Of a stretch of DNA of 64,000 nucleotides, positions 1 through 64,000 are shown piece by piece. This DNA is from Brevundimonas naejangsanensis (GTDB lineage: Bacteria; Pseudomonadota; Alphaproteobacteria; Caulobacterales; Caulobacteraceae). Numbering within the stretch: the first letter of the stretch is position 1; every line of letters starts with the position of its first letter. A program made the translations under genes and the position numbers. The notes under the pieces were generated by a model. That model was not told the origin of the DNA. It did no database searches and saw nothing but the letters and a program-made list of their open reading frames with translations. The stretch spans positions 731,501-795,500 of the forward strand of contig NZ_CP032707.1 in assembly GCF_003627995.1 (NCBI RefSeq), written 5' to 3'.

Positions 1-1
1 C

Positions 2-1621
2 GGCAAGGCCTCGGTCCTGGCCGAGGGTCAGCTGTATGCGGGCGATCCCGACTTCTACAAGAAGGAGCTAGCGGCCTACGCCGCCGTGACCCCGGCCCAG
101 GTCCAGGCCGCGATGAGGAAGTGGCTGAGCCGCCCCGTCTACAGCCAGATCGTCATGCCGGGCGAGCGCGAGGCCTATGTCGAGGCCGCCGCCGCCCCGT
201 CGGGCGCGACCCCGACGCCCGCCGCGCCGATCCAGCGCGTCGCCCGCGATCCCGCCCCGGCCATCGGCCAGGTCTCCAACGTCGACTTCCCGGCGGTGGA
301 GCGCGCCGCCCTGTCAAACGGCATCGAGATCGTTTACGCCCGCTCGACCACCGTGCCGGTGACGCGCGTGGCGCTGGAGTTCGACGCCGGCGTGGCCGCC
401 GACCGCGCCGACCGCCTGGGCGCCCACACCCTGATGCTGAACGTCATGCAGGAAGGGACGACGACGCGCGATTCCAAGGCCCTGGCCGAGGCGCAGGAGC
501 GTCTGGGCGCCAGCGTCTCCGTCGGCTCCTCGATGGACCGCACCGTGGCCAATCTGTCGGCGGTGACCACCAACCTTCAGCCCTCGCTGGCCCTGCTGTC
601 GGACGTGGTGCGCAACCCCGCCTTCGCCCCGGCCGAGATCGAGCGCCTGCGCGCCACCCGCCTGGCGGGCCTGGCCAATGAGAAGACGCAACCCGCCGCC
701 CTCGCCGGCCGCGCCCTGCCGCCGCTGATCTATGGCGAAACCCACCCCTATGGCCGTTCGTTCAGCGGCACGGGCGACGAGGCGGTGATCCGCAGCCTGT
801 CGCGCGACGACCTGATAGCCGAACACGCCCGCTGGATCCGCCCGGACAACGCCAGGCTGTTCGTGGTGTCCGACCTGCCGCTGGCCGAGCTGAAGCCGCA
901 GCTGGAGGCCGCTTTCGGCAACTGGCGCGCCCCAGCGACGGCCAAGGGGACCAAGGCGTTCGACGCCGCCCTGCCCCAGACCGCGGCCCGCATCGTCCTG
1001 ATCGACCGTCCGCAGTCGCCGCAGTCGCTGATCTATGGCGGTCAGGTGCTGCCGGTGTCGGGCACCGACGACAACCTGACCCTGACCACGGCCAACACCG
1101 TGCTGGGGACGGACTTCCTATCGCGGATCAACGCCGACCTGCGCGAGACCAAGGGCTGGTCCTACGGCGTGCGCGGCACGATCAACCAGCTGCAGAACCG
1201 CGCGCCCTACATCGTCAACGCCCCGGTCCAGGCCAACCGCACGGGCGAGTCCATCGCCGCCCTGATCGGCCAGTACGAGCGCTTCCTGGGCGCCGACGGC
1301 GTGACGGCGGCCGAGCGCGAGCGCACCGTCCTGGGCGACACACGCGCCCTGTCGGGCAGCTATGAGACCTCGTTCCAGGTCCTGAACGCCCTGCGCTCCA
1401 ACGCCCTGTACGGCCGCCCGGACGACTATCAGGAGACGCTGGCGGGCCGCATCAACGCCCTGACGGCGGAACAGATGGACGCCGCCGCCCGCGCCGCCAT
1501 CGACCCCGCCCGCTTCGTCTGGGTGGTGGTCGGCGACGCCTCCGTGGTCAAGCCGCAGCTGGACGCCCTGGGCCTGCCGGTCGAGGTGCGTTCGGCCGAG
1601 GCGCCGACGACGGCCCAGTAG
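2..1621 (+). CDS. M16 (insulinase-type) peptidase, C-terminal part, 5' end outside window
   Basis: The open frame continues to the left edge of the window, so only the C-terminal part of the protein is here. Bases 2-85 encode in-frame residues before the first internal ATG at 86. The visible part holds the end of one M16 module and a whole second module, which begins near the LSNGIEIVYARS stretch. At the place where an active M16 module carries HxxEH, this module reads HTLML, so it is a non-catalytic partner half, as in two-module M16 proteins. The active half would lie upstream. Related Caulobacterales proteins are exported zinc proteases. The family call is firm; the substrate is unknown. 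A terminator hairpin follows the stop. Confidence 0.88.
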   Translation, partial: GKASVLAEGQLYAGDPDFYKKELAAYAAVTPAQVQAAMRKWLSRPVYSQIVMPGEREAYVEAAAAPSGATPTPAAPIQRVARDPAPAIGQVSNVDFPAVERAALSNGIEIVYARSTTVPVTRVALEFDAGVAADRADRLGAHTLMLNVMQEGTTTRDSKALAEAQERLGASVSVGSSMDRTVANLSAVTTNLQPSLALLSDVVRNPAFAPAEIERLRATRLAGLANEKTQPAALAGRALPPLIYGETHPYGRSFSGTGDEAVIRSLSRDDLIAEHARWIRPDNARLFVVSDLPLAELKPQLEAAFGNWRAPATAKGTKAFDAALPQTAARIVLIDRPQSPQSLIYGGQVLPVSGTDDNLTLTTANTVLGTDFLSRINADLRETKGWSYGVRGTINQLQNRAPYIVNAPVQANRTGESIAALIGQYERFLGADGVTAAERERTVLGDTRALSGSYETSFQVLNALRSNALYGRPDDYQETLAGRINALTAEQMDAAARAAIDPARFVWVVVGDASVVKPQLDALGLPVEVRSAEAPTTAQ

Positions 1622-1648
1622 GCGCAGTCGAGCCGACATGAGGAAGAG

Positions 1649-1684
1649 ACGGCCGGCGGGACGACCCGCCGGCCGTTTCCGTTT
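1649..1684 (+). terminator. Intrinsic terminator after the M16 peptidase
   Basis: A 12-bp GC-rich stem (ACGGCCGGCGGG and its complement) with a four-base ACGA loop is followed by a T-rich tail. It lies 28 bp after the M16 stop codon. Confidence 0.75.
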
Positions 1685-1771
1685 GGCCCAAGCTGAGCCT
1701 TTCAGGTAACGGTGTTGTCAAATTGCGCGCAACAGTGCATCGTGGATGATCACGCTGGAAGGAAGCCACCG

Positions 1772-2104
1772 ATGTTCACGATCGCCGCCGCCGTCCTTGC
1801 CTTGCTGGCCTCGTCGGCCGTTCAGAATGAAGAAGAGGCCCGCCCGCGCGTGGTCTCCAGCACCCCGTCGCGCGCCATCACGGCCCGCGCCCCGTCCCTG
1901 CCGGACGGCCCCACTCGAAGGGTGTGCGGCTACGAACGCGCAATGGACAGCAACATCCAGCGCCGCGTCTGCCGCCAGGTGCCCATCAACAACTCGGGCC
2001 GCGAACGCATGGCGGGCGACTACCTGCAGCAATTGCAGAGCATTGGTCTGAACGCAGAAAATGGGCCCAATCAACGCCAACCCGGCGGCCGGTCGGTGAA
2101 CTGA
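1772..2104 (+). CDS. Small secreted protein with paired-cysteine motif, first of two tandem paralogs
   Basis: This 110-residue protein begins MFTIAAAVLALLASSAVQ, a probable signal peptide. I chose the ATG at 1772 because GGAAGG lies about 8 bases upstream; an open frame from 1712 would add residues ahead of the signal sequence. The mature part carries RAPSLPDGPTRRVC followed by ERAMDSNIQRRVC and a charged RERMA tail. The two cysteines are 15 residues apart and may form a disulfide if the protein is exported. The next gene repeats this block at 33 of 43 positions. I do not recognise a named family. Confidence 0.65.
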   Translation: MFTIAAAVLALLASSAVQNEEEARPRVVSSTPSRAITARAPSLPDGPTRRVCGYERAMDSNIQRRVCRQVPINNSGRERMAGDYLQQLQSIGLNAENGPNQRQPGGRSVN

Positions 2105-2108
2105 AGCC

Positions 2109-2399
2109 ATGCTGATCTCCCTTCTCGCCGTCATCGCCCTGTCCCAGTCGCCCGAAGCGACGCCGGTCGCGCCGGTGCCTGTAACCGCGCCCCGCGCCCC
2201 CGTCCGCGTCATCGCGGCCCGCGCCCCGACCCTGCCGGACGGCCCGACGCGCGTAGTCTGCTCCCGCGAGCGGGCCATGGACACCAACATTTCGCGCCGC
2301 GTCTGCCGCGAGGTTCCGGTCAACAGCAGCGAACGCGAGCGCATGGCCAGCGACATGCTGAAGGACATGCAGCGCCTCGGTCGTCTCAACAGCGACTGA
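2109..2399 (+). CDS. Small secreted protein with paired-cysteine motif, second tandem paralog
   Basis: This 96-residue protein starts four bases after the previous stop codon, so the two are probably co-transcribed. Its N-terminus, MLISLLAVIALSQS, is hydrophobic and signal-like. It then repeats the block of the upstream gene: RAPTLPDGPTRVVC, ERAMDTNISRRVC, a valine-proline step and RERMA. The same two cysteines are kept, while the signal peptides and C-terminal tails differ. This suggests a local duplication under selection for the central motif. The function is unknown. Confidence 0.65.
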   Translation: MLISLLAVIALSQSPEATPVAPVPVTAPRAPVRVIAARAPTLPDGPTRVVCSRERAMDTNISRRVCREVPVNSSERERMASDMLKDMQRLGRLNSD

Positions 2400-2656
2400 T
2401 CCCGCCAACGGCGCCGAGCAAGCCTGATGATGCTGGCTCCGCTCCCCTGATCCCGGCCATCCGGCCGTCGCCCCAGGCGAGGCTGCCCGCGCGCTCCGCC
2501 ATGGCGGCGCGCCGACCGCGCCCAATGTGAGCAGGACCTCCGCCGGCTGGTTCCGGTCGAGCGCGCGCCTCCGAGGCCCGGCGCTAGACCTCCTCGCGCG
2601 CGCGATTCCACGTCGGGGAGGCCGCGCCCCCTTTCCCCCGGCGCGGCATCGTCTAT
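2400..2656. other. Intergenic region before cobT, no recognised feature
   Basis: These 257 GC-rich bases contain no convincing gene, terminator or B12-riboswitch-like box. Open frames here on both strands have shadow-like composition. The cobT promoter presumably lies within it. Confidence 0.4.
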
Positions 2657-2665
2657 GTGTGGCCC

Positions 2666-4549
2666 ATGGCCGCCGCAGAGACCCCCGTCGAGACCTTCAA
2701 GCGCGCCCTGGCGCACGCCGCGCGGGCCCTGGCCGAACAGGCCGAGCTGGAAGTGCATTTCGGCTCGGACGGGCCGAAGCTGTCCAAGGGCGTCCTGACC
2801 CTGCCGCATCCGCCGCGCGATCCGGCCGCGCCTGAAAGCGCCGCCCTACGCGGCCAGGCCGACCGGCTGGCCCTGCGCCTGGCCAATCACGACGACGCCC
2901 TGGACGCCCGCCTGCGCCCCGCCGATCCGGCGGCGGCCGAGGTGTTCGACGCGGTCGAACAGGCGCGGGTCGAAGCCGTCGGCGCGCGCGAGCTGAAGGG
3001 GGTGCGGCGCAACCTGGACGCCGCCCTGCTGACCCGGCTGGAGCGCAGCGGCGCCCTGCGCGCCGAGGCCGAGCGCGTGCCCCTGGCCGAAGCGGCGGCG
3101 CTGCTGCTGCGCGAGCGGCTGAGCGGCGAGCGGGCGCCCGACGGCGCCGGCGCCATGCTGGACAAGGTGCGCGCCGACCTCGAGACCAAGGCGGGTCGGC
3201 AGCTGGACGCCCTGGCCGCCGCCGGCGACGACCAGGCGGCCTTCGGCGCCCGATTGAAGGACCTGCTGCGCGCCCTGGACCTGGACGCCGGCGACGCCGA
3301 GACGCCCGACTCCAGCGAGGAAGAGGGCGAGGACGAGCCCGATCAGAACCAGCAGGACCAGGCCGACGAGGATGAGCAGGAGGAAGAGGACGGCGGCGAG
3401 GGCGGCGAGTCTCTGGAAGGAACCGCCGACGACCAGTCCGCCGAGGACGAGCGCCAGGCTCGCCCCGACGGCGCCCCGGCCGAGCCCGACGGCGAAGGGA
3501 TGGAGGACGGCCCCGAACTGAGCGAGGGCGACCGTCCCAACCGCCAGCAGACGGCCGACGACGGCCGCGCCGTCGACGTCTATCGCGCCTTCACCACCGC
3601 CTTTGACGAGACCATCGACGCCGCCGACCTGTGCGATCCGATGGAGCTGGATCGGCTGCGCGCCCTGCTGGACGCCCAGCTGTCGACCCTGGGCAGCGTG
3701 GTCTCGCGCCTGGCCAACAAGCTGCAGCGGCGGCTGCTGGCCCAGCAGAACCGCAGCTGGATGTTCGACCTCGAGGAAGGGATGCTGGACACGGCGCGCC
3801 TGACCCGCGTCATCACCGATCCGACCAGCCCCCTGTCGTTCAAGATGGAGAGCGAGAGCCCCTTCCGCGACACGGTGGTGACCCTGCTGCTCGACAATTC
3901 GGGCTCGATGCGCGGGCGGCCGATCATGGTAGCCTCGGTCTGCGCCGACATCCTGGCGCGGACGCTGGAGCGGTGCGGGGTCAAGGTCGAGATCCTGGGC
4001 TTCACCACCCGCGCCTGGAAGGGCGGACAGAGCCGCGAGGCCTGGATCAGCGCCGGCAAGCCCGCCAATCCGGGCCGCCTGAACGACCTGCGCCACATCA
4101 TCTACAAGGCCGCCGACGCCCCCTGGCGCCGGGCCAAGAAGAACCTCGGCCTGATGATGCGCGAGGGCCTGCTCAAGGAGAACATCGACGGCGAGGCGCT
4201 GACCTGGGCCCACGATCGCCTGCTGGCCCGGCCCGAGCAGCGCCGCATCCTGATGGTCATCTCGGACGGCAGCCCGGTGGACGATTCCACCCAGTCGGCC
4301 AACTCGGCCCTCTATCTGGACAAGCACCTGCGCCAGGTGATCGAGCGGATCGAGACCCAGAGCACGGTCGAGCTGATCGCCATCGGCATCGGCCACGACG
4401 TGACGCGCTGGTACCGCCGCGCCCTGACCATCGTCGACGTCGAACAACTGGCCGGGGCCATGACCGAAAAGCTGGCCGAACTGTTCGAGGCCGAGGCGAA
4501 GAGCGTCAGCAGCAAGGGCGGGCGCCGTCCGCACAAGCGCGCGGCGTGA
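2666..4549 (+). CDS. cobT: Aerobic cobaltochelatase subunit CobT
   Basis: CobT is the AAA-partner subunit of the ATP-dependent CobNST complex, which inserts cobalt into hydrogenobyrinic acid a,c-diamide in aerobic cobalamin synthesis. The protein is 627 residues from the ATG at 2666, close to the usual CobT length. A GTG at 2657 is an alternative start. It has an N-terminal CobT domain, a long acidic linker at about residues 210-290 rich in E, D and Q, and a C-terminal von Willebrand A domain with the metal-site motif DNSGS at residues 410-414. Neither CobS nor CobN is in the window. The next gene starts inside the stop codon. Confidence 0.95.
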
Positions 4550-5526
4550 ACCGCCGCCTCTATGTCGCCGCCCTGATCTCCCTCGCCCTGGCCGCCTGCG
4601 CCGGGGCGGCCGTGTCGTCGCATCCGTGGACGCCCGAGGCCCAGGCCGAGGGCTGGGCGGCGGCGGGCGGCGCGACCCGCCAGGTCGGGCTGGGCTGGCC
4701 CGGCGGGGCCAGGCTGGCGAAGGGCGTGCGCTTCGCCGGAGGGGTGCAGTTGATCGCCGCCCCCGTCTCGGCCCTGCACGGCCTGTCGGACCTGACGCTG
4801 ACCGGCGACGGCGGCTTCCTGGCCGTGTCGGACTCCGGCGCGCTGGTGCGCGGGCGGCTGGCCCTGGACGAGGCGGGGCGGCTGACCGGGCTGGACGACC
4901 TGCGGGTGCGTCGGCTGACCCTGGCCGACGGGACGCCCATCGCCGACAAGGCCGACGGCGACGCCGAGGGCCTGGCCCTGACCGAGGACGGCGAGGTGCT
5001 GGTCAGCTTCGAACGCGACCACCGCATCTGGAGCTACGGCCCGCTGGAGACGATGCGCGCCCGGCCCGAGGCCCGGCCGCATCCGGCGGCGGACTTCCCC
5101 CTGAACGCAGGCATGGAGGCCCTGGCCGCCGCGCCGGACGGCTGGCGCGTCGGCGGCGAGGACGGCGGTGTGTGGGACTGTTCGCTTGAGGGCTGCCGCG
5201 TCGTGGCCGCGCCGCCGGACGCGGCGCCCGGCGCGGGCGACTGGCGGCTGACCGGGCTGACCCGCGATCCCGGCGGCGACGGCTGGTTCGCGGTGCAGCG
5301 CGCGTGGCGGCCGCCGTTCGACCTGCGCGCCCGCGTGCGGCGCATGGCCCAGGACGGCGCCCTGGGTCCGGTGCTGGTCGAGCTGAAGCTGCCGGGCCTG
5401 GCCGATAATTTCGAGGGCGTCGCCGCCGAGGCTCAGGGTGAAGGCGTGCGCCTCTACCTCCTGTCCGACGACAACGCCAATCCGGCGCAGAAGACGCTGA
5501 TGCTGGCGTTTGACGTGGCCTACTGA
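4546..5526 (+). CDS. Esterase-like activity of phytase family lipoprotein
   Basis: The gene starts with GTG overlapping the cobT stop codon (GTGA), so it is probably translationally coupled to cobT. The 326-residue product begins with a lipoprotein signal whose lipobox ends LAAC at Cys18. It then has the [11 protein letters not shown] and [10 protein letters not shown] segments typical of the esterase-like-activity-of-phytase family, a beta-propeller-like fold. Enzyme activity for this family is poorly defined, and no link to cobalamin synthesis can be inferred beyond position. Repeat element 1 follows directly. Confidence 0.8.
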
Positions 5527-5528
5527 GT

Positions 5529-5674
5529 CCTTCTCCCCTTGTGGGAGAAGGTGGCCGAGCGCAGCGAGGTCGGATGAGGGGTTGCGCGCCATAACCCGCC
5601 TCTCACGATCCGCTGAGGAGAAACCCCTCATCCGTCAGGCTTCGCCTGCCACCTTCTCCCACAAGGGGAGAAGG
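5529..5674. repeat. Intergenic palindromic repeat element 1 (CCTTCTCCCC family)
   Basis: Terminal hairpin arms CCTTCTCCCCTTGTGGGAG and CTCCCACAAGGGGAGAAGG are inverted copies of each other. Inside them lie the inverted segments GGATGAGGGGT and ACCCCTCATCC and short GCAGCGAG/CTTCGC blocks. The element lies between convergent genes and ends four bases before the coq7 stop codon. The same family recurs at 45793-45961. Confidence 0.9.
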
Positions 5675-5677
5675 GTT

Positions 5678-6268
5678 TTAGATCCGCTCGCTGATCTTGA
5701 TGGCGGCCTTGCAGCCGGCCTTGATGACGCTGCTCAGCAGGCGATAGGCCGGGGCCTCGCGGCTGCCGTGGGCGACGGCGTGGTCGTGGTGGGCCAGCTC
5801 CTCCTCGCGGAACCGGGTCAGTTCGGCGGCCAGTTCGGGGTCGCGCTCGCGGATTTCCTCGATCTGGTCGGCGTAGTGCTGCTCGATGACGCTCTCGACC
5901 GCCTCGGTGCAGGCGTGGGCGGCCTTTTCCGAGATCAGGGCGGTGCCGGCGCCCAGCGCCGTGGCGGCCAGCTTCCACAGCGGGATCATGGCCGTGGGGC
6001 GCACGCGGTTCTCGGTCAGCAGGGCCTCGAAGCGGGCCAGGTGGACGGCCTCGTGGCCCTCCATCTCGGTCAGGTCGGCGGCGATGGCGTCCTTGCCCTT
6101 GCGGCCTTCCAGCACGGCGCGCTGGGCGCGGTAGATGTGGACGGCGGCGAACTCGCCCGCGTGGTCGACGCGCAGCATCTCGGCCAGACGCGCCCTGTCC
6201 TGGCCCGGACCGGGGCGCGGCAGGGGGATGCGGCGGGCGTCGGCGACGGATTCGGCGGCTTCGGTCAT
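5678..6268 (-). CDS. coq7: Demethoxyubiquinone hydroxylase, Coq7 family
   Basis: This di-iron monooxygenase hydroxylates 3-demethoxyubiquinol, the step before the last methylation of ubiquinone synthesis, at the inner membrane. The 196-residue protein shows the ferritin-like ligand pattern: DHAGEFAAVHIY, EMEGHEAVHL, the ESVIEQHY helix and EEELAHHDHAV. Coq7 replaces flavin-type UbiF in many alphaproteobacteria. It is followed on the opposite side by repeat element 1, and the DsbB-like gene lies 9 bases upstream on the same strand. UbiE and UbiB of the same pathway lie at 55.7-57.9 kb. Confidence 0.95.
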   Translation of the reverse strand: MTEAAESVADARRIPLPRPGPGQDRARLAEMLRVDHAGEFAAVHIYRAQRAVLEGRKGKDAIAADLTEMEGHEAVHLARFEALLTENRVRPTAMIPLWKLAATALGAGTALISEKAAHACTEAVESVIEQHYADQIEEIRERDPELAAELTRFREEELAHHDHAVAHGSREAPAYRLLSSVIKAGCKAAIKISERI

Positions 6269-6277
6269 GGCATTCCC

Positions 6278-6829
6278 TTAGCTCCTGGGCGCGCGGGCGT
6301 CCTTGGGACGTTTCGCCGCCAGCAGGCTGAACACCGCCAGCGCCAGGGAGATGACAAGGTTCCATCCGGCCATCGACAGACCGGCGAAGCTCCAGGGAAC
6401 GTCGCCGCAGGAGACGAAGCCCGTGCTGCCGCCCGTGCCCTCGGCCAGGGCCGTCAGCAACGACAGGTCGATGGCGGTCGTCGGCGCGGCGGCGCAGGTG
6501 GCCGGCAGGGCCCACCACTTCAGCTCGCCCCCGGCGTGATAGCCCGCCGTGACGGCTCCGGTCAGGAAGACGACGGCCAGCAGGAAGGAGGCGATGCGCG
6601 GCGTGCCGCGGCTGGCGCGGCTGAACACGGCCCAGAAGGTGGCGGCCCCGGCGATGGCCACGGCGGCCCAATAGACCTCGCGCTGGCGCAGGCACAGGTT
6701 GCACGGCGCCAGGCCCGCGAACCGCTCGAAGGCGTGAGCCGCCCCCAGCATGGCCAGGGAGGCGGCCAGGGCGAAGGCCGTCCACCAGCGGGTCAGCAAT
6801 TTGTAAAGCGCGCTCATCCGGCCCCTCAT
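6278..6829 (-). CDS. DsbB-like disulfide bond formation protein
   Basis: This inner-membrane protein reoxidises a periplasmic DsbA-type thiol oxidase and passes electrons to quinone. It has four hydrophobic segments. The first loop has the PCNLCLRQR redox pair, and a second cysteine pair lies in the loop ATCAA ... SCGD, as in DsbB. The open frame begins at 6829, but MSALYKLL at 6817 is an equally plausible start. It lies just upstream of coq7 on the same strand with 9 bases between, so the two are probably one transcript. Confidence 0.85.
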   Translation of the reverse strand: MRGRMSALYKLLTRWWTAFALAASLAMLGAAHAFERFAGLAPCNLCLRQREVYWAAVAIAGAATFWAVFSRASRGTPRIASFLLAVVFLTGAVTAGYHAGGELKWWALPATCAAAPTTAIDLSLLTALAEGTGGSTGFVSCGDVPWSFAGLSMAGWNLVISLALAVFSLLAAKRPKDARAPRS

Positions 6830-6853
6830 AAACCGGGCTGCGTCCGGCGTCGA

Positions 6854-7435
6854 TCAGTGTCCGATAAGCTTGACCATAAAGAAGGCGCCGACCAGCACCA
6901 CCAGGAAAAGCACGGTGAACAGGGCCAACCGCTTCTCCACGATCGCCAGCATCGGCGGCCCCCAGCGCCGCAGCACGAAGGCCACCAGGAAGAAGCGGGC
7001 GCCGCGCGTCAGGACGCACAGAGCGATGAACAGCGCCAGATTGAACTGGAAGATGCCCGAGGCGATGGTGACCAGCTTGAACGGGATCGGAGTCAGTCCC
7101 TTGATCAGGATCACCCAGGCCCCGTGCTGCTGGAACAGGGCCTTGGACGTCTCGAAGGTGTCGGCCTTGCCCAGGAAGGCCAGGATCGACAGGCCGACCG
7201 GCTCCAGGAAGTAGCCGATGGCGTAGCCCAGCAGGCCGCCCAGCACCGAGGCCACGGTGCAGACCATGGCGTAGAAATAGGCGCGGTCCGGCCGGGCCAG
7301 GACCATGGGCGCCAGCATGACGTCCGGCGGAATGGGGAAGACCGAGCTTTCGGCGAAGGCGACCACGGCCAGGGACCGGGTGGCGTGGCGGTGGCGGGCC
7401 AGGGAGAAGACCCAGTCGTACAGCTTGCGAAGCAT
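6854..7435 (-). CDS. DedA/YqaA-family membrane protein
   Basis: This 193-residue inner-membrane protein belongs to the SNARE-associated/DedA superfamily, of the short YqaA type. The family signature appears as FAESSVFPIPPDVML near the N-terminus and KGLTPIPFKLVTIASG in the middle, and hydrophobic helices fill the rest. Relatives are thought to act in lipid-carrier translocation or membrane homeostasis. The specific substrate is not known. It is divergent from hpd across about 210 bp and lies upstream of the dsbB-like and coq7 genes. Confidence 0.85.
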   Translation of the reverse strand: MLRKLYDWVFSLARHRHATRSLAVVAFAESSVFPIPPDVMLAPMVLARPDRAYFYAMVCTVASVLGGLLGYAIGYFLEPVGLSILAFLGKADTFETSKALFQQHGAWVILIKGLTPIPFKLVTIASGIFQFNLALFIALCVLTRGARFFLVAFVLRRWGPPMLAIVEKRLALFTVLFLVVLVGAFFMVKLIGH

Positions 7436-7646
7436 TCAGGCGTCCCGATCGAGGCCCCCGCCTCTGATGCCGCCCCGATAGCAGCCCGCGCGGAGGGGCG
7501 CGAGGGGCTGCGACACCGGAACGTGTGCCGCTTCGGCGACGGCCCGCCTTGCGCGCCACGGGGGACGGCCATTAGGTTCCGCCTCAATCAGCGGCCCGCC
7601 CGGCAAGGCGACGGGCCGCGCATAAGACAATGAGAGGAGACGCGTC

Positions 7647-8735
7647 ATGCAGGACGCCGCCGCCAAGCTCGACCAGGAAAACCCCCTCGGCGTCGACGGC
7701 TTCGAGTTCGTCGAATTCACCGGCCCCGAGCCGGAAGCGATGATTTCGCGCCTGGAGCTGATGGGCTTCACCCAGACCCATGTGAACCCGGCCAACGGCG
7801 TGGTGCGCCTGAAGCAGGGCGACATCACCATGCTGGTCCACCGCGCCCCGAAGGGCCAGGCGGCGGACTTCGCCAGGGACCACGGCCCCTCGGCCAACGG
7901 CATGGCCTTCCGCGTCGCCGACGCCAAGGCCGCCTATGAGGGCGCGCTGGCGCGCGGCGCCCGCGCCGCCGAGGGCGTGCACGGCGGGGCGCTGGCGGGC
8001 GACTACCCCTATGTGCTGCAGGGCATCGGCGGCTCGCTGCTGTATGTCGTCGACCAGTACGGCGAGCACGGCTCCCTCTATGACGCCTGGGACGAGATCG
8101 AGGGCTGGGAAGAGGCCGAGCGCAAGAACAGCGTCGGCCTGCAGGTGCTCGACCACCTGACCCACAATGTGCGTCGCGGCGAGATGCGCACCTGGTCGGG
8201 CTTCTACCACTCGGTGTTCAACTTCGAGGAGCAGAAGTATTTCGATATCAAGGGCAAGGCGACGGGCCTGTTCTCTCAGGCCATGATCGCGCCCGACCGC
8301 GCCATCCGCATCCCGCTGAACGAAAGCCAGGACGAGAATTCCCAGATCGAGGAATTCATCCGTCGCTACAACGGCGAAGGCATCCAGCACATCGCCCTGA
8401 CGACCGACAACATCTATGAGACGGTCGAGACGATGAAGGCCCGCGGCGTGGCCTTCCAGGACACGATCGACACCTATTTCGAACTGATCGACAAGCGCCT
8501 GCCGGGCCACGGCGAGGACGTGGAGCGGATGAAGAAGAACCGCATCCTGATCGACGGTTCGGACGAGGAAGGCCTGCTGCTGCAGATCTTCACCCAGGAC
8601 ACCTTCGGCCCGATCTTCTTCGAGATCATCCAGCGCAAGGGCAACGAGGGCTTCGGCAACGGCAATTTCCAGGCCCTGTTCGACTCCATCGAGCTGGACC
8701 AGATCCGTCGCGGCGTCATCAAGGTCGACGCCTGA
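7647..8735 (+). CDS. hpd: 4-hydroxyphenylpyruvate dioxygenase
   Basis: This non-heme iron enzyme converts 4-hydroxyphenylpyruvate to homogentisate in tyrosine catabolism. The 362-residue length is normal. The iron ligands can be placed at His170 in DHLTHNV, His248 in IQHIAL and Glu326 in FFEIIQRKG. GAGGAG about 9 bases before the ATG is a good ribosome site. fahA, the last enzyme of the pathway, is 3 kb downstream on the same strand, and phhB, which serves phenylalanine hydroxylase, is at 57.98 kb. Homogentisate dioxygenase is absent from this window. Confidence 0.97.
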   Translation: MQDAAAKLDQENPLGVDGFEFVEFTGPEPEAMISRLELMGFTQTHVNPANGVVRLKQGDITMLVHRAPKGQAADFARDHGPSANGMAFRVADAKAAYEGALARGARAAEGVHGGALAGDYPYVLQGIGGSLLYVVDQYGEHGSLYDAWDEIEGWEEAERKNSVGLQVLDHLTHNVRRGEMRTWSGFYHSVFNFEEQKYFDIKGKATGLFSQAMIAPDRAIRIPLNESQDENSQIEEFIRRYNGEGIQHIALTTDNIYETVETMKARGVAFQDTIDTYFELIDKRLPGHGEDVERMKKNRILIDGSDEEGLLLQIFTQDTFGPIFFEIIQRKGNEGFGNGNFQALFDSIELDQIRRGVIKVDA

Positions 8736-8921
8736 ATGAAGTTGCGACCGCCGCACTGGCTGCCCTGGCTCGGCCCGCTTCTGGCCGCCGGGGCCGGGGC
8801 CCTCGCGGGCGAATACTGGCTGGGCGGGGGCTTCTGGATGGTCCTGGCCGCCGCCCTCGTCTGCGGTTTCGCCCCCATCCTGGCCCACCGCCTCTGGCGA
8901 CGCCTGCACCATAAGCGCTAG
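8736..8921 (+). CDS. Small membrane protein downstream of hpd
   Basis: The ATG follows the hpd stop codon with no gap (TGAATG), which implies translation coupled to hpd. The 61-residue product has two hydrophobic stretches, [17 protein letters not shown] and [17 protein letters not shown], and a basic tail [11 protein letters not shown]. It looks like a two-helix membrane protein. I do not recognise a family, and the role is unknown. Confidence 0.6.
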
Positions 8922-8928
8922 CCTTGCT

Positions 8929-9049
8929 TTCCTCCCCATGGAATGGGGAGGGGGACCACGAAGTGGTGGAGGGGTTGAGCGGCTTGAAACAGCCCCTCCG
9001 TCTCGTCCGCTGCGCGGCCGATCCACCTCCCCATGAAATGGGGAGGAGA
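8929..9049. repeat. Intergenic palindromic repeat element 2 (CCTCCCCA family)
   Basis: Each end is a hairpin, CCTCCCCATGGAATGGGGAGG on the left and its near-twin with a GAA loop on the right. Inside lie GGGACCACGAAGTGGTGGAG, a variable centre, then CCCCTCCGTCTCGTC. The same family is at 47578 and 53880. The right hairpin lies directly before the start region of the asparaginase-like gene. Confidence 0.9.
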
Positions 9050-9067
9050 ATGAATGGGGAGCTTGAA

Positions 9068-10150
9068 ATGAAATCCGTCGTCTTCGCCGCCGCGGCCGCC
9101 GCCCTCCTGGCCTCGCCCGCCCTTGCTCAAGACGCGCCGCAATGGTCGCTGGCCATCCACGGCGGCGCCGGGGTGATCGAGCGCGCCCAGCTGAGCCCCG
9201 AACGGGACGCGGCCTATCGCGCCGGGCTGCAGGCGGCCCTGGACGCCGGCTCGGCCGTGCTGGCGCGCGGCGGCTCGGCCCTGGACGCGGTCCAGGCCGC
9301 CGTCGAGACGATGGAGGACAACCCCCTGTTCAACGCCGGGCGCGGGGCCGTCTTCACCTCGGCCGGCAAGAACGAGCTGGACGCCGCCGTGATGAGCGGC
9401 CCGGACCTGACCGCCGGCGCCGTCGCCGGCCTGACCCGCACCCGCCACCCCATCGCCGCCGCCCGCGCCGTGATGGAGAAGTCGCCCCACGTCATGATGA
9501 TCGGCGAAGGCGCCGAGACCTTCGCCCGCTCGGTCGGGCTGGAGGAGGTCGCCCCGTCCTGGTTCTTCACCGAGAGCCGCTGGCAGGCCCTGGTCCGCAC
9601 CCTGACCGAACGCGGCGAGCCCGTGCCGCCGCGTCCCGAAGGCGCCCCGGCCGAGCCGGCCCGCCAAGGCCCGGCCGCGCCCCTGGCCTTCAACCTCAAC
9701 GAAGCCCCGCTGGACGAGCGCAAATTCGGCACCGTCGGCGCCGTGGCCATGGACAGCCAGGGCCGTCTGGCGGCGGCCACCTCGACCGGCGGCACCACGG
9801 GCAAGCGCTGGGGCCGGGTCGGCGACGTGCCGATCATCGGCGCCGGGACCTACGCCTCCAACGCCGACGGCTGCGCCGTCTCGGCGACGGGCGCGGGCGA
9901 ATACTTCATCCGCGCCACCGTGGCGCGGGACATCTGCCAGCGCACCGCCGAGGGCGCCAGCGTCCAGCAGGCCGCCGACGCCGAAATCGCCGAGGTCGGC
10001 AGCATCGGCGGCGACGGCGGCGTCATCGTCATGGGCAAGGACGGCGTCCACGCCTTCTCGATGAACACCTCGGGCATGTATCGCGGGGCCGTGTCCTCGA
10101 CCTCGCCCGCCCGCGTGGCCATCTACGGCGACGAAGAGGGCCGGCGTTGA
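9068..10150 (+). CDS. Isoaspartyl peptidase / L-asparaginase (Ntn-hydrolase), exported
   Basis: This threonine-nucleophile hydrolase family self-cleaves and acts on isoaspartyl dipeptides or asparagine. From the ATG at 9068 the 360-residue protein has a clear signal peptide ending ASPALAQ. GGGGAG six bases upstream favours this start over the ATG at 9050, which touches repeat element 2. It then has [10 protein letters not shown], the [13 protein letters not shown] region and the cleavage site before the Thr of GTVGAVAMD, followed by [16 protein letters not shown] proline-rich insert before the nucleophile is typical of exported proteobacterial versions. The following gene overlaps by four bases. 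Confidence 0.92.
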
Positions 10151-10875
10151 GCCGGAAGGTCATCATCTTTGCGGCCTTAGCCGCAGCCGCGACGGCCGGC
10201 ATTGTCGGCACGCCCGTGACAGCGCAGCAGCCCTTCGCCGGACGCACGGTCGCGGTCCCCGCCGCACGCGGGGAAACTGAACCAGGCGCCGTTTATGCCG
10301 GCAATTGGACGGCTATCTACACTGGCCTTCAGGCCATGGTCGCCCGCCCCGCCGACGAAGACGAAGCGGTCATCGCCGAGGTTCGGGCTATGGGTGAGGC
10401 GGCGCCACCGCCTTACCTCATGGAAATGGGCCGGCGCCTTGCAAAGACGAATTTGGGGGAAGGCGCCTATTGGTTCCAACTGGGACGGCTGCGCGGGACT
10501 TGGGATGGCTATTCGTGCATCGACAGGTCAGCCCGCGGCGGACTTCAGATAGTGGACATGACCATCAACCAAACCGATCCTGATGCCTTTAAAGGCCTCT
10601 TCGCGCCTGCCGTCCAGCTCGCTGCGTTCGAGCGTCTTGGCGATGGCTCGCCTATCTTCGCGGGGAGAGCGAGCGCTTGGTGGATTTGCTCCCACGGAAT
10701 CCAGGCGACCATGAACGGCATGAACGGCGGCGGCGGCGGACAACTCGTCCCGGTTACCCGTTGGCTCATGGCTGATCAGCAGCGCACGGCCCTCAAGCAA
10801 GAGATGCGCGAAATGATCGCCCAGGTGATAACCGCCGACAAAGCCGAGCCAGAAGCGGAACCGGCCTCGCAATGA
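10147..10875 (+). CDS. Unknown secreted protein of lower GC than its neighbours
   Basis: The best start is TTG at 10147, overlapping the previous stop (TTGA). It gives a signal-like N-terminus, [19 protein letters not shown], then an alanine cut site. The 242-residue product has [17 protein letters not shown], a second cysteine in [11 protein letters not shown], a glycine run after MNGMNG, and a charged C-terminal helix. A hand count of one sampled line (10561-10620) gives about 57% GC, well below the flanking genes. It also overlaps the next gene by four bases, so it is fitted into an operon. No family is recognised. Confidence 0.6.
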
Positions 10876-11345
10876 TCGGCAAGACTGATACGCCTGGGGT
10901 CATCGCACCCCCGCCGCTGATCTACCTGGCCTTCCTGCTGGCCGGGTTCGGCATCGGCCGGCTGATCCATGAGCCCTCCTTCGGCCTGGCGGTCGACTGG
11001 CGGCGCGGCCTGGCCTTCGTCCTGGTGATCGGCGGCCTGCTGCTGGACGGGATCGCGGCGGGGACCTTCCGCCGCCTGGGCACCCCGCCCGAGCCGTGGA
11101 AGCCGACCACGGCCCTGGCCACGGGCGGCCTCTACGCCGTCAGCCGCAACCCGATCTATCTCGGCTTCGCCATCACCTACGCGGGTTTCGCCGTCGCCAT
11201 GGACAGCCCCGTCGCCCTGGCCCTGCTGTTCCCTTGCCTGATCGTGATCGACCGCTTCGTCATCGCCCGCGAGGAACGCTATCTGGCGGCCAGGTTCGGC
11301 GCCGCCTACGCGGCCTACAAAGGAAAGGTCCGTCGATGGCTGTGA
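10872..11345 (+). CDS. Isoprenylcysteine carboxylmethyltransferase-family membrane protein
   Basis: The ATG overlaps the preceding stop codon (ATGA). The 157-residue protein has four hydrophobic segments and the family signature ATGGLYAVSRNPIYLGF, followed by the conserved EERYLAARFGAAYAAYK motif that binds S-adenosylmethionine in ICMT/PEMT-type enzymes. Bacterial members methylate small lipophilic or thiol substrates of mostly unknown identity. Its substrate cannot be told from the sequence. The following gene starts inside its last codons. Confidence 0.85.
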   Translation: MIGKTDTPGVIAPPPLIYLAFLLAGFGIGRLIHEPSFGLAVDWRRGLAFVLVIGGLLLDGIAAGTFRRLGTPPEPWKPTTALATGGLYAVSRNPIYLGFAITYAGFAVAMDSPVALALLFPCLIVIDRFVIAREERYLAARFGAAYAAYKGKVRRWL

Positions 11346-11626
11346 CCCCCGAGACGCCCGCCCCCCACGCCGACGAACTGTCGGAAATGGCCATCGAGGA
11401 GCTGGACGCCGCCTGCGGCCTGCGCTGGGTCGAACTGAAGGCCGTCACCCCCTGGGGCGACGTCTATGAGGGCATGGCCCCCTCGGGCCGCGTGGTCGAG
11501 ATCGAGCGCCGCTACCTGTGGGCACATGAACCCGCCGGCGCCATCGCCGTCGAGGTCGAGGTGCGCGACCCGGCCCTGCGCACCGGCGCCGAGGCCCGCG
11601 CCGTCATCGCGCCCCCGAACAGTTGA
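11336..11626 (+). CDS. Unknown small acidic protein
   Basis: The ATG at 11336 lies 10 bases inside the end of the methyltransferase gene, with AAAGGAAAGG upstream as a ribosome site. The 96-residue product has no signal peptide or membrane segment. It contains an acidic ADELSEMAIEELDAACGLRW segment and then a beta-rich half (WGDVYEGMAPSGRVVEIERR). The base composition matches the neighbours, which supports a real gene. I do not recognise a family. Confidence 0.6.
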   Translation: MAVTPETPAPHADELSEMAIEELDAACGLRWVELKAVTPWGDVYEGMAPSGRVVEIERRYLWAHEPAGAIAVEVEVRDPALRTGAEARAVIAPPNS

Positions 11627-11693
11627 TCGAACGGCGTCCGCGCCGACCATGTCTCCGCTTTCCAACCGCCTTCGCCAAGATTAGCTTCGCCCT

Positions 11694-12701
11694 ATGAAAC
11701 TCGCCTCGCTCAAGCACGGCCGTGACGGCCGCCTCGTCGTCGTCTCCAAGGACCTGAACTGGTTCACGGACGCCTTCCTGATCGCCCCGACGCTGCAGGC
11801 CGCGCTGGACGACTGGGAGCGCTGCGAACCTCTGTTGCGGGCCCTGGCCGAGAGCCTGGAGCACGAAGCCGTGCCGCGCGGCCGCTTCCGCGAGCACGAG
11901 GCCGCCGCCCCCCTGCCGCGCGCCTATCAGTGGGCCGACGGCTCGGCCTATGTGAACCACGTCGAACTGGTGCGTAAGGCGCGCGGGGCCGAGATGCCGC
12001 AGAGCTTCTGGACCGACCCGCTGATGTATCAGGGCGGTTCCGACGGCTTCCTGGCCCCGCGCGACGCCATCCCGCTGAAGGACGAGGCCTGGGGCTGCGA
12101 CCTGGAGGCCGAGATCGTGGTCGTGACCGGCGACGTGCCCCTGGGCGCCAGCCGCGAAGAGGCCCTGGCGGCGATCCGCCTGGTCGGCCTGGTCAACGAC
12201 GTGAGCTTGCGCAACCTGATCCCGGCGGAACTGTCCAAGGGCTTCGGCTTCGTCCAGTCCAAGCCGGCCAGCGCCCTGTCGCCGGTCTTCGTCACGCCCG
12301 ACGCCCTGGGCGACCGCTGGAAGGACGGCAAGCTGCACGGCGCCCTGCTGGTGCAGGTCAACGGCCAGGACTTCGGCCGCGCCGACGCCGGGGTCGACAT
12401 GACCTTCGACTTCGGCACCCTGATCGCCCACCTGGCCAAGACCCGCGCCCTGGGCGCCGGGACGATCATCGGCTCGGGCACGGTGTCGAACAAGGACGCC
12501 GACGGCGGCCCCGGCAAGCCGGTGTCCGAGGGCGGCCTGGGCTATTCCTGCATCGCCGAGATCCGCACCGTCGAGACCATCCAGACCGGCGCGGCCAAGA
12601 CCCCCTTCCTCAAGCATGGCGACACCGTCCGCATCGAGATGCTGGACGAGAAGAACCACACCCTGTTCGGCGCCATCGAGCAGACGGTGGCGGCGGTCTG
12701 A
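11694..12701 (+). CDS. fahA: Fumarylacetoacetate hydrolase (tyrosine degradation)
   Basis: This enzyme cleaves fumarylacetoacetate to fumarate and acetoacetate, the last step of tyrosine degradation. The 335-residue protein has the FAH fold signatures: the metal-binding region WGCDLEAEIVVV and VNDVSLRNLIPAEL, the KGFGFVQSKPASALSP loop and the C-terminal SGTVSNKDADGGPGKPVSEG stretch. Its position downstream of hpd supports a tyrosine role over the broader FAH-family alternatives. The gene starts about 70 bases after the previous stop and has room for its own promoter. Confidence 0.9.
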   Translation: MKLASLKHGRDGRLVVVSKDLNWFTDAFLIAPTLQAALDDWERCEPLLRALAESLEHEAVPRGRFREHEAAAPLPRAYQWADGSAYVNHVELVRKARGAEMPQSFWTDPLMYQGGSDGFLAPRDAIPLKDEAWGCDLEAEIVVVTGDVPLGASREEALAAIRLVGLVNDVSLRNLIPAELSKGFGFVQSKPASALSPVFVTPDALGDRWKDGKLHGALLVQVNGQDFGRADAGVDMTFDFGTLIAHLAKTRALGAGTIIGSGTVSNKDADGGPGKPVSEGGLGYSCIAEIRTVETIQTGAAKTPFLKHGDTVRIEMLDEKNHTLFGAIEQTVAAV

Positions 12702-12803
12702 ACCGCCAGACGGACCCTCAGACGAAAAACTGGCGGCGGCTGCGCTTCGTCGATTGACGCGACCCCAGCCGCCGCTAGATTGCGCCGCCTTGAGCCAAGC
12801 CGT

Positions 12804-12888
12804 GCCGGTGTGGTGAAATTGGTAGACGCGCCGGACTCAAAATCCGGTTCCGCAAGGAGTGTCGGTTCGAGTCCGACCACCGGCACCA
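12804..12888 (+). tRNA. tRNA-Leu (anticodon CAA)
   Basis: A full class II cloverleaf is visible. The acceptor stem GCCGGTG pairs with CACCGGC, the anticodon loop is CTCAAAA with anticodon CAA, there is a long variable arm, the T arm contains GGTTCGAGTCC, and the 3' CCA is encoded. It decodes UUG. Confidence 0.97.
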
Positions 12889-12971
12889 TCGGCTTCCGAG
12901 CCGCCCCTCCCCTTCATAATCCGTCCGTGAATACGCCGCCCCTGCGGTGCAGCGTGCGCGCGACTTGCGCA

Positions 12972-13013
12972 TTCAAGGGACAAGACCCCTTGAACAAGCG
13001 GACACAAGTGTCC
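12972..13013 (+). promoter_or_regulatory. Candidate TetR operator with two adjacent inverted repeats
   Basis: Just upstream of the TetR gene are two perfect inverted repeats: TTCAAGGG-N7-CCCTTGAA at 12972-12994 and GGACAC-AA-GTGTCC at 13000-13013. The second ends 12 bases before the ATG and is the more likely regulator-binding site, since a palindrome of that size in that place is typical of autoregulated TetR genes. The first may instead form an RNA hairpin. Confidence 0.55.
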
Positions 13014-13025
13014 ACTTAGCGCGCC

Positions 13026-13586
13026 ATGACCCGCCCCTTGCGACAAGACGCCGCGGAACGCCGTGAAAGGCTGCTGGCAGCCGCCGAGGCGGCCTTCGCG
13101 CGCGACGGGCTCGACGCGCCGCTGCACCTGATCGCCGAGGAGGCGGGCGTGGGGCGGGCGACCCTCTATCGCAACTTCGCCGATCGGTCGGAGCTGGCGC
13201 TGGCGGTCTTCCTGAAGCAGATCGACGCCCTGGCCCGGCGCACGCGCGAGCGGCTGGACGATCCCGAGGTCTTCGTCTGGTTCCTGGAGCAGATGACGGG
13301 GCTGATGCTCGACAGCGCGGGCCTGTCCGGCGCCATCCGCGACCTGGCGGACGAGGCCCTGGCTCCGATTCGCCAGGGGCTGAAGGCGGCGGGGTCCGAG
13401 GCCCTGGCCGTGTCCCAGGCGGCGGGACGGGTGCGGCCCGACCTAACCGTCGAGGACATCCGCGTCCTCGCCCTGATGCTGGGCGCCCCGTCGCGCACCG
13501 TGCGGGCCGAGGACCGCGAGGCCCTGAGCCGCCGCTCGCTGGCGCTGGTGCTGGACGCGGTGCGGCCCCGAGGCGAGGCCGCATGA
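13026..13586 (+). CDS. TetR-family transcriptional regulator of the efflux operon
   Basis: This 186-residue DNA-binding repressor has an N-terminal helix-turn-helix at about residues 10-55 (RERLLAAAEAAFARDGLD ... LIAEEAGVGRATLYRNFAD). The C-terminal ligand-binding half is variable, as in the family. It is the first gene of an operon: the transporter starts inside its stop codon (ATGA) and an adaptor follows. This strongly suggests that it represses its own operon and responds to an efflux substrate. The candidate operator lies immediately upstream. Confidence 0.93.
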   Translation: MTRPLRQDAAERRERLLAAAEAAFARDGLDAPLHLIAEEAGVGRATLYRNFADRSELALAVFLKQIDALARRTRERLDDPEVFVWFLEQMTGLMLDSAGLSGAIRDLADEALAPIRQGLKAAGSEALAVSQAAGRVRPDLTVEDIRVLALMLGAPSRTVRAEDREALSRRSLALVLDAVRPRGEAA

Positions 13587-15286
13587 GCCGCCGCGACTGG
13601 GACCTGCCGTGGGAGACGTTCCTCGCCACCCTCAAGCCGCACGAGCGGCCCGCCCTGCCCGGATCGCCCGCCACGCCGGACCATCCCCTGCCCTGGCGGC
13701 TGGCCTATGCCTTCGTCGGGGTGCTGGTCGCCCTGACCGGCAGCCTGGGCAATGCGGCGGTGACCGCCGACCTGCCGCAGCTGGCGGGCGCCCTGGGGGT
13801 GACGACGACCGAGGCCGCCTGGCTGCCGGTCGTCTTCGTCATGACCAACGCCTGCATGAACCTGCTGCTGGTCAAGTTCCGCATGCAGTACGGCCTGCGC
13901 CTGTTCGCCGAGATCATCATGGTCGTCTTCCTGGCGACCGCCGCGGCGCACCTGTTCCTGGAGGACTTCGGCTCGACCCTGGTGGTGCGCGGCGTCGCCG
14001 GGATCGCGGCGGCGGGGATGTCGACCCTGGGCATCCTCTATCTGGTCCAGGCTTTTCCGGCGCAGCACCGGTTGAAGGGCATCATCATCGGCGTGGGCCT
14101 GTCCAGCCTGGCGATCCCCCTGGCCCGGCTGGGGGTGACGCGCCTGCTGGACCTGGACCAGTGGCGGGCCTTCTACATGTTCGAGCTGGGGCTGGTGCTG
14201 GTCGCCCTGCCCGCCGTCTTCGCCCTGCGGATGCCGCCGGCCCAGCGGGTGCGGGCGTTCGAGAGGCTGGACTTCGTCACCTTCGCCCTATTCGCGCCGG
14301 GGGTGGCCCTGCTGACCGCGGTGCTGGGGCTGGGGCGCATCGTCTGGTGGACCGAGGCGGCGTGGATCGGCTGTGCTCTGGTCGGGGCCATCGTCCTGCT
14401 GACCGCCGCCGTGCTGATCGAATACAACCGGGCCAATCCGCTGATCGACCTGAAGTGGCTGGCCGGGCGCGACATCGTGCGCCTGATCCTGGCCATCCTG
14501 CTGGTGCGTATCGTCCTGTCGGAGCAGACGACCGGGGCCGTCGGCTTCCTGCAGCAGATGGGCCTGGGGCCGCAGCAGATGCAGGGGCTGTTCCTGGTCA
14601 TGCTGATCGCCACGGCGGCGGGGACCCTGGTCAGCGCCTTCACCCTGAACCCGATGAAGCTGTGGAAGCCCGTCTCCATCGCCCTGGCCCTGATCGCCGT
14701 GGGCGCCTTCCTCGACAGCCACGCCACGGTGCTCACGCGGCCGACGAACCTCTATTTCAGCCAGGCCCTGCTGGCCTTCGCCGCCGCCTTCTTCATCGGC
14801 CCGACCATGATCCTGGGCTTCGGCCAGGTGCTTCAGACCGGCGGCAAGAACCTGGTCAGCTTCATCGTCGTCTTCTCCATCGGCCAGAACGTCGGCGGGC
14901 TGATGGGCTCGGCCCTGGTCGGCACGATCCAGACCCTGCGCGAGAAGTTCCACTCCAACCAGTTGAGCGAGGGCGTCAGCCTGGGCGATCCCGAGACGGT
15001 GCTGCGCTTGCAGCAGCTGGGCGGCGCCTACGCCCATGTCATCGGCGACGCGGCCCAGCGCCAGGGCGCCGCCCTGCGCCTGCTGCAGCAGCAGATCAGC
15101 CAGCAGGCCCAGGTGCTGGCCTACAACGACGTCTTCCTGCTGATCTCGGGGGCCGCCGCCGTCGGCGCCGCCTGGGTCGCCCTCAACCATTTCCGCCCCC
15201 GCCTGGAGGCGCGCCGCGCCGCCCGACGCCACGCCCAGACCGCTTCCGAGACGGCCGCCTCCGCCGCGGCCGCCGCCGTCGAATGA
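13583..15286 (+). CDS. EmrB/DHA2-type multidrug efflux transporter
   Basis: This inner-membrane proton antiporter belongs to the major facilitator superfamily and has 567 residues, the right length for a 14-helix DHA2 member. The first helix carries LTGSLGNAAVTADLPQLAGA, and the following TTTEAAWLPVVFVMTNA segment is typical of EmrB proteins. A periplasmic loop near the C-terminus has a glutamine-rich helix, QLGGAYAHVIGDAAQRQGAA. It overlaps the TetR gene by four bases and is followed 13 bases later by its EmrA-type adaptor. An outer-membrane channel is not encoded here. Confidence 0.92.
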   Translation: MSRRDWDLPWETFLATLKPHERPALPGSPATPDHPLPWRLAYAFVGVLVALTGSLGNAAVTADLPQLAGALGVTTTEAAWLPVVFVMTNACMNLLLVKFRMQYGLRLFAEIIMVVFLATAAAHLFLEDFGSTLVVRGVAGIAAAGMSTLGILYLVQAFPAQHRLKGIIIGVGLSSLAIPLARLGVTRLLDLDQWRAFYMFELGLVLVALPAVFALRMPPAQRVRAFERLDFVTFALFAPGVALLTAVLGLGRIVWWTEAAWIGCALVGAIVLLTAAVLIEYNRANPLIDLKWLAGRDIVRLILAILLVRIVLSEQTTGAVGFLQQMGLGPQQMQGLFLVMLIATAAGTLVSAFTLNPMKLWKPVSIALALIAVGAFLDSHATVLTRPTNLYFSQALLAFAAAFFIGPTMILGFGQVLQTGGKNLVSFIVVFSIGQNVGGLMGSALVGTIQTLREKFHSNQLSEGVSLGDPETVLRLQQLGGAYAHVIGDAAQRQGAALRLLQQQISQQAQVLAYNDVFLLISGAAAVGAAWVALNHFRPRLEARRAARRHAQTASETAASAAAAAVE

Positions 15287-15299
15287 CCCGGACACGACC

Positions 15300-16421
15300 A
15301 TGACCGACGCCGCCCCTCCTCCCTCGGCTCCCGCCCCCGCTCCCGCTCCCGCCGCGCCGCCGTCAGCCGCGCCGACGCCCGCCCCGTCCAGCGGCCGCCG
15401 TGTCATGTGGACCGTGGTGCTGATCGCCATGGCGGTCGTGGGCATCGGCCTGGTGCTGCACGCCTGGCGCCTGCCGCCGTTCGACGGCGGGCCCCAGACG
15501 ACGGACAACGCCTATGTGCGCGGCCAGGTGACGATCATCAGCCCCCAGGTCAGCGGCTATGTCACCACGGTCGAGGTGCAGGACTTCCAGACGGTCAAGC
15601 AGGGCCAGCTGCTGGCGACCATCGACGACCGCATCTATCGCCAGCGGCTGGAGCAGGCCCAGGCCGCGCTGCATTCGGCCGAAGCCGCCCTGGCCAACTC
15701 GGCCCAGAGCCAGGCCTCGGCGCGCGGCTCGGTGGCCGAGAGCCGCGCCGCCGTCGCCGCCGCCCAGTCGGCCGTGACCAAGGCCCGCGCCGATGCGACC
15801 CGCGTGCGCACCCTGTTCCAGGGCGGCTGGGTCGCCCAGGCCCAGGTCGATGTCGCCCAGAACGCCCTGCGCGCCGCCGAGGCCCAGCTGGCCCAGACCC
15901 GCGCCGCCGAGGGCGTGGCCCAGACCGGCGTGACCTCGGTCGTGGTCGGGCGCGGTTCGCTGGAGGCCGCCGTCGAGAACGCCCGCGCCCAGGTGCGCCT
16001 GGCCCAGATCGACCTGGACAACACCCGCATCACCGCCCCGCGCGACGGTCGGCTGGGCGAGGTGACGGTGCGCCAGGGCCAGCAGGTCGCCGTGGGAACC
16101 CAACTGACCGCCCTGGTCCCCGACGTGGTCTGGGTCACGGCCAATATGAAGGAGACGCAGATGCGCGACGTGCGGGTGGGCCAGCCGGTCGAGATCACCG
16201 TCGACGCCCTGGGCGGGCGCGTCCTGACCGGCGAGGTCGAACGCATCTCGCCCGCCACGGGGTCCGAGTTCAGCGTCATCCGCCCCGACAACGCCACCGG
16301 CAACTTCACCAAGGTGGCCCAGCGCATTCCCGTTCGCATCGCCGTCGATCCCGGCCAGGCGGGCGTCGAGCGCTTGGCCCCCGGCATGTCGGTGACGGCG
16401 CGGATCAAGGTGCGGGGCTAG
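15300..16421 (+). CDS. EmrA/HlyD-family efflux periplasmic adaptor
   Basis: This membrane-fusion protein links the EmrB-type pump to an outer-membrane channel. The 373-residue protein has a proline/alanine-rich cytoplasmic tail, one membrane helix at about residues 38-56, the biotinyl-lipoyl motif around DNAYVRGQVTIISPQVSGYV, a long alpha-hairpin of alanine/glutamine repeats, and the family's second lipoyl half with NTRITAPRDGRLGEV. It is the third gene of the TetR-EmrB-EmrA operon. Repeat element 3 follows. Confidence 0.92.
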   Translation: MTDAAPPPSAPAPAPAPAAPPSAAPTPAPSSGRRVMWTVVLIAMAVVGIGLVLHAWRLPPFDGGPQTTDNAYVRGQVTIISPQVSGYVTTVEVQDFQTVKQGQLLATIDDRIYRQRLEQAQAALHSAEAALANSAQSQASARGSVAESRAAVAAAQSAVTKARADATRVRTLFQGGWVAQAQVDVAQNALRAAEAQLAQTRAAEGVAQTGVTSVVVGRGSLEAAVENARAQVRLAQIDLDNTRITAPRDGRLGEVTVRQGQQVAVGTQLTALVPDVVWVTANMKETQMRDVRVGQPVEITVDALGGRVLTGEVERISPATGSEFSVIRPDNATGNFTKVAQRIPVRIAVDPGQAGVERLAPGMSVTARIKVRG

Positions 16422-16435
16422 GCTTCGACCCTAAT

Positions 16436-16552
16436 CCCGCTCGTCCCGGCGGAGGCCGGGACCCAGTAAGAACGCAGAGCAGCGCCCCATCCATTTGACC
16501 GGAGCCGTTTGAAGCCAAAGCGCCGGATCCCGGACTCCGCCGGGATGAGCGG
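16436..16552. repeat. Intergenic palindromic repeat element 3 (CCCGCTCGTCCCGG family)
   Basis: The left arm CGCTCGTCCCGGCGGAGGCC matches the inverted right arm CTCCGCCGGGATGAGCG with few mismatches. Each arm also contains its own smaller hairpin. It lies between two codirectional transporter genes, directly after emrA. Confidence 0.75.
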
Positions 16553-16669
16553 AGGGTGGAACGAACAAGCTTCGAAACCGCCGCCCGCCGCCTGACTTAA
16601 TTGCTGCAGTGCGCAAATCTTCACCGTCGCAGGGTTGCGTCAGCCTGTCGCAGCCCGCATCTGGGCCGG

Positions 16670-17938
16670 ATGACCACCGCCCCCCTTCCTTCCGCCCCGA
16701 CCGGGGCCGCCAAGCCCACGGGGCCGGGTTTCGCCGAGTTCGTCTGCCTGATCGCCGTGATGATGGCGCTCAACGCCCTGGCGATCGACGCCATGCTGCC
16801 CGCCCTGCCGCACATCGGCGAGGACCTGGGGGTGGCCAATGAGAACAGCCGCCAGTGGGTCATCACCGCCTATCTTCTGGGGTTCGGCGGGGCGCAGCTG
16901 TTCTACGGCCCGCTGTCGGACCGCTATGGGCGGCGGCCGGTGCTGTTCGCCGGCATCGGCCTCTACGTCGCCTTCAGCATCCTGGCCGCCTTCGCCCATT
17001 CGTTCGAGTGGCTGATCCTGTCGCGCATCGGCATGGGCCTCGGTTCGGCGGCGACGCGGGTGCTGGCCGTGTCGATCGTGCGCGACCGCTACGCCGGGCG
17101 CACCATGGCGCGGGTCATGTCGCTGAGCTTCCTGGTCTTCCTGGGCGTGCCCATCCTGGCCCCGACGGTGGGCCAGCTGATCATGCTGGTCGCGCCCTGG
17201 CGCTGGATCTTCGGCGTCTTCGCCCTGTTCGGCGGCGCCTTCCTGCTGTGGGCGGCCCTGCGCCTGCCCGAGACCCTGCATCCCGAGGACCGGATGCCGG
17301 TCAACCTGGGCCGCATCGCCGGGGCCTTCCGCTTCGCCCTGACCAGCCGGCTGGGCATGGGCTACACCCTGGCCATGACGGTCATCAGCGGGGCGCTGTT
17401 CGGCTTCATCAACTCCTCGCAGCAGATCTTCTTCGACGTGTTCAGGGCGCCGGGCCTGTTCCCGGTCGTCTTCGCCCTGGTGGCGGCGGGCATCGCCGTG
17501 GCCTCCGTCCTGAACGCGCGCCTGGTCGAGGCGCTGGGCTCGCGCCTGATCGCGCACACCGCCCTGCTGGGCTTCATCGGCTTCAGCGCCCTGCACGCCG
17601 CCGTCGCCTATGCCGGGCACGACAGTCTCTGGATGTTCGCCGCCCTGCAGGCCTGCAAGATGTTCTGCTTCGGCTTCATCGCCGGCAATTTCGGGGCCAT
17701 GGCCATGGAGCCCATGGGCCATATCGCGGGCACGGCCTCCTCGGCGCAGGGCTTCATCTCGACCATCGGCGGCGCCCTTCTGGGCTTCGCCATCGGCCAG
17801 CATTTCGACGGCACCACCGTGCCGATGACGGTCGGCTTCGCCGTCCTGGGCCTCCTGGCCCTGGCGCTGGTGCTGGCGGCCGAGAAGGGGCGGCTGTTCC
17901 GCGCCCACCACCTGCCCCCGGTCGCAGCAAAGGCTTGA
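16670..17938 (+). CDS. Bcr/CflA-family multidrug efflux MFS transporter
   Basis: This 12-helix drug/proton antiporter has 422 residues from the ATG at 16670. The first helix contains ALAIDAMLPALPHIGEDLG, and motif A is GPLSDRYGRRPVLFAGIGLY, both characteristic of the Bcr/CflA drug-resistance group. The open frame extends further upstream through sequence without coding character, so I chose the internal ATG. It follows the efflux operon but is separated from it by repeat element 3 and probably has its own promoter. The substrate is unknown. Confidence 0.9.
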   Translation: MTTAPLPSAPTGAAKPTGPGFAEFVCLIAVMMALNALAIDAMLPALPHIGEDLGVANENSRQWVITAYLLGFGGAQLFYGPLSDRYGRRPVLFAGIGLYVAFSILAAFAHSFEWLILSRIGMGLGSAATRVLAVSIVRDRYAGRTMARVMSLSFLVFLGVPILAPTVGQLIMLVAPWRWIFGVFALFGGAFLLWAALRLPETLHPEDRMPVNLGRIAGAFRFALTSRLGMGYTLAMTVISGALFGFINSSQQIFFDVFRAPGLFPVVFALVAAGIAVASVLNARLVEALGSRLIAHTALLGFIGFSALHAAVAYAGHDSLWMFAALQACKMFCFGFIAGNFGAMAMEPMGHIAGTASSAQGFISTIGGALLGFAIGQHFDGTTVPMTVGFAVLGLLALALVLAAEKGRLFRAHHLPPVAAKA

Positions 17939-17991
17939 TCTTTCGGGCGCGAGGGAGCCTTTTTCGAGCGCATCTGCACACGGAGCGTTCG

Positions 17992-19958
17992 ATGACCCTG
18001 AAGCTGGTCGGGCGGGTTTCCGCCCTCGCCCTCGCCGCCGCCCTCGCCACGTCGCTGGGCGCCTGCGCTACCACGCCGGGAGGCGACGCCATGGCGCCTG
18101 AAGCCGCCGCTGCGGCGTCTCGGCCCGCCGCCGACTACGTCGACGACGCCCACTCCTACGCCCGCCCCGCCGAGGCCCGGGTGACGCACGTCGACCTGGA
18201 CCTGGCCGCCGACTTCGCCGCCAAGACCCTGTCGGGCAAGGCGACGCTGGACGTCACCGGCCGCCCTGGCGCGACCGAGGTGGTGCTGGACGCCAAGATG
18301 CTGGACATCAAGGGCGTCACCGACGGCCGGGGCCGCGCCCTTGAATGGAGCCTGGGCGAGGCCGACCCGATCAAGGGCCAGCCGCTGAGCGTGCGCCTTC
18401 CCGCCTTCCAGGGCGACGAGACGCAGAAGATCGTCGTCGCCTACGCCACCCGGCCCGACGCCTCGGCGCTGCAGTGGCTGAGCCCGCAGCAGACGGCGGG
18501 CGGCCAGAAGCCCTATCTGTTCAGCCAGGGCCAGGCGATCCTGACCCGCACCTGGATTCCGACCCAGGACAGCCCCGGCATCCGCCAGACCTACAGCGCC
18601 CGCATCGTCGCCCCGGCCGACCTGACGGTCGTCATGGCGGCCGAACAACTGCCCCCCAGGGCGAGGCGGCGGGCGCCGGGACCAAGGCGTGGCGCTTCAA
18701 GCTGGACAACCCGATCCCGCCCTATCTGATCGCCGTCGCCGTGGGCGACCTGGCCTTCGCCTCGTTCGACGCGCGCACCGGCGTGTGGACCGAACCAAGC
18801 CAGCTGAAGGCCGCCCAGTGGGAGCTGGAGCCGACGGCGCAGATGGTCGACGCGGCCGAGGCGCTCTACGGCCCCTATCGCTGGGGCCGTTACGACCTGC
18901 TGGTCCTGCCGCCCAGCTTCCCCTTCGGCGGCATGGAGAATCCGCGCCTGACCTTCGCCACCCCGACCATCATCGCCGGCGACCGGTCGCTGGTATCGCT
19001 GGTGGCGCACGAGCTGGCGCATTCCTGGTCCGGCAATCTGGTGACCAACGCCACCTGGGACGACTTCTGGCTGAACGAGGGCTTCACCTCCTATTTCGAG
19101 AACCGGATCATGGAGGCGGTCTACGGCCGCGAGGCGGCGCTGCAGGAGCAGGTGCTGGCCTGGGGCGGGCTGCAGGACGAGCTGAAGGCGCTGGCCCCCG
19201 CCGACACCCGCCTGCATCTCGAACTGGCAGGGCGCGACCCCGACGAGGGCATGAACACCATCGCCTATGACAAGGGCGCCGCCTTCCTGCGCACCCTCGA
19301 ACGCATCGCCGGGCGCGAGAAGTTCGACGCCTGGCTGCGCGGCTATTTCGAGCGCAACGCCTGGCGGCCGATGACGTCGGAGCGCTTCCTGGAAGACATC
19401 CGCGCCCACCTGGTGAAGGGCGATCCGGCGCTTGAGCAGAGGTTGATGCTGAACGCCTGGGTCTATGAGCCGGGCCTGCCCGACAATGTCGAGGCCCCGG
19501 TGTCGCAAGCCTTCGAGCCGGTGGATGCGGCGGCCCGCGCCTTCTACGTCGCCAAGGGGCCGGCCTCGGCCGTGCCGTGGAAGGACTGGAACACCCAGCA
19601 GCGGCTGCGCTTCCTGTCGTGGCGACCCGAGGGCCTGGCGGCGGGCGTCGACTGGCTGACCCCGGCCCAGCTGGCCGACCTGGAAAGCACGTTGAAGCTG
19701 GACAGCGAAGGCAACGCCGAACTGACCTTCGCCTGGCTGCAGGCGGCCCTGGCCAACCGCTACGAGCCCGCCGTGGCCGTGGCCGACCGCTTCCTGACCA
19801 GCCAGGGCCGGCGCAAATTCGTCCTGCCCCTGTTCCAGACCCTGTGGGCCGAAGGCGACTGGGGCCGCCCCATCGCCACGCGCATCTACGCCAAGGCGCG
19901 GCCGCTGTATCACCCGGTGACCAGCAACTCCGTCGATCAGGTGGTGGGGCGGCCCTGA
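17992..19958 (+). pseudogene. M1-family zinc aminopeptidase lipoprotein, interrupted by a one-base frameshift
   Basis: The N-terminal part begins at the ATG at 17992 with a lipoprotein signal ending LGAC and an M1 beta domain. The catalytic part continues in another frame with the exopeptidase motif FGGMENPR, the zinc site HELAH at about 19008-19022 and the downstream ligand in WLNEGFTSYFE. The break is at the C6 run at 18652-18657; one more C would restore LPPQGEAAGAG in one frame. Everything else is intact to the C-terminus, so this is most simply a sequencing error. True inactivation, phase variation or -1 slippage on C6 are alternatives. Intact, it would be an exported leukotriene-A4-hydrolase-like aminopeptidase. 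Confidence 0.85.
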
Positions 19959-19971
19959 GCGAACTGACCTG

Positions 19972-19998
19972 ATCCTCCCCCGCCGAGCGGGGGAGGAT
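19972..19998. terminator. Hairpin between convergent genes, possible bidirectional terminator
   Basis: ATCCTCCCCC and GGGGGAGGAT form a perfect 10-bp stem with a short loop, 13 bases after the M1 stop codon and 18 bases from the convergent gene. No long T run follows. It resembles one arm of the CTCCCC repeat families and may be a solo arm. Confidence 0.55.
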
Positions 19999-20016
19999 GC
20001 AGGGCGATTTGCCCGA

Positions 20017-20304
20017 TCACAGCTTCGAAAGGCCTGCCTGCAGGTCGGCCGCATCCATGGCCGGGTTGATCTCAAAGGAGGCGTTCAGCTCGGTGAAGAA
20101 AGGTTCAGCCAGCGGCGGAATCTGGGCGGTCGAAGCCAGATCGAACACGGCGACCATGGTGCGCTTGCCGCCCAGGGCGGTGAACCAGACCCCCTCGGGT
20201 TTGGCCGCCTCCGTGAAGCGCTGGATGATCTTCGGCAGGCTCCCGTCCTTGATCGCGCGATTGGCGGCCTCGACCTCCATCTGAACCTTCAAAAGCATGC
20301 GCAT
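20017..20304 (-). CDS. Unknown small protein of the ferredoxin-fold (GYD/DUF3303-like) type
   Basis: The ATG at 20304 gives a 95-residue soluble protein beginning MRMLLKVQMEVEAANRAIKD. The central KPEGVWFTALGGKRTMVAVF and the closing hydrophobic-acidic segment resemble small alpha-beta barrel-like proteins of the GYD/DUF3303 kind, but I cannot assign a family firmly. It is divergent from the amidohydrolase gene and convergent with the M1 gene. No catalytic motif is visible. Confidence 0.6.
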   Translation of the reverse strand: MRMLLKVQMEVEAANRAIKDGSLPKIIQRFTEAAKPEGVWFTALGGKRTMVAVFDLASTAQIPPLAEPFFTELNASFEINPAMDAADLQAGLSKL

Positions 20305-20458
20305 TGGTCGCTCCGTTGTCTGATCCGCCGCTCCGATGACGGGACAACACCCGGCGCCCGAGTAACGTTTCAATCTGCGGCAAGCCCCTGCGTCCCCCCG
20401 CCCCAGACTTGACGCCGAGCCTTGCGGCACGCTCCCTACGCCGCGACTGGAGACCTTC

Positions 20459-22126
20459 ATGATCCGAACCACTCTGAAAGCCCTGCCCTTGGCGGCCGCC
20501 CTCATGCTGGCGGCGGCCCCGGCGGCCTTCGCCCAGAACCTGCTGATCCGGGGCGGGACCATCCACACCGGCGCGGAGGCCCAGCCGACCGCCGAGGTCG
20601 TCGTCGTGCGCGACGGGCGCATCGCCTATGTCGGGGCGGCGGCGGGCGCGCCCTCGGCCGAGGGGCTGGAGGCGGTGGACCTCAAGGGCGCGACCCTGTT
20701 CCCCGGCTTCACCGACGGCCACGCCCACCTGGACGGCATCGGCTGGCGCGAGATGACGCTGAACCTAGAAGGCTCGGCCTCGGTCGTCGAGGCGATGCAG
20801 CGGCTGACCGCCTGGGCCCAGGCCCACCCCGAGGGCGTCATCGTCGGGCGCGGCTGGATCGAGACCCACTGGCCCGAGAAGCGCTTCCTGACCGCCGACG
20901 ACCTGGACGCCGCCGCGCCGGGCCGGGTGGTGCTGCTGAGCCGTGCCGACGGCCATGCGGTCGCCGCCTCCAGCGCCGCCCTGGCCGCCGCCGGGGTGGA
21001 TGCGACGACCCAGGCGCCCTCGGGCGGCGACATCCTGAAGGACGCCGAGGGCCGCCCCACCGGCCTGCTGGTCGACGCCGCCGAACAGCTGGTGTCCAAG
21101 CTGATGCCGCAGGCCGACGCGGCGGCCACCCGCGCGGCCTATCGCGCCGGCTTCGACGTCTATGCCCGCTACGGCTGGACCGGGGTGCATTTCATGAGCG
21201 CGCCGTGGAAGGACGTGCCGCTGCTCGAGACGATGGCGGCCGAGGGCGAAGCGCCCTTGCGCGTCTACAACAGCGTCACCCCCGACGGCGCCCGCGCCCT
21301 GATGGCCCAGGGGCCGCGCAGCGTGGCGGACGGACGCGTCATCACCCGGGCGGTCAAATTCTACGCCGACGGGGCCCTGGGCTCGCGTGGGGCGGCCCTG
21401 TTCGAGCCGTACAGCGACCAGCCGGGCACGACGGGCCTGATGCAGACCTCGGGCGCGGAGATGGTCCCCCTGTATGAGGAGGCCCTGCGCACCGGCATCC
21501 AGCTGGCCACCCACGCCATCGGCGACCGGGGCAACCACGAGGTCGCCGCCTGGTACGAACAGGTCATGCGCGAGGTCCCGCGCGCCGAATGGAAGCTGGC
21601 CGATCCGCGCTGGCGCATCGAGCACGCCCAGATCATCCGGCCGACTGACTATCACTACTTCAGCGACCTGCCGATCATCGCCTCCATGCAGCCCAGCCAC
21701 GCCATCGGCGACCTGCATTTCGCCGCCGACCGCCTGGGCGACGCGCGGCTGGACGGGGCCTATGCCTGGCACACCCTGGTCGATCGGAGCGTGATCGTGG
21801 TGGGCGGCTCGGACGCCCCCGTCGAACGGGGCGATCCGCTGATCGAGTTCTACGCCGCCGTGGCGCGGCGCGACCTGAACGGCTTCCAGGGGCCGGACTG
21901 GCGCCCGAACGAGGCGGTGGACCGGGCGACGGCGTTGAAGATGTTCACCCTGTGGCCGGCCTACGCCAGCTTCCGCGAGGCCGAGCTGGGCACCATCGAG
22001 GTGGGCAAGCGCGGCGACTTCACCGCCTTCGACATCGACCTGATGACCGTCCCGGCCGCCGCTATTCCCAAGGGCCGGGCCGTGCTGACCGTGGTGGACG
22101 GCCGGATCATCCACCGGGCGGACTGA
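20459..22126 (+). CDS. Exported YtcJ-like amidohydrolase
   Basis: This 555-residue metal-dependent hydrolase begins with a signal peptide ending APAAFAQ. It has the amidohydrolase metal motif FTDGHAHLDGIG, the YtcJ-like KFYADGALGSRGAAL segment with a carboxylated-lysine candidate, a histidine in ATHAIGDRGNHEV, another in RIEHAQII, and the aspartate in GGSDAPVERGDP. The ligand set is complete, so it should be active on an amide or related bond. The substrate is not predictable. It is transcribed away from the small gene at 20.0-20.3 kb. Confidence 0.9.
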   Translation: MIRTTLKALPLAAALMLAAAPAAFAQNLLIRGGTIHTGAEAQPTAEVVVVRDGRIAYVGAAAGAPSAEGLEAVDLKGATLFPGFTDGHAHLDGIGWREMTLNLEGSASVVEAMQRLTAWAQAHPEGVIVGRGWIETHWPEKRFLTADDLDAAAPGRVVLLSRADGHAVAASSAALAAAGVDATTQAPSGGDILKDAEGRPTGLLVDAAEQLVSKLMPQADAAATRAAYRAGFDVYARYGWTGVHFMSAPWKDVPLLETMAAEGEAPLRVYNSVTPDGARALMAQGPRSVADGRVITRAVKFYADGALGSRGAALFEPYSDQPGTTGLMQTSGAEMVPLYEEALRTGIQLATHAIGDRGNHEVAAWYEQVMREVPRAEWKLADPRWRIEHAQIIRPTDYHYFSDLPIIASMQPSHAIGDLHFAADRLGDARLDGAYAWHTLVDRSVIVVGGSDAPVERGDPLIEFYAAVARRDLNGFQGPDWRPNEAVDRATALKMFTLWPAYASFREAELGTIEVGKRGDFTAFDIDLMTVPAAAIPKGRAVLTVVDGRIIHRAD

Positions 22127-22255
22127 CGGCGGCGGACTGACGGCGGAATCCCGCCCCTTCTCGTTGCGGGCGGGGGCCGCTTCGGTTAAGCCCCGCCCAT
22201 AGGATTTCGTCTCCGGCCGCCCGTCGCGCCGGGGCTTGGCGTTGGAGCGTCTGAG

Positions 22256-23227
22256 ATGGCTGATTTCGCCCCCGGTCTGGTCACCGTGTTCGGAGGCTCG
22301 GGCTTCATCGGGACCCAGGTCGTGCGCGCCCTGGCCCGTCGCGGCTGGCGCGTGCGCGTGGCCGTGCGCAATGCGACGCGCGGCGCCGAGATGCGCATGA
22401 CCGGCGACGTCGGCCAGGTCCAGACCGTCCGCTGCGACATCACCGACAAGGCCGCCGTGGCCGAGGCCGTCCGGGGCGCCGACGCCGTGGTCAACCTGGT
22501 CGGCATCCTGTTCGAGACGGGCAGCCGCAAATTCCAGACCCTGCACGTCCAGGGCGCCGTCAACGTCGCCGAGGCGGCCAAGGCGGCGGGCGCCAAGCGC
22601 CTGACCCACATCTCGGCCCTGGGCGCCGACGCGAACGGCAAGGCCGACTACGCCCGCACCAAGGGCCAGGCCGAGGCCGCCGTGCGCGCCGCCTTCCCCG
22701 GCGCCGTGATCATCCGCCCGTCGATCGTCTTCGGCTCGGGCGACAACTTCCTGAACCGCTTCGCCGCCATGGCGACCTGGTCGCCGGTCCTGCCGCTGAT
22801 CGGCGGCGGCCACACCAGGTTCCAGCCGGTCCACGTCGCCGACGTCGCCGAAGCGGTCGCCACCGCGACCGTCTCGACCGAGGCCGAGGGCCAGACCTAT
22901 GAACTGGGCGGGCCGTCGGTCTGGACCTTCGAGGACATCCTCAAGTTCATCCTGCGCGAGACCAACCGCCGCAACCTCCTGCTGCCTCTGCCCTTCCCGA
23001 TCGCCCGCATCATCGGTTCCCTGGCCCAGATCCCGGCCGTGATCGGCCTGACGCCGCAACTGACCAAGGACCAGGTGACGCTGCTGGAGACGGACAACGT
23101 CGTCTCGCCGGGCGCCAAGGGTCTGGCCGACCTGGGGATCGAGCCCTCGGGCCTGGAGGCCATCGCCCCGAACTATCTGTGGCGCTACCGCGACGGCGGC
23201 CAGTACGCCGAGAACCCGGCGGATTGA
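22256..23227 (+). CDS. Complex I NDUFA9-like NAD(P)-binding protein
   Basis: This atypical short-chain-dehydrogenase-fold protein has the nucleotide motif VFGGSGFIGTQVVRALARRG at the N-terminus, then NLVGILFETG, HISALGAD, YARTKGQAEAAV and IIRPSIVFGSGDNF. This set matches the NDUFA9 subunit family, which in alphaproteobacteria is a complex I accessory protein or a related quinone-linked oxidoreductase. The protein is 323 residues. No complex I operon is in the window. A strong terminator follows. Confidence 0.9.
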   Translation: MADFAPGLVTVFGGSGFIGTQVVRALARRGWRVRVAVRNATRGAEMRMTGDVGQVQTVRCDITDKAAVAEAVRGADAVVNLVGILFETGSRKFQTLHVQGAVNVAEAAKAAGAKRLTHISALGADANGKADYARTKGQAEAAVRAAFPGAVIIRPSIVFGSGDNFLNRFAAMATWSPVLPLIGGGHTRFQPVHVADVAEAVATATVSTEAEGQTYELGGPSVWTFEDILKFILRETNRRNLLLPLPFPIARIIGSLAQIPAVIGLTPQLTKDQVTLLETDNVVSPGAKGLADLGIEPSGLEAIAPNYLWRYRDGGQYAENPAD

Positions 23228-23243
23228 TCGCGGACCGCTTGTG

Positions 23244-23282
23244 AAAAACCCCTCGGGACCGGCGTCCCGAGGGGTTTTTTCT
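23244..23282 (+). terminator. Strong intrinsic terminator after the NDUFA9-like gene
   Basis: AAAAACCCCTCGGGAC pairs with GTCCCGAGGGGTTTTTT around a CGGC loop. The A and T runs on the two sides could allow action in both directions. Confidence 0.92.
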
Positions 23283-23302
23283 TGGGCGGCGCTCTCTTGG
23301 CT

Positions 23303-23409
23303 CCGTCATCCTCGGGCCTGACCCGAGGATCCAGAGACGACGCGCGCTCCATTTTTCCGATGTCGAAGGGCGGACAACTCGATCCTCGGGTCAAGCCCGA
23401 GGATGACGG
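23303..23409. repeat. Intergenic palindromic repeat element 4 (CGTCATCCTCGGG family)
   Basis: CCGTCATCCTCGGGCCTGAC and the inverted GTCAAGCCCGAGGATGACGG bound the element. Each arm can fold on itself (CCTCGGG with CCCGAGG). It lies between convergent genes. Element 6 at 40689 belongs to the same family. Confidence 0.9.
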
Positions 23410-23430
23410 CGCACGAGGAGGTGTCCTTGC

Positions 23431-23459
23431 CTTTCCTCCCCACGGCGTGGGGAGGAAAG
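23431..23459 (-). terminator. Hairpin at the uppP 3' end
   Basis: CTTTCCTCCCCAC and GTGGGGAGGAAAG form a 13-bp stem with a three-base loop, one base from the uppP stop codon. The sequence matches a single terminal hairpin of the CCTCCCCA repeat family. It probably terminates uppP, or is a solo repeat arm doing so. Confidence 0.6.
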
Positions 23460-23460
23460 C

Positions 23461-24267
23461 TTACAGCGCCCCCGTGGCCGCCAGGCCGATGATGCCGGCC
23501 ACGCCGACCACGATCCGCCACCAGGCGAAGGGGCCGAAGCCGCGCTTGGACACGAAGTCCAGCAGGAAGCGCACCACCGCCAGGGCCGTCAGGAAGGCGG
23601 CGATGAAGCCCACGGCGATCAGGCCGAAATCGCTGAAGTCCAGCACGGCGCGGTTCTTGAACAGGTCATAGGCCACCGCCGCCCCCATGGTCGGCAGGGC
23701 CAGGAAGAAGCTGAACTCGGCCGCCGAGCGCTTGTCGGTCTTCAGCAGCAAGCCGCCGGCGATGGTGGCGCCCGAGCGCGACACGCCGGGGATCATGGCC
23801 AGGCACTGGAACAGGCCGATTAGGAAATAGACGCGGAAGGGGTAGCGGTCGGCGTCGAGATGGACCGGGACCTTGTCCATCCGGTCCAGCCACAGCAGCA
23901 GCACCCCGCCGACGATCAGGGCGATACAGACGACCAGCGGCGTCTCGAACAGCACCGTCTTGATGAAGCCGTAGGCCAGGAAGCCGATCACCACGGCGGG
24001 CAGGAAGGCGACCAGCAGGCCGATCAGGAAGCGCCGCGCCGCCGGATCGAAGGGCCAGCGCGTGGCCAGTTGCCACAGCCGCTTGAAATAGACGCTGATG
24101 ATGGCCAGCAGGGCGCCCAGCTGGATGACGATCTCGAAGGTCTTGCCGGTGCTCTCGAAGCCGAGGAAATGCCCCAGCAACAGCAGGTGGCCGGTGGACG
24201 ACACCGGAATGAACTCGGTCAATCCCTCGACCAGACCCAGGAGGATCGCCGTCAGCCAGTCCGCCAT
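23461..24267 (-). CDS. uppP: Undecaprenyl-diphosphatase UppP
   Basis: This integral membrane phosphatase dephosphorylates undecaprenyl pyrophosphate and so recycles the lipid carrier for peptidoglycan and O-antigen; extra dosage gives bacitracin resistance. The 268-residue protein has both family signatures, [20 protein letters not shown] near the N-terminus and [14 protein letters not shown] in the second half, with about eight helices. It is divergent from the cation transporter gene across about 130 bp. Confidence 0.97.
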
Positions 24268-24400
24268 GAATGCTCCATCGCCATGTCTGTCATTGGGGTC
24301 GCGGGCACCGCGCCGCGCGCCGCCTCGGCGCTCTTCTTAGCGTCCCGCCGCGGCCACCGCCATTGGCGCGGGCGCGGTTTTGCGCGACAAGGGCGGGGAA

Positions 24401-25393
24401 ATGACCGCCTCCGCCCTCGACGCCGCCCATGAGACCACGCGCCGGATCACCGCCCTGTCGGTGGCCACGGCGGTCCTGCTGATCGTCATGAAGGCCTTCG
24501 CCCTGGGGGCCTCCGGGTCGGTGTCCATCCTGGCCAGCCTGGCGGATTCGGCGCTGGACCTGGTGGCCTCGCTGGCGACCTTCTTCGCCGTGCGCTGGGC
24601 CGCCGCTTCGCCGGACGAGGAGCACCGCTACGGCCACGGCAAGGCCGAGGGCCTGGCCTCCCTGGTGCAGTCGGGCATGGTGCTGGCCTCGGGCGTCTTC
24701 ATCGGCTGGGAGGCGCTGCAGCGCATCTTCGATCCGCGCCCGGTGACGTCCGGCGGCTGGGCCGTGGGGGTCGTGCTCCTGTCCATCGCCATCACGGCGG
24801 GCCTGGTGTGGATGCAGACCCAGGCGATGAAGAAGACCGGCTCCCTGGCCGTGGCGGGGGACCGCGCCCACTACGCCGCCGACCTGGCCGCCAACGTCGT
24901 GGTGCTGATCGGCGTGGTCGCGGGCGCCTTCCTCAGGGCGCCGGGGCTGGACGCGGCAGCGGGCCTGGTGGTCGCGGTCTGGCTGGCCTGGGGGGCGGTC
25001 AGCCTGCTCAAGGACGCCGCCGGCCACCTGCTGGACCGGGCCGCGCCCGACGCCGACCGCGCCGCCATCGTCGCCGCCGTCGGCGAGGACGCCCGCATCA
25101 CCAACGTCCATCAGTTGCGCACCCGCATGGCCGGCCAGGCCCTGATGGTGCAGATGCACGTCGACCTGGACCCCGACCTCAGCCTGAAAGCCGCGCACGA
25201 CATCGTGCTGGAGGCCGAGAAACGGGTGCTCAAGGCCTTCCCCCACGCCGACATCCTGATCCACGCCGATCCGCGCGGCGCGGCCGAGCCCCACGGCGGC
25301 GCCTTCGCCTCGGCCCGGCCGACGGCGCCGGACAAGCCGGTCGAAGCGGTCGCGCCCGAGGCCCCCGCCGCGCGGCCCGGCCCCTGGTCCTGA
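24401..25393 (+). CDS. Cation diffusion facilitator (FieF-like) metal efflux transporter
   Basis: This inner-membrane divalent-metal/proton antiporter has 330 residues from the ATG at 24401, preceded by GGCGGGGA. The open frame also contains a TTG at 24380. Metal-site motifs are SLADSALDLVASL in helix 2 and DRAHYAADLAANV in helix 5. A cytoplasmic domain with NVHQLRTRMAGQALMVQMHV and HADILIHADP follows, as in FieF/YiiP. The C-terminal tail is proline/alanine-rich and looks non-conserved. The metal (Fe, Zn or Mn) cannot be fixed. Confidence 0.92.
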   Translation: MTASALDAAHETTRRITALSVATAVLLIVMKAFALGASGSVSILASLADSALDLVASLATFFAVRWAAASPDEEHRYGHGKAEGLASLVQSGMVLASGVFIGWEALQRIFDPRPVTSGGWAVGVVLLSIAITAGLVWMQTQAMKKTGSLAVAGDRAHYAADLAANVVVLIGVVAGAFLRAPGLDAAAGLVVAVWLAWGAVSLLKDAAGHLLDRAAPDADRAAIVAAVGEDARITNVHQLRTRMAGQALMVQMHVDLDPDLSLKAAHDIVLEAEKRVLKAFPHADILIHADPRGAAEPHGGAFASARPTAPDKPVEAVAPEAPAARPGPWS

Positions 25394-25459
25394 GCGCCGG
25401 CGACGATCGCGTCGCGGTAAACGGAGCCTTAAGGCGCACGGGCGCATGAAGATCGAACG

Positions 25460-26146
25460 ATGTCCGCACCCGCCGTCCTCTATCATTTCGCCTTTCACCC
25501 GGCCTCGCGCGCGGCGCGGCTGGCGCTGGGCGAGGCCAAGATCGACTATGGCGAGGAGCCCGTCCGCCCGTGGGAGGACGACTGCCCCCTGTTCGAGCTG
25601 AACCCCTCGGGCATGCCGCCGGTCCTGACGGTGACGGAGAAGGGCAAGGCCCTGACCCTGTGCGAGATCGACGCCATCCTGGGCTGGATCGAGGAGCGCT
25701 CCAAGGGCGACCTGCTGCTGCCCTCCGACATGGCCGAGCGGGCCGAGGCGCGCCGCCTCGGCGCCTGGTTCAGCCGCCGCTTCACCGACGAGGTCGACGC
25801 CGTCCTGCTGCATGAGCGGATGGAGAAGCCCCTGCTGCGCCTGGGTCCGCCGGATGCGCGCATGCTGCGCGAGGGCCGCGAGGCGCTGAGGAGCCACCTG
25901 TCGCTGCTGGAGCCGCTGGCGTCCGGCCGCGAATGGCTGGCGGGGCGTCGCCTCAGCCAGGCCGACCTGATCGCGGCGGGACATCTGTCGGTGCTGGACT
26001 ATTTCGGCGAGATCGCCTGGGCCTCCTGGCCGGCGCTGAAGCTGTGGTACTCCAAGCTGAAGTCGCGGCCCTGCTTCCGGCCGCTGCTGGGCGACCGTTT
26101 CCCCGGCGTGCATCCGGCCCCCTGGTACGCCGACCTCGACTTCTGA
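25460..26146 (+). CDS. fzlA: FzlA-like GST-fold FtsZ-associated protein
   Basis: The 228-residue protein has a glutathione-S-transferase fold. The N-terminal half begins AVLYHFAFHPASRAARLALG and has ELNPSGMPPVLTV; the helical half has FTDEVDAVLLHERMEKPLLR and SHLSVLDYFGEIAW. The conserved end WYADLDF, together with YSKLKSRPCFRPLLGDR, matches FzlA of Caulobacter, which binds FtsZ and promotes constriction; its C-terminal tail is needed for that function. The adjacent queG gene, 25 bases away, supports the call. A generic GST is the alternative, though the active-site region is unlike catalytic GSTs. Confidence 0.8.
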   Translation: MSAPAVLYHFAFHPASRAARLALGEAKIDYGEEPVRPWEDDCPLFELNPSGMPPVLTVTEKGKALTLCEIDAILGWIEERSKGDLLLPSDMAERAEARRLGAWFSRRFTDEVDAVLLHERMEKPLLRLGPPDARMLREGREALRSHLSLLEPLASGREWLAGRRLSQADLIAAGHLSVLDYFGEIAWASWPALKLWYSKLKSRPCFRPLLGDRFPGVHPAPWYADLDF

Positions 26147-26171
26147 GGGCGACGGGCGTTAAAGCGCCCTC

Positions 26172-27314
26172 ATGGCGGCCGATCCCCGCATCTTCATCCG
26201 ACAGCGCGCCGCCGAACTGGGCTTCGGCGTGTGCCGCTTCGCCTCGGCCAGCGAACCGTGGAGCGCGGGCGAGAAGCTGGCGCACTTCGTCGAGGCGGAC
26301 CGTCACGGCGACATGGGCTGGATGGAGACGACGCTGGAGCGCCGCGCCCACCCGACCGCCATGTGGGACGGGGCCAGGACCGCCATCGTCCTGGGCATGA
26401 ATTACGGCCCGGATGAGGACCCACGGCCCGAACTGGACCAGCCCTCGGCGGGCTATATCTCCGTCTATGCGCGCGGCGACGACTATCACGAGGTCATCAA
26501 GGGCCGGCTGAAGATCCTGGCCGGCCAGATCGCCGCCCGGCTGGGCCAGGAGGTGAAGGTCTTCGTCGACACCGCCCCCCTGATGGAGAAGCCCCTGGCG
26601 CAGCGTGCAGGGCTAGGCTGGCAGGGCAAGCACACCAATCTGCTGAGCCGCACCCACGGCAGCTGGCTGTTCCTCGGCGTCATCCTGACCGCCGCCGAGA
26701 TCGAGGCGGACGAAGCCGAGAGCGAGCATTGCGGCCGCTGCACCGCCTGTCTGGACGCCTGTCCGACGAACGCCTTTCCGGCGCCCTTCCAGATCGACGC
26801 CCGGCGCTGCCTGTCCTACCTGACCATCGAATACGCAGGCGCCTGGCCGCGCGAGTTCCGCGTCGCGACGGGCAACCGCATCTACGGCTGCGACGACTGC
26901 CTGGCGGCGTGCCCGTGGAACAAGTTCGCGCAAGCGGCGTCGGAGGCCCGGCTACAGGCCCGCGAGGCGCTGAAGTCGCCGCCTCTGGCCGAGCTGCTGG
27001 CGCTGGACGACCCGGCCTTCCGCACCCTGTTCGCCAAGAGCCCGGTCAAGCGCATCGGGCGGGATCGGTTCCTGCGCAATGTGCTCTATGCGGCGGGCAA
27101 TTCGGGCGAGACGGGGCTGGTCGGTGCGGTCGAGCGATTGCTGGATGATGCGGCGTCCATGGTGCGTGGGGCGGCGACTTGGGCGCTCGGGCGGCTGGCG
27201 CCGGAGCGGTTCGAGGCGGCGCGCGAAGCCCGGCTGGCGGGGGAAGCGGACGAGGCGGTACGCGAAGAGTGGCGCGCGACACCTCTCCCTCCCCGTCCCG
27301 GGGAGGGTGGCTGA
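26172..27314 (+). CDS. queG: Epoxyqueuosine reductase QueG
   Basis: QueG carries out the last step of queuosine synthesis in tRNA, reducing epoxyqueuosine with cobalamin and two 4Fe-4S clusters. The 380-residue protein has a DUF1730 N-terminal domain, then cluster cysteines at residues 187, 190, 193 and 197 (CGRCTACLDACPT) and 240, 243 and 247 (CDDCLAACPW). A C-terminal HEAT-like repeat follows. The last eleven residues, TPLPPRPGEGG, are encoded by repeat element 5, which also supplies the stop codon. The cobalamin requirement fits the presence of cobT. Confidence 0.95.
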   Translation: MAADPRIFIRQRAAELGFGVCRFASASEPWSAGEKLAHFVEADRHGDMGWMETTLERRAHPTAMWDGARTAIVLGMNYGPDEDPRPELDQPSAGYISVYARGDDYHEVIKGRLKILAGQIAARLGQEVKVFVDTAPLMEKPLAQRAGLGWQGKHTNLLSRTHGSWLFLGVILTAAEIEADEAESEHCGRCTACLDACPTNAFPAPFQIDARRCLSYLTIEYAGAWPREFRVATGNRIYGCDDCLAACPWNKFAQAASEARLQAREALKSPPLAELLALDDPAFRTLFAKSPVKRIGRDRFLRNVLYAAGNSGETGLVGAVERLLDDAASMVRGAATWALGRLAPERFEAAREARLAGEADEAVREEWRATPLPPRPGEGG

Positions 27315-27440
27315 GCCGTCAGGCCGAAGCCGGGTAGGGGCGGCCAGGCTATTCAGGCGCCGCGCCCAGCATCACCTAGCCCTCCCCACCCGGTCTCCAC
27401 TGCGCGTCGACCACCCTCCCCGGGACGGGGAGGGAGAGGC
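27282..27440. repeat. Intergenic palindromic repeat element 5 (CCTCTCCCTCCCCG family), overlapping the queG 3' end
   Basis: CCTCTCCCTCCCCGTCCCGG at the left is the inverted copy of CCGGGACGGGGAGGGAGAGG at the right. Inside are GGGTGGCTGA, AGGCCGAAGCCGGGT and a complementary CCCTCCCCACCCGGT. The left 33 bases are coding sequence of queG. Element 10 at 50921 is a close relative. Confidence 0.92.
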
Positions 27441-27445
27441 GTAGC

Positions 27446-27988
27446 TTAAACGCTGGCCTGGCCCACGCCGCGGCCGCCGCCGGGCACCGGGGCCACGTCC
27501 AGCAGCTTGAGCCGGAACACCAGCACCGCATTGCCGGGGATCATCGGCGGGCCGCCCATCTCGCCGTAGCCCAGTTCGGGCGGCAGGAAGAGAATCCACT
27601 CGTCGCCGGGCTTCATCATCTGCAGGGCCTCGGTCCAGCCGGGCACCACGCCCTCGGGCGAGAAGACCGCCGGGGCGCCGCGCTTGAACGAGCTGTCGAA
27701 CACCGTCCCGTCCGTCAGCGTGCCCTCGTAGTCGACCTTTACCAGGTCGTTGCGGTCGGGGCTGACGCCGCCCGCCGGGCCGGAGGCCACGACCTTGTAC
27801 TGCAGGCCCGACGGCAGGGTCTGGACGCCCTCTTCCGTCGCGTTCTGCTTCATGAAGGCGGCGGCTTCGGCTGCGTTCCTGGCCAGGTCCTCGGGCGCGG
27901 CGGCCGGGCGGCCGCAGGCGGCCAGGGCCAAAAGGGCGGTCGCGGCGAGGGCGGCGGCGGAGGGGCGCTTAGCCCATGCGAAGTTCAT
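27446..27988 (-). CDS. FKBP-type peptidyl-prolyl isomerase lipoprotein
   Basis: This 180-residue exported folding factor has a lipoprotein signal ending LAAC (Cys25). A short N-terminal helix is followed by LPSGLQYKVV and the FKBP domain: VKVDYEGTLTDGTVFDSS, a VVPGWTEALQMMKPGDEW segment and PPELGYGEMGG. It resembles FkpA/Mip-type periplasmic isomerases but with a short dimerisation region. Its ATG lies 20 bases inside the end of the threonine dehydratase gene, so the two are one transcript, although no functional link is evident. Confidence 0.92.
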   Translation of the reverse strand: MNFAWAKRPSAAALAATALLALAACGRPAAAPEDLARNAAEAAAFMKQNATEEGVQTLPSGLQYKVVASGPAGGVSPDRNDLVKVDYEGTLTDGTVFDSSFKRGAPAVFSPEGVVPGWTEALQMMKPGDEWILFLPPELGYGEMGGPPMIPGNAVLVFRLKLLDVAPVPGGGRGVGQASV

Positions 27989-29171
27989 AACCCTGGTCCT
28001 TCAGAGCGGCGCCGATTTCCTCGGCATGACGGGCGTCGCGGGTCTCGACCATGATGTCGAACTCGGCGCCCTTGGCGGGCACGTCCAGCGCCAGCCGGTT
28101 GTGCACCACGTCGATGATGTTGCCGCCCAGACCGCCGATCACGGCGGCCATGGCCGACAGCATGCCGGGGCGGTCGTCGCCCAGGATGCGATAGACGATC
28201 AGGCGTTTCTCGCGGACCATTTCGCGGTTCAGCACCACGGCCAGCATGCGGGCGTCGATGTTGCCCCCGGTCAGCTCAATGCCGACCTTCATGCCCTTGA
28301 AGCGTTCGGGGTTGGCCAGGATGGCGGCCAGGCCGCCGGCCCCGGCGCCCTCGGCCACCGTCTTCTCCAGCGTCGCCAGCAGGGCCACGCCCTTTTCGAA
28401 ATCCGCCTCCTCGCAGACGAAGACCTCGTCGATCAGGACGTCGGCCAGGGCGAAGGGGATCTCGCCCACGGCCTTGATGGCGATGCCCTCGGCGATGGTC
28501 TGGCCGCTGCACTTGGCGGGCTCGCCGCGACGCCGCGCGGTGAAGGAGGGGTAGCGGGCGGCCTCGACGCCGAAGATCTTGATGTCCGGCTTGAGCGCCT
28601 TGGCGGCGATGGCGCTGCCGGCGATCAGGCCGCCACCGCCGATGGGGATGATCAGGGCGTCGAGGTCCGGCGCGTCCTCGACGAACTCCAGCCCGCAGAC
28701 CCCCTGCCCCGCCACGATGCCTTCATCGTCGAAGGCCGAGACGAAGACGTAGCCGTGCTCGGCCTGGAGCCGCTTAGCCTCCTCGGTCGAGGCCGAGAAG
28801 TCGAGGCCGTGGATGACGACATTGGCCCCATGGGCGCGCGTGCCGTCCACCTTCACGAAGGGGGTGCCCTCCGGCATGACGATGGTCACGGGCACGCCCA
28901 GGCGGCCGCCGTGGTAGGCCAGGGCCTGGGCGTGGTTGCCGGCCGAGGCGGCGACGACGCCGCGCTTCTTCTCGTCCGACGTCAGCTGCAGCAGGCGGTT
29001 CAGGGCGCCGCGCTCCTTGAAGCTGCCGGTGAAGTGCAGGTTGTCGAACTTGATCCAGATTTCGGCGCCGGTCAGTTGCGACAGGCGGCGCGAATGGCGG
29101 ACGGGCGTGCGGTCGACCTGGCCGGCGATGCGCTGCTGCGCCGCGCGGATGTCGTCGATGGTGACGGTCAT
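27969..29171 (-). CDS. ilvA: Threonine ammonia-lyase with C-terminal ACT domain
   Basis: This PLP enzyme deaminates threonine (and serine) to 2-oxobutyrate, feeding isoleucine synthesis or threonine degradation. From the ATG at 29171 it is 400 residues. The PLP lysine is in FTGSFKERGALN, the phosphate-binding loop is IPIGGGGLIAG, and a short regulatory ACT-like domain (RILGDDRPGMLSAMAAVIGG) ends the protein. The single short ACT domain is closer to the catabolic/dual-use alphaproteobacterial type than to long E. coli IlvA. The open frame runs on upstream but without coding character. Confidence 0.93.
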   Translation of the reverse strand: MTVTIDDIRAAQQRIAGQVDRTPVRHSRRLSQLTGAEIWIKFDNLHFTGSFKERGALNRLLQLTSDEKKRGVVAASAGNHAQALAYHGGRLGVPVTIVMPEGTPFVKVDGTRAHGANVVIHGLDFSASTEEAKRLQAEHGYVFVSAFDDEGIVAGQGVCGLEFVEDAPDLDALIIPIGGGGLIAGSAIAAKALKPDIKIFGVEAARYPSFTARRRGEPAKCSGQTIAEGIAIKAVGEIPFALADVLIDEVFVCEEADFEKGVALLATLEKTVAEGAGAGGLAAILANPERFKGMKVGIELTGGNIDARMLAVVLNREMVREKRLIVYRILGDDRPGMLSAMAAVIGGLGGNIIDVVHNRLALDVPAKGAEFDIMVETRDARHAEEIGAALKDQGYELRMG

Positions 29172-29318
29172 GAAGTCCCTGATTTTGTTTACGGCCGGCC
29201 TCTGTCGTCCGGTCTGCAGCGTCCCTTTTGGAACAGGCCGCGACCGCGGGCAACCTTGACTCGCCTCGCCTTCGGGCGTCATGCCGTAGAGCTTGAAACG
29301 AGTTTCGGGAGCCCTGCC

Positions 29319-29834
29319 ATGTCGACCCGTCGCCCCTCCATCGCCCTCGCCGCCGTCCTGGCGGGCGGCCTGGCCCTCAGCGCCTGCGCGACCACGCCGA
29401 TGGGCGGCGCCGCCGGCCCCGCCGTGTTCAGCGCCGACGACTTCGCCTGGTCGACCCGGGCGGGCCAGGCCTCGATCGAGGGCCGGGTGGCTTTCGCCCA
29501 GGATGGAAAGACGTTCCACTGCGTCGGCAACGTCGGCCTGATCCCCGACACCCGCTACACCCGCGCCCGGATCGAACGGCTGTACGGCGCCTCGGACCGC
29601 GCCGCCGTGCCTGCCGCCGTGGTGCGCGCCCGTTCCGCCGGGGAACAGGGCGCCGACTACCGCTCCTATGAGCGGGCCAACGCCTGCGCGGGCGACGCCT
29701 TCCGCTTCTCGGGCCTGCCCGACGGAAGCTGGTTCCTGATCGCTCCGGTCAAGGGCGGCGACGAGATCATGGTGCTGATGCGCCGGGTGCAGACGCGCGG
29801 CGGCCGGGCCGTCACCGTCACGCTCGGCGGCTGA
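29319..29834 (+). CDS. Unknown lipoprotein
   Basis: The 171-residue protein starts with a lipoprotein signal (ALAAVLAGGLALSACATTP, lipobox LSAC). Two further cysteines lie in TFHCVGNVGLIPDTRYT and ANACAGDAFRF and may form a disulfide. The C-terminal half has a beta-rich SWFLIAPVKGGDEIMVLMRR stretch. It looks like a carboxypeptidase-regulatory-like or similar beta domain, but I cannot name the family. It is divergent from ilvA. Confidence 0.7.
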   Translation: MSTRRPSIALAAVLAGGLALSACATTPMGGAAGPAVFSADDFAWSTRAGQASIEGRVAFAQDGKTFHCVGNVGLIPDTRYTRARIERLYGASDRAAVPAAVVRARSAGEQGADYRSYERANACAGDAFRFSGLPDGSWFLIAPVKGGDEIMVLMRRVQTRGGRAVTVTLGG

Positions 29835-29951
29835 GCCGGACCGCCGGCTGAGCCGTTAGCTCCGCCGTTTTCGGGGCGATCGACAGCGATCGTTTGACCG
29901 CCGTTCGCCATCCTTTGGCCCCATGGAGTCGCTCTCTGACCTGTTCCGTTT

Positions 29952-30218
29952 GTGGACAGTCGGGAGCGTCTCTTGTCCCAGCACAACATCATCGGCTCCG
30001 AGGCCTTCAGCAATCGCCCCTATGTGCTGGTGCGCAATGTGCGGCCCGGCGGCTTTCGCCGTCGTCGCTCGCGCTCCCTGATCGCCTATGGGGTGGTGGC
30101 GGTCCTGGCCCTGTCGGCGGGCGCCGCCGCTGCGGCCTTCGCCCTGGGCCCCCTGCTGGTGGACAGCGCCGCGCCCCCGCCGGTCGAGGCCGGCCTCAGC
30201 CCGTTGACCGCGCCCTAG
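29952..30218 (+). CDS. Small single-pass membrane protein of unknown function
   Basis: The frame can start at GTG 29952 (88 residues) or at TTG 29973, which has GGGAG six bases upstream and is therefore attractive. After an N-terminal SRPYVLVRNV-like polar region and an arginine cluster (GGFRRRRSRS) comes one membrane helix, LIAYGVVAVLALSAGAAAAAFAL, then a proline-rich periplasmic tail. Positive-inside charge predicts a cytoplasmic N-terminus. The stop codon is five bases from the convergent LuxR gene. I do not recognise it. Confidence 0.5.
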   Translation: MDSRERLLSQHNIIGSEAFSNRPYVLVRNVRPGGFRRRRSRSLIAYGVVAVLALSAGAAAAAFALGPLLVDSAAPPPVEAGLSPLTAP

Positions 30219-30222
30219 ACCG

Positions 30223-30939
30223 TCAGGGACCGACGAAGGCCAGGGCCTGGGCGAACAGTTCGCCCCGGCTGCGCACGCCCATCTTCTGATAGGCGCGCTT
30301 GAGATGCGAGCGCACCGTCTCCAGCGACACGTCCATGGTCTGGGCGATACGGCCGGTCTCCATCCCGGCCAGCAGCATTTCGACGATCCGCCCCTCGGAC
30401 GGCGACAGCAGATGGGTCTCGATCAGCGCCTGGAAGCGGACCTCCCCGCCCGAGCGCTGCAGGGTCAGGCCGATCAGGGAGGTCGGCGACGTCGCCACCT
30501 CGCGCGCCCACACCACCCAGGTGCGGCCGTCCGCCCCCGGGGCCGCGAGGCAGCGCGCCTCGCCCGGCCTGGCCTGGGCCGCCAGGCGGGCCAGGACGCG
30601 CGACTGGGGCGCGAAGCGCCCGCCCTCGACGCCGAACAGTTCGCCGTCCTCGCGCAGGATGCGGGCGGCCTCGTTCATCCACACCACGTCCAGCGCCCGC
30701 GTGACCAGCAGGCGCGCGCGCATCTCGCCGTCGATCCAGGCGGCCAGGGCCCGGTTGCACTGGCCGTCGGCGTCGTCAGGCGATCCCGACGGCGGTCGAC
30801 GGCGATCCGGATTGGTGCGCCGATCGGGGGCGACCCACGCCTCCTCCCCGGCCCGGCGCCGCGCGCGGCCGGTCTGCCAAAAAGCTTGTTCCAACGTCAA
30901 ACGCTCCAGGAGTTTGCGCGGGTCCCCGGACCTGAACAC
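30223..30939 (-). CDS. LuxR-family (GerE) transcriptional regulator
   Basis: The 238-residue protein ends in a classical LuxR/GerE helix-turn-helix: LLSPSEGRIVEMLLAGMETG, then RIAQTMDVSLETVRSHLKRA and a closing segment. The middle (AWIDGEMRARLLVTRALDVV, NEAARILREDGELFGVEGG) resembles a PAS-like sensor as found in many LuxR-type regulators without acyl-homoserine-lactone domains. No phosphoacceptor receiver domain is present. Its promoter probably lies in the unusually A+T-rich tract upstream. The target genes are unknown; the adjacent symporter is a possibility. Confidence 0.85.
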   Translation of the reverse strand: MFRSGDPRKLLERLTLEQAFWQTGRARRRAGEEAWVAPDRRTNPDRRRPPSGSPDDADGQCNRALAAWIDGEMRARLLVTRALDVVWMNEAARILREDGELFGVEGGRFAPQSRVLARLAAQARPGEARCLAAPGADGRTWVVWAREVATSPTSLIGLTLQRSGGEVRFQALIETHLLSPSEGRIVEMLLAGMETGRIAQTMDVSLETVRSHLKRAYQKMGVRSRGELFAQALAFVGP

Positions 30940-30954
30940 GCCGCGCCTTCAAAG

Positions 30955-31075
30955 GATGCAACGCCTGAGCACTGTGGACACAATAGCGCATACCCACAGA
31001 ACGAACATATTTATTGCTCCAAATAATCCAAATTTCCGAACCACCGATCAAGAAACGCCGAAAGTAGGCCGAACG
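30955..31075 (-). promoter_or_regulatory. A+T-rich leader/promoter tract upstream of the LuxR-type gene
   Basis: This stretch, with CATATTTATTGCTCCAAATA and following A-rich blocks, is the most A+T-rich part of the window and contains no gene. It lies between the symporter terminator and the LuxR-type regulator, so it probably carries the regulator's promoter. I cannot define -35 and -10 boxes with confidence. Confidence 0.45.
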
Positions 31076-31135
31076 TGGCATGATTTTCACGTCGACCTGG
31101 GGATAAGGCGACAGCGGACAGCGGGGCCCCAATTG

Positions 31136-31166
31136 AAAACGGCGGCCCTTCGCAGGACCGCCGTTT
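31136..31166 (-). terminator. Terminator of the dicarboxylate symporter gene
   Basis: AAAACGGCGG pairs with CCGCCGTTT around an imperfect middle. Read on the minus strand the hairpin is followed by TTTTC. It lies 22 bases after the symporter stop codon. Confidence 0.7.
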
Positions 31167-31188
31167 CCGCTTTGAACGTTGAGGCGCG

Positions 31189-32460
31189 CTAGGCGACCGC
31201 CGGCTTTTCGGCGCCGTCGGTCCCGCCGGCCTCGGGCATGTCGTCCAGTTCGCCCTCCCACTTGGCCACCACGGCGGCGGCGACGGAGTTGCCGACGACG
31301 TTGGTCGCGGAGCGGCCCATGTCGAGCAGGTGGTCGACGCCCAGGACGATGGCGATCCACGCCTCCGGCAGGCCGAAGTAGGTCAGGGTCGCCATGATGA
31401 CCACCAGGGAGGCGCGCGGCACGCCGGCGATCCCCTTGGACGTCACCATCAGCAGCAGCAGCATGAAGATCTGCTGCGAGACGCTGAGGTGCACCCCGTG
31501 CGCCTGCATGATGAACATGGTGGCGAAGGTGCAGTAGAGCATCGATCCGTCCAGGTTGAACGAATAGCCCAGCGGCAGGACGAAGCTGACGATGCGGCGA
31601 CGCACGCCGACGGTCGGCAGGGCGTCCAGGATGCGCGGATAGGCGGCTTCCGAACTGGCGGTCGAGAAGGCCAGCAGCGCCGGGGTGCGGATGACCTGGA
31701 ACAGCGGGATCACCCGCTTGCCCAGCACCACGGCGCCGGCCAGGAACAGCAGGAACCACAGCACGCCCATGGAGCCGTAGAAGCCCAGCACGAACTTGGC
31801 GTAGGTGCCCAGCATCTCCAACCCTTGCGTGGCGATGGTCGAGGCCAGGGCGGCGAAGATGGCGAAGGGCGCCAGCTTCATCACGAACTCGGTCACCTTC
31901 AGCATGATGGAGGCGGCCTGTTCGACCAGGTGCAGCACCGCCGGGGCCTTGTCGTCCAGGGCGGCGACCGCCGTGCCGACGAAGACCGAGAAGACGACGA
32001 TCTGCAGGATCTCGTTCTTGGCCATGGCGTCGAAGATCGACGTCGGCACCAGATGGGTGATGAAGCCGTGCAGCGAGAAGGCGTCCGTCGAGGCCGCCGG
32101 GGCCGCCGCCGCCACAGCCTCGGGCAGATGCATGCCCGAGCCCGGGTGCAGCAGCTGCACCATCACCAGGCCCAGCACCAGCGACACCACCGAGGCGCCG
32201 ATGAACCAGGTCATGGTCTTGACGCCGATCCGCCCGACCGAGGCGGCGTCCTCCATGTGGGCGATGCCCGCCACCAGGGTGGTGAACACCAGCGGCGCGA
32301 TGATCATCTTGATCAGCCGCAGGAAGATGTCCGTGACCAGATTGAGGTTGGACGCCGCCGCCGAGGCCTGGTCGGCGCTGAGGAAATGATTGAGGCCCCA
32401 GCCCGCGAGGACCCCCAGGATCATCGCTCCCACGATGAGATAAGCGAACAAGCGTTTCAT
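31189..32460 (-). CDS. Dicarboxylate/amino-acid:cation symporter (DctA/GltP family)
   Basis: This inner-membrane secondary transporter brings in C4-dicarboxylates or glutamate/aspartate with sodium or protons. From the ATG at 32460 it is 423 residues. Family motifs are LIKMIIAPLVFTTLVAGIAH, the serine-rich re-entrant loop AFSTASSEAAYPRIL, GYSFNLDGSMLYCTFATMF and the substrate-site region LLDMGRSATNVVGNSVAAAV. The open frame extends further upstream but the ATG with MKRLFAYLIVGAMIL is the natural start. The substrate is left open because DctA and GltP types share these motifs. Confidence 0.92.
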   Translation of the reverse strand: MKRLFAYLIVGAMILGVLAGWGLNHFLSADQASAAASNLNLVTDIFLRLIKMIIAPLVFTTLVAGIAHMEDAASVGRIGVKTMTWFIGASVVSLVLGLVMVQLLHPGSGMHLPEAVAAAAPAASTDAFSLHGFITHLVPTSIFDAMAKNEILQIVVFSVFVGTAVAALDDKAPAVLHLVEQAASIMLKVTEFVMKLAPFAIFAALASTIATQGLEMLGTYAKFVLGFYGSMGVLWFLLFLAGAVVLGKRVIPLFQVIRTPALLAFSTASSEAAYPRILDALPTVGVRRRIVSFVLPLGYSFNLDGSMLYCTFATMFIMQAHGVHLSVSQQIFMLLLLMVTSKGIAGVPRASLVVIMATLTYFGLPEAWIAIVLGVDHLLDMGRSATNVVGNSVAAAVVAKWEGELDDMPEAGGTDGAEKPAVA

Positions 32461-32825
32461 GCAAAAGTCGTCCAGCTTTGCGGGCCCGGCAGGGGCCGGA
32501 CCGCAGTTGCAACCGATGGAGGGTCCCCCCCCGTCCGAAATAAGGGCCAGCGAATAACCGATATTCGCCGCCCCTCCAATGAACTCCTCGTGGTTTCGTC
32601 GGACGAACCCTTGCCCGCGCCGGATTCCCGGCCGGCGACGGGGCTTTTCGGCCGGCTCCCCCGCCAGGATCGATCTCACCCGCTTCGCGCAGCTCGGCGA
32701 AGAAAAATTACGCGAAAAAGCGCGCCGAAGCGCCGCCCGGCAAATTGCGCCCCCGCGCCGAACAGGCCAAGCTGCGGCCAAGCCTCGCAGAAGGCTCGTT
32801 TTGAGTGAACGCATCAGGAGTTTGC
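32461..32825. other. Divergent intergenic region between the symporter and the M14 peptidase
   Basis: These 365 bases have no convincing gene; the overlapping open frames have shadow composition. A C-rich tract is at about 32522-32532 and an A-rich patch at 32700-32720. The promoters of both flanking genes should lie here. I see no defined operator. Confidence 0.4.
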
Positions 32826-35621
32826 ATGTCCCGTCCCATCCTCGGCCCGGCCACACGACTGGCCGCCGGGTTGGCCGCCCTGGCCCTGTCCTCGACCAGC
32901 GTCCTGGCGCTGGAGGCGGCGACCCTCTCCGCGCCCGCCGTCGCCCCGGCCGCGACCGCCGCGCCCGCCCGGGCCCTGACCACCCCGCTGGAGGCCTTCG
33001 GCCACGAGGTCGGCGACGACTATCGCCTGATCACCTACAGCCAGTTCGAACGCTATCTGCACACCCTCGCCGGGCAGTCGGACCGGATGAAGCTGGTCGA
33101 GATCGGCAAGTCGTCCGAAGGACGGACGCAATATCTCTCGATCGTCTCCTCGCCGGCCAACCTGGCCAACATCGACCGCTATCAGGAGATCGCGCGCCGC
33201 CTCGCGAAAGCTGAAGGCGTCAGCGAGGCCGAGGCCCGCGCCCTGGCCGGAGAGGGCAAGGCCGTGGTCTGGATCGACGGCGGGCTGCACTCCACCGAGA
33301 CGGTGCCGCCCCAGGCCCTGATCGCCGCCCTCTATGAGTGGCTGACCGCCGAGGACGCCGAGGCCAAGCGCATCCTGGACGACGTGGTCATCCTGTTCGC
33401 GCCGCTGAACCCGGACGGCTGGGAGCTGGTCTCGACCTGGTACATGCGCAACGAGGACCCGCTGAAGCGCGAGTACGCCTCGATCCCCCAGCTGTACCAG
33501 AAGTACGTCGGCCACGATAACAACCGCGACTACTACCTGTCGGCCATGGCCGAGACGACCAACGTCAACCGGCAGTTCTTCCGCGAGTGGTTCCCGCAGA
33601 TCATCTACAACCACCACCAGACGGCGCCGGCGGGGACCGTGGTCTTCATGCCGCCGTTCCGCGATCCCTTCAACTACAACTACGACCCGCTGGTCATGAG
33701 CACCCTGTCCGAGGTCGGCGCGGCCATGCACAGCCGCCTGATCGAGGAAGGCAAGCCCGGCTCGACCATGCGCAGCGGGGCCAGCTACTCCACCTGGAAC
33801 AACGGGATGGAGCGCTCCGTCACCTATTTCCACAACGCGGTCGGCCTGCTGACCGAGATCACCGGCCATCCGACGCCCAGCCAGATCAGCCTGATCCCGC
33901 AGAACCAGCTGCCGCGCAACGACCTGCCCATGCCGGTCGCGCCGCAGACCTGGCATTTCCGCCAGTCGATCGACTACTCCCTGTCGATCAACCGCGCCGT
34001 GCTGAACTACGCCTCGCGCAACAAGGACCGGGTGCTGTTCAACATCTGGCGCATGGGCCAGAACGCCATCGACAAGGGCAATGCCGACACCTGGCGCGTC
34101 ACCCCCTCGGCGGTCGAGGCCCTGCAGGCCGCGGCCGGCGACAACGCCCAGCCAGGTCGTCGGGGCGTCGACCCGGCCCTCTATGACAGCGTGCTGCGCG
34201 ATCCGGCGCGCCGCGATCCGCGCGGCTACGTCATCCCGGCGGACCAGGCCGACCTGCCCACCGCCGTCGCCTTCCTCAACAGCCTGATCAAGACGGGCGT
34301 CGACGTGGAGCGCGCCACCCGCGCCTTCACCATCGGGGGCAAGACCTATCCGGCCGGCTCCTATGTGGTGAAGACGGCCCAGGCCTATCGCCCGCACGTG
34401 CTGGACATGTTCGAGCCGCAGGACCACCCGCACGACCTGCAGTATCCGGGCGGCCCGCCCGCCCTGCCCTATGACGCCACCGGCTACACCCTGGCGCTGC
34501 AGATGGGGGTCAAGTTCGACCGCATCCTGGACGGCTTCGAGGCCCCGACCGAGCGCGTCGCCGACGTCATGGCCCCGCCGCCCGGCAAGATCGAGGGCTC
34601 GGGCCGCGCCGGCTGGCTGATCGACCACGCGCCGGTCAACGGCTACATCCTGACCAACCGCCTGCTGGCGGCGGGCGTGCCGGTCTATTGGCAGGAAGGC
34701 GAGACCCGCGCGGGCCGCGCGACCCTGGCCCCCGGCGCGCTGTGGATTCCGGCCGACGAAAAGGCGCGTCCGATCGTCGAGGCCGCCGTGCGCGACCTGG
34801 GCCTGAACGCCCACGCCGCCGCCCGCGCCCCCGGCGGCGACCGGATCGCCCTGAAGCCGGTCCGCGTCGGCCTGGTCGACCGCTACGGCGGCTCCATGGC
34901 CTCGGGCTGGACCCGCTGGATGCTGGAGCAGTTCGAATATCCGTTCGAGGTCATCCATCCCCAGCGCCTCGACGCCGGCGACCTGGCCAAGGATTTCGAC
35001 GTCCTGGTCTTCGCCTCGGACATGATCCCGGCCGACCTGTCGGCCTCGGCCCAGCGCGACCAGCCGGCGCCCGAGACCATCCCGGCCGAGTATCGCGGCT
35101 GGCTGGGCCACATCACCGCCGAGAAGACCGTGCCGCAGATCGACGCCTTCGTGCGCGGCGGCGGCAGCGTCGTCACCATCGGCTCGGCCCACCGCCTGGC
35201 GGCCGCCCTGGGCGCGCCCGTGCAGGACGTCCTGACCACGGCCGACGGCAAGCCCTTGGCCTCGACCGACTTCTTCATCCCCGGCGCGGTGCTGAAGACC
35301 GAGGTCGACAACAGCCGCCCCCTGACCTTCGGCGCCCCGCGTCAGATGGACGTCTTCTTCAACCGCAACGCGGGCTTCCGCCATGCGGGCGAAGGGGCGT
35401 CGCTGGTGCGCTATCCGCAGCAGGTGTCGGTCTCGAGCGGCTGGGCCATCGGCTCGGACAAGCTGTCGGGCGCCGACGCCGTGCTGGACCTCGAGCACGG
35501 TCAGGGCCGCGTCATCGTCCTGGGCCCCGACGTGGTCAACCGCGCCCAGGCGCGCGCCTCGTCGCGGCTGCTGTTCAACGCCCTGTTCTACGGCCCGGCG
35601 ACGACCGGCGAGCCCCGCTAA
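32826..35621 (+). CDS. Large exported M14 zinc carboxypeptidase
   Basis: The ATG at 32826 has CAGGAG five bases upstream and gives a 931-residue protein with a signal peptide ending SSTSVLA. The M14 catalytic domain covers about residues 50-430: zinc ligands in DGGLHSTET (HxxE), the NPDGWELVSTWYMRNEDP loop, the NNRDYYLSAMAETTNVNRQF region, a third-ligand candidate in IIYNHHQTAPAG and the general-base region LLTEITGHP. The C-terminal half (from about residue 480) is a non-peptidase extension with GLVDRYGGSMASGWTRWMLE, resembling a GATase-like fold. This large architecture is common in Caulobacterales and Xanthomonadales. The substrate is unknown. Confidence 0.9.
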   Translation: MSRPILGPATRLAAGLAALALSSTSVLALEAATLSAPAVAPAATAAPARALTTPLEAFGHEVGDDYRLITYSQFERYLHTLAGQSDRMKLVEIGKSSEGRTQYLSIVSSPANLANIDRYQEIARRLAKAEGVSEAEARALAGEGKAVVWIDGGLHSTETVPPQALIAALYEWLTAEDAEAKRILDDVVILFAPLNPDGWELVSTWYMRNEDPLKREYASIPQLYQKYVGHDNNRDYYLSAMAETTNVNRQFFREWFPQIIYNHHQTAPAGTVVFMPPFRDPFNYNYDPLVMSTLSEVGAAMHSRLIEEGKPGSTMRSGASYSTWNNGMERSVTYFHNAVGLLTEITGHPTPSQISLIPQNQLPRNDLPMPVAPQTWHFRQSIDYSLSINRAVLNYASRNKDRVLFNIWRMGQNAIDKGNADTWRVTPSAVEALQAAAGDNAQPGRRGVDPALYDSVLRDPARRDPRGYVIPADQADLPTAVAFLNSLIKTGVDVERATRAFTIGGKTYPAGSYVVKTAQAYRPHVLDMFEPQDHPHDLQYPGGPPALPYDATGYTLALQMGVKFDRILDGFEAPTERVADVMAPPPGKIEGSGRAGWLIDHAPVNGYILTNRLLAAGVPVYWQEGETRAGRATLAPGALWIPADEKARPIVEAAVRDLGLNAHAAARAPGGDRIALKPVRVGLVDRYGGSMASGWTRWMLEQFEYPFEVIHPQRLDAGDLAKDFDVLVFASDMIPADLSASAQRDQPAPETIPAEYRGWLGHITAEKTVPQIDAFVRGGGSVVTIGSAHRLAAALGAPVQDVLTTADGKPLASTDFFIPGAVLKTEVDNSRPLTFGAPRQMDVFFNRNAGFRHAGEGASLVRYPQQVSVSSGWAIGSDKLSGADAVLDLEHGQGRVIVLGPDVVNRAQARASSRLLFNALFYGPATTGEPR

Positions 35622-35628
35622 GCCGAAG

Positions 35629-35666
35629 CGACGGCGGCCCCAGGCGGGCCGCCGTCGTCTCATTTT
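35629..35666 (+). terminator. Terminator between the M14 and M24 peptidase genes
   Basis: CGACGGCGGCCC and GGGCCGCCGTCG form a 12-bp stem with a short loop, followed on the plus strand by TCTCATTTT. It lies between convergent genes. Confidence 0.8.
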
Positions 35667-35691
35667 CAGAAGGCTGAATTCACGCCGAGTG

Positions 35692-36867
35692 TCAGCCCGC
35701 CGCTTCGGCGCCGAACGGATCGTCCAGGCTATGCTGGGGCGTGGTGAACCACACCGGGCCAGCCTCGCCCATGTAGAAGTGGTCCTCCAGCCGCACGCCG
35801 AACCGGCCGGGGATGACCAGCATGGGCTCGTTGGAGAAGCACATGCCCGGCGCCAGCACGGTGCGGTCGCCGCGCACCAGGTTCGGCGCCTCGTGGATAT
35901 CCAGGCCGACGCCGTGGCCGGTGCGGTGCGGCAGGCCCGGCAGGCGATAGTCGGGGCCGTAGCCGAGACCGGTCAGATAGTCTCGCGCCGCCGCGTCCAC
36001 GCTCTCGCACGTCGCGCCGATCTGCGCCGCCTCGAAGGCCAGGGCCTGGGCCTGCTTCTCATGTTCCCACACGCGACGGAATTCGGGCGTGGGCTCGCCG
36101 AAGACATAGGTGCGGGTGATGTCGGAGTGATAGCCGTCGATCAGCGTCCCCGTATCGATCAGCACCACATCGTCGACCTTCAGCGCGCGGTCGCCCTCGC
36201 CCCCGTGCGGCAGGCAGGTGTCGTCGCCGAACGAGACGAGGCAGAACCACGAGCCGCCCTCGCCGCCCAGGGCGCGGTGCTCGGCGTCGATGAAGCGTTT
36301 GACCTCCGACGTCAGCACGCCCTCCTTCAGCCAGGCGTGGGCGCGGCGATGGACCTCCAGCGTAATGGCCTTGGCTCGCGTCAGCAGGGCGATCTCGGCG
36401 GGCGACTTGATGCGGCGCAGCGCCACGATCAGCGGGCCGCCGTCGACCAGGCGCTCGGCGCCGAGCGCGCGGGCCAGCCCCAGCCAGATGAAGGTCGCGG
36501 CCTGGTCGTCCACCGCCAGACGCCCGCCGGCCGGCACCCGGCCCGCGACCAGGGCGTAGGGGCTCTCGTCCTCTTCCCAGGTCAGGACCTCGCCGGCCAC
36601 GGCGGTCTCGCCCGACATCACGGCCGACACCTTGTCCAGCTCGAAGCGGGGGCAGACGTATTCCAGCCGCCCGTCGGCGTGGATCAGGGCGCCGGTCAGG
36701 CGCTCGGAGGGATGCCAGTCCAGACCGGTGAAATAGCGCAACGACGCCGTCGGACCGACCAGAAGGGCGGCCAGGCCCTGAGCCTGAAGCTGGGCGGCCA
36801 GAGCCTGGATGCGGGAGCGCCTTTCATCGGCGCTGATGGGAGAAGCGGAGGGAGGCATGAAGGTCAT
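35692..36867 (-). CDS. M24-family Xaa-Pro peptidase
   Basis: This cytoplasmic dinuclear-metal peptidase has 391 residues: a creatinase N-terminal domain (about 1-160, with SLRYFTGLDWHPSERL) and a pita-bread catalytic domain. Metal ligands appear in order as the Asp of LIDTGTLIDGYHSD, the Asp of HSDITRTYVFG, His in TGHGVGLDIHEAP, Glu in FSNEPMLVIPG and Glu in VRLEDHFYM. It most probably cleaves N-terminal residues before proline. No signal peptide is present. tRNA-Gly lies just upstream on the same strand. Confidence 0.92.
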   Translation of the reverse strand: MTFMPPSASPISADERRSRIQALAAQLQAQGLAALLVGPTASLRYFTGLDWHPSERLTGALIHADGRLEYVCPRFELDKVSAVMSGETAVAGEVLTWEEDESPYALVAGRVPAGGRLAVDDQAATFIWLGLARALGAERLVDGGPLIVALRRIKSPAEIALLTRAKAITLEVHRRAHAWLKEGVLTSEVKRFIDAEHRALGGEGGSWFCLVSFGDDTCLPHGGEGDRALKVDDVVLIDTGTLIDGYHSDITRTYVFGEPTPEFRRVWEHEKQAQALAFEAAQIGATCESVDAAARDYLTGLGYGPDYRLPGLPHRTGHGVGLDIHEAPNLVRGDRTVLAPGMCFSNEPMLVIPGRFGVRLEDHFYMGEAGPVWFTTPQHSLDDPFGAEAAG

Positions 36868-36898
36868 GCCCCAGCATAACCGATAATCCGCGCGGCGT

Positions 36899-36973
<75 letters not shown>

Positions 36974-37013
36974 GCCGCGCCGAGGCGGACCGGGAAGATA
37001 TAGGGCGGCGGGC

Positions 37014-37042
37014 AAAAGAAAAGGCCCGGCGGGGCCGGGCCT
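37014..37042 (-). terminator. Terminator of the TraB/GumN gene
   Basis: AGGCCCGGC and GCCGGGCCT form a 9-bp stem with a three-base loop. On the minus strand the hairpin is followed by TTTTCTTTT. It lies about 20 bases after the stop codon of the TraB/GumN-family gene. Confidence 0.85.
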
Positions 37043-37062
37043 GCGGTTTTTTGCCGAAGCGG

Positions 37063-38025
37063 TCAGTCGCGGACTTCCTCGACCACGGCGCCGCGCTTGG
37101 CCAGCATGGCTTGGACGCTGTCCGCCCCCGCCAGATGGCCGGCGCCGACCGAGATGAAGGCCGTGCCCGAGCCGTCCAGCAGGGCCATGATCTGATCGGT
37201 CCAGTCGGCGTTGCGACGGGTCAGCATGACCTCGTACATCTCGGGCGATTCCGCCTTCATCTCCCGGCCGATCAGGGCGTCGAGGCTGTCCACGTCGCCG
37301 CTGGCCCAGGCCGCGACCATGCGGCCCAGGAACTCGGGCGCCTGGTCGAACTCCTTGAGGCCGGAGCGGAGCATGGCCAGCTGGGCCCCTTCCGACATGT
37401 CGGCGATCAGATTGATCTGCTGCGGCATGGTCTCGAAGCCCTTGATCGGCTTGCCGGCCGCGGCGGCGCGGGCGTGCAGCACCTGATCGCCGCCGTTCTG
37501 CGGCAGGTAACCGGCCTTGGTCACGGCGGCCACCGTCAGTTGCAGCGCCGCGAACCAAGGCCGCAGGGGGTCGAGCTGGGCGGCCGTGACCCCGACCTGG
37601 CGGGCGGCGGCGTCCAGATCGGCCTGTTCCTCGGCGGTCAGCAGACTGGACAGGGGCCGGTCGGGCGACACCCCCTTGGCCTGAATGACCGGCAGGGCGC
37701 CGGACACGTCGTTCAGGTCGGCGATCTCGAACCAGTATTCGTCGGCGGCGGCGAAGGCGCGGTTCAGCTTCTCGCTGCCCCAGGGCGTCTCGGGCTTCAG
37801 CACGTGGACGGTGCCGAACAGGTAGAGAGTCGAATCCGCGTCCTTCACCACCCACAGGCGCGGGCCCGACCCGGCGGGCGCATTGACCACCGCGGCCGGA
37901 TCAGCGGCGGCGGGCGCCTGGGCGAAGGCCGGCGTCGTCGGCGCCAGCAGCGCAGCAGCCAGGACGGCGGCGGAGGCGCAGGCGGCGACGCGGCTCCAGA
38001 GACGGCGGATCATGTCAGGCTCCAT
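37063..38025 (-). CDS. Exported TraB/GumN-family protein
   Basis: This family has a Tiki-like fold, and some members are metal-dependent proteases; most bacterial ones are uncharacterised. The protein has a signal peptide ending APTTPAFAQ. The family signature is LYLFGTVHVLKPETPW, followed by the EYWFEIADLND region, GKPIKGFETMPQQINLI and the C-terminal AFISVGAGHLAGADSVQAML. The conserved glutamate and histidines of the signature are present. The start can be 38025 or MIRRLW at 38013. Confidence 0.88.
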   Translation of the reverse strand: MEPDMIRRLWSRVAACASAAVLAAALLAPTTPAFAQAPAAADPAAVVNAPAGSGPRLWVVKDADSTLYLFGTVHVLKPETPWGSEKLNRAFAAADEYWFEIADLNDVSGALPVIQAKGVSPDRPLSSLLTAEEQADLDAAARQVGVTAAQLDPLRPWFAALQLTVAAVTKAGYLPQNGGDQVLHARAAAAGKPIKGFETMPQQINLIADMSEGAQLAMLRSGLKEFDQAPEFLGRMVAAWASGDVDSLDALIGREMKAESPEMYEVMLTRRNADWTDQIMALLDGSGTAFISVGAGHLAGADSVQAMLAKRGAVVEEVRD

Positions 38026-38052
38026 GAGGGAAAGGCGGACGAAACGCAGCTC

Positions 38053-38250
38053 TCAATCCTCGTCGTCGAGGAAGATGGCCTCGATCGGCATCTCGAACAG
38101 GCGGGCGATCTTGAAGGCCAGCGGCAGAGAGGGGTCGTAGCGGCCGGTCTCCAGCGCGTTCACCGTCTGGCGCGACACGCCCAGTTCGTCGGCTAGGTGC
38201 GCCTGGCTCCAGTCGCGCTCGGCGCGCAGCACCTTGAGACGGTTCTTCAT
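38053..38250 (-). CDS. Small XRE-type helix-turn-helix regulator
   Basis: At 65 residues it is a single HTH_3 domain: MKNRLKVLRAERDWSQAHL, then ELGVSRQTVNALETGRYDPS and a closing IARLFEMPIEAIFLDDED. It belongs to the short YgzD-like group. It starts 10 bases after the stop codon of a membrane protein gene on the same strand, a recurrent pair in which the regulator usually controls its own operon. Confidence 0.93.
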   Translation of the reverse strand: MKNRLKVLRAERDWSQAHLADELGVSRQTVNALETGRYDPSLPLAFKIARLFEMPIEAIFLDDED

Positions 38251-38260
38251 GCGGTTGCCC

Positions 38261-38698
38261 TCAACGCCGACCCAGCCACCACCAGGCCCAGGCCAGGCCG
38301 TAGCCGACGAGTTGGAACAGAAGAATGGCCAGCATGCCGGCCCCGACCAGATCGGCGGGCGTCTCGCCCAAGGGCGCCGGAATGACGATGTCCGCCGGGC
38401 GCGTCGTCAGCATGATCATGAGCACCAGGCCGATCAGCATTCCGGTGCTGCCGCCCCAGTACCAGGCCCATTTGTGCGCCTCGCGCGCGGCCTCGTCGAG
38501 GCGACGCCACCACCAGAAGGACACGCCCAGGACCCCCGCCATCACCACGCAGGTGAAGATCACGGTCGTCCAGAATCCCGCCGATCCGGGACGCTCGGAG
38601 AGGAAGCCGCTGCCGAGCCCGCCGACGAAGCCGAGCAGCAAGACCAGGCCCACCATGGCCGCGACGCCCTTCGGGCCGAGAGGTTTCTTCGATTTCAT
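38261..38698 (-). CDS. Four-helix membrane protein paired with an XRE regulator
   Basis: From the ATG at 38698 the product has 145 residues and four hydrophobic segments (GVAAMVGLVLLLGFVGGLG, TVIFTCVVMAGVLGVSFWW, GGSTGMLIGLVLMIML and GMLAILLFQLVGYGLAWAW). A charged loop, WRRLDEAAREAHKWAWYW, separates helices 2 and 3. The open frame extends to 38761 but the internal ATG gives a normal basic N-terminus, MKSKKPLGPKG. The function is unknown; the partner is the XRE regulator directly downstream. Confidence 0.75.
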   Translation of the reverse strand: MKSKKPLGPKGVAAMVGLVLLLGFVGGLGSGFLSERPGSAGFWTTVIFTCVVMAGVLGVSFWWWRRLDEAAREAHKWAWYWGGSTGMLIGLVLMIMLTTRPADIVIPAPLGETPADLVGAGMLAILLFQLVGYGLAWAWWWLGRR

Positions 38699-38784
38699 GG
38701 GCCCCCGCCACGCCTGGACTGTTAGACAAGCGAGTTTTACAGCCCGTCCCGGCTGCGTCAAGCGTGTTTGTCACCGCCTCGCCG

Positions 38785-39999
38785 TCACTCCGGCGCGGCC
38801 AGCAGCTCCGGCCGGCTGAGGGCGCGCGGCGACTGTTCGACGGCGGCCAGTTCGGGCAGCTCCTTGCCCTCGTGGTCGACCTTCAGGTCCTCGAAGCGGC
38901 GGGCCGAGACCATGACCTGGCTCTCCAGCGAGCCGACGAACTGGTTGTAGCGGGACACCGCCGCATCCAGCGCCTTGCCGACCGAGGCGGCGTGGCCGCC
39001 CATCACCGACAGGCGCTTGTAGAGCTCCTTGCCCAGTTTGGCGACGTCCTCGGCGTTCCGGGCCTGCTCCTCGGCGCGCCAGCCGTAGGCGACGGCCTTG
39101 CACAAAGCGAACAGAGTGGTCGGGGTGACGATGACCACGCGCGAGGCCATGGCCGTGGTCATCAGGTCCGGCTCATGGTCCAGGGCGGCGGCGAGGAAGG
39201 CGTCGCCGGGCACGAACATGGCGACGAAGTCGGGGCTGGGCTTGAACTGGTCCTGATAGGCCTTGGACGACAGCTGGCGCACGTGGGTCTTCATGCTGGC
39301 GGCGGTGCGCAGCGACATGGCCCGGGCCTGGGCCTCCTCGTCGCCGTCCGCCTCGTCAGCGAAAGCCAGGGAGACCTTGGCGTCGATGACGAACATGCCG
39401 CCGCCGGGCAGTTTGACGATGAAGTCCGGGCGCTGCTGGCGGCCCTCGTCATTGGCCGAGGAGTTCTGCTCCTCGAAATCGAAGCGGCCGGCCATGCCCG
39501 CCGCCTCCAGCACGTTGCGGCAGGTCTGCTCGCCCCAGCGTCCGCGCCGGCCGGTGTTGCCCTTCAGCGCCTCGGTCAGGCGCCGCGCCTCGTCGCGGGT
39601 GGCGGTGGAGGCGGCCATCAACAGGTTGAGCTGCTCCTTGAGGCCGCCGGTCTCGTCGGCGCGCGCCTTTTCCAGCGCGGTGACGTGTTCCTGAAACTTG
39701 GCCAGGGTTTCGGAGACCGGCTTGAGCTGGGCCTCCATCCGTTCGCGCGCGACGCGGTCCTGGGCCTGGAAGGTCTCGGTGGCGCGGGCCACCAGCTTGG
39801 TCGCCACGGCCTCGGCCGACTGGGCGGCCTGGGCCTTGAGGAACTCGGCCATGGAGTCCCGGCTCTCCTCCATCAGCTCCAGCCGGGCGTCGGCGGCGTC
39901 CAGCGCGCCTCGCGTCTTCTGCCAGCCCATGAAGGCCCAGACGAAGCCGCCCGCGGCGACGAGGGCGGCGATCAGGAGGACGAGTTCGAGCGTGTTCAT
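38785..39999 (-). CDS. rmuC: DNA recombination protein RmuC
   Basis: RmuC limits recombination at inverted repeats and has a nuclease-like core anchored at the membrane. The 404-residue protein has an N-terminal helix (LVLLIAALVAAGGFVWAFM), a long coiled coil to about residue 130, then the RmuC domain with RGRWGEQTCRNVLEAAGM, RPDFIVKLPGGGMFVIDAKV and FVPGDAFLAAALDHEPDL. It is downstream of recR on the same strand. A protein acting on inverted repeats is notable in a genome so rich in palindromes. Confidence 0.95.
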   Translation of the reverse strand: MNTLELVLLIAALVAAGGFVWAFMGWQKTRGALDAADARLELMEESRDSMAEFLKAQAAQSAEAVATKLVARATETFQAQDRVARERMEAQLKPVSETLAKFQEHVTALEKARADETGGLKEQLNLLMAASTATRDEARRLTEALKGNTGRRGRWGEQTCRNVLEAAGMAGRFDFEEQNSSANDEGRQQRPDFIVKLPGGGMFVIDAKVSLAFADEADGDEEAQARAMSLRTAASMKTHVRQLSSKAYQDQFKPSPDFVAMFVPGDAFLAAALDHEPDLMTTAMASRVVIVTPTTLFALCKAVAYGWRAEEQARNAEDVAKLGKELYKRLSVMGGHAASVGKALDAAVSRYNQFVGSLESQVMVSARRFEDLKVDHEGKELPELAAVEQSPRALSRPELLAAPE

Positions 40000-40001
40000 G
40001 C

Positions 40002-40029
40002 TCCGTTCCTAGCGGGAGTCGGGAACGGA
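40002..40029. repeat. Inverted repeat in the recR-rmuC gap
   Basis: TCCGTTCC and GGAACGGA form perfect 8-bp arms 12 bases apart, directly upstream of the rmuC ATG and after recR. It may be an operator, an RNA hairpin or a weak terminator. The arms contain GTTCC, but the spacing is not that of the alphaproteobacterial LexA box. Confidence 0.45.
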
Positions 40030-40053
40030 AGAAAGTCGCCCGTCGGGAGAGGT

Positions 40054-40671
40054 TCAGGCGGGACGCCGCGCTCGCAGCGCCTGGATGATGGTGCCGTCGT
40101 CCAGCCAGTCCAGTTCGCCGCCGACGGGAACGCCGCGCGCCAGGGAGGTGACCTGCACCCCCGCCGCCGACAGGCGCTCGGCCAGGTAGTGGGCCGTGGT
40201 CTGGCCGTCGACGGTGGCGGGCAGGGCCAGGACGACCTCCCTCGCCTCGCCGTCGCCCATCTCGCCGCCTTTGACGCGGCCGATCAGTTCGGCGATGCGC
40301 AGTTGTTCGGGTCCGACGCCGTCCAGGGCGGACAGCAGGCCGCCCAGCACGTGATACTTGCCGCGAAAGGCGCCCGAACGCTCCATGGCCCACAGGGCGC
40401 CGGCCTCCTCAACGACGCAGATCAGGGCGTTGTCGCGGCTCGGGTCCGAGCAGACCGAGCAGGGGTCGCGCGTGTCGGGCGCGCCGCAGACCGAGCAGTT
40501 GACGACCTTGTCCGCCGTCTCGGCCAGGGAGGCCGCCAGCGGGACGAGCAGTTGCTCGCGCCGCTTCAGCAGGGCCAGGGCCGCACGCCGGGCCGAGCGC
40601 GGGCCCATGCCTGGCAGCTTGGCCAGCAGGCTGATGAGCCGTTCGATTTCCGGCCCGGCGGAGGCGGCCAT
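40054..40671 (-). CDS. recR: Recombination protein RecR
   Basis: RecR works with RecF and RecO in loading RecA at gaps. From the ATG at 40671 it has 205 residues. It has the helix-hairpin-helix [20 protein letters not shown], the zinc finger with [16 protein letters not shown], and a Toprim domain ([38 protein letters not shown]). The open frame reaches 40725, but those extra residues, [11 protein letters not shown], are repeat element 6 translated and should not be included. Confidence 0.96.
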
Positions 40672-40688
40672 CAGTCTCTCCTCTCGCC

Positions 40689-40791
40689 CGTCATCCTCGG
40701 GCTTGTCCCGAGGATCCAGAAACACGACGGGTCGCTGGTCATCATCAAAGGTCGGCGTATCTGGATGCTCGGCACAGGGCCGAGCATGACG
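40689..40791. repeat. Intergenic palindromic repeat element 6 (CGTCATCCTCGGG family)
   Basis: CGTCATCCTCGGG at the left faces the imperfect inverted arm CCGAGCATGACG at the right. Inner GATCCAG and CTGGAT match too. Each arm forms its own hairpin. It lies between ybaB and recR, both on the minus strand, and partly overlaps the open frame ahead of recR. Confidence 0.85.
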
Positions 40792-40812
40792 ACAGAAGCT
40801 TGACCGCGGCCA

Positions 40813-41142
40813 TCAGAAGAGTTTCGGCATTCCCGGGATGTTCATCCCGGCCATGGGCCCGGCGGCCTCGCGCATCAGGGCGTTGTTGATCTCGTCCAGC
40901 TTGCGTTTGGCGTCGGCGTGGGCGGCGACGATCAGGTCGGCCAGGATCTCGCCCTCGCCGGGGGTCATCAGGCTGTCGTCGATCTTCACCGCGGTGATCT
41001 CGCCGGGGCCCTTCAGGGCGATGGAGACGAGGCCCCCGCCCGAGGTGCCCTCGGCGGTGGATTCGGCCATTTTCGCCTGGGCGTCCTGCAGCTTCTGCTG
41101 CATCGCCTGGGCCTGCTGCATCAGGGCGTTGAGGTCTTTCAT
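40813..41142 (-). CDS. ybaB: YbaB/EbfC-family nucleoid-associated protein
   Basis: This small DNA-binding homodimer has 109 residues. It shows the usual start MKDLNALMQQAQAMQQKLQD, the core VSIALKGPGEITAVKIDDSL and the tail LIVAAHADAKRKLDEINNAL with a methionine-rich end. It keeps the common dnaX-ybaB-recR order, but rutE and repeat element 7 now lie between it and dnaX, and element 6 separates it from recR. Confidence 0.95.
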   Translation of the reverse strand: MKDLNALMQQAQAMQQKLQDAQAKMAESTAEGTSGGGLVSIALKGPGEITAVKIDDSLMTPGEGEILADLIVAAHADAKRKLDEINNALMREAAGPMAGMNIPGMPKLF

Positions 41143-41233
41143 ATCCCCTAGATAGGGCGAAGCGCGGCGCGGCTCCAGCCCCCTTGCGCCAAGCGCCCGA
41201 CCGCATCAGCAACAGTTTTCATCACGAATCATC

Positions 41234-41261
41234 TTGACGGCGCCGCAACGCGCGCCATATT
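41234..41261 (+). promoter_or_regulatory. Candidate sigma-70-type promoter of rutE
   Basis: TTGACG at 41234 and CATATT at 41256 are 16 bases apart, 43 bases ahead of the rutE ATG. A small palindrome, AACTGTAGTT, lies between them and the AGGAGG ribosome site. This is the best-looking promoter in the window, but it is only a motif match. Confidence 0.5.
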
Positions 41262-41303
41262 CGCAACAACTGTAGTTACCGATCCTGCTCAGGAGGTTTT
41301 CCG

Positions 41304-41918
41304 ATGGCCTATGACGCCCTTTCCGCCCGCGACGTTCCCGTCTCCGACGCCGTCCTGGCCCAGCTGTTCACCGAGGCGCGCACGCGCAACGGCTGGAGCG
41401 ACCGCCCGGTGTCGCAGGAGCTGATCCGCAAACTCTACGACCTGACCAAGTTCGGCCCGACGGCGGTCAACATGACCCCGGCCCGCTTCGTCTTCGTCAC
41501 CTCGCCCGAGGCCAAGGCGCGCCTGTCCGTGCACATGGCCGAGGGCAACCGCGCCAAGACCCTGGCCGCGCCGGTCAATCTGATCATCGCCCAGGACATC
41601 GACTTCCACGAGACCCTGGGCAAGCTGTTCCCGCACGCGCCCGGCGCTCGTGACTGGTTCCTGGACGAAGCCGGCCGCCGCGAAGCCGCCTTCCGCAACG
41701 CCTCGCTGCAGGGCGGCTATCTGACCATCGCCGCGCGCGCCTTGGGTCTGGATGTCGGTCCGATGTCGGGCTTCGATCCGGCGGGCGTGAAGGCCGAGTT
41801 CTTCCCCGACAGCAATGTCGAGCCGAACTTCATCATGAACCTGGGCTATGGCACGGACGAGAACCTGTTCCCCCGCTCGCCCCGCCTCGACTTCGAAGAA
41901 GCCGCGCAGATTCTGTAA
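41304..41918 (+). CDS. rutE: Malonic semialdehyde reductase RutE-like nitroreductase-fold protein
   Basis: This FMN nitroreductase-fold protein (204 residues) matches the RutE/HadB group, which reduces malonic semialdehyde in pyrimidine degradation. The start is set by AGGAGG upstream of the ATG at 41304. Landmarks are [19 protein letters not shown], the FMN-binding [17 protein letters not shown] and a late [20 protein letters not shown]. No other rut gene is present, so the role here may be a general aldehyde or quinone reductase. It sits oddly between dnaX and ybaB on the opposite strand. Confidence 0.88.
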
Positions 41919-41927
41919 GCTCAAAGA

Positions 41928-42025
41928 CGTCATCCCGGACGGCGCGCAGCGCCGATCCGGGACCGCGGCAAGCCCGGCGTTCTGGGCGGTCCCGGCTCTC
42001 CGCTGACGCTGCGGCCGGGATGACG
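41928..42025. repeat. Intergenic palindromic repeat element 7 (CGTCATCCCGG family)
   Basis: CGTCATCCCGG at the left pairs with CCGGGATGACG at the right. Inner arms are GATCCGGGACC and GGTCCCGGCTC. GCGCAGCGC and CTGACGCTGCGG blocks lie between. It fills the gap between convergent rutE and dnaX. Confidence 0.88.
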
Positions 42026-42030
42026 CGGAC

Positions 42031-43875
42031 TCAGTCGTCGTCGCCCGCCTCGTCATCCTCGGGGATGACCGGCATCTCGACCGCCGGGGCCAGGGTGGTG
42101 ATCTCCTTGATCTCGGCGCCGGGGAAGGCCTGCATGATCGACACCACGAAGGGGTCCGCCTCGACCGCCGCGCGGCGGGCGGCGCGGGCCTTCTTCTCGA
42201 CCTCGATCAGGGTCTCGCCGCCGCCCTGGCCGTTGGCGGCGATCAGCCAGGTGCGGCCGGTCCATTCCTTGAGCCGTCCGGCCAGACGCCGCGCCAGATC
42301 GTGGGGCGAGCCCTCGGCCGGTTCATAGGTGATGGCGCCGGGGCGGAAGCTGACCACGCGGACGTAGCGCTCCACATCCATCTGCAGGGTGATCTCGCGC
42401 TTCTCGCCGATCAGAGCGACCACGGCCTCGAAGCTCTGCGGGTCCGGCAGGGCGGGCGCCTGAACCGGACGCGCCGCCAGCATGGCCGAAGCGCCGCCGC
42501 CTCCCCCGCCCGAGCCGCCGCCGCGAGGACCGCCAGCGCCGCCGCCGGGCACGCCGCCCGACTGGATCGCCTTCAGCGCCTCTTCGGGACCGGGCAGGTC
42601 GGCGGCGTAGGCCAGGCGGACGATCGCCATTTCCACCGCATCGGCCGGATTGGGCGCGCGCCGCACCTCGTCCAGCGCCTTCAGCAGCATCTGCCAGGTC
42701 CGCGACAGCGTCCCGGCCGAGATGGCCGCGCCCAGCGCCGCCAGCTTCTGCGCCTGATCGCCGGGCAGGCGGGTGGCGTTCGGCCCCAGCATCTTGGCCA
42801 CAGAGGCCGCGTGGCAATGCTCCAGCAGGTCGTTGGCCACCTGCACCGGATCGGCGCCATAGCCGTACAGGGTGCGGAAGGTCGTCAGGGCTTCGGCCGT
42901 CTTGCCCGCCATCGTCTGTTCGAACAGGGCGATGGTTTGGGTGCGGTCGGCCAGACCCAGCATGTCGCGCACCGTGGCCGTCTCGACCACCGCGCCGCGC
43001 TCGGCTTGCACCAGCGCCTGATCCAGCAGCGACAGGCCGTCGCGCACCGACCCTTCGGCCGCGCGCGAGATCAGGGCCAGCGCCTCCTGCTCGATCTTCA
43101 TGCCTTCGCGCTCGGCGACGCGGCCCAGATGGCCGGCCAGAACCTCAGGCTCGACCCGGCGCAGGTCGAAGCGCTGGCAGCGGCTCAGGATCGTCACCGG
43201 CACCTTGCGGATCTCGGTGGTGGCGAAAATGAACTTGGCGTGGGGCGGCGGCTCCTCCAGCGTCTTCAGCAGGGCGTTGAACGCCTGCGTCGACAGCATG
43301 TGGACCTCGTCCAGCACATAGACCTTGTAGCGGGCCTCGACCGGCGCGTAGCGGACGCTCTCGAGGATGTCGCGGATGTCGTTGACGCCGGTGTGCGAGG
43401 CGGCGTCCATCTCCATCACGTCCATGTGCTGGCCCGCCATGATGGCGGCGTCGTGACGGCCGTGCGCCGTCAGGGCCAGGGACGGCCTGTCGATGGTCTC
43501 GGTTTCGTTGTTGAGCGCGCGGGCCAGCAGGCGGGCGGTCGTCGTCTTGCCGACGCCCCGCACCCCGGTCAGCATGAAGGCGTGGGCGATGCGGCCCGTG
43601 GCGAAGGCGTTGGTCAGGGTCCTGACCATCGCCTCCTGGCCGATCAGGTCCTCAAAGGCGCGCGGCCGGTATTTGCGGGCCAGGACGGTGTAGGCCTCGC
43701 CCTCGGCGGGCGGCGCCTGGGCCGCCGCAGGGGCGGGCTGGGGCGCCGGTTCAGGCGCGGGCGCCGCCTCGGCGGCCGGCGGCGGGGCGCCGAACATGTC
43801 GTCGGTGTTCTCGTCCCGCTCGGGAACGTCCTCCTCCCAGGGAGGGCCATCAAAACTCGGATCGACGTCGCTCAT
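42031..43875 (-). CDS. dnaX: DNA polymerase III subunits gamma/tau
   Basis: DnaX is the ATPase of the clamp loader. The 614-residue protein has an extra proline/alanine-rich N-terminal leader of about 60 residues, then YRPRAFEDLIGQEAMVRTL, the P-loop LTGVRGVGKTTTARLLARAL, the Walker B segment VYVLDEVHMLSTQAFN and the sensor region FIFATTEIRKVPVTILSRCQ. A glycine-rich linker (GGGSGGGGGG) leads to the tau end. The zinc-module cysteines of classical DnaX are absent: the segment reads NNETETIDRPSLALTAHG. I did not identify a frameshift site for gamma. Confidence 0.96.
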   Translation of the reverse strand: MSDVDPSFDGPPWEEDVPERDENTDDMFGAPPPAAEAAPAPEPAPQPAPAAAQAPPAEGEAYTVLARKYRPRAFEDLIGQEAMVRTLTNAFATGRIAHAFMLTGVRGVGKTTTARLLARALNNETETIDRPSLALTAHGRHDAAIMAGQHMDVMEMDAASHTGVNDIRDILESVRYAPVEARYKVYVLDEVHMLSTQAFNALLKTLEEPPPHAKFIFATTEIRKVPVTILSRCQRFDLRRVEPEVLAGHLGRVAEREGMKIEQEALALISRAAEGSVRDGLSLLDQALVQAERGAVVETATVRDMLGLADRTQTIALFEQTMAGKTAEALTTFRTLYGYGADPVQVANDLLEHCHAASVAKMLGPNATRLPGDQAQKLAALGAAISAGTLSRTWQMLLKALDEVRRAPNPADAVEMAIVRLAYAADLPGPEEALKAIQSGGVPGGGAGGPRGGGSGGGGGGASAMLAARPVQAPALPDPQSFEAVVALIGEKREITLQMDVERYVRVVSFRPGAITYEPAEGSPHDLARRLAGRLKEWTGRTWLIAANGQGGGETLIEVEKKARAARRAAVEADPFVVSIMQAFPGAEIKEITTLAPAVEMPVIPEDDEAGDDD

Positions 43876-43899
43876 GCGCCTGTCTTAGAGCGGAATCGG

Positions 43900-43920
43900 T
43901 TCAGATGCGACGCATCTGAA
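43900..43920. repeat. Perfect inverted repeat in the dnaX upstream region
   Basis: TTCAGATGCG and CGCATCTGAA are perfect 10-bp arms around a single A, 25 bases upstream of the dnaX ATG. It sits in the divergent region shared with the unknown gene at 44071, so it may be an operator or a small repeat; GAGCGGAATCGG precedes it. Confidence 0.6.
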
Positions 43921-44070
43921 CTCAGATACCCGCTTCAGCGCGTTTGCGCGCGAAGGGGCGCCGTCGCGCAACCCCTCGCGAGCCCGCGCCCCTCTTAATG
44001 GACCACAAGAGATCATTGTTATATCGAGGCACGTCCTGATACCGTGACGGCATCGGAACTGGGACGGGCG

Positions 44071-44679
44071 ATGATGAAGAACAAAACGGTCATGGGCCTT
44101 GTGGGGGCCGCCGCCTGGGCGATCGCCTGTTCGGCTTTCGCGGAACCCTTCCAGTCGTTCGTCGACATCTGCCTGTCGACCAATGGCGACGCCCGGACTG
44201 TCGCAACGGTCGCCCAGGACAGCGGCTGGTTCAAAATGCCCGACGGCGCCCTCCCGGACATGGGCAAGGAGTTTCAGGATCCGGCCATCCATCTCAACTT
44301 CGATCCGAACCGGCCGAACGCCGCATCCATGAAATCGATGGAAATCCTGGTGACCGGCTGGGGCGACGGCGAAACCATCATGGAAATCAGCGGCCTCAGA
44401 CTCGATGCCTGCGGACTGATGTCGCCGGTAGCGGACGTCCAATCCCTCAAACGCGCCGTGACCGCCCATCTCGGTTTCCCGCCCTTCAAAAGCGACGACA
44501 TGACGGTGTGGCTGTATTCAAGAACCGCTGCTGGTTTCGTCTCCGAAGCCTCGCTGAAAGACATCGACGACAATGCCATCGTCGAGGCGGTCCGAAAGCG
44601 AAAGCTCTATGCGCTCTATGTCATCACCGAGGGTGACATGGCGGGATTGGTGCTCGGCGCGGTCCGAGCGGTCCCTTAG
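44071..44679 (+). CDS. Unknown secreted protein of lower GC
   Basis: From the ATG at 44071 the product has 202 residues with a signal peptide (NKTVMGLVGAAAWAIACSAF) cut near AEP. The frame also contains an upstream GTG at 44044. The mature part begins FQSFVDICLSTNGDARTV and has QDSGWFKMPDGALPD, then two cysteine-containing or charged stretches. The pattern of a cysteine, then NGD, then a GW pair recalls other uncharacterised proteobacterial exported proteins, but I cannot name the family. Hand counts on two sampled lines give about 57-58% GC, below the surrounding genes. It interrupts the ffs-dnaX neighbourhood on the opposite strand. Confidence 0.65.
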   Translation: MMKNKTVMGLVGAAAWAIACSAFAEPFQSFVDICLSTNGDARTVATVAQDSGWFKMPDGALPDMGKEFQDPAIHLNFDPNRPNAASMKSMEILVTGWGDGETIMEISGLRLDACGLMSPVADVQSLKRAVTAHLGFPPFKSDDMTVWLYSRTAAGFVSEASLKDIDDNAIVEAVRKRKLYALYVITEGDMAGLVLGAVRAVP

Positions 44680-44708
44680 AACCAAGCGACGTCGACGATG
44701 TAGGGAAA

Positions 44709-44800
44709 GGGTGGAGACCGCGACCCGAAGGGGAATTCGTTGTGGCTGCTGCCTTCCGGCCCTGACCAGGTTGGCGAAGCCTTCGCCCGCGATCTCCGAG
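44709..44800 (-). ncRNA. ffs: Signal recognition particle RNA, small bacterial type
   Basis: On the minus strand the universal helix-8 core is present: GGTCAGGGCCGG, the GGAA tetraloop, then GGCAGCAGCC. The flanking arms GGAGATCGCG and CGCGGTCTCC pair to close the rod. Length is about 90-95 nt, so it is the 4.5S type without an Alu domain. Ends are approximate. The gene keeps the ffs-dnaX order of many bacteria. Confidence 0.93.
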
Positions 44801-44871
44801 AGGGGATATGACGGCGGACGGCGCGGGAATCAAGCCCTCCCCTGCGCGCGCGGTCGGGGCTATGAAGCGCC

Positions 44872-45789
44872 ATGCCCTATCGTCACGCCTTCTCCGGCAA
44901 TCCGCTCGACCGCTCCGGCGACCTCCGTAACGACGCCGCCTGGCTGGCCGAGCAGGAAGCCAACCCCGAAGCCCTGGCCATGATCCTGTGGGAAGGCCGT
45001 CCGCTGATCGAAACCCATGAGGGGGCCGAGCGGCTGGTCTGGCTGTCTCTGGCCCACGCACGTGACTTGGCGCGCGACCGCGACGTCTTCCTGGGGCTGT
45101 GGAAGGGCGCGCCGGTCTTCGCCGCCGAGTTCGAGGGCTCCATCGACCCCACCAGCGGCCCCGCCGGGGGCCTGGGCCGCTTCGTCGAGATGCGCGAGGC
45201 GGCGGTCGTCCTGCCCGAGGCCGACGCTGGCATCGCCGCGACGGCCAAGAGCCTGTTCGACTGGCGCCGCCGCCACGGCTTCTGCGCCGCCTGCGGCCAG
45301 GCGACGGATCAGGCTTCGGGCGGCTGGAAGCGCGTCTGCCCGGCCTGCGGGACCGAACATTTCCCGCGCGTCGACCCCGTCGTCATCATGCTGCCGGTCT
45401 ATAAGGGCGGGACCGAGCCGCGCTGCCTGCTGGGCCGTCAGGCGGCCTGGCCCGCCGGGCGGATGTCGGCCCTGGCCGGCTTCATGGAGCCGGGCGAATC
45501 GATCGAGGAGGCCTGCGCCCGCGAGGTGATGGAGGAGGCCGGCCTGACGGTCTGCGACGTGCGCTACCACTCCAGCCAGCCCTGGCCCTTCCCCGGTCAG
45601 CTGATGATCGGCCTGATCGCCGAGGTCACGACCGACGAGGCCGCCCCCGACCAGACCGAACTGGAGGCCGTCGCCTGGCTGACCCGGGCCGAGGCCCGCG
45701 CCGTGCTGGACGAGACCCACCCCACGATCCACGCGCCCGCGCCCTACGCCATCGCGCGGCGGCTGCTGGAGAGCTGGGCGGCGGAATAG
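44872..45789 (+). CDS. nudC: NAD(+) diphosphatase / NADH pyrophosphatase NudC
   Basis: This Nudix hydrolase cleaves NAD(H), and relatives remove NAD caps from RNA. The 305-residue protein has a zinc ribbon with CAACGQ and CPACGTEHFPR, the Nudix box GFMEPGESIEEACAREVMEE and, downstream, the NADH-specific motif SQPWPFPGQLM (usually SQPWPFPxS). The start codon overlaps nothing and is divergent from ffs. Repeat element 8 follows immediately after the stop codon. Confidence 0.95.
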   Translation: MPYRHAFSGNPLDRSGDLRNDAAWLAEQEANPEALAMILWEGRPLIETHEGAERLVWLSLAHARDLARDRDVFLGLWKGAPVFAAEFEGSIDPTSGPAGGLGRFVEMREAAVVLPEADAGIAATAKSLFDWRRRHGFCAACGQATDQASGGWKRVCPACGTEHFPRVDPVVIMLPVYKGGTEPRCLLGRQAAWPAGRMSALAGFMEPGESIEEACAREVMEEAGLTVCDVRYHSSQPWPFPGQLMIGLIAEVTTDEAAPDQTELEAVAWLTRAEARAVLDETHPTIHAPAPYAIARRLLESWAAE

Positions 45790-45792
45790 GAC

Positions 45793-45961
45793 CCTTCTCC
45801 CCTTGTGGGAGAAGGTGGCTCGCGCAGCGAGACGGATGAGGGGTGACTGCGTCGCGGCGTGAAGATTCGCCTGCAACGTCGCCCCATCATTGCCAAGCGC
45901 GACGCCGGCACCCCTCATCCGAGCGCCTTCGGCGCCCACCTTCTCCCACAAGGGGAGAAGG
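45793..45961. repeat. Intergenic palindromic repeat element 8 (CCTTCTCCCC family)
   Basis: CCTTCTCCCCTTGTGGGAG and the inverted CTCCCACAAGGGGAGAAGG bound it, exactly as in element 1. Inside are GGATGAGGGGTG and CACCCCTCATCC, then a variable centre. It lies between convergent nudC and kdsB. Confidence 0.92.
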
Positions 45962-45968
45962 AAGAAGG

Positions 45969-46691
45969 TCACGCCAGCGCCCGCGCCGCCTCCAGGTCCG
46001 CCGGGTTGTCGACCGACAGCGGCGCCTCGTCGATCACCGAAGCCCAGATTTGCAGGCCCATCTCCAGGGCGCGCAACTGCTCCAGCTTCTCGCGCTTCTC
46101 CAGCGGCGACGGCGGGGCGGCGCAGAAGCGGGTCAGGGCCTGACGGCGATAGCCGTAGATGCCGACGTGGCGCCAAACAGGGCCGTCGCCGTAGAGCGTC
46201 GAACGGGTGAAGTAGAGGGCGCGGCCGCTGGTCCCGTCCTCCGGCAGGGCCAACACCGCCTTGACCACGTCGGGATTGGCGCGATCCGACACATCCGCCT
46301 CGGCCGCGACCAGGGTGGCGATGTCGCAGGCTGATTCGCCCGCCAGCAGCGCGGCGCAGGCCTTCGCCAGGTCCGGCGAGGCGAAGGGCATGTCGCCCTG
46401 GATGTTGATGACCACCTCGTGGGCGCCGTCAGGATCGACCGCCTGGGCCGCCGCCAGGATGCGGTCCGAGCCGCTCGGCAGGGCGGGATCGGTCAGCACG
46501 GCCTCGCCCCCCGCCGCCTGCACCGCCGCGACGATCTCCGGATCGCCCGCCGCCACGGCGACGCGGAAGCCCGACGCCATGGCCTGCTCCCAGGCGCGCA
46601 CGATCATCGGCTTGCCGCCGATGTCGGCCAGGGGCTTGCCCGGCAGACGCGTGGCCGCCATGCGAGCCGGTATCATTATCAGCGGATTCAT
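45969..46691 (-). CDS. kdsB: 3-deoxy-manno-octulosonate cytidylyltransferase KdsB
   Basis: KdsB activates Kdo as CMP-Kdo for lipopolysaccharide core assembly. From the ATG at 46691 it has 240 residues, and the extended frame upstream is not needed. Family motifs are MIPARMAATRLPGKPLADIG, DPALPSGSDRILAAAQ, the metal-binding NIQGDMPFA and WRHVGIYGYRRQAL. It is divergent from cycM. Confidence 0.95.
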   Translation of the reverse strand: MNPLIMIPARMAATRLPGKPLADIGGKPMIVRAWEQAMASGFRVAVAAGDPEIVAAVQAAGGEAVLTDPALPSGSDRILAAAQAVDPDGAHEVVINIQGDMPFASPDLAKACAALLAGESACDIATLVAAEADVSDRANPDVVKAVLALPEDGTSGRALYFTRSTLYGDGPVWRHVGIYGYRRQALTRFCAAPPSPLEKREKLEQLRALEMGLQIWASVIDEAPLSVDNPADLEAARALA

Positions 46692-46823
46692 GGTCGGCGA
46701 GCGTCCTGAAACGCCCGGAAACGTCCGGGCCAGTTGCGAAGGTCGCGCTAGCGTGTAAGAGACGCCCACGCAAGAATACGCCTGAACGCCGCTTCGCGGT
46801 CGGGGGGCTCATCTAGAGACGGG

Positions 46824-47504
46824 ATGCGACGACGCGGTATGAGCGGCGATCTGAAGTGGAACAAGATTATGGGCGCGTGCCTGGGCACCGCCTTTGCGAT
46901 CCTGGTGGTCCAGCAGGTTTCGGGCTTTGTCTATCAGACCAAGCAGCCCGAAAAGATGGGCTACTTCGTCGACGCGCCGGATGAATCCGCCGCCGGCCCG
47001 GCCGAAGCCGTCCTGCCGATCGACTGGGGCACGGTCCTGCCGACCGCCGACCTGGCCGCCGGCGAGGCCGCCTTCGCGCGCTGCCAGGCCTGCCACACCG
47101 TCAACTCGGGCGGCGCCGACGGCATCGGCCCGAACCTGTTCGGCGTGGTCGGCGGCCCCGCCATGCACCGCGCGGGCTTCGCCTATTCGGACGCCATGGC
47201 CAAGCACAAGGCCGCGGCTCCGACCTGGAACTATGACGAGCTCGACCACTTCCTGAACGCGCCGGGCCGCTACGTCCCGGGCACCAAGATGTCGTTCGCC
47301 GGCATCCGCGACGAGAAGACCCGCATCAACCTGATCGCCTGGCTGCGCACGCAAGGCTCGGCCGGCTTCGCCATCCCGGCGCCGGATCCGGCCCGCCAGC
47401 CGGGCGCCGCGGCTCCGGCCGCCGCCGAGGCTCCGGCCGCCGAAGGCGCCGCCGCGACCGAGGCTCCGGCCGAGGCCGCCGCGGCCCCCGCGCCGCAAGC
47501 CTAA
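46824..47504 (+). CDS. cycM: Membrane-anchored cytochrome c, CycM-like
   Basis: This class I cytochrome c has an uncleaved N-terminal membrane anchor (IMGACLGTAFAILVVQQVSG), a flexible linker, a heme site CQACH and the axial methionine in GTKMSFAGIRDE. It is the CycM type that passes electrons from the bc1 complex to the terminal oxidase. The C-terminus is a low-complexity alanine/proline/glutamate tail. The ATG at 46839 (MSGDLKWNK) is an alternative start. A terminator follows. Confidence 0.92.
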   Translation: MRRRGMSGDLKWNKIMGACLGTAFAILVVQQVSGFVYQTKQPEKMGYFVDAPDESAAGPAEAVLPIDWGTVLPTADLAAGEAAFARCQACHTVNSGGADGIGPNLFGVVGGPAMHRAGFAYSDAMAKHKAAAPTWNYDELDHFLNAPGRYVPGTKMSFAGIRDEKTRINLIAWLRTQGSAGFAIPAPDPARQPGAAAPAAAEAPAAEGAAATEAPAEAAAAPAPQA

Positions 47505-47530
47505 AGGCGAACGGACAGGACAGACGACGG

Positions 47531-47562
47531 AAAGGCGGCCCTCGGGCCGCCTTTCTTCGTTT
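47531..47562 (+). terminator. Terminator of cycM
   Basis: AAAGGCGGCC and GGCCGCCTTT form a 10-bp stem with a short loop followed by CTTCGTTT. It lies 26 bases after the cycM stop and ahead of repeat element 9. Confidence 0.85.
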
Positions 47563-47577
47563 CAGCTGCTCGTTTTT

Positions 47578-47728
47578 CCTCCCCATTTCATGGGGAGGGG
47601 GACCACGAAGTGGTGGAGGGGCTACCTAGGCGGAACGAAGTGGTGGAGAGGCCACGTCAGCGGAGCCAAGCCGCCCCTCCGTCTCGTCGGCTATCGCCGC
47701 CGATCCACCTCCCCATGGAATGGGGAGG
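47578..47728. repeat. Intergenic palindromic repeat element 9 (CCTCCCCA family) with an internal duplication
   Basis: The left end is CCTCCCCATTTCATGGGGAG and the right end CCTCCCCATGGAATGGGGAG, both self-complementary hairpins. Next to the left arm is GGGACCACGAAGTGGTGGAG, and the block CGAAGTGGTGGAG is repeated about 30 bases later, which makes the element longer than elements 2 and 11. It ends three bases before the stop codon of the C40 gene. Confidence 0.92.
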
Positions 47729-47731
47729 AAA

Positions 47732-48559
47732 TCAGACCCGGCGGAAGATCGCGGAGGCGAAGCCGTCGGCGCTCAGACGGGCCTCGACCTCGGCCAGGGG
47801 CTCGATGACCACGCCGCCGCGCGCGCCGGTCGCGTGGATGACGCGCTCGGCGTCGACCATCAGGGCCGAATGGCCGGTCCAGTCGCCCTCGGCCGTCGAC
47901 AGCCAGATCGCGAGATCGCCGCGCGCGGCCTCGGCCCGGGTCACGGCGCGGCCCAGGCCGGCCTGCTCGTCCGAACGGCGCGGCCCCGGCAGGCCGCAGG
48001 CCAGCAGGGCCTGCTGCACCAGGCCGGAGCAGTCGGTCTCGATCGAGGAGCGGGCGCCCAGGGCGTGCGGACGCCCCAGCAGACGCTCGGCCACGGCCAC
48101 GAGGTCGCGCTCGAACGCGCCCACGGGCAGAAGATCGGCGTCCGCCACGCCGTCCGCGTCCTGGTCGACCAGGGCGTTCAGCGGCAGGGCGGCGGAGACG
48201 GAGGCGACGCGGCGCGTCGCCAGGGGCGCGCCGGGGGCCAGGGCCTCCAGCAGGACCCAGCCGACCACGCCGTCGCGCCGCGCCCGGCCCCAGGCGCGGT
48301 CCTGACGACGCTCCAGCACGTCGAAAGCCTCGCCGAACAGAAGCTGGTCGATGCGCCGGCCCTCGTCCGACACGAGGTCGGCGACCGGCAGGCGGCAATG
48401 CATGGGCTCGGTCCGGCGGTAGGCCTCGGCCCGCATCAGACCCTCCAGCGCCTGTTCGGCCAACACCACGCGGTCCCCGTCCCGAAGGATCAGGGGCGCG
48501 CCGGGCGGCAGAAGGGCCAGGACATCGGTCAAGCGGCGGTCTCTAGACGGCTCAGACAA
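47732..48559 (-). CDS. NlpC/P60 (C40) family cell-wall hydrolase with SH3 domain
   Basis: The 275-residue protein has an N-terminal SH3-like region, a linker, and a C-terminal NlpC/P60 domain with the catalytic cysteine in ETDCSGLVQQALLACG and the histidine in DWTGHSALMVD. Such enzymes cut the D-glutamyl-meso-DAP bond of peptidoglycan peptides. No signal peptide is visible, so it may act on recycled muropeptides in the cytoplasm, as YkfC-like proteins do. It is about 50 bases downstream of the M17 aminopeptidase on the same strand, a pairing that would suit murein-peptide breakdown. Confidence 0.88.
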   Translation of the reverse strand: MSEPSRDRRLTDVLALLPPGAPLILRDGDRVVLAEQALEGLMRAEAYRRTEPMHCRLPVADLVSDEGRRIDQLLFGEAFDVLERRQDRAWGRARRDGVVGWVLLEALAPGAPLATRRVASVSAALPLNALVDQDADGVADADLLPVGAFERDLVAVAERLLGRPHALGARSSIETDCSGLVQQALLACGLPGPRRSDEQAGLGRAVTRAEAARGDLAIWLSTAEGDWTGHSALMVDAERVIHATGARGGVVIEPLAEVEARLSADGFASAIFRRV

Positions 48560-48612
48560 ATCGAGCCGCCTACCCTAGGCGCCGATCCCCAAGGGGGCGT
48601 TAACAGCCTCGG

Positions 48613-50007
48613 CTATTCGGCGAATTTGTCGCTGAGGTAGCGGAAGCAGGCGCGCAGGGCCTGGGCCTCGCCGCCCTCGGGCCAGCCCGGGCGGGCGCGC
48701 GGATTCCAGGCGAAGACGTCCATGTGCGCCCAGCTTCCCGTCGTCGGGGCGAACGTCTGCAGGAACAGGGCCGCCGTCACCGACCCGGCCTGGGCCCAGG
48801 CGGCGGAATCGTTGCGCAGGTCGGCGATTTCGCTGTCCAGCGAGGCGCGGTAGCCCGACCACAAAGGCATCCGCCACAGGGGGTCGCCCACGGCCCGGCC
48901 CGCGCTCAGCACGCCCTCGGCCAGGGCGTCGTCGTCGGTGTAGAGCGGCGGCAGCTCCGGCCCCAGCGCGATGCGCGCCGCCCCGGTCAGGGTGGCGAAG
49001 TCCAGCGTCAGGTCCGGCTCATGCTCGCCCGCCCGCGTCAGCACGTCGGCCAGGATCAGCCGCCCTTCCGCGTCGGTGTTGCCGATCTCGATGGTCAGGC
49101 CCTTGCGGCTGTTGAGGATGTCGCCCGGCCGGAAGGCGTCGCCCGAGACGGCGTTCTCGACCGCCGCGACCAGCACCACCAGCCGCACCGGCAGCTCGGC
49201 CTGCATGATCAGGCGGCCCAGCGCCAGGGCGTGGGCGGCGCCGCCCATGTCCTTCTTCATGTTGCGCATCCCGGCGGCGGGCTTGAGGTCCAGACCGCCG
49301 GTGTCGAACACCACCCCCTTGCCGACCAGGGCCACCAGCGGCCGGTCCGTCTGGTCCAGGTTCCAGCCGATCTCGAGGACGCGCGGGGCGCGGTGCGGGG
49401 CGGCGGCGCGGCCGACGGCGTGGACCGCCGGATAGTTCTCCTCCAGCAGGGCGTCGCCGGTCGTGACGGTCAGGCTCGCGCCCGCGGCCTCGGCGATCTC
49501 GCGGGCGATCGTCTCCAGTTGCAGCGGCCCCATGTCGGCGGCGGGGGTGTCGACCATCTCGCGCGTCAGGGCGCAGGCGGCGGCGATGTTCAGCGTCGCC
49601 GTCAGGTCGAGGCCGTCGGGCGCGACCAGGCGGGCGCGGCCGCGCTCGGGGCCTTCCTTGATCTTGGCCTTGTAGCGGTCGAACAGATAGCCGCCGAGCG
49701 CAAAGGCCAGGGCCGCCGAATGCGCCGCCTCGCCGTCCACGCCCTCCAGCCGCCAGTCGCCCGCGGGCAGACGCGTCGGCAGGCCGCGCGCGCTCATCGG
49801 GTCGAAGGCGTCGCCCGCCCCGAACAGGGCCAGCTCCGGCGCGCCGTCGGCGTCGGGCACGACCAGCAGCTGGCCCGCCTTGCCGGTGAAGCCGTTGGCC
49901 TCGGCCCAGGCGGCCAGGCGGCCGTCCAGCGCTGCACCCTGCCCGACCACGCGCACCGGACGCGCCGTCTCGGAGGCGGCGATCAGCAGTTCGGACTGGT
50001 GGGACAT
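48613..50007 (-). CDS. M17 leucyl aminopeptidase family protein
   Basis: This cytosolic dinuclear-zinc aminopeptidase has 464 residues from the ATG at 50007; the longer frame upstream is a shadow. The M17 signature NTDAEGRLILADVL is present, together with GKGVVFDTGGLDLKPAAGMR, the VVLVAAVENAVSGDAFRPGD segment and the C-terminal AHMDVFAWNPRARPG. The substrate range is probably broad dipeptides. It lies just upstream of the NlpC/P60 gene, which may release peptides for it. Confidence 0.93.
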   Translation of the reverse strand: MSHQSELLIAASETARPVRVVGQGAALDGRLAAWAEANGFTGKAGQLLVVPDADGAPELALFGAGDAFDPMSARGLPTRLPAGDWRLEGVDGEAAHSAALAFALGGYLFDRYKAKIKEGPERGRARLVAPDGLDLTATLNIAAACALTREMVDTPAADMGPLQLETIAREIAEAAGASLTVTTGDALLEENYPAVHAVGRAAAPHRAPRVLEIGWNLDQTDRPLVALVGKGVVFDTGGLDLKPAAGMRNMKKDMGGAAHALALGRLIMQAELPVRLVVLVAAVENAVSGDAFRPGDILNSRKGLTIEIGNTDAEGRLILADVLTRAGEHEPDLTLDFATLTGAARIALGPELPPLYTDDDALAEGVLSAGRAVGDPLWRMPLWSGYRASLDSEIADLRNDSAAWAQAGSVTAALFLQTFAPTTGSWAHMDVFAWNPRARPGWPEGGEAQALRACFRYLSDKFAE

Positions 50008-50097
50008 GGGGGCGACCTTTCCGGCCCTTAAAGGCCGCTTAACCAAACCTTGACCCGTCGGCGCGACCCTCGAGCCTAAACCGCACGGACCCCTTCC

Positions 50098-50907
50098 ATG
50101 TCGCGCAACACCGCCCTCGCCGCAACCGTCAGCCTGACGCTTCTGACCCTCGCCGCCCCGGCGCTCGGCCAGACGCCGCCCGCTCAAGCCACGGCGCGCG
50201 CCCCCGCCGACGCCGCGACGCGCGCGGGCTATGACCGGGCCGACGCCCTCAGCCGCTCGGTCTTCTGGACCCAGGAGCAGGCGGTCAATCCGCTCGACCC
50301 GGTCGCCGGGGTCAAGCTGGCCCAGGCCCTGCGCGAACTGGGCCAGTTCGACCGCGCCGCCGAGACGGCTCAGGGCGTGCTGGTGGTCCAGCCCGCCAAT
50401 GTCGAAGCCATGCTGGAGGTCGGGCGCGCCCATATCGCGCGCGGCCAGGCCTTCTACGGCATCGCCGCCCTGGAGCAGGCCAAGGCCGCGGCGCCGCGCG
50501 ACTGGCGCCCCCTGTCGCTGCTGGGCGTGGCCTATCAGCAGGTGCGCCGCGCCGACGACGCCAAGACCGCCTGGGCCGAGGCCCTGCGCCTGTCGCCCGA
50601 CAATCCCGACGTCCTGACCAACGCCGCCATCGCCCGCATCGGCGAGGGCGACGCGCCCTCGGCCGAGATTCTGCTGCGCCGCGCCGCCGCCCAGCCGGGC
50701 GCAGGGCTGCAGGTGCGCCAGAACCTGGCCCTGGCGTTGGGGCTGCAGGGCAAGACCGCCGAGGCCGAGGCCATCCTGCGCCGCGACCTGCCGCCCGAGG
50801 CGGCGGATCAGAACCTGCGCTGGCTGGCCGCGCGGATGCAGGCGGGGGCTGCGGGGGCAGAAGTCTCGCCCACGGCCAGGACGTGGTCGTCGCTGCAGGG
50901 CGGATAG
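50098..50907 (+). CDS. Exported tetratricopeptide-repeat protein, TadD-like
   Basis: The 269-residue protein starts with a signal peptide (TVSLTLLTLAAPALGQ). Several TPR units follow, for example GVKLAQALRELGQFDRAAET, VEAMLEVGRAHIARGQAFYG and WRPLSLLGVAYQQVRRADDA. The arrangement resembles TadD of the Flp/tight-adherence pilus system, but no other tad/cpa gene is in the window, so a general TPR protein is equally possible. Repeat element 10 follows. Confidence 0.78.
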   Translation: MSRNTALAATVSLTLLTLAAPALGQTPPAQATARAPADAATRAGYDRADALSRSVFWTQEQAVNPLDPVAGVKLAQALRELGQFDRAAETAQGVLVVQPANVEAMLEVGRAHIARGQAFYGIAALEQAKAAAPRDWRPLSLLGVAYQQVRRADDAKTAWAEALRLSPDNPDVLTNAAIARIGEGDAPSAEILLRRAAAQPGAGLQVRQNLALALGLQGKTAEAEAILRRDLPPEAADQNLRWLAARMQAGAAGAEVSPTARTWSSLQGG

Positions 50908-50920
50908 GACGCGCGCCACG

Positions 50921-51073
50921 CCTCTCCCTCCCCGTCCCGGGGAGGGTGGCTGAGGCCGTCAGGCCGAAGCCGGGTGGGGGCGGCGAGGCTATTCGAGCGC
51001 GACGTCCTGCATCACCTCGCCCTCCCCACCCGGTCGCTGCGCGACCACCCTCCCCGGGACGGGGAGGGAGAGG
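50921..51073. repeat. Intergenic palindromic repeat element 10 (CCTCTCCCTCCCCG family)
   Basis: CCTCTCCCTCCCCGTCCCGG and the inverted CCGGGACGGGGAGGGAGAGG are identical to the ends of element 5. The interior also shares AGGCCGAAGCCGGGT and CCCTCCCCACCCGGT, with the central variable part differing. It lies between codirectional genes. Confidence 0.93.
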
Positions 51074-51119
51074 CGCGGCATCCCTTCACCTTCCACCCGC
51101 AAACGCCTATCTTCCTCCC

Positions 51120-51590
51120 GTGATCGACGACCTCTACAGCGCGCGCATCCTGTCGCTGGCGGCCAACCTGCCGCACAGCGGGCGCCTGCCCGCGCCCGAA
51201 GGCTCGGCCGAGCGGGTCGCCAAGCTGTGCGGCTCCAAGGCCATCGTCGACGTGATGCTGGACGCCGACGGCCGCGTCAGCGGCTTCGCCCAGACGGTCA
51301 AGGCCTGCGCCCTGGGCCAGGCGGCGGCGGGCGTGGTCGGCGAGGCCATCCTCGGCGCCTCGGTCCAGGAGATCGAGGGCGCGCGCGACGCCCTGTCGGC
51401 CATGCTGAAATCCGGCGGCGACGGTCCCGAAGGCCGCTTCGAGGGCCTTCGCGTGCTGAAGCAGGTCGCCGACTACCCGGCCCGCCACGCCTCGACCATG
51501 GTGGCGCTGGAGGCCACGCTGGACGCCGTGCAGCAGGCGTTGGCCAAACACCACACCGATACGCGAACTCGCCTCGCCGGCGCGGCCTGA
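51120..51590 (+). CDS. IscU/NifU-like scaffold family protein with incomplete cysteine set
   Basis: The GTG at 51120 gives 156 residues. The protein follows the IscU/NifU N-terminal fold: AANLPHSGRLPAPEGSAERV, then the first cysteine in KLCGSKAIVDVML, the second in VKACALGQAAAGVVGEAIL, and a C-terminal helix. The third conserved cysteine of IscU would fall in the segment YPARHASTMVALEA, where none is present, and the CGD motif reads CGS. It therefore may carry or bind a cluster differently, or have another role. The next gene is yidD. Confidence 0.82.
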   Translation: MIDDLYSARILSLAANLPHSGRLPAPEGSAERVAKLCGSKAIVDVMLDADGRVSGFAQTVKACALGQAAAGVVGEAILGASVQEIEGARDALSAMLKSGGDGPEGRFEGLRVLKQVADYPARHASTMVALEATLDAVQQALAKHHTDTRTRLAGAA

Positions 51591-51682
51591 ACGGCTTCGT
51601 CCGGTTGATCCCCCTGCTGTGACGAGGGATAAGCGCGACGAACCCGAAACAGAGCCCCCGGCGAAGGGACCCCGGTCTCTCC

Positions 51683-51931
51683 ATGTCTCTCTACGAACGC
51701 AGCGTCCGCGCGGCCCATCGGGGCTATAAGGTGACGCTGTCCCCCTTCTTCGGCCAGTCGTGCCGGTTCCTGCCGACCTGTTCGGACTATGGGCGCGACG
51801 CCCTGCTCCAGCACGGTCCGGTGCGGGGGGGATGGCTCACCGTGCGCCGTCTCTGTAAATGCCATCCCTTCGGCGGTTCGGGCTATGATCCCGTTCCGCC
51901 CGCCAAGACCGAAAAAGAACGACCGTCATGA
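51683..51931 (+). CDS. yidD: Membrane protein insertion efficiency factor YidD
   Basis: This small membrane-associated protein (82 residues) assists YidC-dependent insertion. The signature [18 protein letters not shown] is followed by [20 protein letters not shown] with a conserved cysteine series. Its stop codon overlaps the thrS start (ATGA). The classical rnpA-yidD-yidC neighbourhood is not kept here. Confidence 0.95.
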
Positions 51932-53868
51932 TCGAACTGAAATTCCCCGACGGCGCCGTGCGTCAGTATCCGGCCGGCTCGACGGGCCGCGACGTGGCCG
52001 CCGCCATCTCGCCCTCGCTGGCCAAGAAGGCGGCCCTGGTCGTCTGGAACGGCGAGCAGCGCGACCTGGACCGCGTTATCGACGGGAACGGCGACTTCCG
52101 CCTGCTGATGCGCGACGACCCCGAGGCGCTGGAGACCATCCGCCACGACGCCGCCCACGTTCTGGCCCAGGCGGTGCAGGAGCTGTTCCCGGGCACTCAG
52201 GTGACGATCGGCCCGGCCATCGAGGACGGCTTCTATTACGACTTCGCCCGCGACGAGCCCTTCTCGACCGACGACTTCCCGAAGATCGAGAAGAAGATGG
52301 CCGAGATCATCGACCGGGGCGCCCCGCTGGAGCGTCAGGTCTGGGACCGCGACACGGCTATCGCCCACTTCGAAGGCGTCGGCGAGACCTACAAGGCCGA
52401 GCTGATCCGCGATCTGCCCGAGAGCGAGACGATCACCGTCTATAAGCAGGGCGAATGGGCCGACCTGTGCCGGGGACCGCACTTCCCGACCACCAAGTTC
52501 GTCGGCAAGGCCTTCAAGCTGACCAAGCTCGCCGGCGCCTACTGGCGCGGGGATTCCTCCAAGGCCCAGCTGCAGCGCATCTACGGCACCGCCTGGGCCT
52601 CCAAGGAGGACCTGGACGCCTATCTGCTGCGCATCGAGGAGGCCGAGAAGCGCGACCACCGCAAGCTGGGCCGCGCCATGGAGCTCTTCCACATGCAGGA
52701 AGAGGGCCGCGGCATGGTCTTCTGGCACCCCAAGGGCTGGGTGCTGTGGCGCGTATTGGAGGCCTATATGCGCCGCCGTCTGGACGCCTCGGGCTATGTC
52801 GAGGTCAAGACGCCGCAGGTCTTGGACCGGAAGTTCTGGGAAGCCTCGGGCCACTGGGACAAGTATCGCCCCAACATGTTCGTCTGCGAGACGGTCGAGG
52901 GCGAGACGCTCAGCCTCAAGCCGATGAACTGCCCGGGCCACGTGCAGATCTTCGATCAGGGCCAGCGGTCCTATCGCGAACTGCCGCTGCGCATGGCCGA
53001 GTTCGGCGCCTGCCACCGCTATGAGCCGTCGGGCTCGCTGCACGGCCTGATGCGGGTGCGCGGCTTCACCCAGGACGACGCCCACATCTTCTGCCGCGAA
53101 GACCAGATCGTCGAGGAGACGGCGGAGTTCATCAAGCTGTGCCGCAGTGTCCACGCCGACCTGGGCATGGAGACCAAATACATCAGCCTGGGCACCCGTC
53201 CCGAGCAGCGCGCCGGCACCGACGAGTTCTGGGACAAGGCCGAGGCCCAGATGCTGGAGGCCGCCCGCGCCGCCGGGTCCGAGCCGGTCATCACCGAGGG
53301 CGACGGCGCCTTCTACGCGCCCAAGCTGGACTTCATCGTCAAGGACGCCATCGGCCGCGAATGGACCTGCGGCACGATCCAGCTGGACTATGTGCTGCCC
53401 GAGCGTCTGGATGCGACCTACATCGCCGAGGACGGCCAGAAGCACCGCCCGGTCATGCTGCACCGCGCGATCCTGGGCAGCTTCGAGCGCTTCATCGGCA
53501 TCATGATCGAGAACTACGCCGGGGCCTTCCCGCTGTGGCTGGCGCCGACGCAGGCCGTGGTGGCGACCATCACCTCGGACGCCGACGGCTATGCCGAAGA
53601 GGTTCTGGCCAAATTCCGTGCGGCGGGCCTGCGCACCGAGATCGATCTGCGCAACGAGAAGATCAACTACAAGATCCGCGAGCACTCGGTCGCCAAGGTC
53701 CCCGCCATCGCCGTGGTCGGCCGCAAGGAGGCCGAGGAAGGCAAGGTCGCCATCCGCCGCTTCGGCTCCCAGGCCCAGACCATCGTCACGGTCGAGGAAG
53801 CCATCGCCCTGCTGACGGACGAGGCCCTGGCGCCGGATCTGAAGCGCCTCCGCGACGGCCAAGGCTGA
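51928..53868 (+). CDS. thrS: Threonyl-tRNA synthetase
   Basis: The 646-residue class II synthetase has an N-terminal TGS domain, the editing domain with [20 protein letters not shown], and the catalytic core with [25 protein letters not shown] and the motif-3 [17 protein letters not shown] stretch. An anticodon-binding domain ends the protein. All domains are intact. It is translated from an ATG overlapping the yidD stop. Repeat element 11 follows. Confidence 0.97.
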
Positions 53869-53879
53869 CTATGCTTTCT

Positions 53880-54001
53880 CCTCCCCACAGCGTGGGGAGG
53901 GGGACCACGAAGTGGTGGAGGGGCTTTGCGACGGCGGAACCAAGCAGCCCCTCCGTCTCGGCGGCTACGCCGCCGATCCACCTCCCCACACAGTGGGGAG
54001 G
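53880..54001. repeat. Intergenic palindromic repeat element 11 (CCTCCCCA family)
   Basis: The left hairpin CCTCCCCACAGCGTGGGGAG and the right hairpin CCTCCCCACACAGTGGGGAG enclose GGGACCACGAAGTGGTGGAG, a GACGGCGGAACC centre and CCCCTCCGTCTCGGCGGC. The loops differ between copies while the stems are kept, so the hairpins appear to be selected. Confidence 0.92.
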
Positions 54002-54097
54002 AGAAGGCCGCGTCGGGTCGAGAAGGCGCAGCCTTCTGACCGCGGCCCGGCATCAAGCGGCCTTCTCCCCTTGCTCTCCACGGGCCATAAGCCTGTC

Positions 54098-54556
54098 ATG
54101 GCCACCACCCTCTACATCGACGCCGACGCCTGCCCCGTGAAGGAGGAGGTCTATCGCGTGGCGCGCCGCTGCGGCCTCAAGGTCTTCGTGGTGTCCAACG
54201 CCTGGATCAACACGCCGCGCGAGCCCCTGATCGAACAGGTGGTCGTCGACGCCGGGCCGGACGTGGCCGACGACTGGATCGCCGAGCGCGCGGGGCGCGG
54301 CGACATCGTCATCACCGCCGACATCCCGCTGGCCGACCGGGTGCTGAAATCGGGCGCCCAGGCGCTGAAGTCGAACGGCCAGCCGTTCACGACGGACTCC
54401 ATCGGATCGGCCCTGGCGGGGCGGATGATCGGCGAGCACCTGCGCTCCATGGGCGTGCCGACCAGCGGGCCGCCGCCCTTCTCGGCCGCCGACCGCTCGC
54501 GCTTCCTGCAGGCGCTGGACGCGGCCGTCGTGCGGGCGCGCAGGGACGCCGCATGA
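54098..54556 (+). CDS. YaiI/YqxD (DUF188) family protein
   Basis: The 152-residue protein belongs to the UPF0178 family. It begins LYIDADACPVKEEVYRVARR and has VVDAGPDVADDWIAERAGRG and DIVITADIPLADRVLKSGAQ, the acidic PIN-like pattern of the family. The role is not established, though a nuclease-like fold is likely. The ATG at 54098 is the natural start, and the arfB start overlaps the stop (ATGA). Confidence 0.92.
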   Translation: MATTLYIDADACPVKEEVYRVARRCGLKVFVVSNAWINTPREPLIEQVVVDAGPDVADDWIAERAGRGDIVITADIPLADRVLKSGAQALKSNGQPFTTDSIGSALAGRMIGEHLRSMGVPTSGPPPFSAADRSRFLQALDAAVVRARRDAA

Positions 54557-54954
54557 GCCGCATTCCCGAGGAGGAGCTGGAGTTCCGCTTCTTCCGCGCA
54601 GGCGGCCCGGGTGGGCAGAACGTCAACAAGGTCTCCACCGCCGTGCAGATGCGGTTCGACGTGAAGAACTCGCCCAGCCTGACCGAGCCGGTGAAGGCGC
54701 GGCTGATGAAGCTGGCGGGCAGCCGCCTGACGCTGGACGGGGTGATCGTCATCAGCGCCGTGCGCTTCCGCACCCAGGAGCGCAACCGGGCCGACGCCAT
54801 CGAACGGCTGGAGACCATGGTCGCCGAGGCCTCGATCAAGCCGGTCTATCGCGTGCCGACCCGGCCGACGCGGGCGTCCAAGGAACGGCGGCTGAAGGCC
54901 AAGTCGAGCCGGTCATCGATCAAGAGCGGGCGCGGCAGGCCGTCGCTGGATTAG
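54553..54954 (+). CDS. arfB: Alternative ribosome-rescue peptidyl-tRNA hydrolase ArfB
   Basis: ArfB (YaeJ) frees ribosomes stalled on truncated mRNA and hydrolyses the peptidyl-tRNA. The GGQ motif is in FFRAGGPGGQNVNKVSTAVQ at about residues 13-32. A basic C-terminal tail (RPTRASKERRLKAKSSRSS) enters the mRNA channel. Its 133-residue length is normal. It overlaps the yaiI-like gene by four bases. Confidence 0.95.
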   Translation: MSRIPEEELEFRFFRAGGPGGQNVNKVSTAVQMRFDVKNSPSLTEPVKARLMKLAGSRLTLDGVIVISAVRFRTQERNRADAIERLETMVAEASIKPVYRVPTRPTRASKERRLKAKSSRSSIKSGRGRPSLD

Positions 54955-54987
54955 CCTTCCACGCTCTGCATCGACCGGGAAACGCCC

Positions 54988-55464
54988 TCAATCCCGCGCC
55001 GGGCGGAACAGCAGGGCGGCGATGCGGTCGTCCTCGTCGAAGGCGATGACCCAGTCGGTGGCCTGTTTGTCGAACACCACGCGGAACAGGTCGGCGCCGC
55101 CGTCGCTGTCGCGATGCTCGATGGACTTCAAGGCGCCGAACTGCTGCACCATCGGCGTCACCTGTGCCGCCTGGGCGCGGATCTGGTCGGCCAGGTCGGG
55201 GCTGAACACCGCATAGTCGATCTGATTGCTCTGGAAGGCGGCGATGACGCCGCGCAGGGCCGCTTCCGCGCGGGCGACGTCGGAGGCCGGGGCCGCCGGA
55301 GCCGCAGCGGGCGGCGCCTGCGCCGGGGGCGCCGCGGCCGATTCGTCGAAGGCGCCCGGCAAGGTCGCCGCCACGGCGCCGCTCGGGGGCGCCGTCTGGG
55401 CCAGGGCCGGGGCGGCCAGAAGGAGCGCGCCCGACAGGACGACGGCGAGAGAGCAGGTCTTCAT
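54988..55464 (-). CDS. Exported DUF4864-like small protein
   Basis: From the ATG at 55464 the product has 158 residues with a signal peptide (LAVVLSGALLLAAPALAQ), an Ala/Pro-rich linker, and a C-terminal domain with VIAAFQSNQIDYAVFSPDLA and EHRDSDGGADLFRVVFDKQA. The combination of an initial helix pair, then a predicted cystatin/NTF2-like sheet, suggests a DUF4864-type protein, but I am not certain. It lies downstream of the small coupled protein, ubiB and ubiE on the same strand. Confidence 0.65.
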   Translation of the reverse strand: MKTCSLAVVLSGALLLAAPALAQTAPPSGAVAATLPGAFDESAAAPPAQAPPAAAPAAPASDVARAEAALRGVIAAFQSNQIDYAVFSPDLADQIRAQAAQVTPMVQQFGALKSIEHRDSDGGADLFRVVFDKQATDWVIAFDEDDRIAALLFRPARD

Positions 55465-55487
55465 GGCGCGCGGCCTCCGAAGAAACG

Positions 55488-55682
55488 TCAGGCGACGATC
55501 ATCGGCCAAAGCGTCAGCGCCAGGGCGGCGGCCGACGCGCACGCGGCGACGGTGACGGCGGCGACCACCCAGGGCCGCGTTCCGGCCTTGTCGATCACCA
55601 ACGCTTGAGATTGCGGCGGGTTCTGCACCAGGCGCGACAGGGCCTTGAGGGCGGCGACCGCCTCCTCGAGCGTCTCCTTCAC
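55488..55682 (-). CDS. Small single-helix membrane protein coupled to ubiB
   Basis: The GTG at 55682 overlaps the ubiB stop codon (GTGA), which strongly supports a start here and translation coupled to ubiB. The 64-residue product has an amphipathic start, VKETLEEAVAALKALSRLVQ, a polar middle, and one helix (PWVVAAVTVAACASAAALAL) near the C-terminus. The family is not recognised. Position suggests a partner of UbiB at the membrane, but this is inference. Confidence 0.6.
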   Translation of the reverse strand: MKETLEEAVAALKALSRLVQNPPQSQALVIDKAGTRPWVVAAVTVAACASAAALALTLWPMIVA

Positions 55683-57069
55683 CTGGGCCGAGGGCCGAGT
55701 TCGCGCTTGATCCAGCGCTCGACCACCGGCTTGGCGGCTTCCCATAGGTCGTGATCGGGATTGAGGCGGCGCGCCACCCCCTCGACCGAGACCATGGTCT
55801 TTTGCAGCAGCACCAGTTCAGGGCGCATGTGCATGTCGAACAGGGCGGTGATCTCGAACAGTTGGCCCAGCAGACGCCCCATCGACACCTGGCTGGCCTG
55901 ACGGCCGACCACCGGCTCGCCGACGGCGCGCAGGGCCTGGGCGAAGGTGTCGACCGAATGGTGCGGCGGCACGTAGCCGGCCTCGAAATGGACCCGGCTG
56001 ATGCGGTCGTAGTCGCGGCTGATGAAGCCCCACAGGATCTCGGCCAGATAGCGCCGCTCGGCCGGGCCCAGGCGGCCGACGATGCCGAAGTCGATGGCGG
56101 TCAGCTGCGCCGGGGCGTCGGCGAACAGATTGCCCTCGTGCAGGTCGGCGTGGAAGACGCCGTGGTCCAGCGCCTGAACCAGGAAGGCGCGCACCACCTT
56201 GTCGGCCAGGGCGTCCTTGTCGAGGCCGGGCAGCTCGGCCAGGGCCGGGTCGGTCATCGGCAGGCCGGGCGCCCATTCCAGCGTCAGCACCCGCTTGCCG
56301 ACCCCGTCCCAGACCACGGCGGGGGCGGTCATATAGCCGTCCTTGGCCATGACCTCGGCCAGTTCGGAGGCGGCGGCCGCCTCAAGCCGCATATCCAGCT
56401 CCAGCTGCAGCGACTGGGCGATGATCTCGACGAAGGCGCGCGGCTCCAGCCGACGGGCGGGCTCGACGAAGCGGTCGACCAGCTTGGCCCCCAGGCGCAT
56501 GGCGTCCAGCCCCTGGGCCACCCGGCGCTCGACGCCGGGGCGCAGCACCTTGACCGCGACCTTGCGCCCGTCGGCCAGCCAGGCGGGATGCGCTTGTGCG
56601 AGCGAAGCGGCGCCCATGGGCTCCACCAGGTCGATGAACAGGCTCTCGGCCGGGCGGCCCAGCGAGCGCTCGATCTCGCGCCTGGCCTCCTCCAGCGGGA
56701 AGGGCGGCAGCTTGTCCTTCAGCCGGCCCAGGTCCTGGGCGAACTGCAGGCCGAAGATGTCGGCGCGGGTGGCCAGCACCTGGCCCAGCTTGATGGCGAC
56801 GGGGCCAAGGTGCTCGAAGGCTTCGCCGACGCGCTGGCCGGGCCGTCCGGCGCGGTGTCGGCGGCTGGCGAACATCTGAATCAGTTGCGCGAAGGGGCGG
56901 CCCCAGGCGGGCAGCAGGGGTTGGCCTCGCGCGGGATCAGGGCGTCATGGCGCGCCAGCACCCAGCCCCAGCGGATCATGCGCAGGGCCGCGCCGACCGG
57001 ATGGCGGACGGGCTGCGCCTCGGGCTTGGGCGGCGGGGCGTTGAAGGTCAGCCGGCTCAGATCGCCCAC
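55679..57069 (-). pseudogene. ubiB: UbiB-family ubiquinone-biosynthesis atypical kinase, frameshifted near the N-terminus
   Basis: UbiB is an atypical ADCK-type ATPase needed for ubiquinone production at the membrane. The first 55 or so residues are in one frame from GTG at 57069, overlapping the end of ubiE, and the rest in another. The C4 run (GGGG on the plus strand, 56917-56920) needs one more C to join ANPLLPAWGRPFAQLIQMF. Downstream all motifs are present: AIKLGQVLATRADIF (KxGQ), VAVKVLRPG, FHADLHEGNLFA and AIDFGIVG. A sequencing error is more likely than true loss in an otherwise intact ubiE-ubiB pair. Confidence 0.88.
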
Positions 57070-57851
57070 CCGTGGTGGATGGCGGCGATCCCGCCCGACA
57101 GGTTGGTGACGCTGACGCGGCTGAAGCCCGCCTCCTCGATCATCCGCTTGAAGGTCTGCTGATCGGGGAAGCGGCGGATGCTCTCGACCAGATACTGATA
57201 GCTGTCACGATCCTTGGCCACCCATTGGCCGATGCGCGGGATGGCGTGGAAGGACCAGGCGTCATAGGCCTTGCGCAGGGCGCCGGTCGTGGGCCGCGAG
57301 AACTCCAGGCAGATGAAGCGGCCGCCCGGCTTCAGCGCGCGGCGCGCCTCGCGCAACGCCTGCGGAATGTCGGCCACATTGCGGATGCCGAAGCTGATCG
57401 AATAGGCGTCGATCGAGGCGTCCGGCAGCGGCAGGTGCATGGCGTCGCCGACGCTCCAGGCCATCTCGGGCTCGCCGCCCTTGGCCACGCCGTTCAGGAT
57501 CATCTCGGCGTTGTAGTCCATGACGATGACGGTGGCGTCCTCGCCGCCGCGCCGGTCCTGGGCGGCGCGAGCCATCTTGGAATAGCGCCGGGCCATGTCG
57601 CCGGTGCCTCCGGCCATGTCGAGAATGACCTCGCCCGGGCGGGCGTTCAGCTTGGCCGCCGTGGCGTCCTTCCAAATGCGGTGCACGCCCGCGCTCATCA
57701 GGTCGTTCATCAGGTCGTAGTTCGACGCGACCGAGTCAAACACGCCGCGCACCATGCGGACCTTTTCTTTGGCGTCCACGTCGCGGAAGCCGAAGGAGGA
57801 GGTCTTGCCGGAAGAGGAGCCGGAAGGGGGAGTGTTGTCGGCCTGGGTCAT
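57057..57851 (-). CDS. ubiE: Demethylmenaquinone/ubiquinone C-methyltransferase UbiE
   Basis: UbiE carries out the C-methylation in ubiquinone synthesis. The 264-residue protein has [20 protein letters not shown], a SAM site in [16 protein letters not shown], the [20 protein letters not shown] motif and the C-terminal [15 protein letters not shown]. The ubiB start lies inside its last codons, so the two form an operon. It is divergent from phhB. Confidence 0.97.
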
Positions 57852-57983
57852 GGATGCGGGTGTAACGCCTCACGCGCCGCCCGTCATCCGGGGAAGCGTC
57901 GCCCGGCAATCTGACACAGCGTCACGGCTTGTCGCCCCGCCGGGCGCGCGATACCCCTCATGCTGGAATCCAAGGAGACGCCC

Positions 57984-58280
57984 ATGACCGCCGCCCTCGA
58001 CGTGACCGAAGTTCTGGCGGGCCTGCCCGACTGGCGCCGCGCCGACGACCCGCGCCCGGCCATCGCCCGCTCCTTGCGCTTCAAGGATTTCAACGCCGCC
58101 TTCGGCTTCATGACGCGGGTCGCCCTGCTGGCGGACAAGGTCGATCACCACCCCGAATGGTCGAACGTGTACAACCGCGTCGAGGTGCTGCTGACCACCC
58201 ATGACGCGGACGGGGTGACTGAGCGGGACGTCGCCATGGCCCGCTTCATCGACGACGCCGTGAAGGGTCAGGTCGAGTGA
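57984..58280 (+). CDS. phhB: Pterin-4a-carbinolamine dehydratase
   Basis: This small enzyme (98 residues from the ATG at 57984, AGGAG upstream) dehydrates 4a-hydroxytetrahydrobiopterin to recycle the cofactor of phenylalanine hydroxylase. The active-site motif is [18 protein letters not shown] with a downstream [13 protein letters not shown] start at 57960 would add eight residues. It links to the tyrosine pathway (hpd, fahA) elsewhere in the window, although phhA is not seen. The SDR gene overlaps its stop (GTGA). Confidence 0.94.
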
Positions 58281-59062
58281 CCGGCGGGCGCGTCGTCGGC
58301 AAGACGGCCCTGATCACCGGCGCGGCCGGGGGCCTGGGCCAGGCCATGGCGCGGATGCTGGTCCGCGAAGGCGCCAAGGTGGCGATCAGCGATCTGGACC
58401 TGAACGGCGCGCGGGCTCTGGCCGAGGCCATCAACGCCGACCATCCCGGCGCGGCCTTCGCCTATGAGCACGACGTGACGCGCGAGGACGACTGGGTCCG
58501 CGTCGTCGGGGCGGCGGCCGAGGACATGGGCGGCCTCAACATCCTGGTGAACAACGCCGGGATCGGCGGCCGTCTGCTGTGGGCCGAGCAGGACACCCTG
58601 GAGAACTGGCGCAAGGTCCAGGCGGTGAACCTGGAGTCCGTCATGCTGGGCTGCAAGCACGCCCTGCCCCATCTGCGGGCCTCGGGCGCGGGTTCGATAA
58701 TCAACATCTCCTCGATCGCGGGACTGGCGGCGGCGCCGGGCATGGGCGCCTACAACGCCACCAAGGCGGCGGTCTGGCTCTACACCAAGACGGTGGCGCT
58801 GGAGTGCGCCAAGGCGGGCTGGAACGTGCGCGCCAACTCGGTGCACCCGGTCTTCATCAAGACGCCGATCCTCGATCCCTTCGTCGCCATGGCGGGCGGG
58901 GACGAGACGACGGCGCACGAGAAGCTGGCTCGCGGCATTCCGCTGAAGCGCATCGGCGAGCCGGACGACGTGGCCTGGTGCGTTCTGTACCTGGCGTCGG
59001 ACGAGTCCAAGTTCGTGACCGGCGCCGAGTTCAAGATCGACGGCGGCCTGACGGCGCAATAG
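58277..59062 (+). CDS. Short-chain dehydrogenase/reductase
   Basis: This 261-residue classical SDR has the nucleotide site [18 protein letters not shown], the [11 protein letters not shown] motif, the catalytic serine in [13 protein letters not shown] and the YxxxK motif in [14 protein letters not shown]. Asp in SDLDL after strand 2 suggests preference for NAD(H). The GTG start overlaps the phhB stop. The substrate is unknown; relatives include hydroxysteroid and cyclohexanol-type dehydrogenases. Confidence 0.93.
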
Positions 59063-59072
59063 GGCGCGCCTG

Positions 59073-59226
59073 CTCCCCCTTCCCCCTCGATGGGGAAGGG
59101 CCGGGGATGGGGGTGGACGCTCGACGTCGCCGAGCAAGGGCATGAGGCGCGTCGGCGTCTCTCCCGCCACATCGGAAACCCGCGGCCCTCACCCCCACCC
59201 AACCCTCCCCCATCGAGGGGGAGGGC
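59073..59226. repeat. Intergenic palindromic repeat element 12 (TCCCCCTCGATGGGG family)
   Basis: The left arm CCCCTTCCCCCTCGATGGGG and the right arm CCCCCATCGAGGGGGAGGG are imperfect inverted copies, each also self-paired. Inside lie GGATGGGGGTG and CACCCCCACCC. It follows the SDR gene and is next to the terminator of the convergent amidohydrolase. Confidence 0.85.
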
Positions 59227-59240
59227 TTCAGCCCCAAACG

Positions 59241-59273
59241 AAAAAGGGCGCCGCGGTCTCCCGCGGCGCCCTC
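59241..59273 (-). terminator. Terminator of the amidohydrolase pair
   Basis: AGGGCGCCGCGG and CCGCGGCGCCCT form a 12-bp stem around TCTC. On the minus strand the hairpin is followed by TTTTT. It lies 20 bases after the stop codon of the first amidohydrolase. Confidence 0.92.
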
Positions 59274-59293
59274 TGTCGTCAGGCCGTGAAGCC

Positions 59294-60637
59294 TCAGTTG
59301 CCGTAGGCGGGCGGCATGGCCCCTTCGCCGCCGGTGCGGTAGCGGTCGCGCAGCAGCAGGTTGCGCGCCTGCAGCGGCTGCTCCACCCCGTCGATCAGCA
59401 CGGCCGAGGGCTGGCTGAGCGGCTCCAGCGGGTCGCCCGACCAGACCACGACGTCGCCCGCCGCGCCCGGCTTCAATTCGCCGAACTGGCCGTCGAAGCC
59501 GAAGATGCGGGCCGGGTTGACCGTGATCGCCTGGATGGCCGCCGCGAACGGCAGGCCGTGCGAGACGGCGTTGCCGGCGTTGTAGCGCAGGTCGCGCGCA
59601 CGGTGGGCGCCGCCCTCGTTGCCCTTGATGGCGATGACCACGCCGGCCGCGTTCAGGGCCGCCGCGTTCTGCATCCGCGCCGCCCGCATCTCGAAGTTCG
59701 AGGGCAGGTTGGTCAGCGGGTGCAGCAGGACCGGAACCTTGGCGGCGGCGATCTCGTCCGCCACCAGCCAGCCTTCGGCCGCGCCGTCGAGGATGACCTT
59801 GACGCCTTCCTCGCGCGCCAGGCGCAGCACCTGCCGGATGTCGGCCGCCCGGTTGACGGTGACGATCAGCGGCATGCGGCCCTCGGCTACGGGGATCAGG
59901 GCCTCCAGGTCGGCGCGCGACAGGGACAGGTCGCGCAGCGCCGCCCGGTCGTAGGCCGCCTTGTTGCGGGCGTAGAGGCGCGTCTCGGCCAGGGTCTCCT
60001 TGAACAGGACGAACTCGGCGCCGCGCGCGCCGCCCGCCACCGTTGCCCCGGCCTCGCCGAACGGGGCCGTCATGGCCACGCGCGGCTTCACCAGGATGTC
60101 CGAACCGCCCAGCTTGATGACCGCCGCCTGGCCCGCGAACAGGCCCGGCGTCTGATAGCCGCCCGCGCCGGCGCCGGCGAAGTCGGAATCGTCATGGCTG
60201 TGGCCGCCGCCCGAGCCGCCGTGCTGCGGCGTGACGACGGCGCGGGTGACGCCGCCCAGGCGCGCCACCGGCAGGGTGAAGGACCAGGGGTCCAGCCCAT
60301 AGGACAGGTCGAAGGCCGCCGTCAGGGTGTTGGCGCGGTTGGCCAGGTCGTTGGTGCCGCGCACCGAGCCGACCTCGGTGCCGGCCAGGCCCGAATCCAC
60401 GGCCACGAAGCCGGGAGCCACGACCTTGCCGCGTGCGTCGATGACGCGCAGGCCGGCCGGCGCCGCGCCGGTTCCAACGGAGACGACCTTGCCGCCGCGG
60501 ATGACCACGGTGCCGTTCTCGATCACCGAGGTTCCGGTCAGCACCCGGCCGCCGGTGATGGCGACGTCCTGGGCCAGGGCCGGACCGGCCAGGGCGATGG
60601 CCGCGACAGCGCCCGCGAGGAGAGTGTTGATACGCAT
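59294..60637 (-). CDS. Exported amidohydrolase-family protein lacking the HxH metal motif
   Basis: This 447-residue protein has a signal peptide ending LAGPALAQ and the amidohydrolase frame (ITGGRVLTGTSVIENGTVVI, then ARGKVVAPGFVAVDSGLAGT). Where the superfamily has HxH after the strand, it reads VDSGL, so two usual metal ligands are missing. A His-rich insert, QHGGSGGGHSHDD, lies further on. The C-terminal NPARIFGFDGQFGELKPGAA fold is intact. It starts three bases after its partner's stop codon. It may be a non-catalytic partner of the upstream enzyme. Confidence 0.88.
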   Translation of the reverse strand: MRINTLLAGAVAAIALAGPALAQDVAITGGRVLTGTSVIENGTVVIRGGKVVSVGTGAAPAGLRVIDARGKVVAPGFVAVDSGLAGTEVGSVRGTNDLANRANTLTAAFDLSYGLDPWSFTLPVARLGGVTRAVVTPQHGGSGGGHSHDDSDFAGAGAGGYQTPGLFAGQAAVIKLGGSDILVKPRVAMTAPFGEAGATVAGGARGAEFVLFKETLAETRLYARNKAAYDRAALRDLSLSRADLEALIPVAEGRMPLIVTVNRAADIRQVLRLAREEGVKVILDGAAEGWLVADEIAAAKVPVLLHPLTNLPSNFEMRAARMQNAAALNAAGVVIAIKGNEGGAHRARDLRYNAGNAVSHGLPFAAAIQAITVNPARIFGFDGQFGELKPGAAGDVVVWSGDPLEPLSQPSAVLIDGVEQPLQARNLLLRDRYRTGGEGAMPPAYGN

Positions 60638-60640
60638 GGT

Positions 60641-62137
60641 TCAGCGAGCTCCCTGGGCGACGCCGACGGCGGCCTGGCCGAAGCCGGGCTGGCCCAGTTC
60701 AAAGTCGGATACGGGCTGGAAGGCGGGGTTGGCGCGGTCATAGGCCAAGCCGCCGTCGATGAAGACCTGATCGGCGCGGGCGTAGATCGAGAAGGGATCG
60801 GCGCTCCAGATCACCACGTCGGCGCGCTTGCCGTTCTCCAGCGAGCCCGTCTCCTTGTCGATGCCGATGGACTTGGCGGCGTTCAGCGTGATCCAGCTGA
60901 TGGCGTGCTCTTCGGCGATGTTCATCCCGGCGCGGCGACCGGCCGACAGGGCGGCGGCGGCTTCCTGGTTGAGGCGCTGGATCAGTTCGGCGTCGTCCGA
61001 GTGGATGACGGCGCACGAGCCCTCGGGCGCGTCGGTCAGGGCGGCGTTTTCCTCGATGCCGTCCAGGGCTTCCATCTTGAAGCCCCACCAGCCGGTCCAC
61101 ATGGCGGCGCAGACGCCTTCGCGGGCCAGCAGCGGCGCGACCTTGTAAGCCTCGACCGCGTGGTGGAAGGTGGTGATCTTGTAGCCGAACTCCTTGGCCA
61201 CATCGAGCATCACCGCCATCTCGTCGGCGCGGTAGCAGTGGTTCTGGATCAGGACCGAGCCGTCCAGAACGCCCGCCAGGGTCTCCAGCTGCAGGTTGCG
61301 GGTCGGGGGCGTGCCCTGGCCCGTCTCGCGCCACTTGTCCCACTTGTCCTTGTAGTCGCGCGCGGCGATGAAGGCGGCGCGATAGCCGGCGACATTGCCC
61401 ATGCCGGTGGCCGGCGACTGGTTGCGCGAGCCATAGACGCGCGACGGGTTCTCGCCGCAGGCCATCTTCAGGCCGTAGGGGGCGTTCGGGAACTTCATCC
61501 CCTGCATGGTGACCGACGGCACGTTGCGCAGGGTCACGCCGCGCCCGCCGAACAGGTTGGCCGAGCCGGGCAGGATCTGCATGGTCGTCACCCCGCCCGC
61601 GCGGGCGGTGTTGAAGCCGGGATCCTGCGGCCAGATCGAGTGCTCGGCCCAGACCTGGGCCGTGTTCGGGTTGGTGGCTTCGTTGCCGTCGCTCATCCCC
61701 TGCACGCCGGGCGAAGGATAGACGCCCAGGTGGCTGTGGATGTCGATGATGCCCGGGGTGACGTAGCGGCCGCGCGCGTCCACCACCTGGTGGCCCGCCG
61801 GGACCGGGGTGTCGGCCCCGCCGACAGCGACGATGCGGCCGTCGGTGACGACGACGACGCCGTTCTGGATCTTCTGGCCCGCGCCGGTCAGCACCGTGGC
61901 GCCGACGATGGCCATGTCCTGGCGCGGCAGGCCGCGATAGGTCGAGGGATAGGGATCCTGATTGGCCCAGCCGTCCAGGCCCGGGGCCATGGTCCGGTCC
62001 TTCGAGGCCGGAGCCGCCGAAGCCGTCTGGGTCTTCGGCGCGGCGTCGCCGGTCGTGGCGCAGGCCGACAGGCTGAGCGCGCCGAGCGCGCAGGTGAGAA
62101 CGGCGAGGCTGGGACCCCGCAGGCGACTGAACAACAT
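60641..62137 (-). CDS. Amidohydrolase-family lipoprotein with intact metal site
   Basis: This 498-residue protein has a lipoprotein signal ending LSAC, then an intact HxH motif in TPGIIDIHSHLGVYPSPGVQ. Further ligand candidates are His in KITTFHHAVEAYKVAPLL and Asp in CAVIHSDDAELIQRLNQEA. The C-terminus GSLENGKRADVVIWSADPFS matches imidazolonepropionase-like amidohydrolases. It is co-transcribed with the HxH-less protein (three-base gap), so the pair probably works together outside the cytoplasm. Confidence 0.9.
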   Translation of the reverse strand: MLFSRLRGPSLAVLTCALGALSLSACATTGDAAPKTQTASAAPASKDRTMAPGLDGWANQDPYPSTYRGLPRQDMAIVGATVLTGAGQKIQNGVVVVTDGRIVAVGGADTPVPAGHQVVDARGRYVTPGIIDIHSHLGVYPSPGVQGMSDGNEATNPNTAQVWAEHSIWPQDPGFNTARAGGVTTMQILPGSANLFGGRGVTLRNVPSVTMQGMKFPNAPYGLKMACGENPSRVYGSRNQSPATGMGNVAGYRAAFIAARDYKDKWDKWRETGQGTPPTRNLQLETLAGVLDGSVLIQNHCYRADEMAVMLDVAKEFGYKITTFHHAVEAYKVAPLLAREGVCAAMWTGWWGFKMEALDGIEENAALTDAPEGSCAVIHSDDAELIQRLNQEAAAALSAGRRAGMNIAEEHAISWITLNAAKSIGIDKETGSLENGKRADVVIWSADPFSIYARADQVFIDGGLAYDRANPAFQPVSDFELGQPGFGQAAVGVAQGAR

Positions 62138-62222
62138 GGGCGAGCCCCCTCGCGCCCGCGAACGGCGGGCAGATACGGGCCGTATAGAAACCTTAGTTTC
62201 CCCTAGCGTAAAGCTCTAAAAC

Positions 62223-62504
62223 TCAGCCCACGGACAGGCGGGCCTTCGCCTCGTCTTCGGCGAGGCCCTGGACCTCGATCATCTTGAGCCGCGACTGGCC
62301 GCCGCGCGCCAGGGACACCGCCCGCTTGGGCACGCCCAGGGCCTTGGCCAGGACGGCGATCAGGGCGGCGTTGGCCTCGCCCTCGACCGGCTGGGCGCGC
62401 ACGCGGACCTTGAGCACCGGGCGGCCGTCGGGGTCGACGTCCCAGCCGTCGATGCGGTCGGCGGCGGCGCGGGGGGTCAGCTTGACGGGGATGCGGGCGG
62501 TCAT
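62223..62504 (-). CDS. DUF167 (YggU) family protein
   Basis: From the ATG at 62504 the product has 93 residues: RIPVKLTPRAAADRIDGWDV, VRVRAQPVEGEANAALIAVL and a closing SLARGGQSRLKMIEVQGLAE. All are typical of the small YggU family of unknown function. The longer frame upstream runs through repeat element 13 and is not coding. It lies downstream of etfBA on the same strand. Confidence 0.92.
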   Translation of the reverse strand: MTARIPVKLTPRAAADRIDGWDVDPDGRPVLKVRVRAQPVEGEANAALIAVLAKALGVPKRAVSLARGGQSRLKMIEVQGLAEDEAKARLSVG

Positions 62505-62545
62505 GGGAGCGTGTTTGGCCCATGGACGCGAGAGCGCCAAATCTT

Positions 62546-62696
62546 CGTCATTCTCCGGCAAGCCGCGCAGCGGCGCAGACCGGGGAACCCAGCGGCGCCC
62601 GTCAGGGCGAAAAGCCCACGCGTTGCGCTTGCCATGAAGATCGCCTTCGGCGCCGCTGGGTCCCCCGGTCTCGCTCCGCTCGCCGGAGGATGACGG
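62546..62696. repeat. Intergenic palindromic repeat element 13 (CGTCATTCTCCGG family)
   Basis: CGTCATTCTCCGG faces CCGGAGGATGACGG at the other end, with inner AGACCGGGGAACCCAGCGGC matching GCCGCTGGGTCCCCCGGTCT. The centre has paired GGCGAAAAGCC-type blocks. It lies between yggU and etfA, both on the minus strand. Confidence 0.88.
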
Positions 62697-62712
62697 AAGG
62701 AAGGGCCGATAC

Positions 62713-62748
62713 AAGAAAACGCGCCGGACGATCCCTCGCCCGGCGCGC
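62713..62748 (-). terminator. Terminator of the etfBA operon
   Basis: GCGCCGG and CCGGCGC pair around an 11-base loop. Read on the minus strand the hairpin is followed by TTTTCTTG. It lies 27 bases after the etfA stop codon. Confidence 0.8.
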
Positions 62749-62774
62749 TTCAATGTTCAGCGTGACGACTGCTC

Positions 62775-63716
62775 TCAGCCCAGGGCGGCCATCAGTTCCG
62801 GCACGGCGGTCTTGTAGTCGGCGACCCAGCCGTAATCGGCGACCTGGAAGATCGGGGCGTCGGCGTCCTTGTTGATGGCGACGATGATCTTGGAGTCCTT
62901 CATCCCGGCCAAGTGCTGAATAGCGCCCGAGATGCCGATGGCGATGTAGAGGGCCGGGGCCACGACCTTGCCGGTCTGGCCGACCTGATAGTCGTTCGGC
63001 GCATAGCCCGCATCGACCGCCGCGCGCGAGGCGCCGACGGCGGCGCCCAGCTTGTCGGCCAGGGGGTCCATGACGGCGTGGAACTCTTCGGCCGAGCCCA
63101 GGGCGCGACCGCCCGAGACGACGATCTTGGCGGCGCCCAGTTCGGGGCGATCCGACTTGACCATTTCTTCGGAGACGAAGGCGGTCTTGGGCGCTTCGCC
63201 GGCGGCGACGCTCTCGACCGAGGCCGAACCGCCTTCGCTTTCGTTATTGGGGGCGGCGGCGAACGCCGTCGGGCGCACGGTGATGACCTTCTTGGCGTCG
63301 GCCGACTGGATCGTCTCCAGCGCGTTGCCGGCGTAGATCGGGCGCACGAAGGTATCGCCCGAGACGACTTCGACGATGTCCGAGATCGGCGCGACGTCCA
63401 GCTTGGCGGCGATGCGCGGGGCGAAGTTCTTACCGTCGGTGTTGGCCGGGGTCAGGATGGCGTCGTAGTTCCCGGCCAGCGGCAGGACGGTGGCCTCGAC
63501 GGCCTCGGCCAGGCCGTGGGCGACGGCGTCGCCTTCGGCCAGCAGCACCTTGCGCACGCCCGAAATCTTGGCGGCGGCGTCAGCCACGGCTTGCGCGCCC
63601 TTGCCCAGCACCAGAACGTCGACGTCGGACGACAGCGCCAGGGCGGCCGTCACGGTCTTGTGGGTGGTGTCGCGAACGGCCGAGCCGTCGTGGTCGGCGA
63701 TGACGAGAACGGCCAT
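62775..63716 (-). CDS. etfA: Electron transfer flavoprotein alpha subunit
   Basis: EtfAB takes electrons from acyl-CoA and related dehydrogenases and passes them to ETF-quinone oxidoreductase. The 313-residue protein starts VLVIADHDGSAVRDTTHKTV and ends with the FAD domain: KIVVSGGRALGSAEEFHAVM, ASRAAVDAGYAPNDYQVGQT and PALYIAIGISGAIQHLAGM, with the DADAPIFQVADYGWVADY end. It overlaps the etfB stop by one base (TAATG), so both are one operon. Confidence 0.97.
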   Translation of the reverse strand: MAVLVIADHDGSAVRDTTHKTVTAALALSSDVDVLVLGKGAQAVADAAAKISGVRKVLLAEGDAVAHGLAEAVEATVLPLAGNYDAILTPANTDGKNFAPRIAAKLDVAPISDIVEVVSGDTFVRPIYAGNALETIQSADAKKVITVRPTAFAAAPNNESEGGSASVESVAAGEAPKTAFVSEEMVKSDRPELGAAKIVVSGGRALGSAEEFHAVMDPLADKLGAAVGASRAAVDAGYAPNDYQVGQTGKVVAPALYIAIGISGAIQHLAGMKDSKIIVAINKDADAPIFQVADYGWVADYKTAVPELMAALG

Positions 63717-64000
63717 TACAGAACCCCTGCGTCTTTGAGCTTGGAAACCAGTTCGGCCGCATCGGCGACCTTGACGCCCGCCGAACGCTTCGGCGGCTCC
63801 GTCACCTTCAGCACCTTGAGGCGATCCGCCGTATCGACGCCGTAGTCGGCGACCGACTTCATGGCGATCTCCTTCTTCTTGGCCTTCATGATGTTGGGCA
63901 GCGACGCATAGCGCGGCGTGTTCAGGCGCAGGTCGACCGACACCACGGCGGGCAGTTCCGCCGCGACCGTCTGCAGGCCGCCATCGACTTCACGGGTGAC
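63716..64000 (-). CDS. etfB: Electron transfer flavoprotein beta subunit, C-terminal part (5' end outside window)
   Basis: The frame stays open to the right edge of the window; 94 codons plus the stop are present. The EtfB signature [20 protein letters not shown] is followed by the recognition-loop region [20 protein letters not shown] and a conserved C-terminus. The AMP-binding N-terminal part lies outside. It is the first gene of the etfBA operon. Confidence 0.95.

Follow-up and report, generated by a model that had tools for sequence, protein, structure and literature searches.

Palindromic intergenic repeats of several families lie mostly at gene 3' ends in Brevundimonas naejangsanensis

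Introduction

Rhizobium intergenic mosaic elements (RIMEs; Osteras 1995) are reportedly intergenic, palindromic and mosaic. CGTC-REP dimers, carried by species including C. crescentus, have already been published as repeats with 3'-end placement and no dedicated transposase (Di Nocera 2013, PMC3733652). REPINs are inverted REP doublets that form a hairpin, with singlets regarded as doublet remnants (Bertels and Rainey 2011, PMC3116915). Caulobacter intergenic repeats (CIR; Chen and Shapiro 2003) are about 110 bp long and have two hairpin arms (PMC2229807, PMC10969869), and Br-REP1 and Br-REP2 of Bradyrhizobium are 3'-UTR palindromes, the former situated where the 3' UTRs of convergent genes overlap (PMC5082802). 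REP-like dimers are common, and for those that lack a tag or have CGTC the questions of interest are their mode of movement and whether 3' placement reflects function or refuge. Our search for literature joining Brevundimonas with repetitive extragenic palindromic intergenic repeats found none, and a further one on the arm letters and the RIME names gave no relevant title among the 25 papers listed; we do not claim that the families below are undescribed.

The window analysed here is a 64-kb stretch of the B. naejangsanensis genome. A palindromic element is present at 13/13 of the starts named in a sequence-only reading of this DNA, and independent gene calling returned the same tally of 7 convergent gaps, 6 codirectional gaps and none of the window's 10 divergent gaps (Table 1). 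The likeness to intergenic repeats of alphaproteobacterial type that had been proposed was borne out, and a strong 3' bias was seen in a wider sample.

Table 1. Elements and neighbouring features in the window, with gap types from our own gene caller
Feature	Positions	Strand	Gap	Remarks
Family A element	5529..5674	.	convergent	arms 27 nt, 100% complementary; fold z -10.6 / -11.0
Family B element	8929..9048	.	codirectional	right end near next called start 9050
Family E element	16437..16552 (start 16436/16437)	.	codirectional	G069 and G070 without element
Family D (CGTC-tagged) dimer	23303..23409	.	convergent	
Family C element	27282..27439	.	convergent	left arm runs into last codons of called ORF 26172-27314
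11-bp duplication, left copy	40664..40674	.		flank of 40689 insert
Family D (CGTC-tagged) dimer	40689..40791	.	codirectional	gap length -1 in five close relatives
11-bp duplication, right copy	40806..40816	.		flank of 40689 insert; stop and next start codon both intact
CGTC-type element (D2), looser kin of family D	41928..42026	.	convergent	long structured loop; family B in same slot in G069, G043
Family A element	45793..45961	.	convergent	G069 has it too; interior inverted in L012; one hairpin left in G043, G070, G051
Terminator-like hairpin	47531..47557	.		kept in G069, G043, G070, G051, all without the 47575 element
Family B element	47575..47731 (start 47575-47578)	.	convergent	G069, G043, G070, G051 without element
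Family C element	50915..51079 (start 50915-50921)	.	codirectional	
Family B element	53876..54005 (start 53876-53880)	.	codirectional	B element in opposite orientation in G070 and G051
Family F element	59073..59222	.	convergent	same slot: D in G069, E in G070, collapsed E in G051, empty in G043
Terminator-like hairpin	59241..59274	.		5/5 species compared at slot
CGTC-type element (D3), looser kin of family D	62546..62696	.	codirectional	also G043; same slot: E in G069 and G070, collapsed E in G051, C in G088
Terminator-like hairpin	62716..62750	.		6/6 species compared at slot

Families and architecture

The 13 elements belong to at least six families, not one, and their units appear to be inverted (head-head) dimers with two terminal hairpins, two inner hairpins in several families, and a short variable centre. 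Nine folds covering 8/13 elements (5529 on both strands) gave z values of -5.1 to -11.0 against dinucleotide shuffles, and 0/200 shuffles matched the stability of the element in each of them. The half-unit of families A, B and C consists of an arm hairpin, a linker, an inner hairpin and a G-rich stem. Family D at 40689 reads CGTC-ATCCTCGGG-CTTGT-CCCGAGGAT-CCAG, and its exact pattern has 55 matches in this genome and is present in 92/121 genomes of the genus. Family E has a plan like that of D but a GCTC tag, and its other copies start with AT while the window copy at 16437 starts with GT. Families A, B, C, F and G lack the CGTC tag, and their arms open with C/T-rich stems, not AT. A lone B-type palindrome lies at 23435-23455, near the family D dimer at 23303. 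Searching the window against Rfam at gathering scores returned two tRNAs and the SRP RNA only.

The inner hairpins of family A covary, with 96.5% of cells paired (63.0% in shuffled data) and a covariation score of 0.763 against 0.149, as high a score being reached in 0/500 shuffles. Pairs changed on both sides do not stand out (4 vs 3.3 shuffled; 203/500), and further pair types stand out little (8 vs 5.7 shuffled; 19/500). Evidence for inner hairpins is uneven among the three families: in our own sample at least four inner stem pairs occur in 15/25 family A modules (shuffled 10%), in 6/7 left (3%) and 2/12 right (7%) modules of family B, and in 2/7 family C modules (11%).

Junction placement in the wider genome sample

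Junction orientation was scored beyond the window in a sample of 848.5 kb (28% of the genome), where a scan with the family motifs located 76 full elements, 75 of them placed at a junction, corresponding by extrapolation to about 269 per genome. Full elements occupy 32/121 convergent, 37/545 codirectional and 5/123 divergent junctions, so that the strong 3' bias stands (convergent against divergent, odds ratio 8.5, Fisher p = 6e-7), whereas the strict 3'-end placement seen in the window does not extend to the sample, in which divergent copies exist. Family D follows with 6 convergent, 7 codirectional and 1 divergent full elements, and a divergent gap with a full C element is found in G088. Per kilobase of remaining gap the densities are 2.56 (convergent), 0.74 (codirectional) and 0.17 (divergent). 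Within codirectional gaps elements lie a median of 15 nt from the upstream stop and 77 nt from the next start, 28/38 being nearer the stop (Wilcoxon p = 0.017), and 27/32 convergent elements lie at most 30 bp from a stop. Placement is thus strongly biased to gene 3' ends and is densest between convergent genes. At the window elements 8929 and 62546 the start of the next gene is also nearby.

An earlier version of the motif scan gave 73 full elements, none inside a called gene, and 0 in shuffled sequence; its single hairpins numbered 88 (24 after shuffling), so that counts of single hairpins are partly chance. Scanning the same 848.5 kb for inverted-repeat structure only yielded 86 elements (7 in locally shuffled sequence), split into 27 convergent, 36 codirectional, 6 divergent, 15 in called genes and 2 at edges, and most of the 15 look like chance to judge by their letters. 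Across 78 loci of relatives (1.39 Mb) this structure-only scan was less sharp than in our own sample, with 28 elements at 276 convergent, 30 at 841 codirectional and 13 at 283 divergent junctions, 23 in genes, and 19 in shuffled sequence.

Turnover and copy number

Slot contents in each species were taken from the sequences themselves. Orthologous gaps show gains and losses of elements, one site carries them in both orientations, and collapse is seen between unchanged flanks, G069 having a full element and G051 a single hairpin. In five species the slot at 59063-59293 holds family F, family D, family E, a collapsed E and no element, respectively. Several relatives have overlapping stop codons or a short gap at such a junction, and the hairpin is absent. 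At the 45793 slot the centre of the element in G069 is 0.94 identical to that of the window in direct orientation, while that in L012, which has a run of N inside the element, is closer when inverted (0.84 vs 0.69 direct). At 53869-54097 the hairpins of the window, G069 and G043 show compensatory base-pair differences and, in G043, a single change that is not compensated; such pairs could equally point to a host function, and the opposite orientation found there may represent a second insertion, the flanks also being different.

Counting junctions kept in at least five loci, with gaps below 40 bp scored empty and the window itself excluded, a full element or long inverted repeat occupies 20/85 species-slots at three convergent junctions (12 more with a single hairpin), 15/263 at eight codirectional junctions (7 single) and 1/121 at three divergent junctions (0 single). 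Among 75 pairs of close species, gaps changed by at least 70 bp in 70/231 convergent, 84/598 codirectional and 32/278 divergent comparisons, the last count possibly being inflated by start-codon errors of the gene caller.

The elements are numerous, their number varies by species, and near-copies occur at distant sites. Family A, counted by its exact arm pattern, has 109 arms in this genome and between 0 and 82 in each of the 120 further genomes of the genus, and family copy numbers vary many-fold among close species. Comparison of 20 family A copies with one another gives a likeness of 97.7% for the left arm and 57% for the centre (52% when shuffled); 16/190 pairs of centres are at least 70% alike (shuffled 0), including those of the far-apart copies L106 and L117.

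Function and movement

We consider that the elements are probably non-autonomous palindromic repeats that occupy tolerated post-stop slots and are moved by an unassigned route. The 3' bias would then reflect tolerance of insertions behind stops, where they leave promoters and reading frames untouched, and not a required role, and in related species repeats would settle repeatedly in the same gaps behind genes. Upkeep of pairing could come from selection on the element, from copying between arms, or from host benefit.

The sequence-only reading had gone from 3' placement to a role in termination or mRNA protection, a step that is not supported, since one junction may have an element in one species and lack it in a close relative, unrelated families swap in one slot, and canonical terminator-like hairpins adjoin the elements and are not replaced by them. 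The corresponding alternative, in which host selection keeps the elements as bidirectional terminators of transcription or as protectors of mRNA 3' ends and the families are interchangeable hairpin parts, would suit their position tens of bases from stops, the strong folds, the covarying inner hairpins of family A, and the filling of slots by unrelated families with single hairpins remaining behind. We nevertheless regard it as unlikely, both because relatives with overlapping stops or a short gap lack the element and because T-run terminator-like hairpins persist outside the element at 13/32 convergent junctions with a full element (8/19 with a single hairpin and 13/70 with neither, gap length being uncontrolled). 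A hairpin followed by TTTTTT lies just upstream of the 23303 dimer (hairpin end at 23264-23280). As separate hairpins stand beside the elements, these do not stand in for terminators, and substitution for a canonical intrinsic terminator was rejected on the same count. An RNA role is possible given the covariation in family A.

As to how tolerated post-stop repeats would move, no mobilising gene was found. Inverted arms, one mark of a MITE of a DDE-type insertion sequence, are present, and a target-site duplication of fixed length, another such mark, was not found, three insertions having 11 bp (40689), about 5 bp (L102 vs L159) and no long duplication (L007 vs L008). No Y1/RAYT match (PF01797) was obtained in this genome, and only 4/121 genomes of the genus have one. 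If unrelated families independently fill the same slot with no Y1 found, and pairing is then kept by compensatory change, hairpin modules would be placed behind stops by a structure-guided, transposase-independent or trans-acting route, and the cell would gain from any hairpin there, whatever its sequence; this stronger proposal we hold to be doubtful. Rather less probable still is that the elements are REPINs of the classical kind and owe their movement to a RAYT, the gene for which has been lost or lies beyond the Pfam model searched. An inverted REP doublet that forms a hairpin matches the design of REPINs, whose singlets are described as doublet remnants (PMC3116915), but the Y1-positive genomes are poor in family A arms (G018 3, G073 8, G093 14, G106 6), the genome with most of them being the present one, and the GTAG tag was not read in the arms. 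In the sequence examined around the four Y1 genes of the genus, no full element of these families was present; L187 carries a lone D2 motif, and the palindromes in L186, which is cut short where its contig stops, are of a different kind. That the elements are chromosome organisers or CcrM methylation marks, as proposed for the CIR repeats, is highly improbable, for although their abundance would fit, the copy number of a family varies many-fold from one close species to another and GANTC is not enriched. It occurs in 8/76 elements, and its 11 sites over 10,350 bp compare with 1007 over the 848,500-bp sample and 205 over other gaps totalling 83,924 bp.

The question of function or refuge is testable by strain comparison and simple deletions, because among close relatives the same sites have gained or lost elements, carry them in opposite orientation or collapsed, or have exchanged one family for another.

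Comparison with known systems

The published CGTC-REP dimers (PMC3733652) share with family D the CGTC tag, a 9-bp stem (8-9) starting with AT, a 5-nt loop (4-5), a CCA-type tail, outside tags in head-head arrangement, mostly convergent or unidirectional gaps near 3' ends, and the lack of a dedicated transposase. On these features family D fits the published head-head dimers, and family E, similar in plan but tagged GCTC, may do so too. Families A, B, C, F and G differ in the absent CGTC tag, and A, B and C also in their half-unit; these three appear to follow another plan, as do F and G less clearly.

REPINs (PMC3116915) share the inverted palindrome doublet forming a hairpin and singlets as decay products, and differ in that here no RAYT was found in the genome and the GTAG tag is absent. 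CIR repeats, from the same bacterial order, are likewise intergenic with two hairpin arms (PMC2229807, PMC10969869), but GANTC (CcrM) sites are not enriched here, and Br-REP1 and Br-REP2 share the 3'-UTR palindromes with different sequences (PMC5082802). The family A half-unit also occurs on replicons of Phyllobacterium, Neorhizobium and Methylobacterium, where its letters were read, and on Methylosinus in a BLAST listing. With its half-unit present in Rhizobiales too, and being intergenic, palindromic and mosaic, family A may resemble the RIMEs.

Placement of the palindromic elements

The genome under study (G000) is a single contig of 3,002,429 bp, of which the window spans G000:C1:731501-795500, and its DnaX is 93-95% identical to the Brevundimonas naejangsanensis, B. 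guildfordensis and B. diminuta-record proteins. All 13 palindromic elements that the sequence-only reading had placed in the window were confirmed, with inverted arms that each also fold alone, and nine folds spanning 8 of the 13 were more stable than dinucleotide shuffles, with z values between -5.1 and -11.0. Their junctions were likewise as described, seven convergent and six codirectional. The accompanying claim that they always occur at gene 3' ends held within the window, where none of the 10 divergent gaps has an element, but not in an 848.5-kb sample (the window and 40 spaced stretches, L089 trimmed), in which full elements occupied 32 of 121 junctions between convergent genes, 37 of 545 between codirectional genes and 5 of 123 between divergent genes; the junction labels come from gene calls by our own script and may be wrong in some cases.

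The family scan of this sample yielded 76 full elements, 75 assignable to a junction; its first version had returned 73 full elements and 88 single hairpins, where shuffled sequence gave 0 and 24, and a structure-only scan found 86 elements compared with 7 after shuffling. Densities of full elements per kb of remaining gap were 2.56 for convergent, 0.74 for codirectional and 0.17 for divergent junctions. Convergent elements lay within 30 bp of a stop in 27 of 32 cases, while those in codirectional gaps had median distances of 15 nt from the upstream stop and 77 nt from the next start, 28 of 38 being nearer the stop; in four codirectional cases the distance to a stop exceeds 250 bp, perhaps because the gene just upstream was missed. 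The gene-end pattern of these palindromic elements is genuine and pronounced; a pattern of this general form has already been published for related repeats. A structure-only scan of 78 loci from relatives was less sharp than that of the own-genome sample, with 28 elements (276 convergent junctions), 30 (841 codirectional) and 13 (283 divergent), 23 within genes and 19 in shuffled sequence.

Families and conservation of pairing

The 13 elements represent several families rather than a single one. By eye, families A, B and C are built alike, from arm hairpin, short linker, inner block, G-rich stem and centre, after which the same parts are repeated inverted; the inner block is foldable in family A and part of family B, and families G and F resemble this plan less clearly. 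A second plan, also recognised by eye, is common to D and E and comprises an ATCC-type stem, a tag on the outside and a CCA-type tail. The left arm of the family C element at 27282 contains the end of the called ORF 26172-27314, the last codons of which may therefore derive from insertion.

Sequence plans of the element families and positions of RNA genes in the window
Feature	Position	Strand	Sequence plan
Family A			CCTTCTCCC-5 nt-GGGAGAAGG-TGG
Family B			CCTCCCCA-loop-TGGGGAGG
Family C			CTCCCTCCCC-loop-GGGGAGGG
Family D			CGTCATCCTCGGG-loop
Family E			CGCTCATCCCGGC-loop
Family F			CCCCCTCGATGGGG
Family G	outside window		CCCTCTCCC-loop-GGGAGAGGG
Small SRP RNA gene	44707-44800	minus	
tRNA gene	12804-12885		
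tRNA gene	36902-36973		

Family A inner modules occurred in 25 different forms among 41 occurrences, and the 17 of 15 nt were analysed, the 8 of other lengths being set aside. Pair cells were kept at 96.5% (63.0% in shuffles) and the covariation score was 0.763 (0.149 in shuffles), with 0 of 500 shuffles as high on either measure; two-sided pair changes in these modules were unremarkable (4 versus 3.3). Family C inner blocks gave no clear hairpins on the measure used for family A. At slot 53869-54097 (a slot being a gap between two genes compared among species), the orthologues in the congeneric genomes G069 and G043, read against the window, show compensatory pair differences both in the inner hairpin and in one of the arm hairpins, and G043 has one uncompensated change.

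Among the matches listed for exact family A arms, both arms carried the same loop allele in 25 of 34 cases (12.5 expected; 0 of 10,000 shuffles), and this agreement suggests that arms remain inverted copies via common origin, arm-to-arm copying or selection on the long fold. Across 20 family A copies, likeness was 97.7% for the left arm and 57% for the centre (52% after shuffling); 16 of the 190 pairs of centres were at least 70% alike, compared with 0 after shuffling. Exact arms number 109 in this genome, the highest among 121 genomes; the congeners G069, G051, G070 and G043 have 80, 26, 25 and 14, and such arms are absent from 12 of the 121. Several family A elements also lie about 0.4 to 1.5 kb apart in clusters, including G000:C1:1543631-1545115.

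Turnover at orthologous junctions

The content of orthologous junctions varies among close species. Slot 59063-59293 holds F in the window, D in G069, E in G070 and a collapsed E (reduced to one hairpin) in G051, and is empty in G043; a terminator-like hairpin (59241-59274) is present in 5 of 5 species compared. Slot 62505-62774 holds D3, a looser relative of family D, in the window and G043, E in G069 and G070, C in G088, and in G051 an E reduced to one hairpin with flanks matching G069; here too a terminator-like hairpin (62716-62750) is found in 6 of 6 species. Slot 41919-42030 carries D2, likewise D-related, in the window and no element in G088; G069 and G043 have B there, and B-type hairpins that are single or worn occur in G070 and G051. 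Such collapse has left lone hairpins at several slots.

Among 39 relatives, slot 45790-45968 (between orthologues of 44872-45789 and 45969-46691) contains A, B, C, GTCATTCC-type and other palindromes or single hairpins (automatic count: 12 full or inverted-repeat, 7 single), and in some the stop codons overlap with no element. Seven loci (L033, L034, L035, L038, L039, L053, L058) have a non-palindromic stretch of about 200 bp there, with common words GGGTCTTTGACATCGT and, in most, TTGCAC/GTGCAA, which may be a small RNA or small gene. L019, L022, L026 and L024 have short tandem repeats of GGGATTA or GGGATGA type near a stop codon, with an AGGAATT-type array in L024. L040, L042 and L075 carry a further palindromic family, TTCATCACAACGAA or similar. 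Another locus, L007, comes from a record titled Bordetella MAG that is probably mislabelled or contaminated, its DnaX being 95% identical to this Brevundimonas DnaX.

Full elements or long inverted repeats, and single hairpins, occurred in 20 and 12 of 85 species-slots at three convergent junctions, 15 and 7 of 263 at eight codirectional junctions, and 1 and 0 of 121 at three divergent junctions. Between this genome and relatives, gap length differed by at least 60 bp in 17 of 33 comparisons at convergent junctions, 26 of 159 at codirectional junctions and 1 of 37 at divergent ones, the sole divergent case being a full C element in G088; changes of at least 70 bp across 75 close species pairs numbered 70 of 231, 84 of 598 and 32 of 278, respectively, and these comparisons are non-independent as species recur among them.

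The 40689 junction has a gap of -1 in the five close relatives; of 58 loci, 30 were listed, and 25 of these have a gap of -1 to 1. The element here is flanked on either side by an 11-bp duplication that preserves the overlapping stop and start codons. Of two other insertion cases, one has a duplication of about 5 bp and the other no long duplication. In L012, which has an N run inside the 45793 element, the interior of this element is inverted (centre identity 0.84 inverted versus 0.69 direct); in G069 it is direct (0.94). At site 53876 the B element is reversed in G070 and G051, where a second insertion is possible because the flanks differ.

What the species comparison adds is that, within one slot, families replace each other and elements turn up in opposite orientation or collapsed, with neighbouring terminator-like hairpins retained. 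It is conceivable that hosts share a benefit from having a hairpin of some kind downstream of the stop codon. We prefer to see the elements as small non-autonomous repeats that would occupy tolerated slots, a reading we hold to be probable, having lowered our confidence slightly because the relatives' scan was less sharp and the flanks differ at slot 53869-54097.

Relation to known repeats

A search for PF01797 (Y1/RAYT) gave no match in this genome and matches in 4 of 121 genus genomes, and the stretches around those four genes held no full element of these families. Near the Y1-type hit in G018, perfect inverted repeats GAAAGTAGGGACACGCACCACTTTCC (L186, 2615-2732) perhaps belong to a different repeat family served by a transposase of its own. 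The GANTC (CcrM) site linked with Caulobacter intergenic repeats (CIR) is not enriched in the elements, being present in 8 of 76.

Of 289 genomes sampled across the class, 5 have exact family A arms; two of the five lie outside the genus, and most copies read there are half-units. The half-unit was read on Phyllobacterium, Neorhizobium and Methylobacterium replicons and appears in the match listing for Methylosinus; this distribution would fit Rhizobium intergenic mosaic elements (RIME). PMC3733652 reports no transposase link for CGTC-REP dimers and describes convergent and unidirectional placement, convergent dimers lying mostly <20 bp from 3' ends in two diagrammed cases. Family D carries the marks published there for head-head CGTC-REP dimers.
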